The notes under the pieces are model-generated. The model saw only the letters and a list, made by a program, of their open reading frames with translations, made no database searches and was not told the origin of the DNA. A stretch of DNA of 64,000 bases from Sedimentitalea nanhaiensis DSM 24252 (GTDB lineage Bacteria > Pseudomonadota > Alphaproteobacteria > Rhodobacterales > Rhodobacteraceae): NCBI RefSeq assembly GCF_000473225.1, contig NZ_KI421509.1:3716934-3780933 (forward strand), read 5' to 3'. How positions within the stretch are numbered: the stretch's first letter is position 1; each line of letters starts with the position of its first letter. The translations under genes and the position numbers were made by a program. Of this stretch, positions 1-64,000 are shown one piece after another.

Positions 1-1309
1 CATGGTGGAGCACCAGTGACAGGACATCGACCATCTCGCGATCACCACCGGGCCTGCGCAACATCTGATCCTGCAGCTTCCGGAACCCTTCTGGCATCTC
101 AACGAAGGGAGCACCGTTCCGTAATGCGCCCGGCTTGCGTTGAACCACGGCGAGGTAATGGCGCCAGTCATAAATGACGCGCCCTGGCTGACGGTGCGAT
201 CGTTCAATGATGCGCTCATGCGTGCAGACCACATGCCCTTCGGCGACGATGACCAGCCGTTCGGGGTAGATGTGCAGGCTGACGGGTCGATTTGCGAAGC
301 TGGCGGGCACTGAGTAGCGATTGCGATCGAATGTGATCAGGCAGGTGGGAGACACCCGCTTGCTCTGCTCAACAAAGCCGTCAAACATTGTGGGCAGTGG
401 CATCAGCGCGGGCTTTTCGGCCTCCCAGACATCGGCAATGCTGCCAGGTAGGGTGCCATGCGCAGTCTCGGCCCACAGGAGCTTGCAGCGGTCTTCCAAC
501 CAGATGTTCAGCGCATCCATGTCCGGAAAGGCGGGCATGAGCTGCCAGAGCCGGTGGCGGGCATCGCGCACATTCTTCTCGACCTGACCTTTCTCCCACC
601 CTGCCGCTGGATTGCAGAACTCGGGATCAAAGACATAATGGCTGGTCATCGACAGGAACCGTGCGTTTACATCGCGCTTCTTTCCGACACCAACCCGGTC
701 GACGGCTGTCTTCATGTTGTCGTAGATGCCGCGCCCCGGAACGCCCTCAAACACCCGGAAGCCATGCCAGTGGGCATCGAACAGCATCTCATGCGTTTGC
801 AGCAGATAGGCCCGCACCAAGAAGGCGCGGCTGTGCGACAGCTTGATATGGGCGACCTGAAGCTTGATCCGCTCGCCGCCAACATAGGCCCAGTCCTCGC
901 TCCAATCGAATTGAAACGCCTCGCCAGGCTGGAACACCAGCGGAACGAAGACCCCGCGGTCAGTCGTGTGATACGCGCGTTGCCGTTCACCCTTCCAGTC
1001 CCGCACAAAGGCCGCGACCCGCTCATATGAGCCATCAAAGCCAAGCTGCACCAGATCGGCATGCATCTGCTTGGCAGTCCGCCGCTCCTTGCGTGTTTTG
1101 CGCTGCTCAGACAGCAACCAAGCTGTCAGCTTCTCAGCATACGGATCCAGCTTGCTCGGCCGGTCCGGTCTCTGGAATTCGGGTTCGACAATCCCGGCCC
1201 GCAGATATTTCTTGATCGTGTTGCGAGACACGCCTGTTCGCCGCGCAATCTCGCGAATGGGCATCTTGTCTCGCAGCGCCCATTTCCGAATGACCCTCAA
1301 AAATCCCAT
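1..1309 (-). CDS. istA: IS21-family transposase IstA (partial, C-terminus outside window)
   Basis: DDE transposase that cuts and joins the IS ends. Translating the minus strand from the ATG at 1309 gives a continuous frame to the window edge. It begins MGFLRVIRKWALRDKM, then a helix-turn-helix (IREIARRTGVSRNTIKKYL, about residues 17-35), then a core with FQFDWSED (first catalytic Asp region), GVPGRGIYDNMKTAVD (second Asp) and NPAAGWEKGQVEKNV (region of the catalytic Glu). An in-frame GTG at 1318 is an alternative start that would add three residues. About 436 residues are visible and no stop is reached. No frameshift was noticed, so the transposase may be functional. The partner IstB is expected just left of the window. 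Confidence 0.92.
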   Translation of the reverse strand, partial: MGFLRVIRKWALRDKMPIREIARRTGVSRNTIKKYLRAGIVEPEFQRPDRPSKLDPYAEKLTAWLLSEQRKTRKERRTAKQMHADLVQLGFDGSYERVAAFVRDWKGERQRAYHTTDRGVFVPLVFQPGEAFQFDWSEDWAYVGGERIKLQVAHIKLSHSRAFLVRAYLLQTHEMLFDAHWHGFRVFEGVPGRGIYDNMKTAVDRVGVGKKRDVNARFLSMTSHYVFDPEFCNPAAGWEKGQVEKNVRDARHRLWQLMPAFPDMDALNIWLEDRCKLLWAETAHGTLPGSIADVWEAEKPALMPLPTMFDGFVEQSKRVSPTCLITFDRNRYSVPASFANRPVSLHIYPERLVIVAEGHVVCTHERIIERSHRQPGRVIYDWRHYLAVVQRKPGALRNGAPFVEMPEGFRKLQDQMLRRPGGDREMVDVLSLVLHH

Positions 1310-1362
1310 GTCTACCACTCCAATAGCCCCCAGCTGAATCAAGCAGGGGCAAGGTTGCACAT

Positions 1363-1415
1363 GGGTCAATTCTCAATGACAATTTCTGCAGTTGCCGGGT
1401 CAGTTCTCAGTGACA
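1363..1415. repeat. Tandem end repeats of the IS21 element
   Basis: Two 19-bp copies differing at two positions, 1363-1381 (GGGTCAATTCTCAATGACA) and 1397-1415 (GGGTCAGTTCTCAGTGACA), lie upstream of istA. IS21 elements carry such multiple transposase-binding repeats at each end. The outer copy ends at the predicted IS boundary. Confidence 0.8.
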
Positions 1416-1487
1416 ATCAACAGCTTGGGTGTAATCGCCACGCCGCAGTGATGTTCCCATTCCGAATTCGGTCAAGACACGCTGCAT
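1416..1487 (-). pseudogene. 5' fragment of a Lin0512-family gene interrupted by IS21
   Basis: Reading the minus strand from the ATG at 1487 gives MQRVLTEFGMGTSLRRGDYT and a few more residues before the IS boundary. A good ribosome binding site (AGGAGAG) lies just upstream. From memory this N-terminus matches the conserved start of Lin0512-family proteins (unknown function, usually a little over 100 aa). Only about 24 codons survive here. The remainder, if still present, would be on the far side of the IS, left of the window. Family assignment rests on recognition of a short segment. Confidence 0.55.
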
Positions 1488-1548
1488 GATCTCTCCTGTT
1501 CGTTTGCGGTGTTTCAGTGACAAGCTCTGCCCGCCAATGCAACCCCGC

Positions 1549-2709
1549 CTAGGGTGCATAGCGGATGCGGTAGATGGCCCCGGCAAAATCGTCCGACACC
1601 AAAAGTGCGCCGTCCGGGGTCTGGATCACGTCCACGGGCCGGCCGTCATAGCCGCCATCTGCCGCCAACCAGCCTTCGGCAAAGGGTCGGGTCCGCGCCT
1701 TGCCCGACGCGTCAAACGTGGTCACCATCACCCGTGCGCCCACCGGTTCGCTGCGGTTCCACGATCCGTGCTGGGCCGAAAAAAGCGCGTGCCGGTAGCT
1801 GCGCGGGAATTGCGTTCCGGCATAGAAGCTCATGCCCAGATCGGCGGCATGGGCCACGGTTTCCACCACCGGCATGACCGTTGCCAACGGAACATCGTCG
1901 TCGCGGTATTCCCGGGTGCGCACCGCACCGCCGCCAAACCAGGGAAAACCGAAATGCTGCCCCGGCGCGGATTGTCGGTTGATCTCGCCCGGTGGGATGT
2001 CGTCGCCCATCAGATCGACCTGATTGTCGGTGAACCACAGTTCGCCGGTCACCGGATGGAAATCCATCCCGACCGAGTTTCTGATCCCTCTGCTATAGAC
2101 CTCGCGCTTGCTGCCATCGGGACGCAGGCGGATGATGCCGCCAATTCCGGTGCGGTCATACAATGCCAGCTTGCTTCTGGGTGCGACATTATAAGGCTGA
2201 CCCAGTGAAACATACAGCCACCCGTCAGGCCCGAATCTGATCACCCGCGCGCTGTGGGTATTGCTTTGTTCGTCCGGCGGGATCAGTTGGCCCTGCGGCA
2301 CAACCGCCACCGGGGCGGGGGGCTGGCCCGGTTGGTCGGCGTTTGGAAATTTCAGGATCCGGTTGCGTTCGGCCACAAACAGGGTGCCATTGCGGTCTAC
2401 CGCGACCCCGTTAGGCATATCGAAATCGACCGCAGCGGCGAATTTCTCGATCGTATCGGCCACCCCGTTTCTGTCGTGATCGGGAATCCTCCAGACCCCT
2501 GACCGGCGTGTGCCGACGAACAGCACATCGCCCTTGGGCGACAGGGCCATCTGCCGTGCGCCTGGTACCAGAGCATAGAGGTCGATGTGAAACCCGTCCG
2601 GCAAACCGATCCGCTGCAACACCTGCCGGACCTTGTCGGCCTGCGCGCGATCCTGCGCCATGGCCGTCTGCGCGAGACACAGTATCAATACGATCAGCAG
2701 ATGTTTCAT
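1549..2709 (-). CDS. Secreted PQQ-dependent sugar dehydrogenase (sorbosone dehydrogenase type)
   Basis: A 386-aa periplasmic six-bladed beta-propeller of the soluble PQQ sugar/sorbosone dehydrogenase family, expected to oxidise an aldose or related sugar with PQQ. The start chosen is the ATG at 2709, preceded by GAGGG. It gives a clean signal peptide (MKHLLIVLILCLAQTAMAQ), whereas the longer frame to 2736 does not begin like a secreted protein. Family-like blade motifs are visible: GDVLFVGTRRSGVWRI, MPNGVAVDRNGTLFVAERNR, RGIRNSVGMDFHPVTGELWF and a C-terminal GALLVSDDFAGAIYRI. The true substrate and the cytochrome acceptor cannot be read from the sequence. Confidence 0.85.
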   Translation of the reverse strand: MKHLLIVLILCLAQTAMAQDRAQADKVRQVLQRIGLPDGFHIDLYALVPGARQMALSPKGDVLFVGTRRSGVWRIPDHDRNGVADTIEKFAAAVDFDMPNGVAVDRNGTLFVAERNRILKFPNADQPGQPPAPVAVVPQGQLIPPDEQSNTHSARVIRFGPDGWLYVSLGQPYNVAPRSKLALYDRTGIGGIIRLRPDGSKREVYSRGIRNSVGMDFHPVTGELWFTDNQVDLMGDDIPPGEINRQSAPGQHFGFPWFGGGAVRTREYRDDDVPLATVMPVVETVAHAADLGMSFYAGTQFPRSYRHALFSAQHGSWNRSEPVGARVMVTTFDASGKARTRPFAEGWLAADGGYDGRPVDVIQTPDGALLVSDDFAGAIYRIRYAP

Positions 2710-2773
2710 GTCAGCCCTCTTGCCGCCTACGGTCAAAGGTGCCGATTCGCGACCTATCGGTCAAATCACACCT

Positions 2774-3319
2774 TCAGGCACTGTGTTCGTGACAGATCTG
2801 GCCGACATCGACAGGTTGCAGATTGACCTTCAACAGGTGGCAATACCCGCCACCGCCCCGCCTCTCGTGATGGGCACAGGTCCGGCACAGGCCGAAACTG
2901 CGCATCCCCCGTGTGGCCAGGGCCTGACGCAGGATGTCCGCCAGCGTTTCGTTCGCCTGTGCCAGCCGACCCGTGGCCAGCGACCGGGCGGCAGCATCCA
3001 GGCTGGGCACGGATTGCGCCAGCGCACGTCCCGCTGCAGTCGCGTCATAGTGGATGCTGCGGCGGTCGGCTTTGTTACGCGTTTCGGTGACCAGCCCCTT
3101 GCGCACCAGAGTCTTCAGCGTCTGCGAGACCGTGCCGCGGGTACTGGCAAGATAGTTCGCCACATGGCTGGGCGAACGGCTGAAACGATTGGCCCGGCAC
3201 AGATAGGACAGCACCGCCGCCTGGGTCGGGTTCAGGCCCTGCGCCCAGGCTTCGGCAGCGCTGAGCCGTGCCAGCCGGTCGATTGTAAATTGAATCTGCT
3301 GTGGGTCATCCATGCCCAT
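2774..3319 (-). CDS. MarR-family transcriptional regulator
   Basis: A 181-aa winged-helix regulator. The MarR core runs through NPTQAAVLSYLCRA, SPSHVANYLASTRGTVSQTLKTLVRKGLV (recognition helix) and the wing TRNKADRRSIHYDAT. The last roughly 50 residues form a Cys/His-rich tail (FGLCRTCAHHER...YCHLLKVNLQPVDVGQICHEH) that could bind a metal or sense redox; this tail is not part of the basic MarR fold. The start at 3319 (alternative 3313) is chosen because the longer frame to 3451 overlaps the divergent neighbour's promoter. It is transcribed away from the secreted protein at 3400, with a perfect palindrome between them, suggesting autoregulation and control of that gene. Confidence 0.85.
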   Translation of the reverse strand: MGMDDPQQIQFTIDRLARLSAAEAWAQGLNPTQAAVLSYLCRANRFSRSPSHVANYLASTRGTVSQTLKTLVRKGLVTETRNKADRRSIHYDATAAGRALAQSVPSLDAAARSLATGRLAQANETLADILRQALATRGMRSFGLCRTCAHHERRGGGGYCHLLKVNLQPVDVGQICHEHSA

Positions 3320-3350
3320 TGATAGCGAGTCGAAATAGAGATTGCAATAA

Positions 3351-3363
3351 TAGCGATTCGCTA
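3351..3363. promoter_or_regulatory. Candidate MarR operator palindrome
   Basis: TAGCGATTCGCTA is a perfect 6+1+6 palindrome in the 80-bp divergent intergenic region. A partial second copy (TAGCGAGTCG) lies about 28 bp away near 3323. MarR proteins bind palindromes of this size. Binding is inferred. Confidence 0.5.
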
Positions 3364-3399
3364 CTAATAATGAGACTCCATGATTTGAGAGGACAGACC

Positions 3400-4143
3400 A
3401 TGCACCGCATCCTTCCGACAACCGCTGCAATCCTGTGCCTGGCCGCGCCACTGCTGGCCGGCGGGAAACATGCCAGTGGCATGTCCGACGCCATCACGTC
3501 AGAGGCCAAACCCGGGGGCAACGCCGCCTTTGACATTCTGGCGGCCCACGCCCATCGGAACGGTCGACACGTGACCTTTCACATGACCACCGCGGGCATG
3601 GCCGGGGCGGATCATCCGGAGCCCACAGGTCAGCTGGGTGGGGCGCAGGTGCTGTCCTATGTCTGGCCAACCACGCTGGATCCCTCTGCGGTCGGGTTCG
3701 AGGGCGGGACAGGCATTCTTGCGCTTGCCGCGACCAGCCATCCGGATTTTGACGATACGCCGCTGTATGATGAAAACCGCGACGGAGATCCGGGGAATGA
3801 CGGCGATGATTGGCACAGCCATTGGGTGGTGCTGACCCCGACACCGGCCTGCGGCACCGGTGCCCTGGGCGTGCGCGACATCCCCGAAGGTGAAACGCCG
3901 AAGCTTCCCGTGACCTGGCCGGGCCTGCCGCTGTTTCTGGACAGTCCCGGATTTTCGCCGCTGTTTGATGGTGCCGAAATTACCGTCACCGTTGCCCTGA
4001 CCGATGCACAGGCCGAGATCGGTTACGATGGCGTAACCGCAGCGTTGCGGGTCAACGCCAACATCCATGCGCCGTTGCTGTGCGTTACGGACGTGTTCGA
4101 TATCGCCTCGGGCGATCTGAGTCTGCCCGGCCGGGTACAGTAG
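3400..4143 (+). CDS. Secreted protein of unknown function
   Basis: A 247-aa protein beginning with a signal peptide (MHRILPTTAAILCLAAPLLA). The mature part is acidic and contains a His/Asp-rich stretch, DENRDGDPGNDGDDWHSHWVVL (about residues 125-147), which could bind metal. I do not recognise a named domain. The start at 3400 has GAGAGG upstream, and the longer frame from 3301 would run through the operator. It is divergent from the MarR gene and probably its target. A role in periplasmic metal or stress response is possible but not shown. Confidence 0.7.
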   Translation: MHRILPTTAAILCLAAPLLAGGKHASGMSDAITSEAKPGGNAAFDILAAHAHRNGRHVTFHMTTAGMAGADHPEPTGQLGGAQVLSYVWPTTLDPSAVGFEGGTGILALAATSHPDFDDTPLYDENRDGDPGNDGDDWHSHWVVLTPTPACGTGALGVRDIPEGETPKLPVTWPGLPLFLDSPGFSPLFDGAEITVTVALTDAQAEIGYDGVTAALRVNANIHAPLLCVTDVFDIASGDLSLPGRVQ

Positions 4144-4161
4144 GGGGCGCGGGGCGGGGCG

Positions 4162-5106
4162 TCAGGCCCGACGCCATCCCGCCTCGGCCAGCGCCTGCCC
4201 ATAGGACCGCGCGACCCGCATCTGTCCCCCCAGCCCCTTTTGCAGCAGCAGGTCATGCATCTTCTTCAGCTGCCAGCAGGGCACATGCATCACCATGTGA
4301 TGTTCAAGATGAAAGTTTACCCAATACGGGGCGACAAACAGCCGTGCGAGTGGCCCAGCCAGCGTGGTGCGTACATTTTGCAACGGGTTTTGCGACACTT
4401 CCGTGGCACCATGCTCGGCAATGTTGCGCACGCGCAGGACAAATTGAAACCAGGTCAGATACGGTAGCAGCCAGAAAGCCAGCCCCCACCACCAGTCACC
4501 CAACAGCCCCATGAGGACCGCGACGCCGATGAAGACGGGCAGGGATTTGAACAGATCGCGGGCCTTGAACGCCTGGGCAAAATCACTGGCGGCGGCTTCC
4601 ACGGCCTCGTGGTCTCCGGCCAGACGAACCGACATCAGGATCTGTGCAGTCAGTTGCTTGATGCCGGTTTGTCCGGTCAGATCGCGGAGAAACTTGCGCT
4701 TCAGAGATGCCCGGCTGGTCGGGAACTTGGACGACAGCACCAGATCCGGATCCTTGTCGGTCTGGGTGAAACGGTGATGTGACAGGTGATAATGCCGATA
4801 GGCGGACAGCTCGGCCAGAATTGGACGGCCACACAGCCATTCACCGGCAAAATCGTTCCATTTACGCGATTTGAACAGCGCGTTATGCGCCGCTTCGTGC
4901 ATCAGGATCGCCAAACCCAATTGTCGTGATCCGATCACGAGCACCGCCAAACCGAATGTCAGCACATTGGGCCAAAGCCCGAACAACACCACAGCTGCCG
5001 CAATCGTGCCCCAACAGTGCAGCACCAGCCACGCGCCCATCGCATTCGAGCGCTCTGCCAGCGGGCGGATCTCTTCGGTGCTGAGATAGGCCTTTCCAGG
5101 GGTCAT
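4162..5106 (-). CDS. Membrane fatty-acid desaturase family protein
   Basis: A 314-aa integral-membrane di-iron enzyme. All three histidine boxes are visible: HEAAHNALF (box 1), HYHLSHHRFTQTDKDPD (box 2) and HLEHHMVMHVPCWQL (box 3), separated by hydrophobic segments. The family inserts double bonds into, or hydroxylates, acyl chains or carotenoid-like lipids. Box spacing resembles the bacterial desaturase/ketolase group. The gene converges with the secreted-protein gene (18 bp between stops) and is followed by hemC in the same direction at some distance. The substrate is unknown. Confidence 0.88.
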   Translation of the reverse strand: MTPGKAYLSTEEIRPLAERSNAMGAWLVLHCWGTIAAAVVLFGLWPNVLTFGLAVLVIGSRQLGLAILMHEAAHNALFKSRKWNDFAGEWLCGRPILAELSAYRHYHLSHHRFTQTDKDPDLVLSSKFPTSRASLKRKFLRDLTGQTGIKQLTAQILMSVRLAGDHEAVEAAASDFAQAFKARDLFKSLPVFIGVAVLMGLLGDWWWGLAFWLLPYLTWFQFVLRVRNIAEHGATEVSQNPLQNVRTTLAGPLARLFVAPYWVNFHLEHHMVMHVPCWQLKKMHDLLLQKGLGGQMRVARSYGQALAEAGWRRA

Positions 5107-5169
5107 GATAAAGAGTCCTCCGCAAACAGCGTCTCAACCCGGACCCGACCTGTCAAATACGGCGTTGCG

Positions 5170-6123
5170 TCACCTGGTGCTGTGCCAGTCGAAAAAACCG
5201 GCCCCGGCCTGGCTCAGCAGGTCGGCCGCCATGGCGCGACCCAGTTCGGCACCTTCGGCAACGGGGCAGGATTTATCGTCGGCAATGGCCTCGCTGCCAT
5301 CCGGGCGCAGCACCTCGCCGCGCAATCGCAATATGCCGCCCTCCAACACTGCAAGCCCGGCAATCGGGGTTTCACAAGATCCGTCCAGCGCCGCCAGAAA
5401 GGCCCGTTCCGCCGCCAGCCGCTGTCCGGTGATCGTATCGTGGATCGCGGCCAGCATATCCGCGGTTGCGGTGTCATCGCCGCGCCGCTCGATGCCAATG
5501 GCACCCTGTGCGACGGCAGGCAGCATGTCGCTTTCGTCAATCGGTGTCGCAGGTACGTCGCTGCGTCCCAGCCGGTTCAGCCCGGCCATCGCCAGAAAGG
5601 TGCATTCCGCGACGCCTTGGCCCAGCTTTTTCAGCCGGGTCTGCACATTGCCGCGAAACTCGACCACGTTCAAATCGGGACGGCGGTTCAGCAACTGGGC
5701 CTTGCGGCGCAGGCTGGACGTGCCCACCACCGCGCCCGGTGCCAGATCGGTCAGGGCGGATTTCGTCGATGAGATGAAGGCGTCGCGCACATCCTCGCGC
5801 GGCAGATAGGTGTCCAGAACCAGCCCCTCGGGCTGCAACACCGGCATGTCTTTCATCGAATGCACGGCAATATCGATGCCGCCCGACAACAGCGCCTCTT
5901 CGATCTCTTTGGTGAAAAGGCCCTTGCCGCCGATCTCTTTCAGCGGACGATCCTGCACTGCGTCTCCGGTGGTCTTGATCACAACGATCCGGAACGCCTG
6001 GGGCGGCAGATCAAAGGCCTGCGCCAACCGGTCACGGGTTTCATGCGCCTGAGCCAGCGCCAGAGGCGAGCCACGGGTGCCGATCTTGAGCGGCGCGGAG
6101 GGCGAGGGGGTATTCTGTATCAT
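5170..6123 (-). CDS. hemC: Hydroxymethylbilane synthase (porphobilinogen deaminase)
   Basis: A 317-aa cytoplasmic enzyme that joins four porphobilinogens into hydroxymethylbilane in heme and chlorophyll synthesis. Visible signatures: [14 protein letters not shown] at the N-terminus, [27 protein letters not shown], the Arg-rich [13 protein letters not shown], and the cofactor-cysteine loop GSCETPIAG. Length is normal. It is divergent from hemE, the next but one enzyme of the pathway, with about 100 bp between the two starts, so expression may be coordinated. Confidence 0.97.
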
Positions 6124-6224
6124 GCCCCCTCTTTAGTCGCGTCATATTGCCCTTACAAGCGCATGGGGTTGACAATAATCGACGCAGGCGGGACGCAGGG
6201 CGCAGAGTTGAAACGGGGGCAGAC

Positions 6225-7265
6225 ATGGCACAGACAAAGACGATTTTGCGCGCGCTGGCGGGTGAGCCACAGGATGTGCCGCCGATCTGGATGATGCGGC
6301 AAGCGGGCCGATACCTGCCCGAATACCGCGCCACCCGCGCACAGGCCGGCGATTTCCTGTCGCTGTGCTACAACAGCGAGTTGGCAACCGAAGTGACATT
6401 GCAACCGATCCGCCGCTACGGGTTCGATGCGGCGATCCTGTTTGCCGACATCCTGCTGGTGCCACAGGCCTTGGGGGCGGATCTGTGGTTTGTCACCGGA
6501 GAAGGGCCGCGCCTTTCCACGGTGACAACCCAAGCCGATTTTGATGCGCTCAAGCCAGCTGACGACATTCATGATACGCTGGCGCCGATATATGAAACCG
6601 TGCGCCTGTTGACCCGTGAACTGCCCCCGCAAACCACGTTGATCGGCTTTGCCGGGGCGCCATGGACGGTGGCAACCTATATGATCGCCGGGCGCGGTAC
6701 GCCGGATCAGGGCCCCGCCCACGCGCTGCGGCAGGAAAACGCTGCGCTGTTCGAAGCCCTTTTGGCGCGGATCACCGAGGCGACAATCGACTATCTGTCG
6801 ATGCAGATTGAGGCCGGGGCCGAAGTCGTCAAGATCTTTGACAGTTGGGCGGGTTCGCTCAAGGGCGAGGCCTTCGCCAAATACGCCGTCGAGCCCTGCC
6901 GGCAGATCGTGGCTGCGCTAAAGCAAAGGCACCCGGCAATCCCCATCATCGGGTTCCCGCGCGAGGCGGGCGATGCCTATGTCGGATTTGCCAAGGCGAC
7001 AGGCGTGGACTGTGTGGCGCTGGACAATTCGGTCGACCCGGGCTGGGCGGCGGCCCATGTGCAGGTCGATGGCTGCGTTCAGGGCAACCTGGCGTCGGCG
7101 CACATGGTTGCCGGCGGCCAGGCGCTGGTTGACGAAACCCGCGCCATTGTCCGGGCGTTTGCAGGCGGGCCGCACATCTTCAATCTGGGTCACGGCATCA
7201 CGCCGGATGCGGACCCAGAGAATGTGCAGCTGATGATTGACACGGTAAGAGACAACAAGAGCTGA
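6225..7265 (+). CDS. hemE: Uroporphyrinogen decarboxylase
   Basis: A 346-aa enzyme converting uroporphyrinogen III to coproporphyrinogen III. Diagnostic motifs: [17 protein letters not shown] (substrate-binding arginines), [13 protein letters not shown], and FNLGHGI near the C-terminus. The ATG at 6225 follows GGGGGC and matches the family start, whereas the longer frame from 6147 adds unrelated residues. A consensus -35 element (TTGACA) lies at 6169-6174. The tRNA-Met gene follows 49 bp after the stop. Confidence 0.97.
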
Positions 7266-7273
7266 TTTGGCTC

Positions 7274-7302
7274 TTGACGGCCCGAGCAGGGTGTCCTACG
7301 AC
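7274..7302 (+). promoter_or_regulatory. Probable sigma70-type promoter of the tRNA-Met gene
   Basis: TTGACG at 7274-7279 and TACGAC at 7297-7302 are separated by 17 bp and end 12 bp before the mature tRNA start. The placement and spacing are right for a tRNA promoter. Confidence 0.5.
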
Positions 7303-7314
7303 GCGCGGGCCTTT

Positions 7315-7391
7315 GGCGGAGTAGCTCAGCTGGTTAGAGCAGCGGAATCATAATCCGCGTGTCGGGGGTTCAAGTCCCTCCTCCGCTACCA
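7315..7391 (+). tRNA. tRNA-Met (anticodon CAU, elongator type)
   Basis: The 77-nt sequence folds into a standard cloverleaf with encoded CCA: acceptor GGCGGAG with CTCCGCT (G1-U72), D arm GCTC/GAGC, anticodon stem GCGGA/TCCGC with loop ATCATAA (anticodon CAU), and T arm GGGGG/CCCTC-type pairing with TTCAAGT. It lacks the three G-C pairs typical of initiator tRNA, so it is the elongator tRNA; tRNA-Ile(CAU) is less likely. Its 3' part is duplicated at 21994-22043, marking it as an integration target. The copy here is the intact one. Confidence 0.95.
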
Positions 7392-7392
7392 A
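7343..7392 (+). repeat. attL core (direct repeat copy 1)
   Basis: These 50 bp run from inside the anticodon stem of the intact tRNA-Met to one base beyond its CCA. They are identical to 21994-22043. The flanking base differs on each side (G before and G after here; A and A at the other copy). Confidence 0.93.
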
Positions 7393-7448
7393 GGCTTTCA
7401 ATGGCTTACGTTGATTCCTATGTGATGCCGCAGGCTATTATCGCCAAT

Positions 7449-7467
7449 TGGGGGACATATGGGGGAC
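7449..7467 (+). promoter_or_regulatory. Left arm-type integrase binding sites
   Basis: TGGGGGAC occurs twice (7449-7456 and 7460-7467), 11 bp apart. The same pair with the same spacing occurs at 21812-21830 near the other end, just upstream of int. Paired direct repeats at both element ends, inside the att cores, are the expected pattern for arm sites of a lambda-type integrase. Integrase binding is inferred. Confidence 0.6.
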
Positions 7468-7703
7468 AAGAGCGCCCAGCCCGCAAGCAATTCGAACCAT
7501 TTTGGACTGCAGTGCACCACGAATCGCGGCGGTCTCGTCGCCTGCACTGACACCGCATGAACCGAGCATGTGTTGATTGCCCAAGAATCGCCCCACCTTG
7601 GCCTGAGGACTGTTTCAATCGCCTATGAAAAGGGTGCCGAACAAGCACCTGCGGGCCTGTTAATATATTTTCTGTACCCAATGGTGGGTGTTATTGTTGA
7701 TGG

Positions 7704-8357
7704 ATGATTCCACGCATACCTACCGACTTCTTCGAAAGTCTCACATTTTTTGGAGACGCTAGCAGCAAAGACAATGAGTTTATGGTCGCTGGCGGGTTCG
7801 CCGTGGCAGGGAAGCGGATAACCGAGATATCGGCAAAAATTGCGACGCTGCGGGCCGAGGCCGGAATTCAATCTGAGTTTCATTGGAGTGCGTACAGGGG
7901 CGGGCACAAGAGAAGGCCAGCTTACGAGGCGCTGGTTGACTATGGGTTTGACTTAACCCGACAAGGCAAGGCAGAACTCCACATTTTGATAGCTCAGTTT
8001 GGCGGGTACAACCACAAAGCCAACCGGGGAGAGAACCGAGACACAAGCGTAAACCGGATGTACTATCAGCTATGTCTCCATCGCCTTGCCAGATTCTATG
8101 GGAAATCGCGCCAAATTCACGTCCGATTAGACCAAGGGAACGACTCGGAAGATGTATGCAAACTGCGTGAACCCATATGCGCTGCTGCCTTCAACGATCC
8201 TGATATCGACGCAGCGCCGAACTGCGCGCACTTCGGTCTGAGGAAAAGCAGGTTTATGCTAAGGTCCGGGAATGCTTCAAAATCAGTGCGTCGGGCTATG
8301 AGCCTTCGTCCAATCAGGTCCGCAGTTTTTACGCTCTGCTGCAAGACAAGTTCCTGA
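7704..8357 (+). pseudogene. DUF3800-family gene, 3' end lost at a deletion junction
   Basis: Residues 1 to about 168 are a clear DUF3800 domain (start FFGDASSKDNEFMVAGGF, then EFHWSAYRGG, HILIAQFGGY, NRMYYQLCLHRLARFYG, HVRLDQGND). Near 8204-8219 the homology stops and the frame runs 50 more codons in meaningless sequence, while the adjacent frame picks up the C-terminal part of a RhuM-like protein. DUF3800 proteins are putative nucleases often found in defence or mobile-element cargo. The C-terminal part of the domain is therefore missing here and activity is doubtful. Start is the ATG at 7704. Confidence 0.7.
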
Positions 8358-8800
8358 ACGCAGTCACTGGACAGACCGCATCGAAGTTGGTTCTGGACCG
8401 TGCCGATCACCGGGAAGACAACATGGGTGTTCAGACGTTCTCGGGAAAAATGCCAACCATCGCCGAAGCCAAGACAGGGAAGAATTACTTGCAGAGTGAA
8501 GAGTTGTATCGCCTGCACCTGCTGTCTGAGCAATTCCTGCTATATGCGGAGGCCCGCGCCCTTGCGGGTCAAAAGATGACAATGAAGTCCCTTCACCAGC
8601 AACTCGATAGGCTGCTAACGCTGAATGATTACCCGGTCTTTGATGGATATAGGGACTTTCTCAAAGATGATGCCGAAAAGCACGCCAAACAGGAACTCAC
8701 CCTATACAAGAAGCGCAAGAAGATCGAGGCAATGGGCATTGAGTACGACGAAGAAGCGCTTGCAGCGGGAGAGTACGACGAAGTGCTGATCGAAGGTTAG
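8204..8800 (+). pseudogene. C-terminal fragment of a RhuM-family protein
   Basis: Frame 2 opens after a stop at 8201-8203. It reads ELRALRSEEKQVYAKVRECF, then SFYALLQDKFLNAVTGQTAS, DRADHREDNMGVQTFSGKMP, AKNYLQSEELYRLHLLSEQF and LNDYPVFDGYRDFL. This matches the C-terminal half of virulence RhuM proteins, as I remember them. The N-terminal RhuM domain is absent and replaced by DUF3800 sequence in another frame. An internal ATG at 8387 could still start a 137-aa product. Function of RhuM is unsettled. Confidence 0.65.
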
Positions 8801-8856
8801 TATTGCCGAAAAAGGCGGCGCTCTGTAAGGGTGGCCTTCAAACTTGGAGGCCGTTT

Positions 8857-9198
8857 TTGGACAGCACAGATGCCATAGATGATGCACTGGCAGTGGCGGC
8901 GCAACTTGGGCGTTTAGACTTCGCTTCGTTGCTTTTAGCCATAGTTAGCACTATCTTAGTCTTAGGTGGCGTATTCGCGTTCTTGAACTTTCGCTCTATA
9001 GCCAGGGCACATGCAGTAGAGCAAGCCAAGGCAATTGCGGAGGCCACAGCTGAGCGCGTCACAAACGAGTATTTGCAAAGGGAACTTCCTGATTTGCTTG
9101 AGGCATATAGGGATTTCCTCGATTCTGACGATGTGTCCGACGAGGCCGCAGACCAGATGGCAGGTGCGCAAGACGATGATGGGGAGGCCGAAAAATGA
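8857..9198 (+). CDS. Small single-pass membrane protein coupled to an ImmA/IrrE protease
   Basis: A 113-aa protein: short N-terminus, one transmembrane segment (about residues 22-42, LLLAIVSTILVLGGVFAFL), then an Ala/Glu-rich helix likely to be coiled coil (HAVEQAKAIAEATAERV) and an acidic tail. Start TTG at 8857 is preferred because GGAGG lies 6 bp upstream; an in-frame TTG at 8803 is the alternative. Its stop overlaps the next start (ATGA at 9195), so the two proteins are probably translated together and may interact. No known domain. Confidence 0.65.
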   Translation: MDSTDAIDDALAVAAQLGRLDFASLLLAIVSTILVLGGVFAFLNFRSIARAHAVEQAKAIAEATAERVTNEYLQRELPDLLEAYRDFLDSDDVSDEAADQMAGAQDDDGEAEK

Positions 9199-9686
9199 AC
9201 CTATCTGAGCAATGGGATGTGCTGACGGAAGCCCGCAACAGCATTCCTGTGCCCGTCTTGTCCCTTCCTGCGCCTCTCGGGCTAAAGTTCCGCCAAGCTT
9301 TTCTGGGGGGCGATGTATCTGGGATGCTTGAGAAGGATGGAAACACATTTCTCCTGACCGTTAATGCGCTGGACCCTTACACGCGCCAACGGTTCACAGT
9401 CTCGCACGAACTGGGGCATTTCATGCTTCACCGGCATCTTGTCGGGGATGGCATAGATGACGACAGGGCATACCGAAGCACCGAGGTTGGAAAGTACCAC
9501 AACACCCTGATTGGTCCAAAAGAAGAGACTGAGGCCAACAAGTTTGCCGCCAATCTATTGATGCCCCGCGACGCGATCAATCGCGAACGGGTGAGGCTGA
9601 AGGATGACGTGGGCGCGATGGCCAGCCTCTTCGAGGTTTCGAGGCACGCTATGTCCATTCGCATGGGTGTACCCTTCACTGGCTAG
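9195..9686 (+). CDS. ImmA/IrrE-family metallo-endopeptidase
   Basis: A 163-aa zinc protease. HELGHFMLHR (residues 71-80) supplies two His ligands and the catalytic Glu, and EANKFAANLLMP (from 113) contains the third-ligand region typical of the family. ImmA/IrrE proteases cleave repressors of mobile elements or stress regulators, releasing excision or phage genes. An ImmR-type XRE repressor is not adjacent; the nearest XRE protein in the element is at 11432. The upstream partner is a membrane protein, which is unusual for ImmA and could make the protease membrane-associated. Confidence 0.88.
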   Translation: MNLSEQWDVLTEARNSIPVPVLSLPAPLGLKFRQAFLGGDVSGMLEKDGNTFLLTVNALDPYTRQRFTVSHELGHFMLHRHLVGDGIDDDRAYRSTEVGKYHNTLIGPKEETEANKFAANLLMPRDAINRERVRLKDDVGAMASLFEVSRHAMSIRMGVPFTG

Positions 9687-9732
9687 TTAAGTATATAGGC
9701 CCCCAATTTTACCCATCGCCCGCTCAAACGAT

Positions 9733-10323
9733 TTATCTGCCTCTGTAGGGTGAAGTCGCCACCACCAGCGGCGGCGCTGCTGGAAAGCTCCTGATATCGA
9801 ACCACTTGAACCAGGTGCCATCCGGGTTGGCCTGGTCACCCATGACAAGCTGTTGACCGCCGTTTGCGTGACGTATGAGGGCCGCTCGGAACGCCCGAAG
9901 GTCGATCAACCGCCAGTGCTCTATATGCGTTTGTGAGGCGCTGACATGGCCGTAGAACATCCAGTCACCGTATCCGTTCACAATCTTGGACAGTTCCGTT
10001 TCAGCCCCTGACGGGACATGAGAGCGGATGGTGAACTGGTGCGGATAGCGCAGGGCGTAGCCGGGTCGTCTGACACGTGCGGCGATCCGCATGTCGCGGG
10101 CGTCCAGCATCAGCAGGTCTGTTGCGTGTAACTGGTCCAGCGGATCAGGGGCGGTGCTCAGAAGGTGCGAACCAATCAGCCGCTTGATGTCCGGCAGAAA
10201 CCGGTCGGACCAGCGCCGGTTAATGTCATAATGGAAGGTCATGAAATTTGCTTTTGAAATGTCGAAAACGGTGAGAAGGCCCGCAAAATGGCGAGCCTTC
10301 GGTGAGTATTGGCTTGCCGTCAA
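9733..10323 (-). CDS. Conserved phage/prophage protein of unknown function
   Basis: A 196-aa basic protein with a conserved-looking core: DINRRWSDRFLPDIKRLIG, TDLLMLDARDMRIAARVRRP, YPHQFTIRS, GYGDWMFYGH and a C-terminal DIRSFPAAPPLVV. I recognise it as a protein common in alphaproteobacterial prophages but know no function. TTG at 10323 with AGGGGG upstream is taken as start; the ATG at 10242 is the shorter alternative. It converges with the ImmA gene. Confidence 0.65.
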   Translation of the reverse strand: MTASQYSPKARHFAGLLTVFDISKANFMTFHYDINRRWSDRFLPDIKRLIGSHLLSTAPDPLDQLHATDLLMLDARDMRIAARVRRPGYALRYPHQFTIRSHVPSGAETELSKIVNGYGDWMFYGHVSASQTHIEHWRLIDLRAFRAALIRHANGGQQLVMGDQANPDGTWFKWFDIRSFPAAPPLVVATSPYRGR

Positions 10324-10396
10324 TCACCCCCTCTCTGTTTGGTGAGCTGCTCGCGCCTGTCTCGTCGTGAACGCCATGAATGCACCGGGCCAGCCG

Positions 10397-10796
10397 TCAG
10401 ACCGCCTCCGACTTCTTGTAGCGTGGCTCGATCCCGACCATCTCATATGCGCGGGCCTCCTGCCAAACTGGATGGGTATCCCAGTCGAGAACACATCCGC
10501 CGCAGACGGTGGCGACAATTATCTTCGCGCGAAGTCAGAAGCGGAAGTTGCGGCAGAGACATCATTTCATCTTCGATCCGGTCCGTTCTGACATGGAACA
10601 GACGGTCAAGCCCTTCGTCCTCGGCCTTTCCGATTGCTTTGCTCTCATGCTTTCGGGCTGCATCTGTGATGGCTTGGTGCTCACGAAACAGCCGCATTAT
10701 CGGCGTGTCGCCAGATTCGGCGGTGAGCGGAAGTGCGTTCGCCGTACCGGCAACAGCTACGGCGGGTGCGGCGGCAAGAAGGTCGCGGCGGTTCAT
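10397..10796 (-). pseudogene. Small phage protein gene with twin-Arg-like N-terminus, frameshifted
   Basis: Starts MNRRDLLAAAPAVAVAGTA (Tat/signal-like) and reads a helical segment to EDEMMSLP. After about 10555 the frame gives non-conserved sequence ending at 10443. The adjacent frame continues sensibly as AKIIVATVCGGCVLDWDTHP, VWQEARAYEMVGIEPRYKK and stops at 10397, so a frameshift lies near 10540-10560 in the CGCGCG run. The combined product would be about 132 aa. Its start overlaps the stop of the 80-aa gene before it (TAATG). Function unknown; a sequencing error is an alternative explanation. Confidence 0.5.
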
Positions 10797-11038
10797 TATG
10801 CCACCTCCGGCAGGCTCACCGCGTCCAAGCCCTTGTTCAGTTCATCAGCAACCTGATAGGCAAGGTCGCACAACGAACCCACATCCTCGTGATAGCGATG
10901 ATCGTTCACCAAGGCGCTGGCGGCGCTGATAAGGGACTGCACACATACAGCCCTGACTTGCATCTTCTCAATATGCGCCAGAAGCGCAGGCAAACCGATA
11001 TCGTTCGCGGAATCCGCGTTGCAGTTGGTCATTTTCAT
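10796..11038 (-). CDS. Small element protein of unknown function
   Basis: An 80-aa helical protein (GLPALLAHIEKMQVRAVCVQ, then DVGSLCDLAYQVADELNKG). It looks like the small regulatory-size proteins of prophage early operons. It sits in a leftward run of three genes with TAATG overlap to the next. No domain recognised. Confidence 0.55.
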   Translation of the reverse strand: MKMTNCNADSANDIGLPALLAHIEKMQVRAVCVQSLISAASALVNDHRYHEDVGSLCDLAYQVADELNKGLDAVSLPEVA

Positions 11039-11057
11039 GTTCTCCTAGTTTGGTTCT

Positions 11058-11327
11058 TCAAGCGCCGCGAGCCGCAAGCGCGAGTTCGTCGCGGCAATGG
11101 TAGTCAGCCGAATTCCAGTAGGTCTTGTTGTCATGAAGCATGAGCCGGTATGCAGCCTGCTCCCGCGTCAGTTTGACTGGCCTTGCCGCTTTGGCGTTCG
11201 CCCATGCCTGTTTCAGCATCTGGGCGAACAGGGCGCGGACCCCACCCATCGCAGACGCAATTGCCGATCCGAGGGCGCGGGCCTTGCGCCAGGCGTGTTT
11301 CATGATTTCGGATTTGTTGTAGGTCAT
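11058..11327 (-). CDS. Small phage-type protein of unknown function
   Basis: An 89-aa very basic protein starting MTYNKSEIMKHAWRKARALG, with an Ala-rich helix and a C-terminal segment (LTREQAAYRLMLHDNKTYWN). The start at 11327 is preferred over 11384, because the first 19 codons of the longer frame run through the divergent promoter region. It is the first gene of the leftward trio and divergent from the XRE regulator. Proteins with the TYNKSEIM start recur in alphaproteobacterial phages, by recollection; function is unknown. Confidence 0.6.
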   Translation of the reverse strand: MTYNKSEIMKHAWRKARALGSAIASAMGGVRALFAQMLKQAWANAKAARPVKLTREQAAYRLMLHDNKTYWNSADYHCRDELALAARGA

Positions 11328-11400
11328 AAGCTTTACCCCGTATGCAATTCCGCTTACTGTGTAATCAATATCGGGCCTTTTCAACCGATAGTCAATACGC

Positions 11401-11416
11401 TGTATGCATTAATACA
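11401..11416. promoter_or_regulatory. Candidate operator in the divergent XRE promoter
   Basis: TGTAT-GCATTA-ATACA, a 5-bp inverted repeat 16 bp above the XRE start at 11432. It lies in the AT-rich 104-bp divergent region. A role in XRE autoregulation is inferred. Confidence 0.35.
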
Positions 11417-11431
11417 TATGAGGTTATCATA

Positions 11432-11683
11432 ATGACGCCAGAGCAGTTGAGAATGGCCCGCAACGCCCTACGCTTGGGAGTTCGTGATTTAGCAGAGTTG
11501 TCGGGCGTATCCTTCACAACCGTGAGCCGCTTTGAAACTGGCAAGGGCGGATTGCAACATACGACCGCCGAGGCGATGCGCAAAGCCCTTGAGGTCCGTG
11601 GCATTCAGTTCCTTGAGGCTGGGCAGGTGGCGTTGGGCAGTGGTGTGGCGATTGCCAAAGAGCGCGACAGTCAGGATGTATGA
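11432..11683 (+). CDS. XRE-family helix-turn-helix regulator
   Basis: An 83-aa repressor-type protein. The HTH is MTPEQLRMARNALRLGVRDL-AELSGVSFTTVSRFETGKGG (residues 1 to about 40), followed by TAEAMRKALEVRGIQFLEAG, the usual tail of short phage/plasmid XRE proteins. The ATG at 11432 is chosen over 11342 because the upstream codons have no homology and cross the operator region. The stop overlaps the next start (ATGA at 11680). It likely controls the divergent promoter pair and possibly the choice between dormancy and induction. Confidence 0.85.
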   Translation: MTPEQLRMARNALRLGVRDLAELSGVSFTTVSRFETGKGGLQHTTAEAMRKALEVRGIQFLEAGQVALGSGVAIAKERDSQDV

Positions 11684-11835
11684 GTATCGAAGCGGCGGCG
11701 GGTTACTGCGGCGTCACACCGGCCACCGTTCGGAACTGGATCAATTCGGGCGAACTGAGAGCAAAAGGAGCGGCGCGGCGCAGGACCGTCGCGCGGGCCG
11801 ATTTGGAACGAAGGAAGAAGAGAACCGACCAATGA
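11680..11835 (+). CDS. Mini helix-turn-helix protein (MerR/excisionase-like), 51 aa
   Basis: Translates as MSIEAAAGYCGVTPATVRNW then INSGELRAKGAARRRTVARA and a Lys/Arg-rich end. The pattern is an HTH (AAGYCGVTPATVRNWINSGEL) followed by a wing, as in AlpA/Xis/MerR-type minimal DNA-binding proteins. It overlaps the XRE gene (ATGA) upstream and the lipoprotein gene (ATGA at 11832) downstream. It could be a second excisionase or a co-regulator with the XRE protein. Confidence 0.65.
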   Translation: MSIEAAAGYCGVTPATVRNWINSGELRAKGAARRRTVARADLERRKKRTDQ

Positions 11836-11906
11836 AGCTGTTCATCTACCTCGCCGTCCTGCTCGCCCTGGCCGCGTGTGACGTGCCGTTTGTGCCGCTG
11901 ATCTGA
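11832..11906 (+). CDS. 24-aa predicted lipoprotein
   Basis: The frame reads MKLFIYLAVLLALAACDVPF then VPLI. It has a short signal peptide and a lipobox (LAAC), leaving a mature peptide of about nine residues. Start overlaps the preceding stop (ATGA) and the next gene begins one base after its stop, so it sits inside an operon. Tiny lipoproteins of this kind can be entericidin-like or Rz1-like; there is no evidence for either. It may be genuine because of the tight spacing. Confidence 0.5.
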   Translation: MKLFIYLAVLLALAACDVPFVPLI

Positions 11907-11907
11907 G

Positions 11908-12525
11908 ATGTGCGGGCGGTACATAGACCCGAACCTGCGCGGCACCGAGTTTGAACTCTCGGAAATCAAGATTGATCCATTCCCCCGCCGCTACAACATC
12001 AAGCCCACCCAGGACGCAATTGCCCTTCGATCCTTGAACAGTGACGCGGTGCTGATGCGCTGGTGGTTCATCCCTTTCTGGCACAAGGGCGAAGCAAAGG
12101 ACTGGAAGGCCACCACGTTCAATGCCCGGATCGAAGAAGCCGCGAAGAAACCGACCTTTCGCAATGCGTGGAAGTCGGGGCGATGCCTGATCCCTGCCGG
12201 TGGCTACTATGAGTGGACAGGTGAAAAGGGGCACAAGCAACCGCATGTCATCCTGTCGGCAGGCAACGAGGAAACCCTGTGGTTCGCGGGCCTGTCATCG
12301 CACTGGAACGACATCCACACGTGCGCAATCCTGACGCGCCCGGCAAATGCATGTGTCGAACAGGTCCACAATCGAATGCCGGTTATCCTGAATTCTGATG
12401 AACGGGAGGCGTGGATGGGCGGCACGGATGGCGCCGGGATCGGGGCAGACGCCATCCTAAAGCATCATCCGGTGAAGCGGTTCGGTATGCGCGACGACGG
12501 TCCGGAATTGGTCGAAGAGATGTGA
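11908..12525 (+). CDS. SOS response-associated peptidase (SRAP, HMCES/YedK family)
   Basis: A 205-aa protein that forms a thiazolidine crosslink with abasic sites in single-stranded DNA. The catalytic Cys2 (MCGRY), Asn30 (RYNIKPTQ), Asn72 (FNAR), Glu102 (GGYYEW) and His154 (QVHNRMPVIL) are all present. Length is typical. It lies one base after the tiny lipoprotein gene in the XRE operon. In a mobile element it probably protects ssDNA during replication, or supports SOS-linked induction. No LexA box was confirmed upstream. Confidence 0.93.
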   Translation: MCGRYIDPNLRGTEFELSEIKIDPFPRRYNIKPTQDAIALRSLNSDAVLMRWWFIPFWHKGEAKDWKATTFNARIEEAAKKPTFRNAWKSGRCLIPAGGYYEWTGEKGHKQPHVILSAGNEETLWFAGLSSHWNDIHTCAILTRPANACVEQVHNRMPVILNSDEREAWMGGTDGAGIGADAILKHHPVKRFGMRDDGPELVEEM

Positions 12526-12705
12526 GTCCCGCGTATGCGTTAGCCGGTCTTCGGCGTATCGGCGGTCAACTGAATGATAGCGGACCTAACAGACGCTTCG
12601 GCAAATCAGCAACTGCGTCTGTGCAGGCGTCGGGCTTGGCGAAAGTCGGCTCATAGCGTACCATTTTCAACCGAAACTTCTGCCAAATCTAGTGCGGCAT
12701 CTGCC

Positions 12706-13410
12706 ATGAAGTCGAAACGGCATTTTTGGGCAATACTTGCGGTCATCTTTTTCGTTGGCCTTGGACTCTGGTTGGGACCGTATCTCTACTATCATTGCTT
12801 GTTGGGAGACTGCATTGCGCCTGACCAGTATATCATGGAGTTCACAAAGACCGGCTCAAGCCTCGTCGTTCTGGTGGTTGGGGCTGGCGTAATCCGATGG
12901 GCTTTCGATCTCAGGGATCGCGAGCATCAAAGGATTGAAGATGAACAGGCTTTTCTTCGCGCGGTACTTGCGGACCTAAAGACCGCATATGACGCGGTAG
13001 ACACATCTCGAACCCTCATCGTTGCGAACTTCGAGGGATATCGCGAGGGCCAGATACCGGCGCTAATACAAGCCTCGATCACCCTTCGGAACGTTAGACG
13101 TGCTCTCAAGGATAGGGGCACGAAAATCCAACCGGCGCTGAAACAGGAGCTGACGCATTGCTCAGATTTCGTAGAGAACATAATTCACGAGTACCGAAGA
13201 TACTTCGACGAGAATCGCTACCAGGGCATAGAGAGAGACAGATTCTGGGATGGCCGATGGGGGATGCAGCGCCAAGGCGGAGACGGAACAGCCAAGTCAG
13301 ACCCCATCCTCGCTTTTTTGGACGAGGCAATTTACAAGTTGGAGTTCTGCGACCATATCGATAGCGCGTCCCGGTTTTTCCGCGAACGGTACATGGAGAC
13401 CATGCAATAG
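12706..13410 (+). CDS. Two-TM membrane protein with long cytoplasmic helical domain, unknown function
   Basis: A 234-aa protein. There are two hydrophobic segments (about residues 7-29, FWAILAVIFFVGLGLWLGPY, and 48-65, [17 protein letters not shown]), then a soluble mainly helical region rich in Arg and Glu. The start at 12706 gives a typical inner-membrane N-terminus (MKSKRHF). Expressed rightward after the SRAP gene with a 180-bp gap, so it may have its own promoter. Membrane proteins of this shape are common as mobile-element cargo for phage exclusion or abortive infection, but no such function can be assigned. Confidence 0.6.
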   Translation: MKSKRHFWAILAVIFFVGLGLWLGPYLYYHCLLGDCIAPDQYIMEFTKTGSSLVVLVVGAGVIRWAFDLRDREHQRIEDEQAFLRAVLADLKTAYDAVDTSRTLIVANFEGYREGQIPALIQASITLRNVRRALKDRGTKIQPALKQELTHCSDFVENIIHEYRRYFDENRYQGIERDRFWDGRWGMQRQGGDGTAKSDPILAFLDEAIYKLEFCDHIDSASRFFRERYMETMQ

Positions 13411-13478
13411 GACTACGGCCCTTCGTTGCGAATGACGCAAAGATATTCAACCCGCCTCTGCTACCCGGTAACTTCCTG

Positions 13479-13784
13479 CTATCCCCTCCGCCCAAACGGC
13501 AGGTAGGGCGACGAATACACGACGGATTCTGTTCCGTCCGACAGGTCCAGGTCAGGCAGAGCCTCTAATAGCGCCACAGCGGCCCTAGGATGCCGTGTGT
13601 ATACCGCCAGCCTGTCTTCCAGCATGTCACGCCCAGGATGCCGCCCGCCTGCGTGTACGGCGTATTCACCGCGCCCGACGTTGCTTTCCAACCATCGGTG
13701 CAATGCATCCATCCGCTGGCCCAACCCTTCCTCCGGCACACGCAAGAAGACGCGCACCGGGAAGGCCGCGTCATCTATTTTCAT
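13479..13784 (-). CDS. Small protein of unknown function (phage-type)
   Basis: A 101-aa protein, MKIDDAAFPVRVFLRVPEEG with DALHRWLESNVGRGEYAVHA, ending SVVYSSPYLPFGRRG. Starts upstream at 13808 or 13880 are possible but give less protein-like sequence. It converges with the membrane-protein gene. No recognised domain. The composition and the compact fold-like pattern argue for a real gene. Confidence 0.5.
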   Translation of the reverse strand: MKIDDAAFPVRVFLRVPEEGLGQRMDALHRWLESNVGRGEYAVHAGGRHPGRDMLEDRLAVYTRHPRAAVALLEALPDLDLSDGTESVVYSSPYLPFGRRG

Positions 13785-14087
13785 CTGAGGGGTAGAACGT
13801 CGATTCATGAGCGCGAACATAGCGAGAACAACGATACCGCTGCAACGTCGATATTCCTGCGAATTGCAAGAGCCTAACACGCGCGCGCGTATTGGTCGCT
13901 AAGCGCGACTCATTGCGGGAACATAGAGGGAACACGTGGCGTTGCTCAACTCCCAACATCCAATGAGTTCAATCTATCCAACCGAATTGACCTACTACAC
14001 GAATTTGGTATCGCGGGCGCTTGTCCAGTCAATTGCGCCTTTTGCGCCGCACTTGACCCCCATGCAATCAGACGCCACCTCGATGTC

Positions 14088-14231
14088 ATGAACTTTGATC
14101 TGTTTTCCAGTGTTACGTTATTGGCTGGTGTCGTGATTTGCCTGATACATCCCGGGCTTGTGCCATGGCTGGTCGGCTATTGCGCATTTCTTTGCATGGT
14201 CATCTGCTTGAGGCACGACCCCGACGCGTAA
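14088..14231 (+). CDS. Possible 47-aa two-TM membrane peptide
   Basis: The frame reads MNFDLFSSVTLLAGVVICLI with HPGLVPWLVGYCAFLCMVIC and ends LRHDPDA. It forms two hydrophobic helices joined by HPG. It lies in an otherwise gene-free stretch (13785-14239), the remainder of which I cannot assign. The frame is open back to 13878 but has no usable start before 14088. No convincing ribosome binding site. Holin-like or toxin-like size, function unknown. Confidence 0.35.
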   Translation: MNFDLFSSVTLLAGVVICLIHPGLVPWLVGYCAFLCMVICLRHDPDA

Positions 14232-14239
14232 CCGTGGCT

Positions 14240-16060
14240 CTATCGTGCATTTGTGCCCTGAAGCTGGCGCTGCAAGAGGTGTGCCAATGCGCCTTGCTGT
14301 CCGTCGGGGGTCGGTGATGTGGCCCGTGCCGAAATCAACTGAGCCAACATTCTCTGCTCAACTTCGCTCAGACCCTTCTTTGGCAACGGCGCACTGTTTC
14401 TGATCAACTCGCCTAGGCCCTCTACCTGCCGTCTGGTGCTGCGCTCGCCCATTGCCTTGGCCGCATAGCCAACGCCCGAGGGAACCATGAACAGAGGGTT
14501 TCCCGTGGCCCCGGTTGCACCCATTGAACCCGCGAACCCGCCAAGTGGCAATGCCCCTGACGTTGGCGCAAGGCGAGACAGCAACCGCAGGGCGTTCTGC
14601 GTTGGGGTTCCGTCTGCAATCTCGCGCATGGCCTGCAACTCATCTGCGTTGTAGCCTCGGCGCAGCTTCGGGTTTTCCAGTACGCGGCGCACATTCTGGC
14701 GAATGGCGTTAATCTCGTTGCCACCCGTGCCGCTGGTCGCTGCCCTGCGCAAACCCTTTGCGACAAGGCCGGTATCTTCCGCTTCGAACAGTTGTGACTT
14801 GTGGACCCGAGACGCTTTTTCGCGGGCGTCTTTCAGGGTGTCCACAACTTCCGCCGCGCGATTGGTGCCGGTGACGTCTGCTGGCGTCAGGGCGTCAAGG
14901 TGGTCGTCAATCGTTTGCTTCATTCCCATGCCGATGGCGCGCTCGCCTTTCTCAACGGACCCGGCAACGTTTCGCCCGATCCACTGGCGGGCCTCGTCAA
15001 CGTCCGCAATCGACATCGGTGCGCTGCGCATGTCGCCTGCGAGAGCGTCCGCAGCAATCGCCGCCTTGGGGTTCAGTTTGCGCGTGGCCACACGGGGACC
15101 GAATGCGCCCTCGATTGAATTGGCAAGATCATTGGAAGACTGCGGCGACAGGGTCGCGTTTGAGGCTCTGACGGCATCGTAACCTGCATCGCTTTGCGTT
15201 TGCAGTTGTTCCAGTGTCGGGGCCTTGGGGCCGGAGCGCATACCGTGTGCTGTGGCGATTGGTACGCCACCACCGATCATGCTGCCCGCGAGGTCTGCCA
15301 AATCGCTTTCCGGCGCGATTTCACGGGCCGTCTGTCCGCCAATACCCGCACCGGTCGCAGAGGCCATACCGCCAGCAATCACCTTTGCAGGGGCCGTTGC
15401 TGTACGCGCCATCACGCCACCCGGTATTGCGGTTGCGCCGACTTCCTGTCCAATCCTGCGCCCGTAGCGCTGCGCTGTCGTCTGCGGCGCTATGTCGGAA
15501 ATGGTTGGGGCAAGCATGTCGCGGAATGTGCCGGAACCACCTACGGGATTCTCGATGGGTTGAAAGTCGGTCCCGACAAGTGCGTTGATCCCTTGCGCGC
15601 CAAGGTTCAGGGCACCCGTCGCCAGATCAACCGGCGCGCCAAGTGTGGTTGCGATGCCTTCATTCACGCCGCTCATTGACTGCTCAAGCATGTTGGTCTG
15701 CGGCGCGGATTGCTGCACCCGGCGGGCTTTTTCCCGCTTGGCCCGTTCCAGCAATGCCGCCTGCAATGACTGATCCATTGCGGGCGTCTGCTGTGCGGAC
15801 GTTGGCAGCGCCGGAGGCACCAATCCGCGATTTCGCGCTTCATCAAGCAGCGCCTTTTTGTCGGCTGGCAGTATACCGCGCTTTTCGGCTTCCAGAAGAA
15901 GGTTGATATCCATTCCGCCGGATGGGGCGTTTTTATCTCCTTGCTGTGTCGTCTGATGCGGCGCTGTGAACGACCGAAAGGCCGCAACGGCGGACTGCAT
16001 GTCCGGGGCGTCAACCTCGTAGGTCTTGCCGTCCGGCCCCTGGATTTCATAGATAGTCAT
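14240..16060 (-). CDS. Phage internal/DNA-ejection-like virion protein
   Basis: A 606-aa protein starting MTIYEIQGPDGKTYEVDAPD, an N-terminal beta-module seen in long internal or ejection proteins of podovirus-like and prophage virions, as I recall it. It continues with a long Ala/Gly-rich region containing amphipathic hydrophobic stretches (PIENPVGGSGTFRDML, ATAIPGGVMARTATAPAKVI, AGGMASATGAGIGGQ) and a helical C-terminal half. It is the last and largest gene of the leftward operon. In a complete phage it would be flanked by portal, head and tail genes; none are here. The assignment is by architecture and N-terminal motif only. Confidence 0.55.
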   Translation of the reverse strand: MTIYEIQGPDGKTYEVDAPDMQSAVAAFRSFTAPHQTTQQGDKNAPSGGMDINLLLEAEKRGILPADKKALLDEARNRGLVPPALPTSAQQTPAMDQSLQAALLERAKREKARRVQQSAPQTNMLEQSMSGVNEGIATTLGAPVDLATGALNLGAQGINALVGTDFQPIENPVGGSGTFRDMLAPTISDIAPQTTAQRYGRRIGQEVGATAIPGGVMARTATAPAKVIAGGMASATGAGIGGQTAREIAPESDLADLAGSMIGGGVPIATAHGMRSGPKAPTLEQLQTQSDAGYDAVRASNATLSPQSSNDLANSIEGAFGPRVATRKLNPKAAIAADALAGDMRSAPMSIADVDEARQWIGRNVAGSVEKGERAIGMGMKQTIDDHLDALTPADVTGTNRAAEVVDTLKDAREKASRVHKSQLFEAEDTGLVAKGLRRAATSGTGGNEINAIRQNVRRVLENPKLRRGYNADELQAMREIADGTPTQNALRLLSRLAPTSGALPLGGFAGSMGATGATGNPLFMVPSGVGYAAKAMGERSTRRQVEGLGELIRNSAPLPKKGLSEVEQRMLAQLISARATSPTPDGQQGALAHLLQRQLQGTNAR

Positions 16061-16280
16061 TTCGTTTACCTGCTCTCTTTTCCTCGATTATTCGGGATTG
16101 GAATTCTTCTTCCGTTTCGTTGCCATGCGGATAGACAACGCCGCTCAGCGTCCTTGCCAATGCCCCACATCTGATTGGTGCGGTGGGACCGGGGCGAAAC
16201 AGCACCCGAAAGACTGTGCGCGCGTCACCGACACCGGGGCGGGCCATTTCGAGTTTCTCAACGCGGGTTCGCTGTGTCAT
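16047..16280 (-). CDS. Small element protein, unknown
   Basis: A 77-aa protein (MTQRTRVEKLEMARPGVGDA ... ETEEEFQSRIIEEKRAGKR). It overlaps the virion-protein start by 14 bp and begins within the ATGA stop overlap of the previous gene (16277-16280). The packing supports a real operon member between DUF5681 and the virion protein. Function unknown; its Arg/Glu-rich helix could be structural. Confidence 0.5.
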   Translation of the reverse strand: MTQRTRVEKLEMARPGVGDARTVFRVLFRPGPTAPIRCGALARTLSGVVYPHGNETEEEFQSRIIEEKRAGKRNDYL

Positions 16281-16546
16281 TCCTCGCCTCCGATGGTAAC
16301 TTCAATACAAGGGCCATCCCATAGGCCGTGATCGCCATTCTGAGCCGCGATAGATTTGGCGCGGGCGCGAAACGCTTCCTCAGACTCGCCGTCGGCCTGC
16401 TTTGCGCTCCACCCGGAGCCAACAACGCACATGCCGGTCCGAATAGGGTTGCCCGCCTCATCTTCGTCCCGAAGGGACATAGTGATTACGACCTGATCCG
16501 AGCCGCTCACCTTTTCGAGGTCTTTCAATCTGCTCTTGATGCTCAT
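16277..16546 (-). CDS. Small element protein, unknown
   Basis: An 89-aa acidic protein starting MSIKSRLKDLEKVSGSDQVV with a coiled-coil-like N-terminus and the segment GESEEAFRARAKSIAAQNGD. Start 16546 has GGAGGC upstream. It overlaps DUF5681 upstream (ATGA 16543-16546) and the 77-aa gene downstream (ATGA). The EEAFRARAK pattern with a short beta-strand core recurs in small phage proteins beside terminase genes; this is recollection, not proof. Confidence 0.55.
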   Translation of the reverse strand: MSIKSRLKDLEKVSGSDQVVITMSLRDEDEAGNPIRTGMCVVGSGWSAKQADGESEEAFRARAKSIAAQNGDHGLWDGPCIEVTIGGEE

Positions 16547-16992
16547 TTTGCCGCCTCCAATGCTGCTATGCGGGCTTCGATTTCCGTCGTTTCGAGGGTG
16601 CGGCGGAACTGCTCCACAACCGCCATGACCGTTGCGGCTTCCAACGGGGTGACATCGCCAGCGGCAACCGCATTCAGAATGGCGCGGGCCGCGTTTGCCG
16701 CGTCCTCCGCCGTTTCGATATTGGGCATGTTGAACGACACCGGAGCGTCCTTCCGGGGCGGTGCTATCCGATCCAGACACAGGCGCAGGGCCGTCGTGTC
16801 GCCCTTGAGGGCCTTTTCAATAGCTGCATTGGTCAGCGCCTCGCTCTGGCCTTCCAGCAGCGCCTCAACGGCCCGTGTCGTCTTGTGGCGTGCACCCTTG
16901 GGCTTGCCGGGATTGCCGGTTGCATAGGTGCCGTCGGGTTTACGCCCGTCATCCGTATTCGTGCCGTTTTTACGGTCTGATTCAGTGTTCAT
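16543..16992 (-). CDS. DUF5681 protein, terminase-small-subunit-like
   Basis: A 149-aa protein. The N-terminal DUF5681 signature is visible (DGTYATGNPGKPKGARHKTT then RAVEALLEGQSEALT), followed by a helical region (ALKGDTTALRLCLDRIAPPR) and a C-terminal helix. DUF5681 proteins sit next to phage terminases and are often considered small-terminase-like. No large terminase is encoded here. It is the first gene of the leftward four-gene operon and lies 76 bp from the repeat array at 17068-17205, which may control it. Confidence 0.8.
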   Translation of the reverse strand: MNTESDRKNGTNTDDGRKPDGTYATGNPGKPKGARHKTTRAVEALLEGQSEALTNAAIEKALKGDTTALRLCLDRIAPPRKDAPVSFNMPNIETAEDAANAARAILNAVAAGDVTPLEAATVMAVVEQFRRTLETTEIEARIAALEAAK

Positions 16993-17067
16993 TCCACTGC
17001 TCCGCTCATTTGCCTGTCTGGTGCCTTTAGGGTTCGGCGTGGGCCACCCCCCTTGGTAGATAAGGAT

Positions 17068-17205
17068 GTCACTGATTTGGTGACGGGCGAGGCTCGAAAA
17101 CTGCCTGTTTCGTCACTGATTTGGTGACGCCCTGTCCTCATTTTGGTGACGTCCCGGCTTTGCGTGTCACCAATTTGGTGACGTTACTGTCCTCATTTTG
17201 GTGAC
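17068..17205. repeat. Five 17-bp iteron-like repeats, helically phased
   Basis: Copies begin at 17068, 17112, 17134, 17166 and 17189. All share GTC-N7-TTGGTGAC. Two read GTCACTGATTTGGTGAC, two GTCCTCATTTTGGTGAC, and one is the perfect palindrome GTCACCAATTTGGTGAC. Start-to-start distances are 44, 22, 32 and 23 bp, close to 4, 2, 3 and 2 helical turns. They overlap the last codons of the winged-helix gene and run into the region before DUF5681. They fit an origin bound by the element's own initiator, or an operator for the leftward structural operon. Confidence 0.85.
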
Positions 17206-17665
17206 AGGGTTTTGAATTCTGATTGCGACCTGTCGGGTTGTGAGCGGTTGCCTTGATGACGGGATAGTCAGCACCTGCTTGCCACTCTTTGAACAGACGC
17301 CGCCCTGTGTTGGCGGTGCCGTGAGGCAGGGCGATTTCCGTTATTTCATAGCAAGGGCACGTTGCGGCTCCCGACACGCCCAGACGGGCCGGGAGAGTGA
17401 CGACCAGGAAGCCCTTTGCCTGAAGGTCCTGGAATGCTCTGGCGGCTGTGTTAATGCCCACTCCCAAGCGTTGTGCAGCCTGCCTGACGCTGAGCCGGAT
17501 TCTACCGTTGTTGTTTGACTGGGGACCGCGCCATTCGAGCTTGAGCCATGGGTAGAGAGCCTGTGCAGTGGGATTGAGCGCCCTCCAAGCGCTCGTTTCC
17601 ATGGTGGCCCTGATCATCTTTGTGAAATGTTCAGCTCGGTCTTCGTTCCTCTTGTCGCGCCCCAC
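17138..17665 (-). CDS. Winged-helix protein, candidate replication initiator
   Basis: A 175-aa protein. Its core (AWRALNPTAQALYPWLKLEW, IRLSVRQAAQRLGVGINTAA, RAFQDLQAKGFLVVTL) is a winged helix like the DNA-binding domain of phage replication proteins of the lambda-O kind. The C-terminal codons are themselves the repeats (peptide CHQNEDSNVTKLVTRKAG), so gene and binding array are fused, as in lambda O/ori. GTG start overlaps the TOPRIM stop (TAGTG at 17665). A transcription factor role is the alternative. Confidence 0.65.
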   Translation of the reverse strand: MGRDKRNEDRAEHFTKMIRATMETSAWRALNPTAQALYPWLKLEWRGPQSNNNGRIRLSVRQAAQRLGVGINTAARAFQDLQAKGFLVVTLPARLGVSGAATCPCYEITEIALPHGTANTGRRLFKEWQAGADYPVIKATAHNPTGRNQNSKPCHQNEDSNVTKLVTRKAGTSPK

Positions 17666-18654
17666 TAGTTACCCTCCCCATACTCAGGGGCAGGCAACAG
17701 GCCGCTAATCAGCATGCGGTCGGTTTCTTCTGCGCTGGGATCTTCGGCATACTGTTTCCAGTCGATACGACGCTCGATTGCCAGCTTGAGAATGTCCGCA
17801 ATCGCGTCAGGGGGCAGCGCCTCTAGCTGGCATGTACCTCCCGTCCAGTTCTTGGAGCGGCTGTCACTTGCCTTGGCAGGGGCCGTGGGCAGGTCGAACG
17901 ATTGAACCTGATCCCCGATAAGGGCAACACGCTCAAACTCGACACCCACCAGACCATGCGGCCTGTCTGACATCACGAAGGTTTCGACGTCCTCCGCAAC
18001 CGCGTCGAAGATGGAAACACCGCTGGGGTCGAAGTCGCCAAGGTGCAAGATGATCGCCCGCTTTTCGATTGCGCAAATACGATCCGCCAACCGTTTCTTA
18101 GCTGTCAAACTGTCGAAGCCACCAGACGAAAAGACTGGCACTGAAAACGGCTCGGCAACTCGGTAAAGCTGGGGCAACATGCCTGCCGCCTCGCACCAGA
18201 CCTCAAGATGAATGTCTTGCGCCGCCAGCTTGTTGCGGGTGTATCCCTCGCCAAGTTCGCGGACATGACGCAGAAAGTCGTCCTGGTCGTCAAAGTGATC
18301 CATCGTCCATGTGGTCACGCCATCGTCGCGGATCGCATCGAAAGGGATGACCTTGCCCCGGCGAGCATTGGCGAGGTGATGACAGAGCCGCCCATAGGCG
18401 GACTCCGTCTTGTCGTATCCATGCGCCCCAACCATGCGATAGAAGATTTGGCGGCAAGTCAGGGGCCAGAAACGGCGGTATTCTTCCAGTACCGCCTGTG
18501 CCTGATCCAGCAGGGCGCGGGTCTTGGCGTTCGGCTTGTATCTGTCGATATAGCCCCTGTTGCGCTTATTACGGCTTGCCTGAATTTTGGCGTCCACAAC
18601 CCCAGGTACAGCCATCGCCAGCACCCTGTTGATATCCTCGGTCGTCAGGTTCAT
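17665..18654 (-). CDS. TOPRIM protein related to Spo11/TopoVI subunit A
   Basis: A 329-aa protein. The N-terminal winged-helix motif PLTCRQIFYRMVGAHGY carries Tyr72 at the place of the DNA-cleaving tyrosine of TopoVI-A/Spo11. The TOPRIM domain has EVWCEAAGML (Glu155 in the position of the metal-binding Glu) and HLGDFDPSGVSI (Asp207, Asp209). No TopoVI-B-like ATPase is encoded nearby. Placed between the HNH gene (ATGA overlap 18651) and the winged-helix gene. It probably acts in replication or DNA nicking for the element; I cannot tell whether it cuts DNA. Confidence 0.8.
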   Translation of the reverse strand: MNLTTEDINRVLAMAVPGVVDAKIQASRNKRNRGYIDRYKPNAKTRALLDQAQAVLEEYRRFWPLTCRQIFYRMVGAHGYDKTESAYGRLCHHLANARRGKVIPFDAIRDDGVTTWTMDHFDDQDDFLRHVRELGEGYTRNKLAAQDIHLEVWCEAAGMLPQLYRVAEPFSVPVFSSGGFDSLTAKKRLADRICAIEKRAIILHLGDFDPSGVSIFDAVAEDVETFVMSDRPHGLVGVEFERVALIGDQVQSFDLPTAPAKASDSRSKNWTGGTCQLEALPPDAIADILKLAIERRIDWKQYAEDPSAEETDRMLISGLLPAPEYGEGN

Positions 18655-18896
18655 GCCGAAGCCTCCCGCGAATGCAGGGCCTTGTGATGCTTCCGACAGA
18701 GCCAGATCACATCATAGGGACGCTCATAGTTGGGATGGTGGGCCTCTGACTTTTCCGGGTTACACACCTCGCACGGCTTGCGATCAATCACACCAAGATT
18801 GAGCGCGTTCTGCACCGCAAGGTGAGCGAGGTATGATTTCGGGTTGCGCTTGCGCCACCGCTGTTGCCGGGAGAGGGATTTGCGCTTCGTCGTCAT
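18651..18896 (-). CDS. Small HNH-like zinc-finger protein
   Basis: An 81-aa basic protein. CEVC (Cys42, Cys45), EAHHPNYERPYDVIWLCRKH (His53-54, Cys67, His70) and a following His71 make an HNH/zinc fold common in small phage proteins. The longer frame to 19187 is noise; the ATG at 18896 overlaps the previous stop (TAATG). Could be a nicking endonuclease supporting packaging or replication. Confidence 0.8.
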   Translation of the reverse strand: MTTKRKSLSRQQRWRKRNPKSYLAHLAVQNALNLGVIDRKPCEVCNPEKSEAHHPNYERPYDVIWLCRKHHKALHSREASA

Positions 18897-19000
18897 TACG
18901 CCGCCTCCCCGTAGTGCAGGGCCGCAATCAAATGTGCTGCGGCTTCGGACAGGCCATGACGGCGGCGAAGGCGGGCTATCTGGATAACGCGGGGTTTCAT
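18896..19000 (-). CDS. 34-aa helical protein, probable
   Basis: The frame reads MKPRVIQIARLRRRHGLSEA then AAHLIAALHYGEAA. Start overlaps the stop of the HTH gene (ATGA 18997-19000) and its stop overlaps the HNH start (TAATG), so it fills the operon exactly. Helix-turn-helix-like RRHGLSEAAAHLIAAL pattern. Very short but the double overlap supports translation. Confidence 0.55.
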   Translation of the reverse strand: MKPRVIQIARLRRRHGLSEAAAHLIAALHYGEAA

Positions 19001-19353
19001 GCGGCACCCCCGATCCGGGCAACGCCCTCGCCAATGAAGTAGACGCCGAACTTGGCGCGGTCCGTTGCCGCGTCGTTTTCATACATCTCGATAGTGATCG
19101 GCACGCCGTATTCACGGCGCAGGACACAGACCCGATCAGAAACCCGCACCGGGGAGGCGCAGTAGATGGGCTGCCGCAAGAGGGCATCGAGAATGACGCG
19201 GTTGCCCTTCGCCAGCGTGAATTCTCGGCTATCGCCGTTGCTGCCCGTAACCCGGTAGAGGGCGGGCGTCCGGTCGGTGGGGAGGTCTTTCCAGCCGGTC
19301 ACGCGCAGGACGTTTGCCGGTGGGTGTTTCGTGTCTTGGTTGGTACTGCTCAT
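18997..19353 (-). CDS. Helix-turn-helix domain protein of the element's early operon
   Basis: A 118-aa protein. After a polar start (MSSTNQDTKHPPANVLRVTG) comes KGNRVILDALLRQPIYCASP with VRVSDRVCVLRREYGVPITI, which reads as a winged-helix domain like those used in phage proteins to bind DNA. Start 19353 replaces the longer frame from 19392. Overlaps the 34-aa gene by ATGA. Likely regulatory or replicative. Confidence 0.65.
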   Translation of the reverse strand: MSSTNQDTKHPPANVLRVTGWKDLPTDRTPALYRVTGSNGDSREFTLAKGNRVILDALLRQPIYCASPVRVSDRVCVLRREYGVPITIEMYENDAATDRAKFGVYFIGEGVARIGGAA

Positions 19354-19465
19354 GTTCCGCAAATCCTTTTCTGGTTGAAAGGCTGCGGGCAAATCGCTAA
19401 TCTGTTTTCACCGCTGAAAAAGAAAATAGCCTCTGCCCGTATACCTTCTGCGGGTGGGGGTTTTC

Positions 19466-19651
19466 TTATGCGGCTGCGAATTTCACACCGGCTGCGTCGA
19501 GGAAGGCGTCCAAGTCGTCCTTCTCGATGCGAGTGGCAGCGCCGAATTTGGTGAAGATCAACTCGCCCCGCTTGTGGGCCTCGTAAAGGACGCTGCGGCT
19601 GTGACCGCTGTAATCTACGGCTTCGCTGATCTTGAAAAAGCGTTTCGTCAT
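19466..19651 (-). CDS. AlpA-like excisionase / HTH_17 DNA-binding protein
   Basis: A 61-aa protein, KISEAVDYSGHSRSVLYEAH with KRGELIFTKFGAATRIEKDD and LDAFLDAA. This is the full MerR-like HTH_17/excisionase pattern: HTH, wing with a T-R-I strand, then a D-DLDAFL helix. Such proteins bend att DNA for excision or activate integrase transcription (AlpA). It lies between the integrase operon and the early operon. Confidence 0.85.
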   Translation of the reverse strand: MTKRFFKISEAVDYSGHSRSVLYEAHKRGELIFTKFGAATRIEKDDLDAFLDAAGVKFAAA

Positions 19652-19738
19652 GGAACCTCCGAGACGTTCCGCTCAGAGGGCCATTCCCTCTAATCCGTGC
19701 GGACGTGAGAGGTAGGGTATGGATGCCAGCGACGTAAT

Positions 19739-20587
19739 CTAGCTTATGGACAACCCTGTAATTCCGCCCATGGGGCCTATTTTTGGGTGGTCCAAATCTT
19801 CATCCGTGATCATCGACTTAGCTGCTTCCGCCGGGCCTGATAAAGATATGTCACCCCACCCCAAGCTGTCGAAAACATCTCGCAGCGCAGGGGTATATTC
19901 ACCTGAGACCCCGTTGGGGTCTTCTGAGTATGTTGGGCGCTTTCCCGTAACTTTCGCGTATAGCCTAGCGAGTTCAAGAGCCACAGCATACGCCGCGTAG
20001 TTTCGTGGCCTCCCAACGCCGGTTCTTCTGATTTCCAGTTCTCTCAAAGCGTCTTTCTGAGCAGTTTCGGATTGAGATTTTAAGCTCGAACAGGCTATGA
20101 ACGCTGAGTATAAATAGCCAATTTCTCTAACAATTCTTTCCTCAACCGGGAGATTAGTTTTCCTAGAAAATTCAAAGGGGCCGTAGTTCAACGTGGCCCG
20201 TTCTAGATGTGACAATTTGTTTAGACTGTTCATCAAAGCGTCAGCCGCAGCGGTGACCTTAGCGAATCGTTCGACTTTGTTTTCGAATTCTCGTTTGCTT
20301 TCGGTCTTTGACGCGGACGTGACTTTCTCGACTTGATCGCTGCCGAACAAATCCTTGGGGAGATATCCGACGGTCTTCCCATCTCTTACAATCGGGACGT
20401 CGCTGCCTTCCGTTACTGTCTCGCCTATCCAGTCGCTAACAGCGGAATAAATTACCCGCTTGGCATCAAATATTGCCTGTTCTTTTTTGATAATTGCGGC
20501 GACGTCTCTATCCACATCACCTTTGGACCCGGAGCCGCACAACGCTTTCACAACGGGAGAAGGTTCATCGGTTTTCCGTTTGGACAT
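19739..20587 (-). CDS. Unknown protein translationally coupled to the integrase
   Basis: A 282-aa soluble protein. Start ATG at 20587 overlaps the integrase stop (TAATG), so it belongs to the integrase transcript. It shows a short N-terminal helix, a central Lys/Glu-rich stretch (KTESKREFENKVERFAKVTA), and a C-terminal region with VGRPRNYAAYAVALELARLY and TYSEDPNGVSGEYTPALRDV. The latter resembles the C-terminal block of uncharacterised proteins found beside Rhodobacterales integrases. Lower GC than the flanks. Function unknown; a cargo or exclusion protein is possible. Confidence 0.65.
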   Translation of the reverse strand: MSKRKTDEPSPVVKALCGSGSKGDVDRDVAAIIKKEQAIFDAKRVIYSAVSDWIGETVTEGSDVPIVRDGKTVGYLPKDLFGSDQVEKVTSASKTESKREFENKVERFAKVTAAADALMNSLNKLSHLERATLNYGPFEFSRKTNLPVEERIVREIGYLYSAFIACSSLKSQSETAQKDALRELEIRRTGVGRPRNYAAYAVALELARLYAKVTGKRPTYSEDPNGVSGEYTPALRDVFDSLGWGDISLSGPAEAAKSMITDEDLDHPKIGPMGGITGLSIS

Positions 20588-21807
20588 TATTCGCCACCCA
20601 TTGTTATGATGGTACACGGCTTCTGGGTTACGACTTCGCTCCATCGATCAAGCGCAGCCGCTCGCTGCGGTAGCATCTCCGACTGATTGTAAACCCGCGC
20701 TACTGCGCTCGGAGCCGATCCGCTGGCGGAGTGATTGAGAATACGATCCACGACGCTCTCAGACTCGCCCGCCTCAGCCATTGCGGTAGCGAAGCCAGTC
20801 CGAATGTCATGCAGTCGCCAATGTTGGAAATCATCAGGCAGCAGACCATCCAACCTGGCTTTGGCCTTGCCGATGCCAGAAACCGGCGTTGTCCCTGTTG
20901 TGGTGAACACCAGTTCTAATTCTGTGCGCCCTGCATCAAGTTTCCTCAGTTCCTCAAATGCTGGCTGCGAAAGGTGGGTGGTATGCGGCTTGCCATTCTT
21001 TGTGCGCGATCCAGGTTTCACGATACGCCTGCTTTCCAGGTCAACTTCATCCCAACGCAGACCGAGAATTTCGCCCCTTCGCTGACAGGTAAGGATCAAC
21101 AAACGGAACATAGGCCCCCAAACCTCACCGGCTTCAAAGGTGGCTTTCCAGATTTGCCTTACTTCGCGAACACTCAGGACGCGCTCTCGGGCTTTTTCCT
21201 TTATGGCTTTTGCCACTCCGGCCCCGACATCTTCGGGGATGTAGCCCCTAATCCATGCCCACTTGGTGAATGCAGCCAGCGCCGCTCTAATTCTGTTCGC
21301 ATAGGCTTTACGTCCCGACGCCGCCTTATCGTCCACTGCTTTCTGAATATCCTTGCGGGAAAGCTCCAATACGGATCTGTCCAAATGAACTGCCAGCGAT
21401 TGCTCTAGCTGCCTCAAACGCTCGTCGCGCGTTCTCAGGTTGGAAAGGTGAAGCCTGTCATAGACTTCGAAAACCTCCCGAACCGTCAAGATGTTGTCTC
21501 GAAGGTGCTTGCTTGCGCGTAGTTCAGCCTCAGCAAGCGCTATTCGGTCTACGCCTCGCCCTGCTTCTGCTTCAATCTCAAGCGCCCTGGCACGGGCCTC
21601 CGATAGGCTGACAGGTCGCGGCCAAGCGCCAAGAGTATGTTTCCGCTTCGGTCCACCCTTCACCCGCTTTTCGTACATCCAAACCGCCTTACCGCTGGCA
21701 GACAGGCGAAACCGAAGCCCCCGCCGCTCCGTGTCCGAGACTTCCAGTCGTCCTGCCTCAGGTGGCGTCAAGCTTCTTAGAAATCGGTCTGTCAGTTTGA
21801 TCTTCAT
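20587..21807 (-). CDS. int: Tyrosine site-specific integrase
   Basis: A 406-aa recombinase that integrates and excises the element at tRNA-Met. It has an N-terminal arm-binding domain of the DUF4102 type (LTDRFLRSLTPPEAGRLEVS), a core-binding SAM-like domain (about 105-195) and a catalytic domain with Arg243 (TCQRRGEILGLRW), His333/Arg336 (LHDIRTGFAT), His359 (LNHSA) and nucleophile Tyr373 (ARVYNQSEM). All catalytic residues are present. The start at 21807 precedes MKIKLTD; 21876 would run through the arm sites. It sits beside attR. Confidence 0.95.
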   Translation of the reverse strand: MKIKLTDRFLRSLTPPEAGRLEVSDTERRGLRFRLSASGKAVWMYEKRVKGGPKRKHTLGAWPRPVSLSEARARALEIEAEAGRGVDRIALAEAELRASKHLRDNILTVREVFEVYDRLHLSNLRTRDERLRQLEQSLAVHLDRSVLELSRKDIQKAVDDKAASGRKAYANRIRAALAAFTKWAWIRGYIPEDVGAGVAKAIKEKARERVLSVREVRQIWKATFEAGEVWGPMFRLLILTCQRRGEILGLRWDEVDLESRRIVKPGSRTKNGKPHTTHLSQPAFEELRKLDAGRTELELVFTTTGTTPVSGIGKAKARLDGLLPDDFQHWRLHDIRTGFATAMAEAGESESVVDRILNHSASGSAPSAVARVYNQSEMLPQRAAALDRWSEVVTQKPCTIITMGGE

Positions 21808-21811
21808 GTTC

Positions 21812-21830
21812 TGGGGGACTTGTGGGGGAC
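21812..21830 (+). promoter_or_regulatory. Right arm-type integrase binding sites
   Basis: TGGGGGAC at 21812-21819 and 21823-21830, the same 11-bp spacing as at the left end, immediately upstream of int. Integrase binding here could also repress int transcription. Confidence 0.6.
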
Positions 21831-21993
21831 AAAATTGTCTGGATTTTGGTGGACGTTCATGGACAACGGTAGACAATATTTATCAGGGGAGCAAGGGAAT
21901 TTGCGCTTTAATACACAGCATTAACGGCATGATGGTGGATGCCTGCGGACGATATCGGATGCTCATGGAAGTCAACGGCAATCGAGAAGTTAA

Positions 21994-22043
21994 CGGAATC
22001 ATAATCCGCGTGTCGGGGGTTCAAGTCCCTCCTCCGCTACCAA
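21994..22043 (+). repeat. attR core (direct repeat copy 2, tRNA-Met 3' half)
   Basis: 50 bp identical to 7343-7392. Only the 3' half of the tRNA is present, so this copy is not a functional tRNA. It is followed by a 14-bp palindrome (CCAAAAATTTTTGG, 22040-22053) that may act as a terminator. Bases 22054-22260 show nothing else recognisable. Confidence 0.93.
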
Positions 22044-22260
22044 AAATTTTTGGTTTAAATAGGAAATTCCGCATTCGTCCAACATTCCAACCGACAATGC
22101 AATGTTGTTGGGTTTTCGCCGCCTCTCCATTTGTGAAGAACTACTTGGGCGGATTGCAGGCATTCGCTGCGGCGCGCATGGAGGCCTGCTCAGCGGACAA
22201 AGTGAACTTTCGCTGCGGCGGGACCAATGGCTGCTTCGTTTCGCCAGATCGCAGCCTTTT

Positions 22261-22857
22261 CTACGCGAGCGCCATCCAAACGGCGACCGCAGCCAGGATA
22301 ACCCCGAAGGTCATATTGACACGGCGCGCGCTTTCACCCCCCCGAAAACGAATGGCGAGCCAGTCTCCGGCAGCCGTCCAAAGTAAGAAGGCGCACAGAT
22401 TGTTCAATGTGAAGACAGTCGTGATGACGAGCACCAATTGCCATTGATCCGAACCGCCATTTGCAACGAACTGGGTGAACATCAACGCGATGATAACATA
22501 GGCCTTTGGGTTCAAGAGAAGCAAAAGAACGCCAGACCCGAACCCGATGGGTTGGGCCTCTCGTCCGCTCACATTGCAGGAGCTCCGGAAGAGCGTCCAG
22601 GCCAGCCACAGGACATAAAGGCTTCCCGCGTATTTGAGTACGCGGAAAAGCTGCGGATGAGAGTTAAAGGCTGCAAGTGCGCCAAACCCGATTCCGGCGG
22701 TTACGACCCAGGTGGCCAGATGGTATCCAGCATTCGCTGGCAGTGTGGCGCGCATTCCGAAACGCGCGCCGTTGGCAGCGAAAAACATGTTTCCAGGTCC
22801 CGGGCTATAGGCCAGCGGAAACAAAAAGATGATAAGTGCTACAATTGTCGAGATCAT
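22261..22857 (-). CDS. LysE/RhtB-family amino-acid exporter
   Basis: A 198-aa inner-membrane protein with about six hydrophobic segments and the family signature near the start: FPLAYSPGPGNMFFAANGAR (GPGN). Further motifs: GYHLATWVVTAGIG, LKYAGSLYVLWLAWTLFRS and LLLLNPKAYVIIALM (NPKA). It exports amino acids or related small molecules. It is co-oriented with the downstream-of-promoter hydrolase at 22913 (55-bp gap), so both are probably controlled by the divergent AraC/GlxA regulator. Substrate unknown. Confidence 0.9.
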   Translation of the reverse strand: MISTIVALIIFLFPLAYSPGPGNMFFAANGARFGMRATLPANAGYHLATWVVTAGIGFGALAAFNSHPQLFRVLKYAGSLYVLWLAWTLFRSSCNVSGREAQPIGFGSGVLLLLLNPKAYVIIALMFTQFVANGGSDQWQLVLVITTVFTLNNLCAFLLWTAAGDWLAIRFRGGESARRVNMTFGVILAAVAVWMALA

Positions 22858-22912
22858 TGTCGGTCCTCCTCTGGTTCAGGTTCTGCCATTCGACCTGCCG
22901 GTTCAGCCCGGA

Positions 22913-23479
22913 TCATGCGGATTGGCGATCTCGCTCCTTTGTGATGTGATCAAGGTCCACGACCTGCGCATAGCTGGCCGCAAGCGGGGCCATGATCGAC
23001 GCGTGAACATGATCGTGCGGCACGGTGATACCGGCAAACGTCACCGAGGCAGCGGCGCAGGCATCGGATACGACGGTCACATGGAACCCCAGATCCACGG
23101 CGGCTCGGGCCGTCGCGTCGATACACATCTGGCTCATCGCGCCGCAGATCGTCAGATGCGTGATCCGCGCCTCACGCAGCATTGTCTCTAGCCCGGTATC
23201 GACGAAACTGTTGGGCCGGGACTTCTCGAGGACCGGCTCGGCTGCCTCTGGCAGCACGGCGGCGTTGATGCAGCTGCCTTCGGTGCCTGGTCGAAAGAAG
23301 GGCGCATCTGTACTGGCCGCGATGTGGCGGATGTGAAAGATCGGTTCGGCGCGGTCACGTGCGCCTTTCAAAAGCTTGGCCGCCTTGGCGGCAGCTGCCT
23401 CCATTTCGGGCAAAGGCATAAGGCCGCCCGGGAAATAGTCGTTCTGGATATCGACGATAAGCAGTGCTGATTTGGTCAT
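22913..23479 (-). CDS. Isochorismatase-like cysteine hydrolase
   Basis: A 188-aa cytoplasmic hydrolase. The catalytic triad is visible: Asp in LLIVDIQNDYFPGG, Lys in VLEKSRPNSF, and Cys in ICGAMSQMCIDATARAA. Relatives hydrolyse amides or ureido compounds such as nicotinamide or N-carbamoyl substrates. A good ribosome binding site (AGGAGG) precedes the ATG at 23479. First gene of a two-gene unit with the LysE exporter, divergent from the GlxA-type regulator. Confidence 0.9.
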   Translation of the reverse strand: MTKSALLIVDIQNDYFPGGLMPLPEMEAAAAKAAKLLKGARDRAEPIFHIRHIAASTDAPFFRPGTEGSCINAAVLPEAAEPVLEKSRPNSFVDTGLETMLREARITHLTICGAMSQMCIDATARAAVDLGFHVTVVSDACAAASVTFAGITVPHDHVHASIMAPLAASYAQVVDLDHITKERDRQSA

Positions 23480-23501
23480 GTGAGTTCCTCCTAAAGCTCA
23501 C

Positions 23502-23539
23502 TTTACGCCAGTGTGACGTTCCACTACGATTGGCGTAAA
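23502..23539. promoter_or_regulatory. Long inverted repeat in the divergent promoter, candidate regulator operator
   Basis: Perfect 9-bp arms TTTACGCCA (23502-23510) and TGGCGTAAA (23531-23539) with a 20-bp spacer. The right arm touches the AraC-gene start codon. Arms spaced nearly three helical turns fit two half-sites bound by an AraC-type dimer; role inferred. Confidence 0.55.
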
Positions 23540-24480
23540 TGACAAAGAATGTGCCAAATCCGCCAACCGACGTGCATGTAGGATTGATCGCCTACAGAGG
23601 CGTTCAGATGTCGGCGGCTTTGGGGATGGTGGATGTGTTGGAGGTCGCCAACAGATATGGTGCGGATTGCGATGGCAGGCAGATCAATCATTCGATCCTT
23701 CAGGCAGACGACCTGCCTACCGCCCCTTTCTTCGACGCCATCGTCCTGCCGCCCAACCTGACCGGCAATCGCGGTGCATCTGACGATAAGCTGCACAGCT
23801 GGATCAAGGAGCAGCACGCCGGGGGGGCTATCGCTTGTTCGGCCTGCGCGGGGGCATTCTGGCTGGGGCATGCGGGGTTGCTTGACGGTCGGCCGGTTAC
23901 GACCCATTGGGCGCTGGAAGAAGAGTTCAGCGCTGCGTTCCAGCACGCGAACCTGCTTTCCGAACATATCCTGATCGACGACAATGACATCGTGACGGCA
24001 GGCGGCGTGATGGCGTGGGTCGATTTGGGCCTGCATCTGGTGAACCGGTGGCTGGGTCCAGCTATCGTTTCGCAAGTCTGTCGGCACATGCTGATTGACC
24101 CACATGGGCGCGAGCAACGCAACTATCGCAGCTTTCGACCCAAGTTCGATCACGCAGACCAGCCCATCATTGACTTGCAACGGTGGATGGAAAGCAACGT
24201 GCAGGCCGATTTGTCCGTCGCAGAGTTGGCGCGAAAGTTATCGCTTTCGGAACGGACCTTGCACCGCCGGTTCGCCCGGGCGACCGGGCTGGCAATCGGT
24301 ACCTATGTACAGGAGTTAAGGGTCGAAAAAGCGCGCGGACTTCTAGAACGAACCACCATGCCGATTTCCGAGATCTGCTGGGCGGTAGGATACGAAGATC
24401 CGTCAGCGTTCAGTCGCCTTTTCAAATCTGTGTCGGGTGTAACCGCCAGCGATTACCGGAGGCGATTTACCGTTCTCTGA
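23539..24480 (+). CDS. GlxA-type AraC-family regulator (DJ-1/PfpI plus AraC domains)
   Basis: A 313-aa transcription factor. The N-terminal class I amidotransferase-like domain (residues about 10-190) keeps the nucleophile-elbow sequence IACSACAGAFWLGHAGLLDG. The C-terminal AraC domain has two HTHs (LSVAELARKLSLSERTLHRR and ISEICWAVGYEDPSAFSRLF) ending with FKSVSGVTASDYRRRF. It probably senses a small molecule and activates the divergent hydrolase-exporter pair. The inverted repeat at 23502-23539 overlaps its start, which suggests autoregulation. Confidence 0.92.
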   Translation: MTKNVPNPPTDVHVGLIAYRGVQMSAALGMVDVLEVANRYGADCDGRQINHSILQADDLPTAPFFDAIVLPPNLTGNRGASDDKLHSWIKEQHAGGAIACSACAGAFWLGHAGLLDGRPVTTHWALEEEFSAAFQHANLLSEHILIDDNDIVTAGGVMAWVDLGLHLVNRWLGPAIVSQVCRHMLIDPHGREQRNYRSFRPKFDHADQPIIDLQRWMESNVQADLSVAELARKLSLSERTLHRRFARATGLAIGTYVQELRVEKARGLLERTTMPISEICWAVGYEDPSAFSRLFKSVSGVTASDYRRRFTVL

Positions 24481-24683
24481 ACCAAAAGCTGTCACTCGTT
24501 CACGTCGCAGCATCGGTCACTTTGGGCTCGAAGCAGTCCTTCGCTGTCGACTGCACGAACGACCGGTAAGGGCCGTTCGCGACGAATCTTGGGTCCTCCG
24601 AGGTAATGAGTGGCAGGGGGGTAACGCGCGACCGCAGTAGTTTTCTAGTCAGCGAAATTTTGGTCTGATTTCATAGTCCTCGC

Positions 24684-24733
24684 GACAAAACTGACAATAT
24701 CCCAAAAGACGGATGGGTTCTGTCAGTTTTGTC
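24684..24733. repeat. 13-bp perfect inverted repeat, 24-bp spacer
   Basis: GACAAAACTGACA (24684-24696) and TGTCAGTTTTGTC (24721-24733). It lies just beyond the stop of the DUF3987-like fragment. It might be a mobile-element end, an operator or a terminator-like hairpin. The rest of 24481-24747 shows no gene. Confidence 0.6.
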
Positions 24734-24747
24734 ATTAGAGACCTCCG

Positions 24748-25119
24748 TCATTCTGTTGGATGAACATATGGGTTTACGATGAAGCGTTTTGAGGGGCGAC
24801 CACCCCGCGGGCCTGACTCGGCGTCTGCTTCCCGTACGGCGTCCACAGCCATCAACTCGCGAAGCTGCGCCTCTAGGTCGCGGGCACAGGATATCCGCCC
24901 GCCCAGACTTCTTTGCAGTTCACGCTGTATGAACTCTTTCCAGCCGTTCGATCTGATCAGGTCCGGCAGGACTATGGCGTTGAATATCTCCTTTGTCGCG
25001 CCGAACGCTGAATACGAACGTCGCGCCATCGGAATGATATAGCGTTCCGCGAGGGCAATCGACGCAGTGACATCGTCTGTGCATATACTGCCCGGTTGGG
25101 TTCTCGTAGACCACGTCAT
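24748..25119 (-). pseudogene. C-terminal fragment of a DUF3987/primase-helicase-like protein
   Basis: The visible peptide (DDVTASIALAERYIIPMARR, SNGWKEFIQRELQRSLGGRI, RGGRPSKRFIVNPYVHPTE) matches the C-terminal tail of large DUF3987-type proteins of mobile elements, as I recall them. The N-terminal ATPase part is missing. The open frame extends to 25119, but homology-like sequence starts near 25085. It marks an old island scar. Confidence 0.45.
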
Positions 25120-25208
25120 GCGCGCGCTTCGGGGTATCGACCAGCCCGTGGAGCTTCTCGGCGATCACGCACTGAAGATCATTGATCTGCTCTGGTCCGG
25201 TTCGCAGC

Positions 25209-25331
25209 ATGACGCGGGCACTGCACCGCATCCGGTACTGCGGGCGGGAAATCCGCTACGGGACTGTCCGCCGCCGGAGGAAGACCCTGGAGATCGCCGT
25301 CGAGCCTGACGCGATCGGAAAACCTGAATGA
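25209..25331 (+). pseudogene. N-terminal fragment of a YgjP-like M48 metallopeptidase
   Basis: The frame reads MTRALHRIRYCGREIRYGTV then RRRRKTLEIAVEPDAIGKPE. It resembles the first 35 residues of YgjP-type (DUF45) peptidases, which often follow hsdR in type I restriction operons, and then stops. Just upstream on the same strand, near 25135-25190, is a short segment (VELLGDHALKIIDLL) that could be the end of an hsdR gene. Together with the DUF3987-like piece this is decayed mobile DNA. Assignment is tentative. Confidence 0.35.
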
Positions 25332-25336
25332 GTGTA

Positions 25337-25789
25337 TCAGATCTCTGCCCTATCCTGCCAACCGCGCAGCAGGGCGTCTACTGGCAACAGGATGGAGCCG
25401 TGGCGGGTCGGAAAGCCCCGCGCGGCGGCGAACACCGAGCACTGGCTCCAGCGCGCGGGAAAATCCGGGGCACCACCGGACAAAAGGTCCTGGATTCCTG
25501 CCCGTACCTGGGCAATTTGCCCTTCGGTTGCTCCGATGGCCGCCTCCCGCGCAATGGCAAGGGAGGCCATCCCCAACACGCAGGCCCGGCAACGCCATCC
25601 GATCGCCGCGATAGTCTGCTGGTCAAAGCGAATGTCCAGCGTGAGGCGGCTGCCGCAGACCGGGCTGACCGCTGTCACGGTGACGTCCGGCGCATCAAGC
25701 GGCCTGTCGGCACGGACCTGTGCCGACAGCGCCTTGATCTCCGGGCGATACAACTCCGCGAGATCGGCCTCCGTTGATGGATCCGTCAC
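25337..25789 (-). CDS. IscU/SufU-like iron-sulfur cluster scaffold protein
   Basis: A 150-aa protein with the scaffold pattern: ELYRPEIKALSAQVR at the start, a first cysteine in SPVCGSRLTLDIRFD (usually part of C-G-D/S), and a second in WRCRACVLGMASLAIA, plus SQCSVFAAAR further on. IscU-type proteins assemble Fe-S clusters. The usual Asp next to the first Cys is replaced by Ser. It is the last gene of a three-gene operon, overlapping DUF1641 by ATGA (25786-25789). It may maturate or repair a cluster for this module rather than serve the whole cell. Confidence 0.75.
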   Translation of the reverse strand: MTDPSTEADLAELYRPEIKALSAQVRADRPLDAPDVTVTAVSPVCGSRLTLDIRFDQQTIAAIGWRCRACVLGMASLAIAREAAIGATEGQIAQVRAGIQDLLSGGAPDFPARWSQCSVFAAARGFPTRHGSILLPVDALLRGWQDRAEI

Positions 25790-26211
25790 CGGTTCGCGTC
25801 TGCGGTCTGCCGTCCGATCACCGCGAGGAATTGCAAAGCGAAGTGTAACCCGCGCCGCACATCTTCGTCGCGTGCGGCCCGGACCAGGCCGAGCGTCGAG
25901 GGAACAGGCGTCTGCGCCGCTTGGTTGCGTGCATACCTGGCAGCGTTTGAAAGCATCCAGGCGTTGCTGACCAGATCCTCGTAGCCGGCCATCATTTTCT
26001 GGATCATGGCGTCATCGACCATATCGACGCCATCTGAAGCCAGCGATAGCAAATCGACAACATTGTGCAGCCGCTTGCCCTGGATCAGAGGCGCGAGTTT
26101 GTTGGCCAGTTCCAAAAGCCCTGCTTGGGTCGCGGCATCGGCAAAGGCGCTTTCCTGGCCGATACGCTCAAGAAGGGGGGTATCTGTATCGTGTTCGGTT
26201 GGGTGCGCCAT
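25786..26211 (-). CDS. DUF1641 protein
   Basis: A 141-aa helical protein. The family core is visible: LLELANKLAPLIQGKRLHNV, VDLLSLASDGVDMVDDAMIQ, then KMMAGYEDLVSNAWMLSNAA. DUF1641 proteins occur next to FAD-dependent sulfide:quinone-like reductases and formate dehydrogenase genes; their function is unknown. It lies 33 bp after the flavoprotein gene and overlaps the scaffold gene. Confidence 0.85.
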   Translation of the reverse strand: MAHPTEHDTDTPLLERIGQESAFADAATQAGLLELANKLAPLIQGKRLHNVVDLLSLASDGVDMVDDAMIQKMMAGYEDLVSNAWMLSNAARYARNQAAQTPVPSTLGLVRAARDEDVRRGLHFALQFLAVIGRQTADANR

Positions 26212-26244
26212 GGCGTCCTCCTCGGTGTCTTTTGTCTGTCAGGG

Positions 26245-27435
26245 TCAAATGATGCCGCGGGCAACGGACCAGTAGAGGCCCCGATTGAACGCTTTGCGCA
26301 TCAGGCCGCCAACCTTGGTCGGTGGGGTTGGATGAACATCCTCGTCATAGTTGTACCAAAGCGGCATTCCTGCCTCGAGCCCCATCTGCGCCACGGCTTG
26401 GACCTTGCCGTCATAGGTGTCGACCGTGCGACCGATGCGCAGGTCGCCGGCGATGTTGTTTGCGATGACGGGGCACTGGTTGTGGCACGCCCCGCCCGCC
26501 TTGGAGATCGGCAGGTCCACCGTATCGCCCATCACATAGGCATTGGGGAAACCGTCAAGCTGCAGCGTTTCACGGTTGGTGGGGAGCCAGCCTTCGTTAT
26601 TGGGGGCCTGGGACACGCCGCTTTCCAGTACGGCGTCAACCGCGCGGATCGGCGGCGTCGACATGAGTATGTCGAAATTCTGCTCCTCACCTTCGGCAGA
26701 GATCGCGATCTTCTTCTGCGCGTCCACCTTGGCCAGGGTAAAGCCACGCTGAAACTTGATGCCGCGCTCCTCGAAGATCGGGGGAAGAACCTCGCAGACC
26801 TCCTGTTGCAAAAACAGGCAGTTGCGCAAAAGTTGCGAGACCGTCGGATAGGTATACACGATCTCGATTTGCTCGCGGATTCCCTTGCGGCGCAGGTACT
26901 CGTCCAGCATCAACGTCGTTTCCATCGGTGCGATACCGCATTGGTGCGGGACATTCGGCGTTTCGGGGAAGTTCACGGTGATAAAGACACGTCCCTTTTC
27001 CAGTTTGCGCAGCTTTTCCGAAAGTCGGCGCGCGGGGTCGTACTGATAGAAATAGTCCCCCGCTTCCTTCAGCCCCTCGATGCGCTCGGGTGCCGGCAGG
27101 CAACCGGTGGAGACGACGATGTAGTCGTATCCGATAGTCTTGCCGCTTTCGGTTCGCACCTGCGAGCCGGCGAAGTCGAACGCGATGACTTTGTCGACTT
27201 GGAAGTCGATCTCGGGACGCAGAAGCGTATGCTGTTTGCGACGCAGTTCGTCCTGAAAAAACATGTCGAAGGCGACATACATAAACGCCGGTTTGTAATA
27301 ATGCCACGGACTGTCGGACAACATGGTCACCTTGACCTGACCGGAAGAGACCTCCGGATAGAGTTTTGCGACGATGCTGTTCGCGGTCATTGTGCCGCCG
27401 ATGCCACCACCGACCACAAGTATCTGCTGTGCCAT
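26245..27435 (-). CDS. Sulfide:quinone oxidoreductase-like FAD flavoprotein
   Basis: A 396-aa flavoprotein with an N-terminal FAD-binding fold (MAQQILVVGGGIGGTMTANS), a second dinucleotide fold region, and the C-terminal FAD motif NAYVMGDTVDLPISKAG. Cysteines lie in VVSTGCLPAPERIEG, PNVPHQCGIAPME and GGACHNQCPVIANN, positions that recall SQR catalytic cysteines. It has no obvious membrane helix but ends in an amphipathic segment typical of SQR-type monotopic enzymes. Start MAQQ at 27435; the longer frame crosses the operator. Probably oxidises sulfide or a related reductant and passes electrons to quinone. Confidence 0.8.
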   Translation of the reverse strand: MAQQILVVGGGIGGTMTANSIVAKLYPEVSSGQVKVTMLSDSPWHYYKPAFMYVAFDMFFQDELRRKQHTLLRPEIDFQVDKVIAFDFAGSQVRTESGKTIGYDYIVVSTGCLPAPERIEGLKEAGDYFYQYDPARRLSEKLRKLEKGRVFITVNFPETPNVPHQCGIAPMETTLMLDEYLRRKGIREQIEIVYTYPTVSQLLRNCLFLQQEVCEVLPPIFEERGIKFQRGFTLAKVDAQKKIAISAEGEEQNFDILMSTPPIRAVDAVLESGVSQAPNNEGWLPTNRETLQLDGFPNAYVMGDTVDLPISKAGGACHNQCPVIANNIAGDLRIGRTVDTYDGKVQAVAQMGLEAGMPLWYNYDEDVHPTPPTKVGGLMRKAFNRGLYWSVARGII

Positions 27436-27528
27436 TAAGAAACCCCCTTTGCCCTCATCCGCATGGAAAAATCCATCGCGCCCTTGGCGGGGTTTCTCCG
27501 TGAATTCGGGCTTGATTCCAAATGGCAA

Positions 27529-27547
27529 CCTTTCCAAACTGGAAAGG
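27529..27547. promoter_or_regulatory. Operator candidate between the flavoprotein operon and its divergent regulator
   Basis: CCTTTCC-AAACT-GGAAAGG, a perfect 7-bp inverted repeat with a 5-bp spacer, centred in the 143-bp divergent region. Expected target of the regulator at 27579. Confidence 0.55.
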
Positions 27548-27578
27548 AGATGGTTCTCCGGCAAGGGCGCAAGGCGGC

Positions 27579-28004
27579 ATGACAGTATTCACGCGGGATA
27601 TCCCTGACGAGTTCAGGAACGTTTTGCGGACCGAGATCCAGAAGCAAATCATCGAGTGCCTCAACCGGTTCTACGCGATGGAGACCGGGATGTGGGGCAA
27701 GCCCGTCGACTGCCTGATCGTGCGCACTGTCATCCAGGGGCGTTTGCAGGGAAAACCGTATGATCTTTCCGCTCTTGCGGCGACGCTGGGCCTGCCCGTC
27801 GGAACCGTTCACCGGAAGGTTTCGGACTTGGTGGAGGCGGGGTATCTGGATCGCGAGCCCTCAGGTAAGTCGGTCTATCTCGCGCCGACCGATGCGACAT
27901 GCGTCAAGCTGGACGAGTCTTTTGAAACGATGGTGTCCACCTTGCGCCGCCTGTACAAGAGCGGCGCGATCGAGGATGCGCAGGTACAACCCCAGAGGCT
28001 CTGA
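27579..28004 (+). CDS. Winged-helix regulator of the flavoprotein module
   Basis: A 141-aa MarR-like DNA-binding protein. HTH: YDLSALAATLGLPVGTVHRK then VSDLVEAGYLDREPSGKSVY (recognition helix and wing). Three cysteines (QIIECLNRF, PVDCLIVRT, DATCVKLDE) could sense persulfide or redox state, as in other sulfide regulators. Start at 27579 is preferred over 27522 because the palindrome lies between them. It is divergent from the SQR-like operon and probably controls it. Confidence 0.75.
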   Translation: MTVFTRDIPDEFRNVLRTEIQKQIIECLNRFYAMETGMWGKPVDCLIVRTVIQGRLQGKPYDLSALAATLGLPVGTVHRKVSDLVEAGYLDREPSGKSVYLAPTDATCVKLDESFETMVSTLRRLYKSGAIEDAQVQPQRL

Positions 28005-28674
28005 CATTTGCCTGCTGTTCATCATACCGGCCTGGCACCCCTTATGTGACGCGCCGCCCTCGTGTTCCAACATAGATCGACGGGGGCGCGCACCGCTATG
28101 GTTCCGATAGGCCGTCCGCAGGTCGTGATTGCTCTGCATCACCCGCAGCACCCGTGGATCAGGCGGAACCGCCAACAGGCTTGCGCTCGCTTCGGGGGTG
28201 TCGCCGACAATAATACGGAGTCCGGCATCCCCGTTCAGCCGGTCGAGATCTGCATCGGGTTCCCGAACCACGGCACGGTGTCTGAATCCCGCTGGCCCTC
28301 GCCCTCAAGCCTCAGGGCGATATCACTCGTCATGTCATCGGGAGACCGCGGCGACGGTTCCCTCGGGGAGAGCTTGGTTGATCGCCGCGCTCCATGCAAT
28401 GTGCACAACCAAGAAAGCACTCACCGCGCCCGAGGAGGCTTTACCGCAACGAAGGCCGGACAGCGGCGGTCGAAGCCCGACTTCTTTTTCGAACCCATAT
28501 TCCAAAGGGTTGGAATCTAGGGTTTGCGCCTGGAACGGGCCTCCGCAACCATCGCACTTTGACCAGGCGATTTGGCCGGCTGGATCGCCGGAAACAACGA
28601 GGGATCTGGCCGGGTGTTGCCGTACCCATCGCGGCGTTCTAGTCTGGGCCAAGTTCAACAGGTCAGGCAAACAC
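28005..28674. other. 670-bp stretch without a supported gene
   Basis: Both strands contain open frames of 60-150 codons, but none shows a ribosome binding site with a recognisable protein. The minus strand contains peptide-like pieces (VMQSNHDLRTAYRNHSGARP near 28100, and SAFLVVHIAWSAAINQALPE near 28370) that could be remains of decayed genes. No RNA gene or clear repeat was seen. Confidence 0.5.
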
Positions 28675-29445
28675 ATGGCGCGCCCCATCGTCGGCATCAT
28701 CGGCAACTCGTATCTGCTCCACGATCAATATCCGGCCCATGCTGGCGGGTCGCATAACTCCGAGGCAGTGGCCGAGGTCGCAGGCTGCATGCCGCTGCTC
28801 ATTCCGGCGGATCCGCGTTTTCTGTCGGTCGAGGAATTGTTGGAAACCTGTGATGGGTTTTTGCTGACCGGGGGGCGGCCCAACGTACATCCCGAGGAAT
28901 ACGGCGAGGCCGAGACAGCGGCGCATGGCTCGTTTGACCGCGCGCGGGATGCGATCGTGCTGCCGCTGGTGCGCGCCTGTGTCGAGCGTGGCCAGCCGTT
29001 TTTTGGCATTTGCCGTGGCTTTCAGGAGGTCAACGTGGCGATGGGCGGCACGCTCTATCCCGAGATCCGGGATCTTCCGGGGCGGATGAACCACCGAATG
29101 CCGCCGGATGGCACTTTGGAAGAGAAATTTTCTCTGCGTCATAGGGTGGAATTTACGGCAGGCGGGGTGTTTCACGACCTGTTCGGAACCACCGAAGTGA
29201 TGACTAACAGCCTGCACGGGCAGGGGATAAAGCACGCGGGACAGCGTATTGTGATCGAAGGGTATGCCCAGGATGGAACACCCGAGGCGATTCGTGTCGA
29301 TGCGGCTGCGGGGTTCACCCTGTCAGTGCAATGGCACCCAGAATGGGATGCGGGCAATGATCCGGTTTCGCGCCCGCTGTTCTCGGCGTTCGGCGATGCG
29401 GTTCGCGCCTGGGCCAAGCAGATCCCCTACCAGAAATCGGCCTAG
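28675..29445 (+). CDS. Gamma-glutamyl-GABA hydrolase-like class I glutamine amidotransferase (peptidase C26)
   Basis: A 256-aa cytoplasmic hydrolase. The nucleophile Cys is in FFGICRGFQEVNVAMGGTLY, and the catalytic His and Glu lie in LSVQWHPEWDAG. The N-terminus (MARPIVGIIGNSYLLHDQYP) matches the PuuD-like family, which cleaves gamma-glutamyl-GABA in putrescine breakdown. It stands alone with no puu genes nearby. The ATG at 28675 is preferred; the longer upstream frame is not protein-like. Confidence 0.9.
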   Translation: MARPIVGIIGNSYLLHDQYPAHAGGSHNSEAVAEVAGCMPLLIPADPRFLSVEELLETCDGFLLTGGRPNVHPEEYGEAETAAHGSFDRARDAIVLPLVRACVERGQPFFGICRGFQEVNVAMGGTLYPEIRDLPGRMNHRMPPDGTLEEKFSLRHRVEFTAGGVFHDLFGTTEVMTNSLHGQGIKHAGQRIVIEGYAQDGTPEAIRVDAAAGFTLSVQWHPEWDAGNDPVSRPLFSAFGDAVRAWAKQIPYQKSA

Positions 29446-29576
29446 AGCATAGGTGTTGATCCAGGCGGCCATGCAAATGATATTACCAGCCGCAAACCCA
29501 CGTGTTGGCCGCAATCCCAGGGCAACGATCTTAGTGCTCGCTCCTATGGCCCGTTCGAGCAAGGCTGGGCGAGCGT

Positions 29577-30002
29577 TCAGATCTCCGCCGTCAGCCCCGC
29601 CGCCTCAATTCCCGCTTTCGCGGCTGCGGCGTCATTGTCCGATGTGTCGCCCGTCACGCCGACAGCCCCAACGACGGCACCTTTCTTGTCGCGCAGCAGA
29701 ACGCCACCCGGTACCGGCACGACCTGCCCGGAAAACAGGCCGTTCACCGCGCCCATGAAATAGGCCTGCTGTTCGGCCCGAGCCATCTGTGCCGTGCCGC
29801 CCATGCCCAACATGATTGCCCCATATGCCTTGCCATGCGCTATGGCAAACCGGCCTGGCGATGCACCATCCTCGCGTTCGAACGCCTGTACGTGACCGCC
29901 TGCATCCAGCACCACCACCGACAGCGGTTTCAGCTCGAGTTCGTGGCCCTTGTCTAGTGTCTTGCGAATTATGGTGCGCGCCTTGCGTAGTGAAATCGTC
30001 AT
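29577..30002 (-). CDS. GlcG/HbpS-family heme-binding-like protein
   Basis: A 141-aa protein of the GlcG/HbpS fold: ELELKPLSVVVLDAGGHVQA, FAIAHGKAYGAIMLGMGG, and PVPGGVLLRDKKGAVVGAVG with VTGDTSDNDAAAA. Family members bind heme or small ligands; GlcG is encoded in glycolate operons. It lies directly downstream of malate synthase G in the same direction, consistent with a glycolate/glyoxylate unit. Confidence 0.9.
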   Translation of the reverse strand: MTISLRKARTIIRKTLDKGHELELKPLSVVVLDAGGHVQAFEREDGASPGRFAIAHGKAYGAIMLGMGGTAQMARAEQQAYFMGAVNGLFSGQVVPVPGGVLLRDKKGAVVGAVGVTGDTSDNDAAAAKAGIEAAGLTAEI

Positions 30003-30042
30003 GCCAGATTTCTTCCTCTTGCTTGAAATATCCTGCGGGGGT

Positions 30043-30063
30043 CCGGGGGTGCAAAACCCCCGG
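30043..30063. repeat. Palindrome between glcB and the GlcG-like gene
   Basis: CCGGGGGT-GCAAA-ACCCCCGG, 8-bp perfect arms with a 5-nt loop. It resembles intergenic palindromes I remember as common in roseobacter genomes. It may stabilise or attenuate the glcB transcript. Confidence 0.55.
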
Positions 30064-30085
30064 TCTCCCTTTCGCCATTTGCGGC

Positions 30086-32227
30086 TCAGCCCGCGGCTTT
30101 CAACTCCAGCCGCCGCGCATGCAACACGGGCTCGGTATATCCCGACGGCTGTGTCCGGCCCTGAAATACAAGATCGCAGGCGGCGAGAAAGGCAATGCCA
30201 TCGAATCCGGGTGCCATTGGGCGATATAGGGGATCGCCAGCGTTCTGCTCGTCCACGACCGCCGCCATCTTGCGCATTGCAGCCATGACATCCTCGTCAC
30301 TCACAACCCCATGATGCAGCCAGTTGGTGATGTGCTGGGCTGAAATCCGGCAAGTGGCCCGATCTTCCATAAGACCGACATTGTTGATATCCGGCACCTT
30401 GGAACAGCCGACGCCCTGATCGACCCAGCGCACAACATAGCCCAGTATGCCCTGGGCGTTGTTTTCGACCTCGCGGACCTTCTGTTCTGCGCTCCAGCGG
30501 CGATAGGTGGCCAACGGGATGTCCAGAACCGCATCCACATGGGCGCGCCGCCCATTGGCCTTCAGCCTGTCCTGAACCGCAAACACATCGACTTTGTGAT
30601 AGTGCAGCGCATGCAGCGTTGCTGCGGTCGGGCTGGGCACCCAGGCGGTGTTGGCCCCGGCGCGCGGATGGGCGATTTTCTGATCCAGCATCGCCTCCAT
30701 CATGTCTGGCATCGCCCACATGCCCTTGCCGATCTGCGCCTTGCCCTGCAATCCGCATTCCAGCCCGATATCGACGTTGCGGTCCTCGTAGGCACCGATC
30801 CAGCCCTTGCGTTTGATGAAATCCTTGCGCGAGAATGGCCCGGCCTCCATCGAGGTGTGAATCTCGTCGCCGGTGCGGTCCAGAAAGCCGGTGTTGATGA
30901 AGCAAACCCGGCTCCTGGCGGCGCGGATGCATTGTTTCAGGTTGACCGAGGTGCGGCGCTCCTCGTCCATGATGCCGATCTTGACCGTGTTGCGCGGCAG
31001 GCCCAGGATATCTTCGACCATGTCAAAACTGCGCACGGCAAAGGCGACCTCGTCGGGTCCGTGCATCTTGGGTTTCACCACATAGACCGAGCCGTGCAAC
31101 GAATTGCCGCCGTCGCGTTTGAGGTCATGCATGGCGATCAGCACGGTGATCATCGCATCCATCAGACCTTCAAAGGCTTCGTTGCCATCGCGATCCAGGA
31201 TCGCGGGGTTGGTCATCAGGTGCCCGACATTGCGCACCAGCATCAGCGCCCGCCCCTTGAGCGTCAGCGGGTCGCCGTTCGGCGCGGTAAACGCGCGATC
31301 GCGATTCAGCGCGCGGGTTACCGACTTGCCGCCCTTGTGCAGCTCGGTGGACAGGTCGCCCTGCATCAGACCCAGCCAGTTGCCATAGGCCAGAACCTTG
31401 TCTTCGGCATCGACGCAGGCGACCGAATCTTCGCAATCCATGATCACGGTCATGGCGCTTTCAAGACGCACATCCGCCAGCCCGGCCTGATCGCGGCTGC
31501 CGATGGCATGGGCGCGGTCGAACGCCAGTTCCACATGCAGCCCATGATTGACCAGCACCACGGCATCCGGTGCGCGCGGATTGCCACGATACCCGACAAA
31601 CTGCGCCGGGTTCACAAGCGGACGGTCATCGACCAGCAACGCGCCTTCGCTGACATGGTAACGGCGGACATCCGCGTGGCTGGTGCCGACAATCGGAAAG
31701 GCGTCATCCAGAAACACCCGGGCGCGGGCCACGACGCGCGCACCACGGCCCCGGTCATACCCCCCGGCAGGCGGCCGGCTGCCCATCGCATCGGTGCCGT
31801 ACAGCCCGTCGTAGAGGCTGCCCCAGCGGGCGTTGGCCGCGTTCAGCGCATAGCGTGCATTGGTCACCGGAACCACCAGTTGCGGGCCCGGCACAGTGGC
31901 GATCTCGGGGTCCACGTTGGCTGTGTCAATCTGGAAATCCTCGCCTTCCGGCAGCAGATACCCGATCTCTTCCAGGAACGCCTTGTACGCATCGTGATCA
32001 TGGGGCTGGTTGCGCCGTTGCAGGTGCCACGCGTCGATCTGGCGCTGCAACGCTTCGCGATGCTCAAGCAAGGCCCGGTTTTCGGGACCCAGATCGTGCA
32101 GGATGCGTGACATCCCGGCCCAGAAATCATTTGACGTGACGCCGGTGCCGGGCAAGGCGCGGTTTTCGATGAAATCCACCAGTTCGGGCGCGACCTGCAA
32201 CCCGTCGATTTCTGTCCTGTCGCTCAT
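30086..32227 (-). CDS. glcB: Malate synthase G
   Basis: A 713-aa monomeric enzyme condensing glyoxylate and acetyl-CoA to malate. Length is exactly that of the G isoform. Motifs: [40 protein letters not shown] (catalytic-loop region), [53 protein letters not shown] (Asp catalytic base region) and [20 protein letters not shown]. It supports growth on two-carbon compounds or glycolate, with the GlcG-like gene just downstream. Confidence 0.97.
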
Positions 32228-32413
32228 TCCCGGCCTTTCGCTCTCAACTGTACACGATGGTATTCCGTCACTGGTTAGAACGAAAGTTTCCGATAGGCAA
32301 CACGCGCATCGCCTGCTTTGCGCCTCTGCAAGGACCGGGCCAGTGCCGGAACCCGGCTTGCGGCCCGTGGACGAAGTTCATAACGTGCGCCCGATCCAAT
32401 CTGCGAGGCCCCC

Positions 32414-34969
32414 ATGCGCGACGCTGCCCCCACCACCATCTACCTGAAAGACTATGCGCCCTTTGGCTTTCACGTCGAGTCGGTCCACCTGACATTCGAG
32501 CTTGATCCGCGTGCCACGCGCGTTCACAGCCGGATTGCCTTTCGCCCCGATCCCGACGTGGCCGACCGCCGGTTCTTTCTGCACGGTGAAAACCTGTCGC
32601 TGATCGTGGCCCGCATCGACGGCGAAACGGTCGCGCCTGACATCACCGATGCGGGTCTGACCTGCGCCGTGCCGGATACGCCGTTTGTGTGGGAGGCCGA
32701 AGTTCAGATCGATCCGGCGGGCAATACGGCGCTTGAGGGGCTGTATATGTCTGGTGGCATGTATTGCACCCAATGCGAGGCCGAGGGCTTTCGCAAGATC
32801 ACCTATTATCCGGATCGCCCCGACGTCATGAGCGTGTTCACCGTCGAGATCAAAGGCCCGCATCCGGTTCTGCTGTCCAATGGCAATCCGCAGCAGCAGG
32901 GCGAAGGTCATGCGATCTGGCACGATCCCTGGCCAAAACCGGCCTATTTGTTTGCCCTGGTGGCGGGCGACCTGTTGGCCCATCCGGACAGCTTTACGAC
33001 CTGTTCCGGCAAGCCTGTGGATCTGAATATCTGGGTGCGCCCCGGTGACGAGGGTAAATGCGCCTTTGGCATGGAGGCGTTGAAGAAATCCATGCGCTGG
33101 GACGAAGAGGTCTATGGCCGTGAATACGATCTTGATGTGTTCAACATCGTCGCCGTGGATGATTTCAACATGGGCGCGATGGAGAACAAGGGGCTGAACG
33201 TATTCAACTCGTCCGCAGTTCTGGCCAGCCCGGAAACCGCGACGGATGCCAATTTCGAACGCATAGAGGCGATCATCGCGCACGAGTATTTCCACAACTG
33301 GACCGGCAATCGGATCACCTGCCGGGACTGGTTCCAGCTGTGCCTGAAAGAGGGGCTGACGGTCTATCGCGACAGCCAGTTCACCAGCGACATGCGCAGT
33401 GCGCCCGTCAAGCGGATCAGTGATGTGATCGACCTGCGTGCCCGCCAGTTTCCCGAAGATCAGGGGCCGCTGGCGCATCCGGTGCGCCCGGAGAGTTTTC
33501 AGGAGATCAACAACTTCTATACCGCTACGGTTTATGAAAAGGGTGCCGAGGTGATTGGCATGCTCAAGCGGCTGGTTGGCGATGCAGCCTATGCCGAGGC
33601 GTTGGATCTGTATTTCGCCCGCCACGACGGGCAGGCCTGCACGATCGAGGATTGGCTGGCGGTGTTTGCCGAGGTTACGGGCCGTGATCTGAGCCAGTTC
33701 AAGCGCTGGTATTCGCAGGCTGGAACCCCGCGTGTGCATGTGGCTGAGACATGGGAAAACGGCACCTATACCCTGACCTTCAGTCAGAAAACGCCGCCTT
33801 CTGCCGCGACACCCGATCCGCAACCGCTGGTTCTGCCGATCGATGTGGGCCTGCTGGGCGCGAATGGCGACGAAGTGCGTGCCACCGAAACACTGGAAAT
33901 GACCGAGGCCACGCAGAGCTTTGCCTTTGAGGGTCTCGCGGCCAAGCCGGTGCCGTCGATCCTGCGCGGATTTTCCGCGCCGGTGGTGTTGGAACGTGAG
34001 ACGGACGCTGCCGAACGCGCCTTTTTGCTGGCCCATGACACCGATGCGTTTAATCGCTGGGAGGCGGGCCGCGCGCTGGCTCGCGAAACGTTGATGAGCA
34101 TGGCAACCAGCGATGCGGCCCCGGACGCCGACTATCTGGACGGGATGTTGGCGGTGTTGCGCGACGATGGGCTGGACCCGGCCTATCGCGCCCTGATGCT
34201 GGCCCAGCCGGGGCAATCCGAACTGGCAGCGGCGCTGGCCCAATCCGGCAGCACGCCAGATCCGGATGCGATCTGGCAGGCCAGCGAAACTCTCAAACAG
34301 GCCTTGGCGCAGCATGCGCAGGATGTGCTGCCGCGTATTCTGGCCGGCTGCCGGATTGAAGAGCCTTTTCGCCCTGACGCCGATCAGGCCGGCAAACGGG
34401 CGCTTGGCGGCGCTGCGCTGGCGCTGGTCACCCGTCTGGATAGCGGGGCGCAGGCGGCGGCCCAATACGATGCGGCCGATAACATGACCCTGCAGTTGAC
34501 GGCGCTGTCCTGCCTGCTGAGCGCGGGCAAGGGTGCCGAGCAACTGGCGGGCTTTTACGATCAGTGGAAACTGGATCGGTTGGTGATCGACAAGTGGTTC
34601 GGGCTGCAGATTGTGCAGGCCGCTCCGGACCAGGCCGTGGGTACCGCGCGCGATCTGACCGGGCATGCCGATTTCAACTGGCAAAACCCGAATCGCTTTC
34701 GCGCGACTCTGGGGAGCCTGTCGATGAACCATGCCGGATTCCATACTGCGGATGGCAGCGGCTATGCGGTGTTGGCAGACTGGTTGATCAAGCTGGATCC
34801 GGTCAATCCGCAGACGACGGCGCGGATGTGCAGCGCCTTTCAGACCTGGAAACGCTATGATGCCGTTCGGCAGGATCTGATCCGTGCCCAGTTGGAGCGT
34901 ATCGCCGCAACACCCGATCTGTCGCGCGACACGACCGAGATGATCTCGCGTATCCTCGGGGCAGGCTAG
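32414..34969 (+). CDS. pepN: Aminopeptidase N (M1 metallopeptidase)
   Basis: An 851-aa zinc aminopeptidase removing N-terminal residues from peptides. The exopeptidase motif DDFNMGAMENKGLNVFN and the zinc site HEYFHNWTGNRITCRDWFQL with the distal Glu (KEGLTV) are present, and the C-terminal DUF3458 region is complete. Size matches the E. coli-type PepN. Divergent from glcB with about 190 bp between. Confidence 0.97.
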   Translation: MRDAAPTTIYLKDYAPFGFHVESVHLTFELDPRATRVHSRIAFRPDPDVADRRFFLHGENLSLIVARIDGETVAPDITDAGLTCAVPDTPFVWEAEVQIDPAGNTALEGLYMSGGMYCTQCEAEGFRKITYYPDRPDVMSVFTVEIKGPHPVLLSNGNPQQQGEGHAIWHDPWPKPAYLFALVAGDLLAHPDSFTTCSGKPVDLNIWVRPGDEGKCAFGMEALKKSMRWDEEVYGREYDLDVFNIVAVDDFNMGAMENKGLNVFNSSAVLASPETATDANFERIEAIIAHEYFHNWTGNRITCRDWFQLCLKEGLTVYRDSQFTSDMRSAPVKRISDVIDLRARQFPEDQGPLAHPVRPESFQEINNFYTATVYEKGAEVIGMLKRLVGDAAYAEALDLYFARHDGQACTIEDWLAVFAEVTGRDLSQFKRWYSQAGTPRVHVAETWENGTYTLTFSQKTPPSAATPDPQPLVLPIDVGLLGANGDEVRATETLEMTEATQSFAFEGLAAKPVPSILRGFSAPVVLERETDAAERAFLLAHDTDAFNRWEAGRALARETLMSMATSDAAPDADYLDGMLAVLRDDGLDPAYRALMLAQPGQSELAAALAQSGSTPDPDAIWQASETLKQALAQHAQDVLPRILAGCRIEEPFRPDADQAGKRALGGAALALVTRLDSGAQAAAQYDAADNMTLQLTALSCLLSAGKGAEQLAGFYDQWKLDRLVIDKWFGLQIVQAAPDQAVGTARDLTGHADFNWQNPNRFRATLGSLSMNHAGFHTADGSGYAVLADWLIKLDPVNPQTTARMCSAFQTWKRYDAVRQDLIRAQLERIAATPDLSRDTTEMISRILGAG

Positions 34970-34991
34970 GCATGGTGTCCGGCGTGCACGA

Positions 34992-35423
34992 ATGAGCGCC
35001 GATTTTGAGTATACCCGCCAGGGACGCACATCGCGCATGGCGGCCCTGTTGACTGCGATTTATGCCGTGTTGACGGGGGCGGTGGTCCTGATGGACGCGG
35101 CGTGGTGGTTGATGGCGGGACTGGCTTTACTGACACTTCCGGCGCTGTGGGATTGGTATGCAAACCCCAGTGCCGGTGTGCGCCTGACCGGCTCTCACCT
35201 GTATTGGCACAGCGGTCGCCGTCACGGCGATCTGGCCCTCGCGCAAATCGATCACATGCGGTTCGATACGCGCTGGGATTTCTCGATCCGCGTGCGTGCC
35301 GTTTTGACCGATGGCAAACGCGTGCATCTGCCGTTTGAAGCGATCCCGCCGCATCGGGAGTTTGAAAAACACTTGCAGGCCCGTGGCATGGCGGTCAAGC
35401 GCAGCCATTTCGCGTTCTTCTAG
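34992..35423 (+). CDS. Small membrane protein with PH-like domain, unknown function
   Basis: A 143-aa protein. Two close hydrophobic helices (about 17-37 and 38-55, [18 protein letters not shown] and [20 protein letters not shown]), then a soluble beta-rich domain ([40 protein letters not shown]) like bacterial PH domains. Only 22 bp after pepN, so probably co-transcribed. No function known. Confidence 0.75.
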
Positions 35424-35494
35424 GTCATGCCGCCCCCTTGCGACGCAGGCCCGGCTGGCCTAGAAGGCGATCCATCACCGACAAGAGGCGCGCC

Positions 35495-37006
35495 ATGCTG
35501 GACCTGAGCTATACCACCCCCAAAGTCAAAACCATTGCCGGTGCCAAACACGACTGGGAACTGGTGATCGGTATGGAGGTTCATGCGCAGATCAGCTCGA
35601 ACGCCAAGTTGTTTTCCGGGGCGTCGACCAAATTCGGGGCCGAGCCCAACAGCAACGTCGCCTTTGTCGACGCCGCGATGCCGGGCATGTTGCCGGTGAT
35701 CAACGAATACTGCATCGAGCAGGCCGTGCGCACTGGGCTGGGTCTGAAGGCGCGGATCAACCTGCTAAGCGCCTTTGATCGCAAGAATTATTTCTATCCC
35801 GACCTGCCGCAGGGCTATCAGATTTCACAGCTCTATCACCCGATTGTGGGCGAAGGCGAAGTGCTGGTCGAGATGGGCGAAGGGGTTGCGCGGCTGGTGC
35901 GGGTCGAGCGCATCCATATCGAGCAGGACGCGGGCAAGTCGATTCACGACATGGATCCGAACATGTCCTTTGTCGATCTGAACCGTACCGGTGTGGCGCT
36001 GATGGAAATCGTCAGCCGCCCGGATATCCGCAGCCCCGAAGAGGCGGCGGCCTATGTCACCAAGCTGCGCCAGATCCTGCGCTATCTGGGCACATGCGAT
36101 GGCAACATGCAGAACGGCAACTTGCGCGCCGACGTGAACGTGTCGATCTGTCGTCCCGGTCAGTATGAGAAGTATCAGGAAACACAGGATTTTTCCCATC
36201 TGGGGACGCGCTGTGAAATCAAGAACATGAACTCGATGCGCTTTATCCAGCAGGCCATCGAAGTCGAGGCGCGCCGCCAGATCGCCATTGTCGAAGGTGG
36301 CGGCAAGGTCGATCAGGAAACCCGCCTGTACGATCCGGACAAGGGCGAAACCCGGTCGATGCGGTCCAAGGAAGAGGCGCATGATTATCGCTATTTTCCC
36401 GATCCCGACCTGCTGCCGCTGGAGATCGAACAGGGCTGGGTCGATGATATCGCGGCCAATCTTCCGGAACTGCCGGATCAGAAAAAGGCGCGATTTATCA
36501 ATGATTACGGTCTTTCGGATTACGACGCTTCGGTGCTGACGGCGGATCTGGATTCGGCCGGATTTTTCGAGGCTGTGGCCGAGGGGCGCGATGGCAAGCT
36601 GGCGGCGAACTGGGTGATCAACGAGCTGTTTGGGCGTCTGAAAAAGGAAGATCACGATATTGGCGCCAGTCCGGTGTCTCCGGCGCAGTTGGGCGGGATC
36701 ATCGAATTGATCGCCAAGGGCGACATTTCCGGCAAGATTGCCAAGGATCTGTTCGAGATCGTCTATACAGAGGGCGGCGACCCGGCCGAGATCGTCGAGA
36801 AACGCGGCATGAAACAGGTCACGGACACCGGTGCGATCGAAACCGCCGTGGACCAGGTCATCGCAGACAACCCGGCCCAAGTCGAGAAAGCCAAGGCGAA
36901 CCCGAAACTGGCCGGATGGTTTGTCGGGCAGGTGATGAAGGCCACCGGTGGCAAGGCCAACCCCAAGGCCGTGAACGAGATCGTGGCGGCCAAGCTGGGC
37001 CTGTAA
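35495..37006 (+). CDS. gatB: Asp/Glu-tRNA amidotransferase subunit B
   Basis: A 503-aa subunit of GatCAB, which converts Glu-tRNA(Gln) and Asp-tRNA(Asn) to the amides. Signature [19 protein letters not shown] at the start, then [37 protein letters not shown], the [19 protein letters not shown]-like [20 protein letters not shown], and a C-terminal YqeY-like tRNA-binding domain ending [11 protein letters not shown]. The ATG at 35495 fits the family start and has GAGGCG upstream. gatA and gatC are elsewhere. Confidence 0.97.
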
Positions 37007-37178
37007 CCCGCCCCCTGCAAACCGCGTATGACAGCCGTACATACCGCGTACAGACGCGGTATGCCCAACCGGCGTGCCGCGGGCGATGCGCTTTATGGCA
37101 GTTCAGGTTTGGGTCGCATCGGAAATCGCTGCCTCGCGCTTTGCCCAAACGCCAGTTCCGATCAGGATCTGAACCGCA

Positions 37179-37649
37179 TTAGCTGCGGCGGTCGGGAAAC
37201 CGGATCGGGCTGCCGTCGCTGGCGGGGGCGACTTCGGGCTCATGGACCGGATCGTGGGCCGGAGCCGTCAGGGGCGGATCCTGGGGCGGTGCCTTGGCGG
37301 GCTGATCGGACAGATGCGGTGTGGGGCCGTGTGCGGCGATCGGGGCGGGGGCCGTGATCGGGACCGGGCGACCGGGGGCGTCCAGCACCGGGGCGGTCAG
37401 CACCTGCGACTCCTCTTCAAGGGCGCGGCGGAACACCAGCACGTTGCGCCAGTTTGTGGTGCTGCCGGTCAGGCCGGTGCGCTCTTCGCTGGGCAGAAGT
37501 TCGGCGCGCTGATAGTCCCAGCCCAGGGCGGCCATTTCGTTCAATACCTCTTCGACCGACAGGGCAAAGCGGCCTTCGGGGGTTTTGACGGATTTGGATT
37601 TCTGACCCTTGGCGGGGGCTGGGACGACCTTGTATTCGTATCGCGGCAT
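37179..37649 (-). CDS. DUF4177 protein with proline-rich tail
   Basis: A 156-aa protein. The first 80 residues are a DUF4177 domain (MPRYEYKVVPAP, SVEEVLNEMAALGWDYQRAE, RNVLVFRR). The remainder is low-complexity, rich in Pro, Ala and Asp. Start MPRYEYK at 37649 is chosen over 37664. It lies between gatB (converging) and a thioesterase gene. Function unknown. Confidence 0.8.
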   Translation of the reverse strand: MPRYEYKVVPAPAKGQKSKSVKTPEGRFALSVEEVLNEMAALGWDYQRAELLPSEERTGLTGSTTNWRNVLVFRRALEEESQVLTAPVLDAPGRPVPITAPAPIAAHGPTPHLSDQPAKAPPQDPPLTAPAHDPVHEPEVAPASDGSPIRFPDRRS

Positions 37650-37713
37650 GGGTTCGCTTTTCAACGTTGTTCGGATGCAGCCTAGCCCAGCGGCGGCGGC
37701 AGTTCCAGATACC

Positions 37714-38199
37714 TCATGCGGGGGCGGATTTGCGCCGGATGCCGATGCTGCGCCCGACGCGTTCGGGGCGGGGCAGGTCAGCGTGAAGGCGGGCCATGGC
37801 GGCGATCTTGTCGGCGATATCGGGCGGAAACGGCGCGACGCGCGGGCCGCTCATGTCGATATGCAGCCCCAGCGCCTCGCCGGTGGCGGCCAGCCAGCCG
37901 TCTTCGTGATAGAGTTCCTGATAGGTATGAAAGCGTTTGTCGTCGTGGTCGATCATCTGAAATTTGACCTGGACGCGGTCGCCCTCGTGCAGTTCGCGCA
38001 CATAACAGATGTGGAATTCCGCCGTGTAGGTCGTGAAGCCGCGTGTGCGGGCATAGTCGGCGCCCAGGCCGAGGTCGGCGTAGACCTCGTCGACAGAGGT
38101 GTCGAACAGCACGTTGTAGTAGGCCATGTTGAGGTGGCCGTTATAGTCGATCCATTCCGGTTTCACGGTCTTGGTGCTGGACAGAAAGGGGGCGGTCAT
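37714..38199 (-). CDS. Acyl-CoA thioesterase (4HBT hotdog family)
   Basis: A 161-aa hotdog-fold protein: VKPEWIDYNGHLNMAYYNVL carries the Asp-Tyr-Asn-Gly-His-Leu-Asn motif of 4-hydroxybenzoyl-CoA/YbgC-type thioesterases, followed by a long helix and FHICYVRELHEGDRVQVKFQ. It hydrolyses an acyl-CoA of unknown chain. Relatives include carnitine-linked betainyl-CoA thioesterases. It sits downstream of the molybdenum hydroxylase pair in the same orientation, separated by a terminator. Confidence 0.88.
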   Translation of the reverse strand: MTAPFLSSTKTVKPEWIDYNGHLNMAYYNVLFDTSVDEVYADLGLGADYARTRGFTTYTAEFHICYVRELHEGDRVQVKFQMIDHDDKRFHTYQELYHEDGWLAATGEALGLHIDMSGPRVAPFPPDIADKIAAMARLHADLPRPERVGRSIGIRRKSAPA

Positions 38200-38255
38200 C
38201 GGGCGTCTCCTGTTTCGGTTTGCCCGACCCTAACCCAGCGCCGTGGGGTGCAAAA

Positions 38256-38279
38256 GCCACAAGCCGCGCGGCTTGTGGC
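38256..38279 (-). terminator. Rho-independent terminator after the molybdenum hydroxylase operon
   Basis: A perfect 24-bp palindrome (12-bp arms, GCCACAAGCCGC and its complement). On the minus strand it is followed by TTTTG and lies 8 bp after the large-subunit stop. Confidence 0.75.
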
Positions 38280-38286
38280 ATCGGGG

Positions 38287-40554
38287 TCAGACCCGCAGAT
38301 CAAAGCTGTTGGACAGGGGCAGTTCGCGAGCGCGGGTGCCGGTCAGGTCAAACAGCGCATTGCCAAGCGCGGGCATCGCTGGCGGTGTGCCCGGTTCGCC
38401 CGCGCCGCCCAGATAGGTGTTCGCTTCAAGGATCGCGACCTCGGTGAGGGGGGCGGTGTGCATGCGGATCGCGTCGTAATCCGGAAAGTTCCGCTGTTGC
38501 ACCGCGCCATCGGAAAAGGTGATTTTACCATAGGCCGCAGCAGAGAGACCATAGATCATGCCGCCGATCATCTGCGCCTCGATGATGCTCCGGTCCAGCG
38601 CGATTCCCATGTCGCAGGCGATCCAGGCGCGGGTGATGCGGATGCTGCCGTCTTGGTCGACCACCTCGATCACCTGGGCCACGGGGGTGCCAAAGCTGTA
38701 GGTGAACCCGACGCCGCGCCCGACGCCTTCGGGGGTTTTGCCGGTCCAGCCCGACATCTGGCGCACGGTGTCCAGGGTGCCGGCGCTGGGGGCGTGGACC
38801 GGGCGGATCAGCTCGAGCCGGAAGTCGAGCGGGTCGCGCCCGGCGGCGTGGGCCATCTCGTCGATGAAAGTGTCGTGAAAGAAGCCGTTGAACGACGCCC
38901 CGACCGAACGCCAGAAGCCGACCGGCAGGTCCAGATCCGCCACATGGCCGCGCACCCGGTAGTTGGGGATGGCGTAGGGTTGGTTGAAGGCACCGTCCAC
39001 CAGCACCTTGTCGGGACCGGCGGCGGGCAGGCCCGCCCAGCGGTTCAGGGCCTGATGGGTGGCCGATTGTGCCGCGATCCGGGCGTCCAGCATCACCGCC
39101 TGTCCGTCCTTGACCGTGCCGGTGAACCGGGCCAGCGCGCCCGGGCGGTAGTAGTCGTGGGTCATGTCCTCTTCGCGCGACCAGGTCAGCTGCACCGGGG
39201 TGCCGGGCATCGCCATGGCGACCTGGGTGGCATAGGCGGCAAAGTCCGGCTCGCCGCGCCGGCCGAAACCGCCGCCCATCAGGGTGGTGTGGATCTGCAC
39301 CGCGTCCGGGTCCAGCCCGGCCAGTTTGGCGCAGGCCTGTTGCTGAAAGATCGGGGACTGGTTGCCGCACCAGATTTCGAGCGCGTCATGGGTGAACAGG
39401 GCGGTGGCGTTCTGTGGCTCCATCGTGGCGTGGGCCAGATAGGGCAGTTTGTAATCCGCGCTGAGGGAGATTGTGCCTTTGGGCAGGGTGGCGGTGTCAC
39501 CGCCGTCGCGTGGGGACGTGACATTGCCGTCGTCGCGCAGGGTCGAGTTCGGCTTGTCATCGAACGCCTGTGCGATGCGGGCAAATATCGCGTCGGTTTC
39601 CGGCGGATAGGGGGCTGCGCCCCAGTCGATGTCCACCGCATCAGCGGCCTGTTGCGCCAGCCAGGTGTTGGTGGCGACCACGGCGATGCCGGTGCCGAGG
39701 TCGATCACCCGCTCGACTCCGGGCATGGTTTCGGCGGCGCTGGCGTCAAAACCGTTCATGGTGCCGCCCAGGTTCGGATTGATCCGCAGGGCGGCGAATT
39801 TCATCCCCGGCAGGCGAACGTCGATGCCGAATTGCGCCGTGCCGGTGGATTTGCCCACCATGTCCACGCGCGGTACCGATTTGCCCAGATAGCGCCAGCC
39901 GCGCGCGTCGCGCAGTTCGACGTGCGGCGGGTCGATCAGGGCGGCGGCTTCGGCCAGATCGGTATAGGGAATGGTCTGGCCGTCGGGCGCGATCACCTGC
40001 GCGTTTTCGGTTTTCAACTGTGCACGGTCCAGGCCCAGGCGCTCGGCGGCGGCCTGCTTGATGGTCTCGCGCGCGGTGGCACCGGCCTGGCGCATGCGGA
40101 TGAAGCCGTCCTTCATCGAGGTCGACCCGCCGGTGACCTGCAACCCGATAAGCTTGCCCACCCCGCCCAGGGCTTCGCCCACCGTGTGCTGGAATTCGCT
40201 GGTGTCATAGCCTTTGCCGGGCAGGGCGTCGGCGACCATGGCGCTGTTGTAATAGGCCTTGGCGGCGGGGCCGTGCAGCACCCGCACAGCGGCGATGTCC
40301 ACGTCCAGTTCCTCGGCGATCAGGGCGGCCCAGGTGGTGTGCACGCCCTGTCCCATCTCGGCGCGCGGCGCAATCAGCGTGATACCCTGCTGGTCGATCA
40401 GCACAAACGGGTTCAGCGCCGCCGCGCCGGGGGCGGGGGTCAGCGGGTTGGGGGCGGGTTGGCGCACCTTGTAGACGCCGAATGCGACTCCGCCGAGGAT
40501 GGCGGCAGAGCCGATCAGGAAAGTGCGGCGGGCGATGGTTCCGATGCGTGACAT
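38287..40554 (-). CDS. Molybdopterin-binding subunit of an IorB-type aldehyde/isoquinoline oxidoreductase
   Basis: A 755-aa large subunit of the xanthine dehydrogenase superfamily. A twin-arginine leader (ARRTFLIGSAAILGG) predicts periplasmic export. Motifs of the molybdenum domain: ISPRAEMGQGVHT-like LIAPRAEMGQGVHTTWAALI, MEPQNATALF, TTLMGGGFGRRGEPDFAAYA and the C-terminal GEPGTPPAMPALGNALF, with Glu before G as catalytic base region. It partners with the 2Fe-2S subunit 4 bp upstream. The substrate could be an aldehyde or N-heterocycle. The periplasmic IorAB group passes electrons to cytochromes. Confidence 0.92.
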   Translation of the reverse strand: MSRIGTIARRTFLIGSAAILGGVAFGVYKVRQPAPNPLTPAPGAAALNPFVLIDQQGITLIAPRAEMGQGVHTTWAALIAEELDVDIAAVRVLHGPAAKAYYNSAMVADALPGKGYDTSEFQHTVGEALGGVGKLIGLQVTGGSTSMKDGFIRMRQAGATARETIKQAAAERLGLDRAQLKTENAQVIAPDGQTIPYTDLAEAAALIDPPHVELRDARGWRYLGKSVPRVDMVGKSTGTAQFGIDVRLPGMKFAALRINPNLGGTMNGFDASAAETMPGVERVIDLGTGIAVVATNTWLAQQAADAVDIDWGAAPYPPETDAIFARIAQAFDDKPNSTLRDDGNVTSPRDGGDTATLPKGTISLSADYKLPYLAHATMEPQNATALFTHDALEIWCGNQSPIFQQQACAKLAGLDPDAVQIHTTLMGGGFGRRGEPDFAAYATQVAMAMPGTPVQLTWSREEDMTHDYYRPGALARFTGTVKDGQAVMLDARIAAQSATHQALNRWAGLPAAGPDKVLVDGAFNQPYAIPNYRVRGHVADLDLPVGFWRSVGASFNGFFHDTFIDEMAHAAGRDPLDFRLELIRPVHAPSAGTLDTVRQMSGWTGKTPEGVGRGVGFTYSFGTPVAQVIEVVDQDGSIRITRAWIACDMGIALDRSIIEAQMIGGMIYGLSAAAYGKITFSDGAVQQRNFPDYDAIRMHTAPLTEVAILEANTYLGGAGEPGTPPAMPALGNALFDLTGTRARELPLSNSFDLRV

Positions 40555-40558
40555 GGGG

Positions 40559-41023
40559 CTATGTCTCTTTCATCTTAGCCGCGGCGGTATGGATCGCGGC
40601 GCGGATACGGGGATAGGTGCCGCAACGGCACAGGTTGCCCTGCATCGCGTCGTCGATTTCGGCATCGGTGGGGTCCGGGGTTTCGGCCAGCAGGGCGGCG
40701 GCCTGCATGATCTGACCCGACTGGCAATAGCCGCATTGAGCCACCTGATGCGCGACCCATGCCTGTTGGATAGCGGCCATCGAATCGGGTGTGCCCAGGC
40801 CTTCGATGGTGGTGACATCGCCCCAGACATCGGACAGCGAGACCTGGCAGCTGCGCACCGCCTCGCCGTCGATCTGCACGGTGCAGGCACCGCAGGCGGC
40901 GACGCCGCAGCCGAATTTGGTGCCGGTCAGCCCGATCTCGTCGCGCAAAACCCAGAGCAGGGGCACATCATCGGGCAGATCCACCCGATGCGGGGTTCCA
41001 TTGACGGTGAGCTGGGTGGACAT
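40559..41023 (-). CDS. 2Fe-2S subunit of the IorA-type oxidoreductase
   Basis: A 154-aa protein with two 2Fe-2S clusters. The ferredoxin-like cluster is [20 protein letters not shown] plus SCQVSLSDV; the second is in [17 protein letters not shown] and [12 protein letters not shown]. It lacks the FAD subunit of cytosolic xanthine dehydrogenases, as usual for the IorAB type. First gene of the operon, divergent from a TetR regulator. Confidence 0.93.
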
Positions 41024-41063
41024 GGCGGACCCCTATGTGGCTGTGCATGGCTGTGGTGATATC

Positions 41064-41103
41064 TGACATTATGACATAAATACACTAAAACGTCAGAATG
41101 TCA
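41064..41103. promoter_or_regulatory. Candidate TetR operator region
   Basis: TGACATT (41064-41070) and AATGTCA (41097-41103) form a 7-bp inverted repeat. A TGACATTATGACA tandem also lies at the left arm. It occupies the AT-rich divergent promoter between the IorA and TetR genes; binding is inferred. Confidence 0.4.
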
Positions 41104-41139
41104 ATTGACAGGGCGCGAGCGGACTGTCAGCGTGACGCC

Positions 41140-41721
41140 ATGAAGGGCAGTGCGAGCGATCCCAGGCGAGAGGCGATTTTGCAGGCGGCGTGGCAGGCCT
41201 TTGCCGCCTATGGCTATCGCAAGACGTCGATGGATGACATCGCGCGCGGCGCGGGTGTGTCGCGCCCGGCGCTGTATCTGCATTACCGCAACAAGGACGA
41301 CATTTTTCGCAGTCTGGCGCAGCAATATTACGACAGGGCGGCAGAGGCGGTGGATCTGGCGTTGCAGGCCGATGGGTCAGTGCCCGAGGTTCTGGCGGCG
41401 GCTTTTGCCGCGCAGGGCGGAGCGTTGATGCAGGCGATGCTGACATCGCCGCACGGGATCGAGTTGTTGGATGCCGGCAATGCCACCGCCGCCGATATCA
41501 CGGCGGCGGGCGAGGCGCGGCTGGTCGAGGTTTATGCCGGCTGGCTGGCCGGGCAGGCCGCAGCGGGACGAATCGCACTGGCGGAGTCGCCCACTGAAGT
41601 GGCAGCCACTCTGACCGCCGCGCTCAAGGGGATCAAGTCGGCGGTGCCGGAATATGACGCCTATACGCGGCGGGTCGCGCAGTTGGCGACCCTGTTGGGG
41701 GCCGGTCTGGCGGCAGGCTGA
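41140..41721 (+). CDS. TetR-family regulator
   Basis: A 193-aa repressor. N-terminal HTH: REAILQAAWQAFAAYGYRKT, SMDDIARGAGVSRPALYLHY then RNKDDIFRSL. The C-terminal ligand domain is not assignable. The ATG at 41140 gives the usual start distance to the HTH. It is divergent from the IorAB genes, so it likely represses them until substrate binds. Confidence 0.88.
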   Translation: MKGSASDPRREAILQAAWQAFAAYGYRKTSMDDIARGAGVSRPALYLHYRNKDDIFRSLAQQYYDRAAEAVDLALQADGSVPEVLAAAFAAQGGALMQAMLTSPHGIELLDAGNATAADITAAGEARLVEVYAGWLAGQAAAGRIALAESPTEVAATLTAALKGIKSAVPEYDAYTRRVAQLATLLGAGLAAG

Positions 41722-41727
41722 GCTGGC

Positions 41728-42561
41728 CTATAGGTCGGTCCGAAGGTGCCAGAGTTCGGGAAACAGTTCGACTTCGAGCATGCGCTTGAGATAGCTGACG
41801 CCGCCGGTGCCGCCGGTGCCGCGTTTGAAACCGATCACACGTTCGACGGTGGTGACATGGTTAAAGCGCCAGCGCCGGAAGTAATCTTCGAGATCGACCA
41901 GCTTTTCCGCCAGTTCGTACAGTTGCCAATGGGTGGCGGGATCGCGATAAACCACGGTCCAGGCCGCCGCGACGCCGGGGTCGGCCACATAGGGCTGGCT
42001 GACATCACGCTTTAGCACTGCCTGGGGCACCGGGATGGCGGCGTTCAGCGCCTGCAAGGCGACATCATACAGCGAGGGGCGCGCCAGTTCGCCGGTCAAT
42101 AGCGCTGTGACGTCGGGGCGATGGGCGTGTGGACGCAGCATGGCCGGGTTGCGGTTGCCCAGCAGGAATTCGACCTGACGATACTGGTGCGATTGAAACC
42201 CCGAGGACTGCCCCAGGCTCTCGCGAAAGGTGGTATAGTCGCTGGGTGTCATGGTGCGCAGCACATCCCAGGCATTGTTTAGCTGTTCAAAGATGCGCGC
42301 CACCCGTGCCAGCATCTTGAAGGCGGGGCGGGGATCGGGACCGGTCATGGTCTGACGCGCCGCTGTCAGTTCGTGAATCGCCAGCCGCATCCACAGTTCG
42401 GACGTCTGGTGCTGAATGATGAACAGCATCTCGTCATGCGCTTGCGACAGGGGATTCTGCGCGGTCAGGAGCTTGTCCAGCTGCAGGTAGTCGCCATAGG
42501 ACATGCGCCCGTCAAAGGACATCTGCGCACCCTCGCGGGCGGGATCATAGGGGTCGGTCAT
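41728..42561 (-). CDS. kynA: Tryptophan 2,3-dioxygenase
   Basis: A 277-aa heme enzyme opening the indole ring of tryptophan to N-formylkynurenine. Motifs: [20 protein letters not shown] (His base), [20 protein letters not shown] (substrate-binding Arg), and [20 protein letters not shown] (axial heme His) with [14 protein letters not shown]. Third gene of kynU-GNAT-kynA, overlapping the acetyltransferase by ATGA (42558). Kynurenine formamidase is not in this cluster. Confidence 0.96.
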
Positions 42562-43040
42562 GGGGTGGTCTCCAGGGTCAGGTCCATGCGAAAGCGGGGC
42601 AGGGCGATGCCGTTGCGCCGCACGGTTTCGCGCCCGATCACCCGCCAGCCGCGCCGGGTCAGGAACGGCTGTGCCAGCAGGCTGGCATCGGCGGTCAGAT
42701 GTGTCAGGCCGTGGTCGCGGGCAATGTCCAGCAGCCCGCCGTGCAGGGCCGTGGCGATGCCGCGCCGCATCTGTTCGGGGGCGACAAAGGCCATATCCAG
42801 GTGTCCGTCGGTCTCCAGCGTCATGAAGCCCGCGATCGCGTCCTGGATGCAGGCCACCAGGGTGTGGGCCTGTTCCAGACGCTGGCAACGCTCGGGCGTC
42901 GGTTCGGGCGGGGCGGGGCTCCAGGCGTCGCGCTGGGCCTGATCGTAGTGATCGCGCGCCCCGATCTGGACCGCGCGATGAAACAGCGCCCAGCAGGCGG
43001 CGCAATCGGCAGGGACATAGGCGCGCAGGGTCAGGGTCAT
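42558..43040 (-). CDS. GNAT-family N-acetyltransferase inside the kynurenine operon
   Basis: A 160-aa protein: [20 protein letters not shown] at the start and the acetyl-CoA site [20 protein letters not shown] (Q/R-x-x-G-I-A). It overlaps kynU and kynA by 4 bp at both ends (43037-43040 and 42558-42561), so it is co-translated. Acceptor unknown; an aminated kynurenine-pathway intermediate is a reasonable guess only. Confidence 0.85.
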
Positions 43041-44230
43041 GTGACGGCGGAACGGACCCGATATTCGGGGCGATCCCACAGGCGGTTGGTCATCACGTCG
43101 ATGATGATCGCGGCGGCCGCCTGCACGTCGTCCTGATCGATATAGAGCGGCGTAAAGCCAAAGCGCATCACGTCGGGGGCGCGGAAATCGCCGATCACGC
43201 CGCGCGCGATCAGCGCCTGCATCGCGGCATAGCCATCGGCAAAGCGGAACGACACCTGGCTGCCGCGCCGGTCGCTTTCGCGGGGGCTGGACAGGGCCAT
43301 CATCGGGCAGGCGCTTTCGATCAGCCGAATGAACAGGTCGGTCAGTTCCACCGAGCGGGCGCGCACATCGGCCATGTCGGCCAGGTCCCAGATGTCGAGC
43401 GCGGTTTCCAGCGCGGTCATCTGGATCACCGGCGGGGTGCCGACACGCATCCGGGCGACCCCGGTGCCGGGGCGATAGGTCTGTTCAAAGGCGAACGGGC
43501 TGTCATGCCCCAGCCAGCCCGACAGGGCAGGCAGGGCGTTGCCGGCATGGCGCGGGGCGACATAGATAAAGGCTGGCGCACCGGGGCCGCCGTTGAGGTA
43601 TTTATAGGTGCAGCCGACGGCGAAGTCTGCCCCCGCACCGGCCAGATCGACCGGCACCGCCCCCGCCGAATGGGCCAGATCCCAGACTGTCACGACCCCG
43701 GCGGCATGGGCGCGGCGAGTCAGGTCGGCCATGTCGTGCCAGCGCCCGGTGCCGTAATCGACCTCGGTCAGCATCAGCACGGCGATATCGTCGGTGATAT
43801 TGTCGGCCACGTCTTCGGGCGCGACCACGCGCAGCTCCTGGCCCTTGTCGAGACTGCTCAACAGCCCCTGTGCCATGTAGAGGTCAGAGGGGAAATTGCC
43901 GCTGTCGCTGAGCACCACGCGGCGATCCGGGTTCAGCGCCAAGGCGGCGGCCAGCGCCTGATAGACCTTGATCGACAGGGTATCGCCCAACACCACATGA
44001 CCGGGCTCGGCCCCGATCAGACGCCCGACCCGGTCGCCCAGGGCCATCGGCTGGGCCATCCAGCCCGCCTTGTTCCAGCCGGTGATCAGCATCTGGCCCC
44101 ATTCGTCGCTCAGCATGTTTGCGATCCGCCCGGGCGCGGCGCTGGGCAGGGGGCCCAGCGAGTTGCCATCGAGATAGAGCACCCCCGGCGGCAGGTCGAA
44201 CATCGCCTTGGTGGCGGCAAAATCGGTCAT
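43037..44230 (-). CDS. kynU: Kynureninase
   Basis: A 397-aa PLP enzyme cleaving kynurenine to anthranilate and alanine. Motifs: [20 protein letters not shown], the PLP-binding [20 protein letters not shown], Schiff-base Lys in [20 protein letters not shown], and [10 protein letters not shown] near the C-terminus. The ATG at 44230 has GGAGGAA upstream, whereas the 44329 frame is not family-like. First gene of the operon. An AT-rich stretch 20-30 bp upstream is the likely promoter. Confidence 0.96.
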
Positions 44231-44410
44231 GGCGTGTTCCTCCGTATATATTTTAAACCTAAAGCACCTATCGGTGAATAGCGGCGCGGTCTGGGGCTGT
44301 CCAGCCCCTTGTCCCGGATCGGCCGGCAAACGGGCCGGGAAAGCGGCATCTCATCGCTTTACATACCCATTCGCATCTGTGAATGTATCGGTGAACGAAA
44401 GGATGCCCGT

Positions 44411-45358
44411 ATGAAACACCTGTTCACCGCCCTTCTGCTGATCGCAGCGCCCCCTGTACTGGCCAGCGAAGATATCGCCGATCAGTATCCGCAATCGGAG
44501 TTGTATTCCAAACCGGTCGAGGTGATCCCGCATGTTTTTTCCGCCATCGGGGCAACGGCACCGCCGACCTATGAGAATGCGGGGCACAACAACAATCTGT
44601 CCTTTATCGTCACCGAGGCCGGGGTGGTCGTGGTCAATGGCGGCGCGTCGGTGCGCCTGGCGGCGGCGCTGCATGACGAGATCAGGGCGGTGACGGATCA
44701 GCCGGTGGTTCTGGTGATCAACGAGAACGGTCAGGGCCACGCGATGCTTGGCAATGCCTATTGGCGGGATCTGGGGGTCGATGTGCTGGCGCATGAAGAT
44801 GCGGTGGCGGAAACCCGCGAAAATGGCGATTTCATCCTGCAGGGAATGCAACGATACAATCGCGACAAGGCCGAAGGCACGCGGGTCGAACATGCCAATC
44901 TGAGTTTTGCGGACACGTACGATGCGTCGATGGGCGGAGTCACCATCAAGGTGCTGCATCTTGGACCGGCGCACGACCCGGGGGATGCCCAGGTCTGGCT
45001 GCCCGATTGGGGCATGCTGATCGCCGGAGATATTGCGTTTCACGAACGGATGCTGCCGATTTTCGAAGGCGGCTGTACCAAATGCTGGATCGAGACCTGG
45101 GACGACAAGCTGGAGCCGCTGGCCCCGACCTATGTGATTCCCGGTCACGGCCACCCCACCAATCTGGCGCAGGTGCGACGCTATACCCGCGATTATCTGC
45201 TTGATCTGCGCAGCAAGATCGGTGCCCATATCGAAGACGGCGGCGATCTGGCAGGAGCCTATTACGTGGATCAGGCCAACTGGGCGCATCTGGACACGTT
45301 CGAGGAACTGGCCACCAAGAACGCGGGCCGGGTGTTTGAAGAGATGGAGTGGGAATGA
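44411..45358 (+). CDS. Periplasmic metallo-beta-lactamase-fold protein with altered first zinc motif
   Basis: A 315-aa secreted protein (signal peptide MKHLFTALLLIAAPPVLA). It has the MBL fold with HLGPAHDPGDAQVWLP, MLIAGDIAFHERML and VIPGHGHPTNL retained. The normal H-x-H-x-D-H zinc motif is replaced by NENGQGHAMLGN, so the first His, second His, Asp and last His are Asn, Gln, His and Ala. The family of such SoxH-like/quinoprotein-relay hydrolases is poorly defined. It could still bind one metal through the later motifs. Divergent from kynU. Confidence 0.8.
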   Translation: MKHLFTALLLIAAPPVLASEDIADQYPQSELYSKPVEVIPHVFSAIGATAPPTYENAGHNNNLSFIVTEAGVVVVNGGASVRLAAALHDEIRAVTDQPVVLVINENGQGHAMLGNAYWRDLGVDVLAHEDAVAETRENGDFILQGMQRYNRDKAEGTRVEHANLSFADTYDASMGGVTIKVLHLGPAHDPGDAQVWLPDWGMLIAGDIAFHERMLPIFEGGCTKCWIETWDDKLEPLAPTYVIPGHGHPTNLAQVRRYTRDYLLDLRSKIGAHIEDGGDLAGAYYVDQANWAHLDTFEELATKNAGRVFEEMEWE

Positions 45359-45386
45359 CGCTTTGTCGTGAAGTCACGCGCGGAAC

Positions 45387-45863
45387 ATGACGGACGACCC
45401 CGGCATGCCTGCGGTAAGGCGACTTGATCTGCCGCCTGTGTGGCTGGCGGCTTTTATCGTGCTGGCCTGGGTTCAGGCGCGGCTTCTCCCGCTGGGGCTG
45501 AGCCTGCGCAGCGGGGTGGTGGATCTGTTGGGGGGGCTGCTGGTGGGCGGTGGCATCGTTTTGATGGCGCTGGCCATTACCGAGTTCCGCCGCCACCATA
45601 CCACCATAAATCCTCACAAGACCCCGGTCGCGCTGATCACCTCGGGGATTTACAAACGCAGCCGCAATCCGATCTATCTGGCCGATACGCTGATCCTTGC
45701 CGGGCTGATCCTGCGGTTTGACGCGGTGCTGTCGCTGCCGCTGGTGCCGATTTTTGTCTGGGTGATCGAGCGGCGCTTTGTCCTGCCCGAAGAGACCCGG
45801 CTGCGGCGTATTTTCCGAAAGGAATTTCACCGGTACGAAACAAAAGTGCGCAGATGGCTGTGA
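45387..45863 (+). CDS. Isoprenylcysteine carboxyl methyltransferase-type (PEMT/ICMT) membrane methyltransferase
   Basis: A 158-aa integral membrane protein. The family core is HHTTINPHKTPVALITSGIY with KRSRNPIYLADTLILAGLIL, and the C-terminal EETRLRRIFRKEFHRYETKV. It uses SAM to methylate a lipid, isoprenoid or thiol. It follows the MBL gene by 28 bp and may be in its transcript. Confidence 0.85.
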   Translation: MTDDPGMPAVRRLDLPPVWLAAFIVLAWVQARLLPLGLSLRSGVVDLLGGLLVGGGIVLMALAITEFRRHHTTINPHKTPVALITSGIYKRSRNPIYLADTLILAGLILRFDAVLSLPLVPIFVWVIERRFVLPEETRLRRIFRKEFHRYETKVRRWL

Positions 45864-45985
45864 AAGCGTAAACAATAGTATCGGGACCTCTCGGAGCGCT
45901 TGCGCAACCGCAAAGCGCGCGGTAGGGAAACATCCACAAATTTGGCCAATTTGCACCCGACAAGGGTGAAGCAGGGGGATTGAGA

Positions 45986-47560
45986 TTGAAGATTGGGACG
46001 CCGAAAGAGATCCACGAGGGCGAACGCCGCGTGGCAATGACGCCCGATAGCGCGACTGCGCTGCAAAAGCTGGGTCACGAATGTGCCATCGAGACGGGTG
46101 CGGGACATGAGGCCGGGTTTTCTGACGCGGCCTATGAGGCGGCGGGGGTCGAGGTGGTCAAGACCGCCGCGGCGCTGTTCAAGGTTGCCGATGTCGTGGC
46201 CAAGGTGCGCCCGCCGACCGAAACCGAGGTCAAGCGGTTGCGCAAGGGCCAGACGCTGATTTCTTTCTTCTACCCCGGCTCCAACGACGAGCTGCTGGCG
46301 CAGGCCGCCGACAAGGGGGCCACGGTCGTCGCGATGGACATGGTGCCACGGATTTCGCGGGCGCAGAAGATGGATGCGCTGTCTTCGATGGCCAATATCG
46401 CCGGCTATCGCGCGGTGATCGAGGCGGGCAACAACTTTGGCCGCTTTTTCACCGGGCAGGTGACGGCGGCGGGCAAGGTGCCCCCGGCCAAGGTGCTGGT
46501 GGTGGGGGCCGGTGTCGCCGGGCTGGCGGCGATCGGAACCGCGACCAGCCTGGGCGCGATCACCTATGCGTTCGACGTGCGTCCCGAGGTGGCCGAACAG
46601 ATCGAAAGCATGGGGGCCGAGTTCGTGTTCCTCGAGTTCGACGACAGCGAATTGCCCGATGGTGCGGCCACAGGCGGCTATGCGCCGCCGTCCAGCCCCG
46701 AGTTTCAGGCCAAACAGCTGGAGAAGTTCCGCGAGATCGCGCCTGACATCGACATCGTCATCACCACCGCGCTGATCCCGAACCGGCCGGCACCGGTGCT
46801 GTGGACCAGGGACATGGTCGAGGCGATGAAGCCCGGCAGCGTCATCATCGACCTGGCGGCCGAACGCGGCGGCAACTGTGAACTGACCGTGATGGACGAG
46901 AAAGTCGTGACCGACAACGGGGTTACGATCATCGGCTATACCGATTTCCCGTCTCGGATGGCGGCGCAGTCTTCGACCCTGTATGCCACCAACATCCGCC
47001 ACATGATGACCGACCTGACCCCGCAAAAGGACGGCGTGATCTACCATAACATGGAAGATGACGTGATCCGCGGGGCCACGGTGACCCATGACAAAGAGGT
47101 TACCTTTCCGCCGCCGCCGCCCAAGATCCAGGCGATCGCGGCCAAGCCCAAGGAAAAACCCAAGGAGCTGACGCCGGACGAAAAGCGCGCCGCCGAAGTG
47201 GCCGCGTTCAAGGCGCAGACCAAGCAGCAGGTGACCCTGCTGGTGGTGGGTGCGGCGATATTGCTGGGGGTGGGGCTGGTGGCCCCGGCCAGCTTTATGC
47301 AGCATTTCATCGTGTTCGTTCTGGCGGTCTTTGTCGGCTTCCAGGTGATCTGGAATGTCAGCCACAGTCTGCATACGCCGTTGATGGCGGTGACCAACGC
47401 GATCAGTTCGATCATCATCCTCGGTGCGCTGATGCAGATCGGGTCGGGCAGCTTTCTGGTGATTCTGCTGGCTGGGCTGTCCATTTTCATGGCCGGGATC
47501 AACATCTTTGGCGGCTTCCTCGTCACGCGGCGCATGCTTGCCATGTTCCAGAAATCGTAA
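45986..47560 (+). CDS. pntA: NAD(P) transhydrogenase subunit alpha (single-chain alpha1+alpha2)
   Basis: A 524-aa subunit of the proton-translocating transhydrogenase that makes NADPH from NADH using the proton gradient. N-terminal NAD domain: [61 protein letters not shown] Pro/Lys linker follows near residue 375, then four membrane helices at the C-terminus. This fuses the PntAa and PntAb parts that some roseobacters keep as separate genes. The TTG at 45986 with AGGGGG upstream fits the family start; TTG at 45980 adds two residues. Confidence 0.95.
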
Positions 47561-47572
47561 AGGACCGGAGCT

Positions 47573-49006
47573 ATGGAATTCGGATTCACGACGGCGGCCT
47601 ATGTGGTCGCGGCTGTTCTCTTCATCCTGTCGCTTGGCGGTCTTTCGGGGCAGGAAAGCGCCAAGCGCGCGGTCTGGTATGGCATCGCGGGCATGGCGCT
47701 GGCCGTTATCGCCACGCTGATCGGACCGGGGTCGGGCCTGTGGCTGTTGTCGCTGCTGCTGATCGCGGGTGGCGGGACCATCGGATACGTGGTGGCGCAG
47801 CGGGTGCAGATGACCGAGATGCCACAGCTGGTGGCGGCAATGCATTCGCTGGTCGGTCTGGCGGCGGTGTTCGTCGGCCTGAACGCGCATATCGAACTGG
47901 GCAACGTGCTGGCCATGGGCCCCGAGGAGCGCGAGGCGCTGGACGGGTTTGCAGCGCTTCTGGCGCACAAGACCTCGGTTGAAATCTCGATCTTGCGGGT
48001 CGAGCTGTTCCTGGGCGTGTTCATCGGTGCGATCACCTTTACTGGCTCGGTCATTGCTTACGGCAAACTGGCGGGCAAGGTGAACTCGACGGCGACCAAG
48101 CTGCCCGGCGGGCATGCGCTGAACGCGGGGGCTGCGGGCCTGTCGCTGATCTGCCTGATCTGGTATTTCAACACCGGGGGGGTGCTGCCGCTGATCCTGA
48201 TGACGCTGGCGGCGCTGTTTATCGGCTATCATCTGATCATGGGCATCGGCGGGGCCGACATGCCGGTGGTCGTTTCGATGCTCAACAGCTATTCCGGCTG
48301 GGCCGCTGCGGCGATCGGCTTTTCGCTCGGCAACGATCTTCTGATCGTGGTCGGGGCGCTGGTTGGCTCCTCCGGTGCGATCCTGTCCTATATCATGTGC
48401 AAGGCGATGAACCGTCACTTTGTCAGCGTGATCCTGGGCGGATTCGGCGGAACCTCCGGTCCCCAGATGGAGGTCGAGGGCGAGCAGGTCGCCATCGAGG
48501 CCGACGGCGTTGCCTCGGCCCTGAACGATGCGGACAGTGTCATCATCATCCCGGGATACGGCATGGCGGTGGCGCAGGCGCAACAATCGGTCAGCGAACT
48601 GGTGCGCAAGCTGCGGGCCAAGGGCAAGAACGTGCGTTTCGCGATCCACCCGGTTGCCGGGCGTCTGCCGGGACATATGAACGTGCTTCTGGCCGAGGCC
48701 AAGGTGCCCTATGACATTGTCCTGGAAATGGACGAGATCAACGATGACTTTCCAAGCACGGATGTGGCTATCGTGATCGGGTCCAACGACATCGTGAACC
48801 CGGCGGCACAGGAAGACCCCAACAGCCCCATCGCCGGGATGCCGGTACTGGAATGCTGGAAGGCGAAACAGGTGTTCGTGTCCAAGCGTGGGCAGGGCAC
48901 CGGATACTCGGGCATCGAGAACCCGTTGTTCTTTAAAGAGAACACCCGCATGTTCTATGGCGACGCCAAGGCCAGCCTGGATAAACTGTTGCCGATGATC
49001 GACTGA
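47573..49006 (+). CDS. pntB: NAD(P) transhydrogenase subunit beta
   Basis: A 477-aa subunit with about nine N-terminal membrane helices and a C-terminal NADP-binding domain ([80 protein letters not shown]). Twelve bp after pntA with a good AGGACC ribosome binding site. A terminator follows the stop. Confidence 0.97.
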
Positions 49007-49029
49007 CACGCGGCGAATGCCGGGTCCGG

Positions 49030-49061
49030 GGCTCCGTCTGTTTTTCAGACGGGGCCTTTTT
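49030..49061 (+). terminator. Rho-independent terminator of pntAB
   Basis: Stem GGCTCCGTCTG/CAGACGGGGCC with a TTTTT loop, followed by five T residues, 24 bp after the pntB stop. Confidence 0.85.
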
Positions 49062-49177
49062 CATGTTGGATGCGATCGGTTCGGTATACGGCGGTATTCC
49101 GGTAAGGCATTGATTGAAAAGAAAACTTTTAATATATTTGGAAGCGCGGTATACAGGTGCGTAAACGAGGACACCCA

Positions 49178-50458
49178 ATGCCGCCCATTCAGGACCATCC
49201 TTTACGTTACCGGCTTGCCAACGAGCTGCACGCGCGCCCGTTTCCGGAAATGTCGGCCTCAAGCAGCGTGGTGCATATCGCGATCAAGCAACCTGCCGAG
49301 GCCGTCAGCCGGGATCGCGCGGTCGATCTGGCGCATCTGATCGATCTGCTGGATCGCCACGGCGCGCCCCACCCGCAGCCCGGAGCCACGCATTATTCGG
49401 GTCAGGTCGGCCGCCACGTGTTGAAATGGGAACAGCATACCGAGTTTGTCACCTATACGGCCTATTCGGACAGCGTCAGTGCGCGCGCCTTTGATCCGAC
49501 GGATTTTCAGGTCTTTCCAGGCGAATGGCTGGACAATGCGCCCGGTGAGCGGATCACATCGGCGATGTTGCGCATCGAGCCGCGCCCCGATGAGGCGTGG
49601 ATAGACGCGGCCCTGCGCGAATGGTTCGTGCCCGAGAGCCTGGCGGTGGCCGAGGTGTTGGACGGAACGGCGGTGATCGGGGGCGATTTCCGCATCGATC
49701 CGGCGGGACATCTGCGGTTTGCGGTGTTTGTCGATCCCGCCACCGACCCGCGCCGCATCGGGCGCGTCGTGCAGCGGTTGTGCGAGATCGAAACCTATAA
49801 GGCAATGTCGATGCTGGGGTTTGCGCGGGTGCGGTCCCTGTCGGGACAGATCGCGGATCTGGACAACCAGCTGACCGAGCTGATGATCGAGATGACCGGT
49901 GACGAGACCGCCGCCGAGGTGACGTTGCCACAGCTATTGGCGATCTCGGCCGAGCTGGAAACCATGGCCGCGCGGACCTCGTTCCGGTTTGGGGCCACGG
50001 GGGCCTACGAGGCGATTGTCAATCAGCGCATCGCGGTGCTGCGCGAGGAGCGGTTTCAGGGGCGGCAGACCTTTGGCGAGTTCATGATGCGCCGGTACGA
50101 GCCGGCGATGCGCACGGTGAAATCCACCGAGACCCGGTTGCAGGCGCTGGCCGACCGGGCGATCCGGGCGGGCGATCTGCTGCGTACACGGGTGGATGTG
50201 GAGCGCAGCGCCCAGAATCAGGCGCTGCTGGCCAGCATGGACCGCCGTGCCGATCTGCAATTGCGACTGCAACATACGGTCGAGGGGCTGTCGGTGGTGG
50301 CGATCAGCTACTACGCGGTGTCGCTGGCGGGGTATCTGCTGTACCCGATGACGGTGGCTGCCGGGATCAGCAAGGGGATGCTGACCGCGCTGATCACTCT
50401 GCCGGTTGTCGCGCTGGTTTGGCTTGCGATCCGGCGGATCCGGCGCAAGATAGGCTGA
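49178..50458 (+). CDS. DUF3422 membrane-anchored protein
   Basis: A 426-aa protein of the DUF3422 family, found widely in Alpha- and Betaproteobacteria with unknown role. Visible: DHPLRYRLANELHARPFPEM, YTAYSDSVSARAF, YKAMSMLGFARVRSLSGQIA, a coiled-coil-rich middle, and two C-terminal hydrophobic helices (YYAVSLAGYLLYPMTVAAGI and LTALITLPVVALVWLAIRRI). Start MPPIQDHP at 49178 is preferred over 49157. Likely an inner-membrane protein with a large cytosolic part. Confidence 0.88.
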   Translation: MPPIQDHPLRYRLANELHARPFPEMSASSSVVHIAIKQPAEAVSRDRAVDLAHLIDLLDRHGAPHPQPGATHYSGQVGRHVLKWEQHTEFVTYTAYSDSVSARAFDPTDFQVFPGEWLDNAPGERITSAMLRIEPRPDEAWIDAALREWFVPESLAVAEVLDGTAVIGGDFRIDPAGHLRFAVFVDPATDPRRIGRVVQRLCEIETYKAMSMLGFARVRSLSGQIADLDNQLTELMIEMTGDETAAEVTLPQLLAISAELETMAARTSFRFGATGAYEAIVNQRIAVLREERFQGRQTFGEFMMRRYEPAMRTVKSTETRLQALADRAIRAGDLLRTRVDVERSAQNQALLASMDRRADLQLRLQHTVEGLSVVAISYYAVSLAGYLLYPMTVAAGISKGMLTALITLPVVALVWLAIRRIRRKIG

Positions 50459-50538
50459 GCCTCGTTCAAACCCGATGACATGGCCGGTGTATTTTGGCAG
50501 TCTGTGGTGTGGCGCTCAGGCAGGAGGCACAAAAACAG

Positions 50539-52014
50539 GTGAAATCTCCGATCCGCGATACCGAAGGCCGATTTTCCGATTGGCAACAACTGGGACGGGG
50601 CAGCCTTGGCGAGACCTGGTCGGCGAGGGATATGCGCAGCGACCGGCGCGTCGTGGTCAAGGTGCGTCCCGATGTCGGGCTGAGCCGGGATTTGTGCCAG
50701 CGCGAAGCCGAGTTGGCGCGCAGGATGGTCAATCGCCATCTGCAGAGGCTTATCGCCTTTCTGCCCGGAGACCCCGGTCCAGACGCCCTGATTTACGAAT
50801 ATGTCGAGGGCGAAAGTCTGAAGCATCGGCTGGCGTCCGGGCCGGTGACGCGGGACGCGGGTTTGCGCATGGCGCGCGATATACTGATCGGGCTGGCCTC
50901 GGCGCATGACAACGGCGTCGTGCATCGTGACATCAGCCCGGAAAACATCATTCTGTCCGATCACGGCGCGGTTCTCATCGATTTTGATGCGTTGGGCGGT
51001 CTGATCGAAGACAGCCAGATCGGCAAGACCACTGTGGCGGGCGAATTTGCGGGCAAGCCGCTGTACATGTCGCCGGAACAGATCACCGGTGCGCCGCAAA
51101 GCGCGGCATCGGATATATGGGCGCTCGGCGCGGTTCTCTATGAGGCTGTGACCGGGCGGAGTTTTCGTCAGGGCGAATCGATTGCCGACCTTGTCCGCCA
51201 ATATGCGGATGCATCGGATGTCAGCGCCGCGCCGGTTTCATTGCGTTTGCTGCTGGGCGACATGCTGGCGGCGGACCCGGCCCGGCGCCCGGATGCCAGC
51301 GGTGCCATCGCGAGGATCGATGCCTTGCTGCAAGATGCGTTGGGAACGGGCGATCCCATCGCGCCAGCAGCGCCCCAGATCGTTGCGGAGCGTCCTGTAC
51401 CGCCTGCTCGGAGCCATGCGCCGCCGAAAGGTGGCGGCGGCCTGGCAAGGGCTGTGATTCCGGTGCTGGCGGTCGTGCTGATCATCGGCGGGCTTGTCCT
51501 CGGTGGCACCGTTTATCGGCTGGGTATCCTCAGCGCGTTTCGGGAACAGGGGTTCAGGACCCCGCATGTTCTGGGGGTTGCCCTGATCGCGGGGGGGGTG
51601 CTGCTGGTCCTGTCCAGCTTTTTCGTCGCGCGGGTCGTGCGGAACAAGGCGCAGCGCGCGGATGTGGCGTTGCCGTTTCGGGCGCTGGACCTGATCAACG
51701 CGCCGGATGCGCGGGACCGGTTGACCGAAACCATCTGCCTGAGGATCGATGCCTATCGGGAACTGGCGGGCAAACCGTCTGAAGACCTGCTGTCGGTGAC
51801 CATGGTCGCACTGGCGAATGAATATGCCGAAGCCCAAACCGCGGACGACCGGCTGCGCGCACTGGGGATGCTGAATGAGCTGCATGCCAAGGTCGGGCGG
51901 TCGCTCAGGCCGTGGTGGATGAACTATGAAACACTGATCGCGCGGGCGCTGGCCCTGACGACGCTTGTGGCCGGGGTGGTCACGGCTGTGGAAGGCCTGC
52001 GCCGCCTGTTCTGA
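50539..52014 (+). CDS. Membrane Ser/Thr protein kinase (Hanks type)
   Basis: A 491-aa protein. Kinase domain (residues about 15-275): Gly loop LGRGSLGETWSARD, Lys41 in VVVKV, HRDISPEN with Asp131 and Asn136, DFD at 148-150 instead of the usual DFG, GKPLYMSPEQ, and SDIWALG. The C-terminal part has two adjacent membrane helices (about 315-340 and 355-380), a helical domain and a last hydrophobic segment. No extracytoplasmic sensor domain is obvious. GTG start at 50539 has AGGAGG upstream. Targets unknown; no partner phosphatase adjacent. Confidence 0.88.
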   Translation: MKSPIRDTEGRFSDWQQLGRGSLGETWSARDMRSDRRVVVKVRPDVGLSRDLCQREAELARRMVNRHLQRLIAFLPGDPGPDALIYEYVEGESLKHRLASGPVTRDAGLRMARDILIGLASAHDNGVVHRDISPENIILSDHGAVLIDFDALGGLIEDSQIGKTTVAGEFAGKPLYMSPEQITGAPQSAASDIWALGAVLYEAVTGRSFRQGESIADLVRQYADASDVSAAPVSLRLLLGDMLAADPARRPDASGAIARIDALLQDALGTGDPIAPAAPQIVAERPVPPARSHAPPKGGGGLARAVIPVLAVVLIIGGLVLGGTVYRLGILSAFREQGFRTPHVLGVALIAGGVLLVLSSFFVARVVRNKAQRADVALPFRALDLINAPDARDRLTETICLRIDAYRELAGKPSEDLLSVTMVALANEYAEAQTADDRLRALGMLNELHAKVGRSLRPWWMNYETLIARALALTTLVAGVVTAVEGLRRLF

Positions 52015-52032
52015 CAGACGACGCGCGGGGTG

Positions 52033-53091
52033 TCATTCTGCGGGGCTGAGGGCCACGCCCGCGCTTGCGGACGAGCGGCCCAGCAGCGCATTCAGTGTCA
52101 CGGCCCCGACGGCGATGGACAGGACCGCCAGCAGCGCGGCAAAGCTGAGGGTCGGTACGCCGGACAGGCCCGCGCCCACGGTGCAGCCTCCGGCCAGCAC
52201 GCCGCCGACGCCCATCAGGGCCGCGCCGCTCAGGTAACGTCCGGTTTGGCGCGGGCTGTCAAAGCTCTGCCATTGGAAGGTGCCGAACAGCAGCGAAGCG
52301 GTCAGCGCGCCCAGCAGAACACCGCCGACCAGGCCGGTGCCGAACCCGGCGGGGATGGAGGAGGACGCGATGGCAAAGAACAGGGTTTCCGCCGAGGGAG
52401 AGGTGAACGACAGGCTTTCCATCGCGATCGGGTCGAATTCGTCCAGCAGCACATAACCGGTGCCGACCCAGGCGAGCGGCACCAGGAGGCCGATCAGCGC
52501 CGCCATCAGCACCGCACCGATGCCGTTGCCCGACCGAGCGGCCCAGGCCAATGCAGCCACCGCGATCAGCCCGGCCCACAGCAGCGCTCCGCCGGGCAGG
52601 GCGGCCAGCGACACGGTTTCACCCAGTGGCACGGTCACCGTGCCAAGGGCCACGCGCAGCGGCGCCAGAACCCCCTTGAGCGTTGCATGGGCGATGACGG
52701 CAAAGACCAGCAGCACCAGCAGCGCCCGCAGGTTGCCAGAGCCGCCAAGGACCGTCAGGCGAGAGACACATCCGCGAGTCAGCACCATGCCCGCGCCAAA
52801 CAGCAGCCCGCCCAGGACGATGGCCAAAAGCGGCAGATCGGCGGCCATGAAGCGGTGCGTGCCAAAGTCGATCAGACCCATTGCGACGGCAATCTGCGTG
52901 CCCAGCACGGCCACGGCCAGCGCGGTCAGCCAGACACCGGCGGCAGCGCGGCGGTCTTCACCCACCAGCGCGCGGCGGAAACAGAATTTTGTGCGCTCGG
53001 CGAAAAAGCCGAACAGAATGCCCAGGGCCAGCGCCAATAGAACGCTGACCTGGCGCGCCGTGGTGTCTTCGAAGCCGAATGTCTCGAACAT
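52033..53091 (-). CDS. YeeE/YedE-family sulfur-compound transporter (TsuA-like)
   Basis: A 352-aa inner-membrane protein with about nine to ten helices and the family's conserved cysteines: TKFCFRRA, LTRGCVSRLTVLGGSGN, and GVLAGGCTVGAGLSG. TsuA-type proteins import thiosulfate by relaying sulfur through these cysteines. No TusA-like sulfur carrier lies beside it. Converges with the kinase gene. Confidence 0.9.
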   Translation of the reverse strand: MFETFGFEDTTARQVSVLLALALGILFGFFAERTKFCFRRALVGEDRRAAAGVWLTALAVAVLGTQIAVAMGLIDFGTHRFMAADLPLLAIVLGGLLFGAGMVLTRGCVSRLTVLGGSGNLRALLVLLVFAVIAHATLKGVLAPLRVALGTVTVPLGETVSLAALPGGALLWAGLIAVAALAWAARSGNGIGAVLMAALIGLLVPLAWVGTGYVLLDEFDPIAMESLSFTSPSAETLFFAIASSSIPAGFGTGLVGGVLLGALTASLLFGTFQWQSFDSPRQTGRYLSGAALMGVGGVLAGGCTVGAGLSGVPTLSFAALLAVLSIAVGAVTLNALLGRSSASAGVALSPAE

Positions 53092-53302
53092 GGTTGATCC
53101 CCCGCAGATCCGGAATAATGTTCCAGATTGCGCGGCTGACCTGGGCTTTCAAGGGGCAGAGACGCTGGCGGCCGGGTGTTTTGGGGGACGTATGTTCCGG
53201 ACCGAGGGGGCGGGCGATCCGATCGTTCCGGACCGGGTCGCGCCGGCGGGTCGATCGCTCTGAACGGCCTGCGCAAAGGGCGGGACCGTTCTTATTTACG
53301 CC

Positions 53303-54289
53303 TCAGCGCCCGCGAATGCGCGGGTCCAGGGCGTCGCGCAGCCCGTCGCCCAGATAGTTCACGCTGAGCACGGTCAGCGAAATCGCCACGCCGGGCCAGA
53401 TCACCCGTTCGGGATATTGTTGCAGATAGTCGGTGCCGTCGAACAAAAGCCGCCCCCAGGTGGGGAAGTCGGGTGGAAAGCCCAGGCCGAGGAAGGATAG
53501 CGCACTTTCGGTGATGATCGCCGTGGCAATGCCCAGGGTGGCCGAAACCATGATCGGCGACAGCACATTGGGCAGGATGTGACGGGTGATCATCTTGGTA
53601 TTGGTGGTGCCGATGCTGCGTGCGGCCAGCACGAATTCGCGTTCCTTCAGGGCCAGCACGTCGCCGCGCACGATGCGGGCGGTGGGCATCCAGCTGGTGA
53701 TGCCGATGGCACAGACGATCAGGATGAAGATACCCTGTTCGGGTCCGAACGCCGCATTGAGCGGTTCGCGGAACAGCAGCATCATCACCAGCAGCAGGGG
53801 CAGCAGGGGCAAGGCCAGGAACAGGTCGGTCAGACGCATCAGGGGGCCGTCAAGGCGGCGGAAGAACCCGGCGGTGACACCAACGAACGAGCCCAGGAAC
53901 AGCGCCAGAAGCATCGCGGTTATGCCGACGGAAACCGAAGTCTGTCCGCCGGCCATCATCCGGGCCATGATGTCGCGACCCAGTTGATCGGTGCCAAAGG
54001 GATGCGACAGGTTGGGGCCCTGGTTGCGGGCGCGGATATCGATATGGGTCGGATCTATCGACCATACCAGGGGGCCAAGGAAGACACCGGCGACGATGAG
54101 GACAAAAATGATCCCGCCCCACAGCGCGCCCTTGTGGGTCTTGAACTGATCCCAGACGTCGAGCCATTGGCTGCGCGGTGGCCTGTCGGGATGGGGGCCG
54201 CTGCCCAGCGGCGCGGTGTGATCGTGCGCGATTATGGCCGCGACGGTGTCGACCGGATCACTCGCAGGGTCGTGGCGCGGTTCAGTCAT
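53303..54289 (-). CDS. Dipeptide/oligopeptide ABC transporter permease (DppC type)
   Basis: A 328-aa inner-membrane permease. N-terminal cytosolic region, then about six helices; HPFGTDQLGRDIMARMMAGG and the EAA loop AARSIGTTNTKMITRHILPN contact the ATPase. It is the second permease of the operon, overlapping the DppB-type gene by 8 bp. The start at 54289 gives MTEPRHD. Confidence 0.92.
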   Translation of the reverse strand: MTEPRHDPASDPVDTVAAIIAHDHTAPLGSGPHPDRPPRSQWLDVWDQFKTHKGALWGGIIFVLIVAGVFLGPLVWSIDPTHIDIRARNQGPNLSHPFGTDQLGRDIMARMMAGGQTSVSVGITAMLLALFLGSFVGVTAGFFRRLDGPLMRLTDLFLALPLLPLLLVMMLLFREPLNAAFGPEQGIFILIVCAIGITSWMPTARIVRGDVLALKEREFVLAARSIGTTNTKMITRHILPNVLSPIMVSATLGIATAIITESALSFLGLGFPPDFPTWGRLLFDGTDYLQQYPERVIWPGVAISLTVLSVNYLGDGLRDALDPRIRGR

Positions 54290-55289
54290 AGCGGATCCTC
54301 GGGTCCAGAATGCCATACAGAACGTCGGCGATCAGGTTGAACAGCACGATCAGGATGGCAAAGATAAAGGCCAGCGTCTGCACCATCGGCAGGTCGTTGG
54401 CCTGAATCGCGCCGATCAGCAGCTGGCCGATACCGTTCACCTTGAACACCTGTTCAGTGATGATGGCACCGCCAAAGATGGCCGGAACACCCAGGGCGAT
54501 GACCGTGACCACCGGGATCATCGAGTTGCGCAGCACATGCAGCATGACCACGGTGTATTCGCCCAGCCCCTTGGCGCGGGCGGTGCGCACGTAGTCCTGA
54601 TTGAGATTGTCCAGCATGGATGCGCGCATGAAGCGGCTGATCTGGGCGGTGATTTGCAGCGCCAGCACCATGACCGGCATGATCATCTGTTGCAGTTGCA
54701 GCATGAAGCTGTCCCAATCCACCACCTTGAGCGTGGTGTCATAGATCGACGGGAACCAGCCCAGATTGACCGAGAAGATCACGATCACCAGCACGCCGGA
54801 GAAAAACGGCGGCACCGAAAACCCGACCATGGACACGAACGTGCCCAGCTGGTCGAACCACGAATATTGCCGGTAGGCCGAATAGATGCCGATGGGCAGG
54901 GCGATCAGGATGGCGACCACATAGGCCGTGCCGACGACCCACAGGGTTTGCGGGATGCGCTGAACCACGATGTCCATGACCGGGCTGCGGGTCTGCCAGC
55001 TGATTACCCGCAGCTTGCCTTCGGCAAAATGGGTGCCGAAGATATGATCGAACAGCACCTGCGGTTCGATCCAGTAGAATTGCACGATCCATTTCCAGAA
55101 CCGGATATAGGCGGGTTCGCCCAGTCCCAGCGCCAGGCGCATCTTTTCCTTGACCTCGGGGGGTACCGTCAGGGGCACCTGCGCCATGGGATCGCCCGGT
55201 GCCAGTTCCAGCAGCAGGAAGATCACCAATGCGATGAACAAAAGGGTCGGGACGGCCAGCACCAGACGCCGGATCGTGAATGTCAGCAT
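54282..55289 (-). CDS. Dipeptide/oligopeptide ABC transporter permease (DppB type)
   Basis: A 335-aa permease starting MLTFTIRRLVLAVPTLLFIA, with the EAA loop VRTARAKGLGEYTVVMLHVL then RNSMIPVVTVIALG, and the C-terminal DPRIRYD. Lies 86 bp downstream of the binding-protein gene. It pairs with the DppC-type permease and the divergent fused ATPase. Confidence 0.93.
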   Translation of the reverse strand: MLTFTIRRLVLAVPTLLFIALVIFLLLELAPGDPMAQVPLTVPPEVKEKMRLALGLGEPAYIRFWKWIVQFYWIEPQVLFDHIFGTHFAEGKLRVISWQTRSPVMDIVVQRIPQTLWVVGTAYVVAILIALPIGIYSAYRQYSWFDQLGTFVSMVGFSVPPFFSGVLVIVIFSVNLGWFPSIYDTTLKVVDWDSFMLQLQQMIMPVMVLALQITAQISRFMRASMLDNLNQDYVRTARAKGLGEYTVVMLHVLRNSMIPVVTVIALGVPAIFGGAIITEQVFKVNGIGQLLIGAIQANDLPMVQTLAFIFAILIVLFNLIADVLYGILDPRIRYD

Positions 55290-55375
55290 TCAGAAAGCCT
55301 CTGCTCGTCTGTCATCAACAGGGTCGAACCCAACGCGCCCCGGACCGGGTCCGGGGCGCGCGGTATCAGGCAGGT

Positions 55376-57082
55376 TTACGAGCCTTCCAGACGGTACCAG
55401 TCGGCCGCGTTCCAGATTTCACTGTCCCAGACATTCAGGATCACGCCGCCCAGTGTGTTGGAATGGGCCGAAACCCGGCCCCGGTCCACCAGCGGCAGGA
55501 TGCTGTAGCTGTCCTTGGTCAGCATGTCGTTCAGCTGTCTGGCGATCTCGCCGCGCTTTTCCAGCGCGCCGGTACGGCCGAGTTCGGCCACCAGTGCGTC
55601 ATAGGCCGGATCGCAGAAGCGGTTGATGTTCTCTCCCTGCCACTGGCTTTCCGGGCGCGGCGCCTTTTCGCAGGTGCGTTCGGCCAGATAGTTTTCAGGG
55701 TCGGTGCCGTCGAAATTGTTGGCGTACATCTCGACATCGGCATAGAATTTCTGGAACGTATCCGGGCTGCCGGGATCGCCGCCGAAAAACACCGAGCCCG
55801 AGATATTGCGCAACTCGGTTTCAACGCCGATCTCGCTCCACCACTGTTTGATCAGGGCCTGGAAATCCTGACGCACGGCATTGGTCGAGGTCTGGTACAG
55901 CAGCGACAGGCGCACACCGTCCTTGGCGCGGATGCCATCGGCCCCTTTGACCCATCCGGCGTCTTCCAGCATCTGGTTGGCCCCGGCGATATCCTGGACC
56001 AGGCAGTCGGTGTTGTCGCTGGCATATAATGCGGGTGCGGGCACCATGTTGCAGGTCGGGCGGCCGGCCTGACCATAGCCGATCTCGACCAGCAATTCGC
56101 GGTCGATCGCCATGCTCAGCGCCTTGCGCACGGCCAGATCGCTGAGGAACGGGTGCGGATGCTTGGCTGTCGCACGCTCGCCTTCCGGCAGGCTGGGCGA
56201 GGGATCGGTCAGGTTGATCTCGATACGCTCGACCAGGGTGCCAAAGGCGGATACCGGAGTGCCTTTGCCGGCCGCGGCCATTTTCGAAATCACTTCGGGG
56301 GCCAGTTGCAGGTTCCAGGCATAGTCGAATTCGCCGGTTTCCATCACCGCGCGGCCCGCCGCCGTCGCGTCGCCGCCGCCTTTGAATGTCAACGTGGCAA
56401 AGGCCGGTTTGGCCGGATCGCGAAAGTTCGGGTTGGCCGACATGGTGATCACGTCGTTGGGTTTGAATTCATCCACCACAAAGGGGCCGGTGCCGATCGG
56501 GTTGAAATTGGCATCGGTGCATTCCGGCGCTTTGGCACCCAGGCAATCGGCAAATTGCGCGGCCTGTATGATCGGCGACTGGGCACCCATGAACGGGCCA
56601 TAGGGGTTTGGTTTGGGTTCGGAAAAGGTAACTTTGACGGTCAGATCGTCAATGGCTTCGACCTTGGACACGCCTTCGAACTTGGCGCCCTGCGCACAGC
56701 CGCCTTCGGGATGCATGCAATAATCCGCAGTGAAGACCACGTCGGCCGAGGTGACCGGGGTGCCGTCGGACCACAGCAGGCCGGGTTTCAGATTCCAGGT
56801 GATGGTGGTCAGATCTTCGCTGACGCCGCCGTTTTCAAGCGTCGGAATCTCGGTCGCCAGGAACGGCACCAACGCGCCTGTTTCATCGTAGCGGCCCAGG
56901 GGTTCAAGAACCAGGCTGGAGCTTTCGACGTCCTTGGTGCCGCCGGACAGAAACGGGTTCAGGATCGAGGGGGCCTGCCAATATATGATGCTGACATTGC
57001 CGTCTGATCCACGTTCGGCCATGGCCATCGGGGCCAGCGCCGTGGATGCGATCGCACCCAGCAATAGGGCTTTGATTTTCAT
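55376..57082 (-). CDS. Peptide/nickel-type ABC transporter substrate-binding protein (SBP family 5)
   Basis: A 568-aa periplasmic protein with a signal peptide (MKIKALLLGAIASTALAPMAMA). Family-5 motifs: YWQAPSILNPFLSGGTKDVE, WNLKPGLLWSDGTPVTSADV, GTGPFVVDEFKPND, and FLSDLAVRKALSMAIDRELL. It captures a peptide or similar ligand for the DppBC-type permeases. First gene of the leftward arm, with a divergent promoter to the ATPase. The hydrolases downstream of the ATPase suggest N-acylated amino acids or peptides as ligands. Confidence 0.94.
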   Translation of the reverse strand: MKIKALLLGAIASTALAPMAMAERGSDGNVSIIYWQAPSILNPFLSGGTKDVESSSLVLEPLGRYDETGALVPFLATEIPTLENGGVSEDLTTITWNLKPGLLWSDGTPVTSADVVFTADYCMHPEGGCAQGAKFEGVSKVEAIDDLTVKVTFSEPKPNPYGPFMGAQSPIIQAAQFADCLGAKAPECTDANFNPIGTGPFVVDEFKPNDVITMSANPNFRDPAKPAFATLTFKGGGDATAAGRAVMETGEFDYAWNLQLAPEVISKMAAAGKGTPVSAFGTLVERIEINLTDPSPSLPEGERATAKHPHPFLSDLAVRKALSMAIDRELLVEIGYGQAGRPTCNMVPAPALYASDNTDCLVQDIAGANQMLEDAGWVKGADGIRAKDGVRLSLLYQTSTNAVRQDFQALIKQWWSEIGVETELRNISGSVFFGGDPGSPDTFQKFYADVEMYANNFDGTDPENYLAERTCEKAPRPESQWQGENINRFCDPAYDALVAELGRTGALEKRGEIARQLNDMLTKDSYSILPLVDRGRVSAHSNTLGGVILNVWDSEIWNAADWYRLEGS

Positions 57083-57100
57083 GTTTTACTCCTTGTTGGA

Positions 57101-57114
57101 CACATTTGTGTCTT
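57101..57114. promoter_or_regulatory. Short palindrome upstream of the binding-protein gene
   Basis: GACACA-TT-TGTGTC, 6-bp perfect arms, 19 bp before the SBP start codon in the 262-bp divergent region. Could be an operator; no regulator gene is adjacent. Confidence 0.35.
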
Positions 57115-57344
57115 AGTGCCTCCGCTTGACGTGCGGATGTTCGCAGGGCCGCTCTGGGGAAGCGTGCGCGGTGCATGACCAAATCGTGACCGGCCCGGTC
57201 ACTGTCGTCGTCTCCCGTGGCGGATACCCGGGCATCGAAACAGAGTTTGAAAAAAATGCAAGCCTTGCCTTTGGGGAACTGTGATGCGGGGTTTGACACA
57301 GCCGGGGCGCGCGCCGTAGCGTTTGAGCCTGAATCAACGGGGAG

Positions 57345-59171
57345 ATGGCGGTGCTGGATCAACCGATTGCACGGATCGACGGGTTGCGGGTGGCGTTCCA
57401 GACCAAGGACGGTCCGGTGGTCGGGGTCAACGACGTATCGTTCGAGGTCCACCCGGGCGAAACGGTCTGTATCGTCGGCGAATCCGGGTCCGGCAAGTCG
57501 GTCACCTCGCTGTCGCTGATGCGGCTGGTCGAGTTTGGCGGCGGCACGATCGAGGCCGGGCAGCTGATCTTTGACCGCAAGGAGGGCGATGAGCTGGACC
57601 TGGCGCAGGCCGATCAGGATTTGATGCGCCAGATCCGGGGCAATGAAATCGGGATGATCTTTCAAGAGCCGATGACGGCGCTGAACCCGGTGTTCACCGT
57701 CGGGCGGCAGTTGACCGAGGGGCTGCGGGTGCACAGGGGGCTGTCCAAGGCCGAAGCCCGGGAGCGTGCGCTGGTTCTGTTACGCGAGGTGCGCATTCCC
57801 GAGCCCGAGCGGCGGTTGCAGCAATATCCGCACGAGCTGTCCGGTGGCATGCGTCAGCGGGTGGTGATTGCCATGGCGATGGCCTGCGCGCCGCGCCTGT
57901 TGATCGCGGATGAACCGACCACGGCGCTGGACGTGACCATTCAGGCCGAGATCCTGGCGCTGATGGACCGCTTGAAACGCGAGACCGGCACGGCGGTGAT
58001 GTTCATCACCCATGACATGGCGGTGGTGGCCCAGATGGCGGACCGCGTGGTGGTGATGTTTCGCGGCAACAAGGTCGAGGAGGGCACCGTCCAGGAGATC
58101 TTTGAAAACCCGCAGCACGACTATACCAAGGCGCTGCTGGCTGCGGTGCCCAAGTTGGGCGAGATGCGCGGCAAGGCCGCGCCTGAGCCGATGAAGCTGT
58201 TGGGGAGCGAGGGACAGAACATTGCGCCGATTCCGGGCACCGATCAGGTGCTGCTGTCGGTCCGGCATCTGACCACACGGTTCGCGGTGCAGGGCGGGTT
58301 CTTTCGGCGTACCGTCGCGCAGGTCCACGCGGTCGAGGATGTGTCGTTTACCATCAACCGGGGGCAGACCCTGTCGCTGGTGGGTGAATCCGGATGTGGA
58401 AAATCCACCGCCGGGCGCTCGATCCTGCGGCTGGTGGAACCCGACGCGGGGCAGATTGATCTGGATGGCGTGGACATCATGCAGCTGGATGCACGGGGGC
58501 TGCGCGAGGCGCGGCTGGACATGCAGATGATCTTTCAGGACCCGTTCGCGTCCCTGAATCCGCAGATGCAGCTGATGGATCAGGTGGCCGAACCGTTGCG
58601 CAACTATGGCACCAATTCCGCCGACACGATCCGAGACCGGGTGTCGATGCTGTTTGACCGGGTCGAACTGCCGCGCAGCTTTATGCGCCGCTATCCGCAC
58701 GAGCTGTCCGGCGGCCAGCGTCAGCGGGTGGCGATTGCACGGGCGCTGGCGCTGAACCCCAAGCTGATCGTCGCCGACGAGGCGGTCAGCGCGCTGGATG
58801 TCAGCGTGCAGGCGCAGGTTCTGAACCTGATGATGGAGTTGCAGGCCGATCTGGGGCTGTCGTTTCTGTTCATCAGCCATGACATGGCGGTGGTCGAGCG
58901 GGTCAGCCATCAGGTCGGCGTGATGTACCTGGGCCGCATTGTCGAGTTGGGTCCGCGGGCACGGGTGTTCGAAAACCCGCAGCATCCGTATACGCAGGCG
59001 CTGATGCAGGCGGTGCCGATCGCCGACCCGCGCCGACGCAAGTCCGAGAAGGATCTCAACTTCAAGCCGATCCCGTCGCCGATACATGGGCTGGACTATG
59101 ACCCCGCGCCGTCGCTGTATGACGAGGTCGAGCCGGGGCATTATGTTCTGACCACCGACAGCGGGTATTGA
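57345..59171 (+). CDS. Fused dipeptide ABC transporter ATPase (DppD-DppF type)
   Basis: A 608-aa protein with two complete ATPase domains. First: Walker A GESGSGKS, signature LSGGMRQRV, Walker [13 protein letters not shown]. Second: [29 protein letters not shown]. Both end in the oligopeptide-type tail. It energises the permeases encoded on the other arm. The ATG at 57345 is very close to GGGGAG; the GTG at 57351 is a plausible start. Confidence 0.95.
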
Positions 59172-59172
59172 A

Positions 59173-59295
59173 ATGGCCGAAACACTCGAGGCAAAGGCGG
59201 TTATGGATCGGCAGGAGGCCTTTCCAACGGTCAGCCGCGACACCAACCTGCCAATGATTGACCGGGTGCAGGGCGATTCGGCACCTGCGATATGA
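59173..59295 (+). CDS. Small ORF between transporter and amidohydrolases (40 aa)
   Basis: The frame reads MAETLEAKAVMDRQEAFPTV then SRDTNLPMIDRVQGDSAPAI. It begins 1 bp after the ATPase stop and ends in an ATGA overlap with the next small ORF. No similarity recognised. It may be a remnant of a longer gene or a coupled leader. Confidence 0.3.
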   Translation: MAETLEAKAVMDRQEAFPTVSRDTNLPMIDRVQGDSAPAI

Positions 59296-59426
59296 AGGGG
59301 TTCGACGCCATCGCCATCTGGGCGCTGGTTCAGGCGCATCAGCACAACGGGTTCATAACAGTGGCGCAATTTCAGGCTGGGGCCGATTTCATGGACCGGC
59401 CGATCGCGCGCCTGCAGAAGGGATAA
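59292..59426 (+). CDS. Small ORF upstream of the first M20 amidohydrolase (44 aa)
   Basis: The frame reads MKGFDAIAIWALVQAHQHNG then FITVAQFQAGADFMDRPIAR and LQKG. It overlaps the preceding ORF by ATGA and stops 3 bp before the amidohydrolase start. Its stretch around AFVARDFDAI-like sequence is not recognised. Spacing suggests it is translated. Confidence 0.35.
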   Translation: MKGFDAIAIWALVQAHQHNGFITVAQFQAGADFMDRPIARLQKG

Positions 59427-59429
59427 ACC

Positions 59430-60596
59430 ATGCCGATCAAGAACCGTCTCGCGGAAATGCACGATGAGATCACCGGCTGGCGCCGGCACCTGCATGCCCA
59501 TCCGGAACTGATGTTTGACGTGCAGAACACCGCTGCCTTTGTGGTAGAACGGCTGCGCGACTTTGGCATTGACGACATCGCGACCGGGATCGGGCAGACC
59601 GGCGTCGTGGCGCGGATCAGGGGCAAATCCGATACCAAGGGCCGTGTGATCGGGCTGCGCGCGGACATGGATGCGCTGCCGATCATCGAGGCAACCGGTC
59701 TGGATTACGCCAGCACCGCGCCGGGCAAGATGCACGCCTGTGGTCATGACGGGCACACGGCGATGTTGCTGGGGGCGGCGAAATACCTGGCCGAGACCCG
59801 CAATTTCGATGGCACCGTGGTGCTGATCTTTCAGCCCGCCGAAGAAGGCGGCGGTGGTGGGCGCGAGATGTGCCGTGACGGGCTGATGGAGCGTTGGGGC
59901 ATTCAGGAAGTCTATGGCATGCACAACATGCCGGGCTTTCCGGCGGGCGCATTCGCCATCCGCCCCGGCGCGTTGCTGGCCAGTGCGGACCAGTTCGACA
60001 TCACCCTGACCGGCAAGGGCGGCCATGCCGCCGCCCCACATGACGCCGTGGATACCAACCTGGCGGCGGCGCATGTGGTGGTGGCGCTGCAATCCATTGT
60101 GTCGCGCAACGCCGATCCGCTGGCCAGCCTGGTGATTTCGGTCTGCACGATGCGCAGCGATACCGAGGCGCATAACGTCATTCCGCAGACGGTGCTGTTG
60201 CGCGGAACGGTGCGGGCGTTGGACCAATCGGTGCGGGAACTGGCCGCCGAGCGGGTCCGGAGGATCGTGACCGCCACCGCCGAGGCCTATGGCTGCACAG
60301 CCCAGATCGATTACGAGTGGGGCTATCCCGTCACCGTCAATCACCCGGATCATACCGGGTACGCCGCCGATGCCGCCGAGGTCGTGGCCGGATCGGTGCA
60401 GCGCGACACACCGCCGATCATGCCCGCCGAAGATTTTGCCTTTATGCTGCAGGAGCGGCCCGGTGCCTACATGTTCCTGGGCAATGGCGAAGGCGCGATG
60501 GTGCATCACCCCGCCTATGATTTCAACGATCAGATCATCCCCGTGGGGTGCAGTTGGTTTGCCGAACTGGTTGAACGGCGGATGCCGGCGGCGTAA
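59430..60596 (+). CDS. M20-family amidohydrolase / N-acyl-amino-acid hydrolase, copy 1
   Basis: A 388-aa metal-dependent hydrolase. Metal ligands lie in GLRADMDALPI, MHACGHDGHTAMLLGAAKYL and FQPAEEGGGG; the dimerisation domain has KGGHAAAPHDAVDT, and the last His ligand is in the C-terminal YPVTVNHPDH and MPAEDFAFMLQERPGAYMFL. It probably removes an acyl or hippurate-type group from an amino acid imported by the neighbouring transporter. Followed by a paralogue. Confidence 0.92.
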   Translation: MPIKNRLAEMHDEITGWRRHLHAHPELMFDVQNTAAFVVERLRDFGIDDIATGIGQTGVVARIRGKSDTKGRVIGLRADMDALPIIEATGLDYASTAPGKMHACGHDGHTAMLLGAAKYLAETRNFDGTVVLIFQPAEEGGGGGREMCRDGLMERWGIQEVYGMHNMPGFPAGAFAIRPGALLASADQFDITLTGKGGHAAAPHDAVDTNLAAAHVVVALQSIVSRNADPLASLVISVCTMRSDTEAHNVIPQTVLLRGTVRALDQSVRELAAERVRRIVTATAEAYGCTAQIDYEWGYPVTVNHPDHTGYAADAAEVVAGSVQRDTPPIMPAEDFAFMLQERPGAYMFLGNGEGAMVHHPAYDFNDQIIPVGCSWFAELVERRMPAA

Positions 60597-60663
60597 CAGA
60601 TGGGACAGAACCGCAGCAGGGCAAGAAACGGCCTGCGTGGATGCACATACAGGAGACTTTCAG

Positions 60664-61827
60664 ATGCCCGTCAAGAATCGCTTTGCCGAATTGCAGGACG
60701 AAATCACCGCCTGGCGCCGGGATATTCACGAGAACCCCGAGATCCTGTTCGAGACCCACCGCACCAGCGCGTTGGTGGCTGAAAAACTGGCCGCATTCGG
60801 CTGTGACGACGTGGTGACGGGCATCGGGCGTACCGGTGTGGTTGGCGTCATCAAGGGGAAAGCGGACAGCTCGGGCAAAGTGATTGGCCTGCGTGCGGAC
60901 ATGGATGCGCTGCCGATCGTTGAGGCGACCGGGGTGGAGTATGCCAGCAAGACAACGGGCGCGATGCATGCCTGTGGCCATGACGGGCACACGGCGATGT
61001 TGCTGGGGGCGGCGAAATACCTGGCCGAGACCCGCAATTTCGACGGCACCGTGGTGGTGATTTTTCAGCCGGCCGAAGAAGGCGGCGGCGGCGGCAAGGA
61101 GATGTGCGACGACGGCATGATGGAACGCTGGGGCATTCAGGAAGTATACGGGATGCACAACTGGCCCGGTCAGCCGGTGGGCAGCTTTGCCATCCGTTCC
61201 GGCGCGTTCTTTGCCGCGACCGATCAGTTCGACATCACGTTCGAAGGGCGCGGCGGGCATGCAGCGAAGCCGCACGAAACCGTCGATACCACGGTGATGG
61301 CGGCGCAGGCGGTGCTGGCCTTGCAGACCATCGCCAGCCGCAATGCCGACCCGGTGGATCAGGTGGTGGTTTCGGTGACGTCGTTTGAAACCTCGTCCAA
61401 GGCGTTCAACGTGATTCCGCAGAAGGTGCAGATCAAGGGCACGGTGCGCACCATGAGCGCGGCGATGCGCGATCTGGCCGAAAAGCGGATCAAGGACATC
61501 TGCACCGGGATCGCCACGACCTTTGGCGGTACGGCCGATGTCACCTATTTCCGTGGATATCCGGTGATGGTGAACCATGACGAGCAGACCGAATTCGCCG
61601 CCGGGGTGGCGCGCAGGGTGTCCGGCGCCTGTGATGATGCGCCGCTGGTGATGGGGGGCGAGGATTTTGCCTTTATGCTAGAAGAGCGCCCCGGTGCCTA
61701 TATCCTGGTCGGCAATGGCGATACCGCGATGGTGCATCACCCCGAGTATAATTTTAACGACGAGGCGATCCCCGCCGGTTGCAGCTGGTGGGCCGAGATT
61801 GTCGAACAGCGGATGCCGGCGGCCTGA
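60664..61827 (+). CDS. M20-family amidohydrolase / N-acyl-amino-acid hydrolase, copy 2
   Basis: A 387-aa tandem paralogue of copy 1 with all the same ligand motifs (GLRADMDALPI, MHACGHDGHTAMLLGAAKYL, FQPAEEGGGG, GRGGHAAKPHETVDT, MGGEDFAFMLEERPGAYI). A 65-bp block is identical at DNA level (59745-59809 and 60979-61043) although the rest has diverged. Start ATG at 60664 has AGGAGAC upstream. The pair may differ in substrate preference. Confidence 0.92.
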   Translation: MPVKNRFAELQDEITAWRRDIHENPEILFETHRTSALVAEKLAAFGCDDVVTGIGRTGVVGVIKGKADSSGKVIGLRADMDALPIVEATGVEYASKTTGAMHACGHDGHTAMLLGAAKYLAETRNFDGTVVVIFQPAEEGGGGGKEMCDDGMMERWGIQEVYGMHNWPGQPVGSFAIRSGAFFAATDQFDITFEGRGGHAAKPHETVDTTVMAAQAVLALQTIASRNADPVDQVVVSVTSFETSSKAFNVIPQKVQIKGTVRTMSAAMRDLAEKRIKDICTGIATTFGGTADVTYFRGYPVMVNHDEQTEFAAGVARRVSGACDDAPLVMGGEDFAFMLEERPGAYILVGNGDTAMVHHPEYNFNDEAIPAGCSWWAEIVEQRMPAA

Positions 61828-62195
61828 ACCGCGCGCTTATGGCGTTTTGACCAGGACTTGATACATTGCCCTTCCTTTACCGGGTTGAAATCGTTGCTTT
61901 CCTGCGGCGACAGATGTTTCAGGTTTGAGTCAAGACGCTTTGGCTCCTGACCTGCCCTCTTCCGGTCGCGGTTCAGGCAGAGGCAGCGACGGCATGGCCT
62001 GTCGGGAAATCCACAGGGGGGCTTCGGGCCTGTGCGGCCAGGGCGATGAAGGCCGATTTCAGCATCGGACTCACGGGCGGACCGACTGAGGACACGACAG
62101 GGGAGCTCTGGACGATTTTGGCTTGGCGTTGTGGCGCGGGCGTTGCAGAAACGGGGCGGGCGCGTTTGTGGCGCGGGATGCATCCGGGGGGAAAC
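61828..62195. other. 368-bp intergenic region
   Basis: No supported gene. On the minus strand a C-terminal-like peptide ([20 protein letters not shown], stop near 61975) could be the tail of a lost LysR-type regulator; I cannot confirm it. The HMG-CoA reductase ribosome binding site (GGGGGG) lies at its right end. Confidence 0.35.
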
Positions 62196-63482
62196 ATGGC
62201 GGATATTTCATCACGATTGACGGGGCTGCGGGATCTGACGCCGCCGGACCGGCGCGCACGGGTGGTTCAGGCGGCAGGGCTGTCCGAGCAGGACGCGCAA
62301 ATCCTGGCGGGCGCGGATGTTCTGCGCATGACGCTGGCGGATGGCATGATCGAGAATGTCATCGGCAAGTTCGAGTTGCCGATGGGAGTGGCGACGAATT
62401 TCACCGTCAACGGCAAGGATTACCTGGTGCCGATGGTGGTCGAGGAACCTTCGGTGGTGGCGGCGGCATCCTTTATGGCGCGGATCGCGCGGGACTGTGG
62501 CGGGTTTGTCACCAGTTCGGACCGCCCGGTGATGCGCGCGCAGGTGCAGGTGCTGCGCCCCGAAGACCCCCACGGCGCACGGCAGCGCCTGTTGTCGGCG
62601 CGCGACGAGTTGATCGCGATGGCCAATGCGCGCGACACGGTGCTGACCGGGCTGGGCGGCGGGTGCAAGGATATCGAGGTGCAGGTGTTCGACGACACGC
62701 CGGTCGGGGCGATGGTCGTGCTGCATCTGCTGGTGGATGTGCGCGATGCGATGGGGGCCAACACGGTCAATACCATGGCCGAAACCATTGCTTCGCGCGT
62801 TGCGGAAATCGCCCGTGGGGAAGTGCGGTTGCGCATTCTGTCGAACCTTGCCGACCTTCGGCTGGTGCGGGCGCGGGTCGAGATTGCGCCCGCTGCGCTG
62901 AGCGCAGCGGGGCTGGACGGGGCCGATGTGGTGCAGGGCATGGTCGAGGCCTGTGCGCTGGCGGTGATCGATCCGTACCGCGCGGCGACCCATAACAAGG
63001 GCATCATGAACGGTATCGATTCCGTGGTCGTCGCCACCGGCAACGACTGGCGCGCAATCGAGGCCGGGGCGCATGCCTATGCGGCGCGCGGGGGGCGGTA
63101 CACCAGCCTGTCGCGCTGGGAGCGCGGGGCCGATGGCGCGCTTATGGGGACGTTGGAATTGCCGCTGGCGCTGGGGCTGGTGGGGGGGGCGACCAAGACC
63201 CATCCGGCGGCGCAGGCAGCGATCCGGATGCTGGGGGTGACATCGGCGACCGAGCTGGCCGAAGTGGTCGCGGCGGTGGGGTTGGCGCAGAACATGGCGG
63301 CGCTGCGGGCTTTGGCGACCGAGGGCATCCAGAAGGGCCACATGACCCTGCATGCGCGCAACATTGCCATTCTGGCCGGAGCCGAAGGGGCCGAGGTGGA
63401 TCGCGTCGCGCGCGCCATCGTCGCGGCGGGCGAGGTGTCGGTCGACCGGGCGGCGCGGGAACTGGCGTTGCCGCGCGACTAG
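62196..63482 (+). CDS. mvaA: Hydroxymethylglutaryl-CoA reductase, degradative (class II)
   Basis: A 428-aa class II enzyme. Catalytic residues are visible: Glu in [13 protein letters not shown], Lys in [12 protein letters not shown], Asp in [12 protein letters not shown], and His in GHMTLHARN. In organisms using the MEP isoprenoid route, this enzyme normally oxidises mevalonate to HMG-CoA for breakdown, with NAD. The start at 62196 gives [11 protein letters not shown]; the longer frame from 62046 is unrelated. An HMG-CoA lyase would be needed elsewhere. Confidence 0.95.
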
Positions 63483-63874
63483 GGCCGGGCTGGGATGACG
63501 CGCGCGTTGTGTGCGCCCATGTTCACCAAATGGTTGCGCCGGTCCGCGATTGTTCTCGTTTCGTGAATGACCCGGAGCGGGTGATCGGTTCGATCCAGCC
63601 GGTGTCTGAAACGCCCAAACGGTGCGGGATTGTCCTGAAAATGGCTGCAGTGTGGGGGCGTTTGGGGTTATTTTGCGCCGACCTGAAAGAGACGGGTCCA
63701 CATGGGGCGATCCAACCGTGTCATATTTGAAACAAAACCGGCCTGGTTGTGCGCGAAACCGGAGAATTTTGTCAGAATAATGCCCGGCCACGTTCATTCT
63801 CATTCACACACATCGGGTCGGTGTGTATTTGATATGACGATAAAATTTTTTGCGAGTAATCGAGAGATCCTCCG
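63483..63874. other. AT-richer promoter region before the RTX gene
   Basis: 392 bp with no supported gene. The right half is clearly richer in A and T (for example AAAATTTTTT near 63843), consistent with the regulatory region of the RTX-type gene. No clear promoter hexamers or hairpins were identified. Confidence 0.4.
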
Positions 63875-64000
63875 ATGGCCGATATCGATGGCACACCAAA
63901 CGACGACATCATTCAGGGTACGGACGACAATGATGTTATAAACGGTCTGGGCGGCAACGACCTTATTTCGGGCGAAGGCAAGGACGATGTCATCGATGGC
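63875..64000 (+). CDS. RTX/hemolysin-type calcium-binding protein (partial, start only)
   Basis: The first 42 codons read MADIDGTPNDDIIQGTDDND, VINGLGGNDLISGEGKDDVI, DG to the window edge. These are nonapeptide-like glycine-Asp repeats (GGNDLISGEGKDDVIDG) that bind calcium after secretion by a type I system. The repeats begin at the N-terminus, as in long roseobacter surface or matrix proteins. A weak GAGAG lies upstream. Confidence 0.85.
   Translation, partial: MADIDGTPNDDIIQGTDDNDVINGLGGNDLISGEGKDDVIDG

Follow-up and report, generated by a model that had tools for sequence, protein, structure and literature searches.

In the present study we propose that a 14.65-kb element inserted in a tRNA-Met gene of Sedimentitalea nanhaiensis DSM 24252 is probably a PICI-like phage satellite of an alphaproteobacterium. 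The proposal draws on the direct repeats of the element, a gene set that recurs in other genomes, the homologies of its proteins and the lack of any listed capsid, portal or large-terminase family. Within the 64,000-nucleotide stretch of DNA analysed (the window), ARAGORN located the tRNA-Met (CAT) used as integration site at 7315..7391 on the plus strand. Two exact direct repeats of 50 identical bases on this strand, attL (7343..7392) and attR (21994..22043), are spaced by 14,651 bases, and the attL copy is the 3' part of the tRNA, in agreement with the repeats and site given in the original prediction. An integrase with direct repeats at a fixed site, an AlpA/excisionase-type regulator (recognised by HTH_17 and phrog_66 matches) and the absence of a complete virion gene set, which characterise a PICI-like satellite, were all found.

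The genes from the integrase through the 606-aa gene described below are encoded on the minus strand with reading frames open all the way. The tyrosine integrase (20587..21807; PF00589 1.7e-15, PF13356, phrog_1 1.9e-54) lies ~120-190 bp from attR and starts at the ATG at 21807, a TTG upstream at 21876 being possible. Next to it is a 282-aa protein (19739..20587; scanned as 284 aa) with no assigned function and no Pfam or PHROG match; its gene starts at the ATG at 20587, with a second ATG at 20644, and by eye a gene of ~200-290 aa occupies the same place in many relatives. There follow an excisionase/AlpA-type HTH_17 protein (19466..19651; PF12728 1.8e-7, phrog_66 2.2e-5), a 118-aa protein, g21 (18997..19353), conserved by alignment and by a cluster present in 14 loci, and an HNH endonuclease-like protein (18651..18896; phrog_2340 2.3e-18). 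The family matches thus bear out the integrase and excisionase first proposed from the letters. As for the predicted replication genes, the 329-aa topoisomerase-like protein (17665..18654; phrog_6247 5.2e-37) is clear, and the 175-aa replication initiator-like protein (17138..17665) shows weak matches (E 0.016-0.044) to DnaD-like/O-like initiators. The former has relatives of 77% identity in G047/L034 and L023, and the latter one of 63% in L034; more remote topoisomerase relatives (<60%) turn up in 68 records of complete phages, which we count against a satellite. Iteron-like repeats (GTCACCAAATCAGTGAC and variants; 17068..17205, minus strand) adjoin the initiator gene and are likely to be the replication origin.

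Towards attL, the plus strand encodes an Xre-type repressor (11432..11683; PF13560, PF01381), a small HTH_17 protein of 51 aa (11680..11835; PF12728 3.5e-10), an SRAP (SOS response associated peptidase) protein (11908..12525; PF02586 7.6e-48) and an ImmA/IrrE-type metalloprotease (9195..9686; PF06114 6.3e-16), and the minus strand a conserved cargo protein, g05 (9733..10242), whose cluster occurs in 6 loci and which several relatives carry close to their far end. The 51-aa protein also has weak matches (E 0.003-0.07) to small-terminase and tail-assembly families, which seem to reflect general HTH resemblance. Gene calls were made with a simple custom script rather than a published gene finder, and protein clusters were built by single linkage, so that labels may be wrong; we do not believe the 101-aa ORF at 13479, clustered in this way with SRAP, to be such a protein. 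The two broken genes of the original prediction correspond to two probably truncated plus-strand genes at the left end, namely a 217-aa ORF (7704..8357; phrog_3732 5.5e-4, a weak match to the profile start only) and the C-terminal part of a broken RhuM gene (8423..8800; PF13310 profile positions 154-249 of 252). Capsid, portal, large terminase, tail and lysis families, said beforehand to be missing, were indeed absent from the 20 window proteins submitted to single Pfam and PHROG scans, the name of phrog_21712 aside. Of four further ORFs, at 8857, 9733, 11058 and 13479, the first was covered by a PHROG scan of non-core proteins and all by the weaker 16-protein screen described below.

Such units are not confined to this genome. 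Of 390 genomes of the host's order, 31 (its own included) had a match in a search for the DUF5681 subfamily, which gave 38 match rows (G266:C27, which contains a stop, was left out). We analysed 36 loci, several of which share one genome: the window, L034, L040 and 33 of 35 fetched loci (no DUF5681 gene was called in L111 or L116). An integrase lies upstream of DUF5681 in 25 of them, a replication gene in 22, and an RLxxLE protein downstream in 25. Repeats delimit fifteen related elements, 14 of them at a tRNA; in most, an integrase is followed in turn by an excisionase, a replication gene, DUF5681 and small coiled proteins. Several repeats have just 14-18 bases, yet they coincide with tRNA 3' ends; the least certain element is L113 (G254b), whose repeat lies ~250 bases from the tRNA. 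A unit like the one of 13-16 kb that had been anticipated does recur, with no capsid, portal or large-terminase family listed and in sizes spread more widely, from 4.6 to 27.9 kb (median 14.65 kb); the G140 element, whose gene list may contain a duplicate, measures 27,879 and not 28,379, since the ranges of L093 and L124, on which it was measured, overlap by 500 bases. The smallest relative, framed by tRNA-Leu repeats 4,642 bp apart, has only an integrase, a 201-aa gene, an excisionase, DUF5681 and small ORFs. Near the second site, a search down to 12 bases found no repeat of the own tRNA-Leu end. Restriction-modification, Fic and Mads-type genes are present among 76 element proteins. Other observations count against a satellite: 11 of the 36 loci are without an integrase of the cluster, the bounded element G254a is without DUF5681, and endolysin-type families matched single, unassigned proteins of batch A9. 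The other integrase-bearing loci tested for bounds gave no convincing repeat.

Large terminase, portal and true capsid were all absent among the PHROG families listed for 112 non-core proteins of the bounded elements (of the 113 that reach 90 aa, all but the ImmA protein), these families being the best 25 of 43 (batch A8), 25 of 26 (A9), 25 of 27 (A11) and 15 of 15 (A12), where A11 and A12 together are A8 minus the 606-aa protein, so that all but three families are covered. A structural screen compared 16 structural proteins with 1578 target proteins, comprising 329 of bounded elements and, in part overlapping with these, 1249 from all loci, of which three phage loci contribute 130 and host flanks many. 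This screen, which alone covers the loci without bounds and in which only the podovirus references had a positive control, is weak because nothing was recognised in L015, L023 and L024, though PHROGs found capsid and terminase in L023/L024. In these two incomplete viral contigs the same topoisomerase-like gene precedes a terminase-capsid block with large terminase, capsid and protease genes and, by eye, HNH; L023 also has a head-closure match and L024 a portal match, and no tail gene was recognised in either. No terminal repeat of the kind expected for a circular viral contig was present in 13 loci, of which 10 are informative because L019, L026 and L047 are pieces of longer contigs.

The DUF5681 protein (16543..16992, minus strand; PF18932 7.6e-8, 33.3 bits against a Pfam cut-off of 27.5) belongs to an alignment of 36 sequences. 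It had been put forward as small-terminase-like; the family match stands, and the likeness to a terminase comes from gene position only. Ordinary DUF5681 genes stand before a terminase-sized ORF in 6 of 9 opened loci, with no terminase after them in the other 3, and all three such ORFs tested are large terminases. Homology to the podovirus small terminase was rejected, as there is no similarity to that of the podovirus whose ejection protein is closest. The AlphaFold2 model is helical (mean pLDDT 71) and matched no small terminase of the PDB, its best Foldseek hit (E 0.27) being a ribosomal protein. These two negative results and the 3 loci with no terminase after DUF5681 count against a satellite. 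Directly after DUF5681 comes a small coiled protein of RLxxLE type (16277..16546, minus strand), a motif shared by 49 of the 84 small proteins at this place versus 4 of 451 elsewhere, and then a second small protein called at 16047..16280 on the same strand.

The single ejection-like virion protein of the original prediction was confirmed as a 606-aa homologue (14240..16060, minus strand; phrog_21712 2.8e-93) of the last podovirus ejection/internal-virion protein, with 46.6% identity over 461-472 aa to gp20 of Octadecabacter DB virus 2 and gp18 of Sulfitobacter phage NYA-2014a. Its homologue is the final gene of the podovirus ejection block. The name of phrog_21712, 'major head protein', looks misleading because in NYA-2014a the homologue SUFP_018 is the last gene, behind the hydrolase, and because another 'major head protein', SUFP_028, adjoins the scaffold gene; from this gene order in the phages we rejected a capsid gene. 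Ejection-type proteins occur in 10 of the 36 DUF5681 loci, being an accessory and not a constant part. L034 and L088 encode two (467-471 and 860-891 aa), in the podovirus order of gp20 and gp21 of Paracoccus phage KLEP18-1 and within the DUF5681 operon, apart from cargo. These proteins may be remotely related: phrog_5880 matched 4 of 51 and 1 of 38 element proteins in two PHROG batches (proteins not individually named), and no BLAST similarity was detected between L088 and L083 or between the window and L034. A fold search with the 606-aa model (mean pLDDT 53) gave no informative match (best E 0.36). We tentatively suggest, as a possibility with well under even chances, a satellite group widespread in alphaproteobacteria that would re-equip the helper particle with its own DNA-injection proteins, and would not resize or make a capsid; the proteins supplied would be podovirus ejection proteins in the genome elements and possibly, in L033 and L176, tape-measure/tail or head-tail connector proteins. 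It is rather unlikely that the 606-aa protein of a satellite is instead a decoy which interferes with the helper or a competing phage, at assembly or at DNA entry, and is no working part of the particle. Published systems do block phage assembly or tails (in the excerpts consulted of PMC10884400 and PMC11364771) and some elements carry defence-type cargo; however, the paired ejection genes of L034 and L088 keep podovirus order, and the ejection genes stand in the DUF5681 operon and not among cargo.

Rather than a satellite, the element might be an integrative genomic island moved by conjugation, natural transformation or general transduction, with DUF5681 as a DNA-binding gene that has no packaging role. 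DUF5681 relatives are indeed found on plasmids: 5 records, each typed as non-mobilizable, include Waddlia pWc (15.6 kb) and, at 22.6-35.7 kb, plasmids of Methylobacterium/Methylorubrum. The packaging role is a predicted one, and the sole PF17289 terminase of the genome lies, by eye, in a gene transfer agent-like cluster. A search without positive control found no relative of one podovirus portal in the genome; like the position of that terminase, this yields no resident helper and counts against a satellite. However, no relaxase or conjugation family was detected by Pfam and PHROGs in the 20 scanned window proteins, and podovirus ejection-type proteins, present in 10 of the 36 loci, would be needless for an ordinary island, which we regard as improbable. 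About as improbable is a worn prophage, that is, a podovirus stripped of head, tail and lysis genes with one virion gene left: it would account for the two probably truncated left-end genes and for a relative of the 606-aa protein, matching from residue 1, in what by eye appears to be a podovirus prophage of Microvirga, but the core genes have open reading frames, among the families listed for the other 14 bounded elements there is no capsid, portal or large terminase either, the smallest relative makes do with its few genes, and the ejection gene of phages comes after the hydrolase and not after DUF5681. Among the scanned proteins of the element there is one of virion type only, and the phage searches made turned up no complete phage with its backbone; such a phage would have spoken against the original prediction. 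The satellite interpretation fits better, and the earlier preference for it over a prophage is supported by the recurrence of the unit with no capsid family listed.

Gram-negative PICIs possess a fixed att site, an integrase, an AlpA-type excisionase, a replication block and a small-terminase-like gene, and no capsid genes. The window element is alike in att site, integrase, excisionase-type gene and the lack of listed capsid genes, and has a putative replication block and a gene that is small-terminase-like by position; it differs in its alphaproteobacterial host, in the iteron-like repeats at the end of the initiator gene and in the ejection-type proteins of 10 of the 36 loci, and here the putative small terminase is DUF5681, which is not known to be related to PICI TerS. 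The cf-PICIs carry their own packaging block, which the terminase-capsid block of the incomplete contigs L023/L024 resembles, whereas no terminase, capsid, protease or portal of its own was found among the proteins of the window element scanned and screened. VEIMEs and tycheposons are integrative satellite-type elements of marine bacteria. The size of the element is of similar order to that of PICIs, which average 9.5 kb according to the part of PMC10803314 available to us, where satellites are also described as carrying defence genes. The same part presents the PICMIs of Vibrionaceae as satellites of minimal content (int, alpA and a replication function, along with anti-phage genes), which have no identifiable packaging genes and are not believed to alter the particle; the window element differs by DUF5681 and the ejection-type protein. 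With P4-like satellites, described in a portion of PMC8628076 as having an integrase, alpA, a replication gene and a defence hotspot, it has this outline in common, whereas no psu, sid or delta family appeared among window proteins in general Pfam/PHROG scans (not P4 profiles). VEIMEs and tycheposons are named in an extract of PMC10187409. Charybdis elements, without the terminase and portal genes of known satellites in the section consulted of PMC12324425, were rejected as kin since nothing links them to the window element. The podoviruses NYA-2014a and Octadecabacter DB virus 2 share the ejection-type protein; unlike the element, they possess portal, capsid and terminase genes, in records of 39-42 kb. 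Among the matches listed from open-licence PMC literature, no paper dealt with DUF5681 satellites or satellites of the host's order.

Thus, we propose that the element resides in the tRNA-Met gene, presumably silenced by the Xre repressor, and would be excised by its own integrase together with the HTH_17 excisionase, with replication probably starting from the iterons at the end of the initiator gene. The DUF5681 protein, as probable small terminase, would steer the packaging motor of a helper podovirus onto satellite DNA, and the 606-aa ejection-type protein would probably enter the helper virion and serve in DNA delivery.

Such an element would add alphaproteobacteria to the hosts of PICI-type satellites, with a DUF5681-subfamily gene behind a replication gene as a simple marker and roseophage-like podoviruses as the candidate helper type. 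It would also offer a function for DUF5681, a family of unknown function, and would raise the supply of injection proteins as a new way in which satellites exploit their helpers. If this is true, satellite DNA could enter cells that the injection proteins of the helper do not serve, or bypass resident superinfection exclusion.

The element measures 14,651 bp and lies between exact 50-bp repeats at 7343-7392 and 21994-22043, in keeping with the original prediction; the left copy forms the 3' portion of the tRNA-Met at 7315-7391, which is intact. The G+C content per kb is 0.51-0.62 inside it versus 0.56-0.70 in the rest of the window. The integrase adjoins the right repeat on the minus strand, followed leftwards by a ~282-aa protein, an HTH_17 excisionase-type protein, a conserved 118-aa protein, an HNH protein, a topoisomerase-like protein, a 175-aa initiator-like protein, the DUF5681 protein, two small proteins and the 606-aa protein (14240-16060, minus strand). 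The left half holds an Xre repressor, a small HTH_17 gene, SRAP and an ImmA/IrrE protease, besides several genes that are broken or have no assigned function. Two cargo genes are broken, as had been anticipated, a feature that would also fit a worn prophage. The unit is delimited on both sides, its core genes are open, and it recurs elsewhere. About 1.64 kb of its cargo, covering two uncharacterised genes and part of SRAP, is duplicated at 97-99% identity in the same genome (C4:3819569-3821207; L004 19563-20000 and L005 1-1223), near a tRNA-Leu(CAG) and a 616-aa ORF, Fic-like by eye; this copy may be what is left of a second element, given that three relatives are integrated at a tRNA-Leu(CAG).

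Fifteen related elements are bounded by repeats, at spacings of 4.6, 7.1, 7.8, 9.4, 10.1, 10.5, 12.2, 14.65, 14.8, 15.3, 15.8, 16.5, 16.8, 22.6 and 27.9 kb (the last corrected for a 500-base overlap). The expectation of a conserved unit in other genomes held for its recurrence, and the range of sizes is wider than the 13-16 kb proposed. Fourteen of the fifteen occupy a tRNA site (Leu 4, Met 3, Ser 2, Thr 2, Phe, Asn and Lys 1 each), and the tRNA-Met repeat of genome G140 equals the 50 bases of the window except for the first. The smallest comprises an integrase, a 201-aa gene, an excisionase, DUF5681 and small ORFs; another (G254a, L041) is without DUF5681 and carries other genes common to the group. 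Another four genomes of the genus were compared: in three, tRNA-Met lies together with hemE and no element gene occurs within the 20 kb read, and the fourth gives no tRNA match there; the right flank of the window was not found at these sites, which therefore fall short of a clean empty site.

A query built from the alignment of four DUF5681 proteins matched, at 1e-12 or better, in 31 of 390 genomes of the order, the source genome included. We fetched 35 neighbourhoods, called and clustered their genes, and based the counts on the 36 loci in which DUF5681 was called. In 25 of these, an integrase belonging to a single cluster lies upstream; the 11 loci devoid of such an integrase may be remnants or different. 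Excisionases of three clusters occur in 19, an undercount as that of the window falls outside them, and a replication gene (AAA_25, DUF3987, Prim-Pol, topoisomerase-like or 175-aa type) in 22. An RLxxLE protein follows DUF5681 within 1.5 kb in 25 loci; as a control, RLxxLE near the N-terminus is present in 49 of the 84 small proteins encoded right behind DUF5681 versus 4 of 451 elsewhere.

PHROG scans covered 127 proteins: the bounded elements contributed 112 of their 113 non-core proteins with a length of 90 aa or more, and another 15 were selected with virion-type genes in view. Among the matches listed, which take in all families but three, there is no family of large terminase, portal or genuine capsid, which bears out the predicted lack of these genes for the non-core proteins of the bounded elements. 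One scanned set (A9, including L033, L176 and L181) matched endolysin (two matches), neck, tail-terminator, tail-tube and tape-measure families, at the level of the whole set rather than of its members. By our assignment, which follows gene order and PHROG families, genes after DUF5681 in the viral record L176 look like head-tail connectors, and the unverified metagenome record L033 has genes that look like tape-measure and tail-tube types. Sixteen structural proteins compared with 1578 predicted proteins matched in phage loci only; this weaker screen has a short reach, because it found nothing in L015, L023 and L024, and the odds of the satellite reading are carried by the PHROG scans and the bounded elements instead. 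PADLOC analysis of 76 proteins gave type I and II restriction-modification, Fic and Mads-type proteins among the best 25 of 189 families.

The viral contigs L023 and L024 (IMG/VR) encode topoisomerase-like proteins 77% and 69% identical to that of the window and, beyond them, large terminase, capsid and protease genes, with head closure matched in L023, portal in L024 and an HNH-like ORF in both by eye. No tail gene was recognised, L023 extending 2.6 kb past the portal-sized ORF at which L024 stops. They are candidate capsid-forming satellites; since both contigs are incomplete, they may also be fragments of ordinary phages.

The DUF5681 protein of the window scores above the Pfam cut-off, and a PF18932 search gave 26 matches in 15 of 61 genomes. 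Of nine loci opened, drawn from the stronger matches, six have a terminase-sized ORF after DUF5681 and three do not; all three such ORFs tested are large terminases by Pfam (one phrog_38, 1.3e-104). The position before the large terminase is the usual one of the small terminase, and it is this positional argument that points to such a role; a fold search with the predicted structure gave it no support. Six modules of DUF5681 and a terminase-sized ORF (L163, L164, L165, L166, L168, L169) stand mostly behind a ParB/methylase-like ORF, with recombinase- or transposase-like ORFs nearby and no further phage gene evident by eye within ~5 kb. The particle proteins of a Salmonella phage are reported to include a DUF5681 protein, with two peptides (PMC8954984).

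Against the satellite reading we count that DUF5681 relatives are also plasmid-borne, the gene therefore residing also on replicons that may move otherwise, and that the topoisomerase-like protein has distant relatives in 68 phage records and 56 plasmid records. On the 15.6-kb chlamydial plasmid pWc of Waddlia chondrophila (L156), possibly a plasmid-borne relative of the satellites, DUF5681 and small genes come after a primase; the plasmid also encodes two integrases as well as ParA. Methylorubrum pCMU02 (L158, 22.6 kb), which also bears two flagellin genes, and a Methylobacterium sp. WL1 plasmid (L157, 35.7 kb) have DUF5681, a small-gene string, ParA and an integrase.

The 3' end of the initiator gene and the stretch right behind it contain GTCACCAAATCAGTGAC repeats, in two exact copies and a near-palindrome; with up to 3 mismatches allowed, the rest of the window has none. 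The 4 matches (palindrome counted twice) compare with 0.14 expected, the pattern coming from the same sequence and one match arising by construction. A further two copies, more divergent, can be seen. Five such repeats occupy the same place in L034, which likewise sits at tRNA-Met; G605 and G503 have short repeats of other kinds at this point, and L085 shows no clear ones. The arrangement suggests an initiator that carries its own iterons, as the O gene of phage lambda does.

Relatives of the 606-aa protein were found in 5 of 50,697 phage records, two being the same phage: Octadecabacter DB virus 2 gp20 (46.6% over 472 residues), Sulfitobacter phage NYA-2014a gp18 (46.6% over 461 residues) and, weakly, EBPR podovirus 2 gp29 and one Vibrio phage. 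In DB virus 2, NYA-2014a and EBPR podovirus 2 the homologue closes the internal-virion block, following the cell-wall hydrolase. The PHROG name of the family, 'major head protein' (phrog_21712), is likely a mislabel of ejection-type proteins matching one NYA-2014a annotation; a different gene so named sits in the head block of that phage. Four of 394 genomes of the bacterial family match, the source genome included and the other three weakly. A relative in Microvirga alba, aligned from residue 1, lies within a gene cluster judged podovirus-like by eye. A clustered ejection-type protein occurs in 9 of the 36 loci and L083 is a tenth, its 879-aa protein (phrog_5880), after a neck/tail-type block, having relatives in Rhizobium phage RHph_I3_18 and Microcystis phage Mwe-JY13. 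In four loci (L034, L088, L093, L106) the ejection-type proteins come as a pair, one of 408-475 aa and one of 860-897 aa. Those of L034 have their relatives in gp20 and gp21 of Paracoccus podophage KLEP18-1 (31% and 32%), structural proteins encoded one after the other; the group therefore includes two or more families of podovirus late virion genes.

Searches of the source genome revealed no helper, which would therefore come from outside; it is probably a podovirus related to NYA-2014a. Around a PF17289 terminase, that genome has a cluster (C4:43166-56948; L187/L188) whose gene order and size resemble those of a gene transfer agent. A decoy role is possible for the ejection-type protein. In the satellite mechanism that we propose, Xre would repress the element until release by the ImmA/IrrE protease, integrase and excisionase would excise it, replication would proceed from the iterons, and the motor of the helper would package it via DUF5681, with the 606-aa protein entering the helper's particle.
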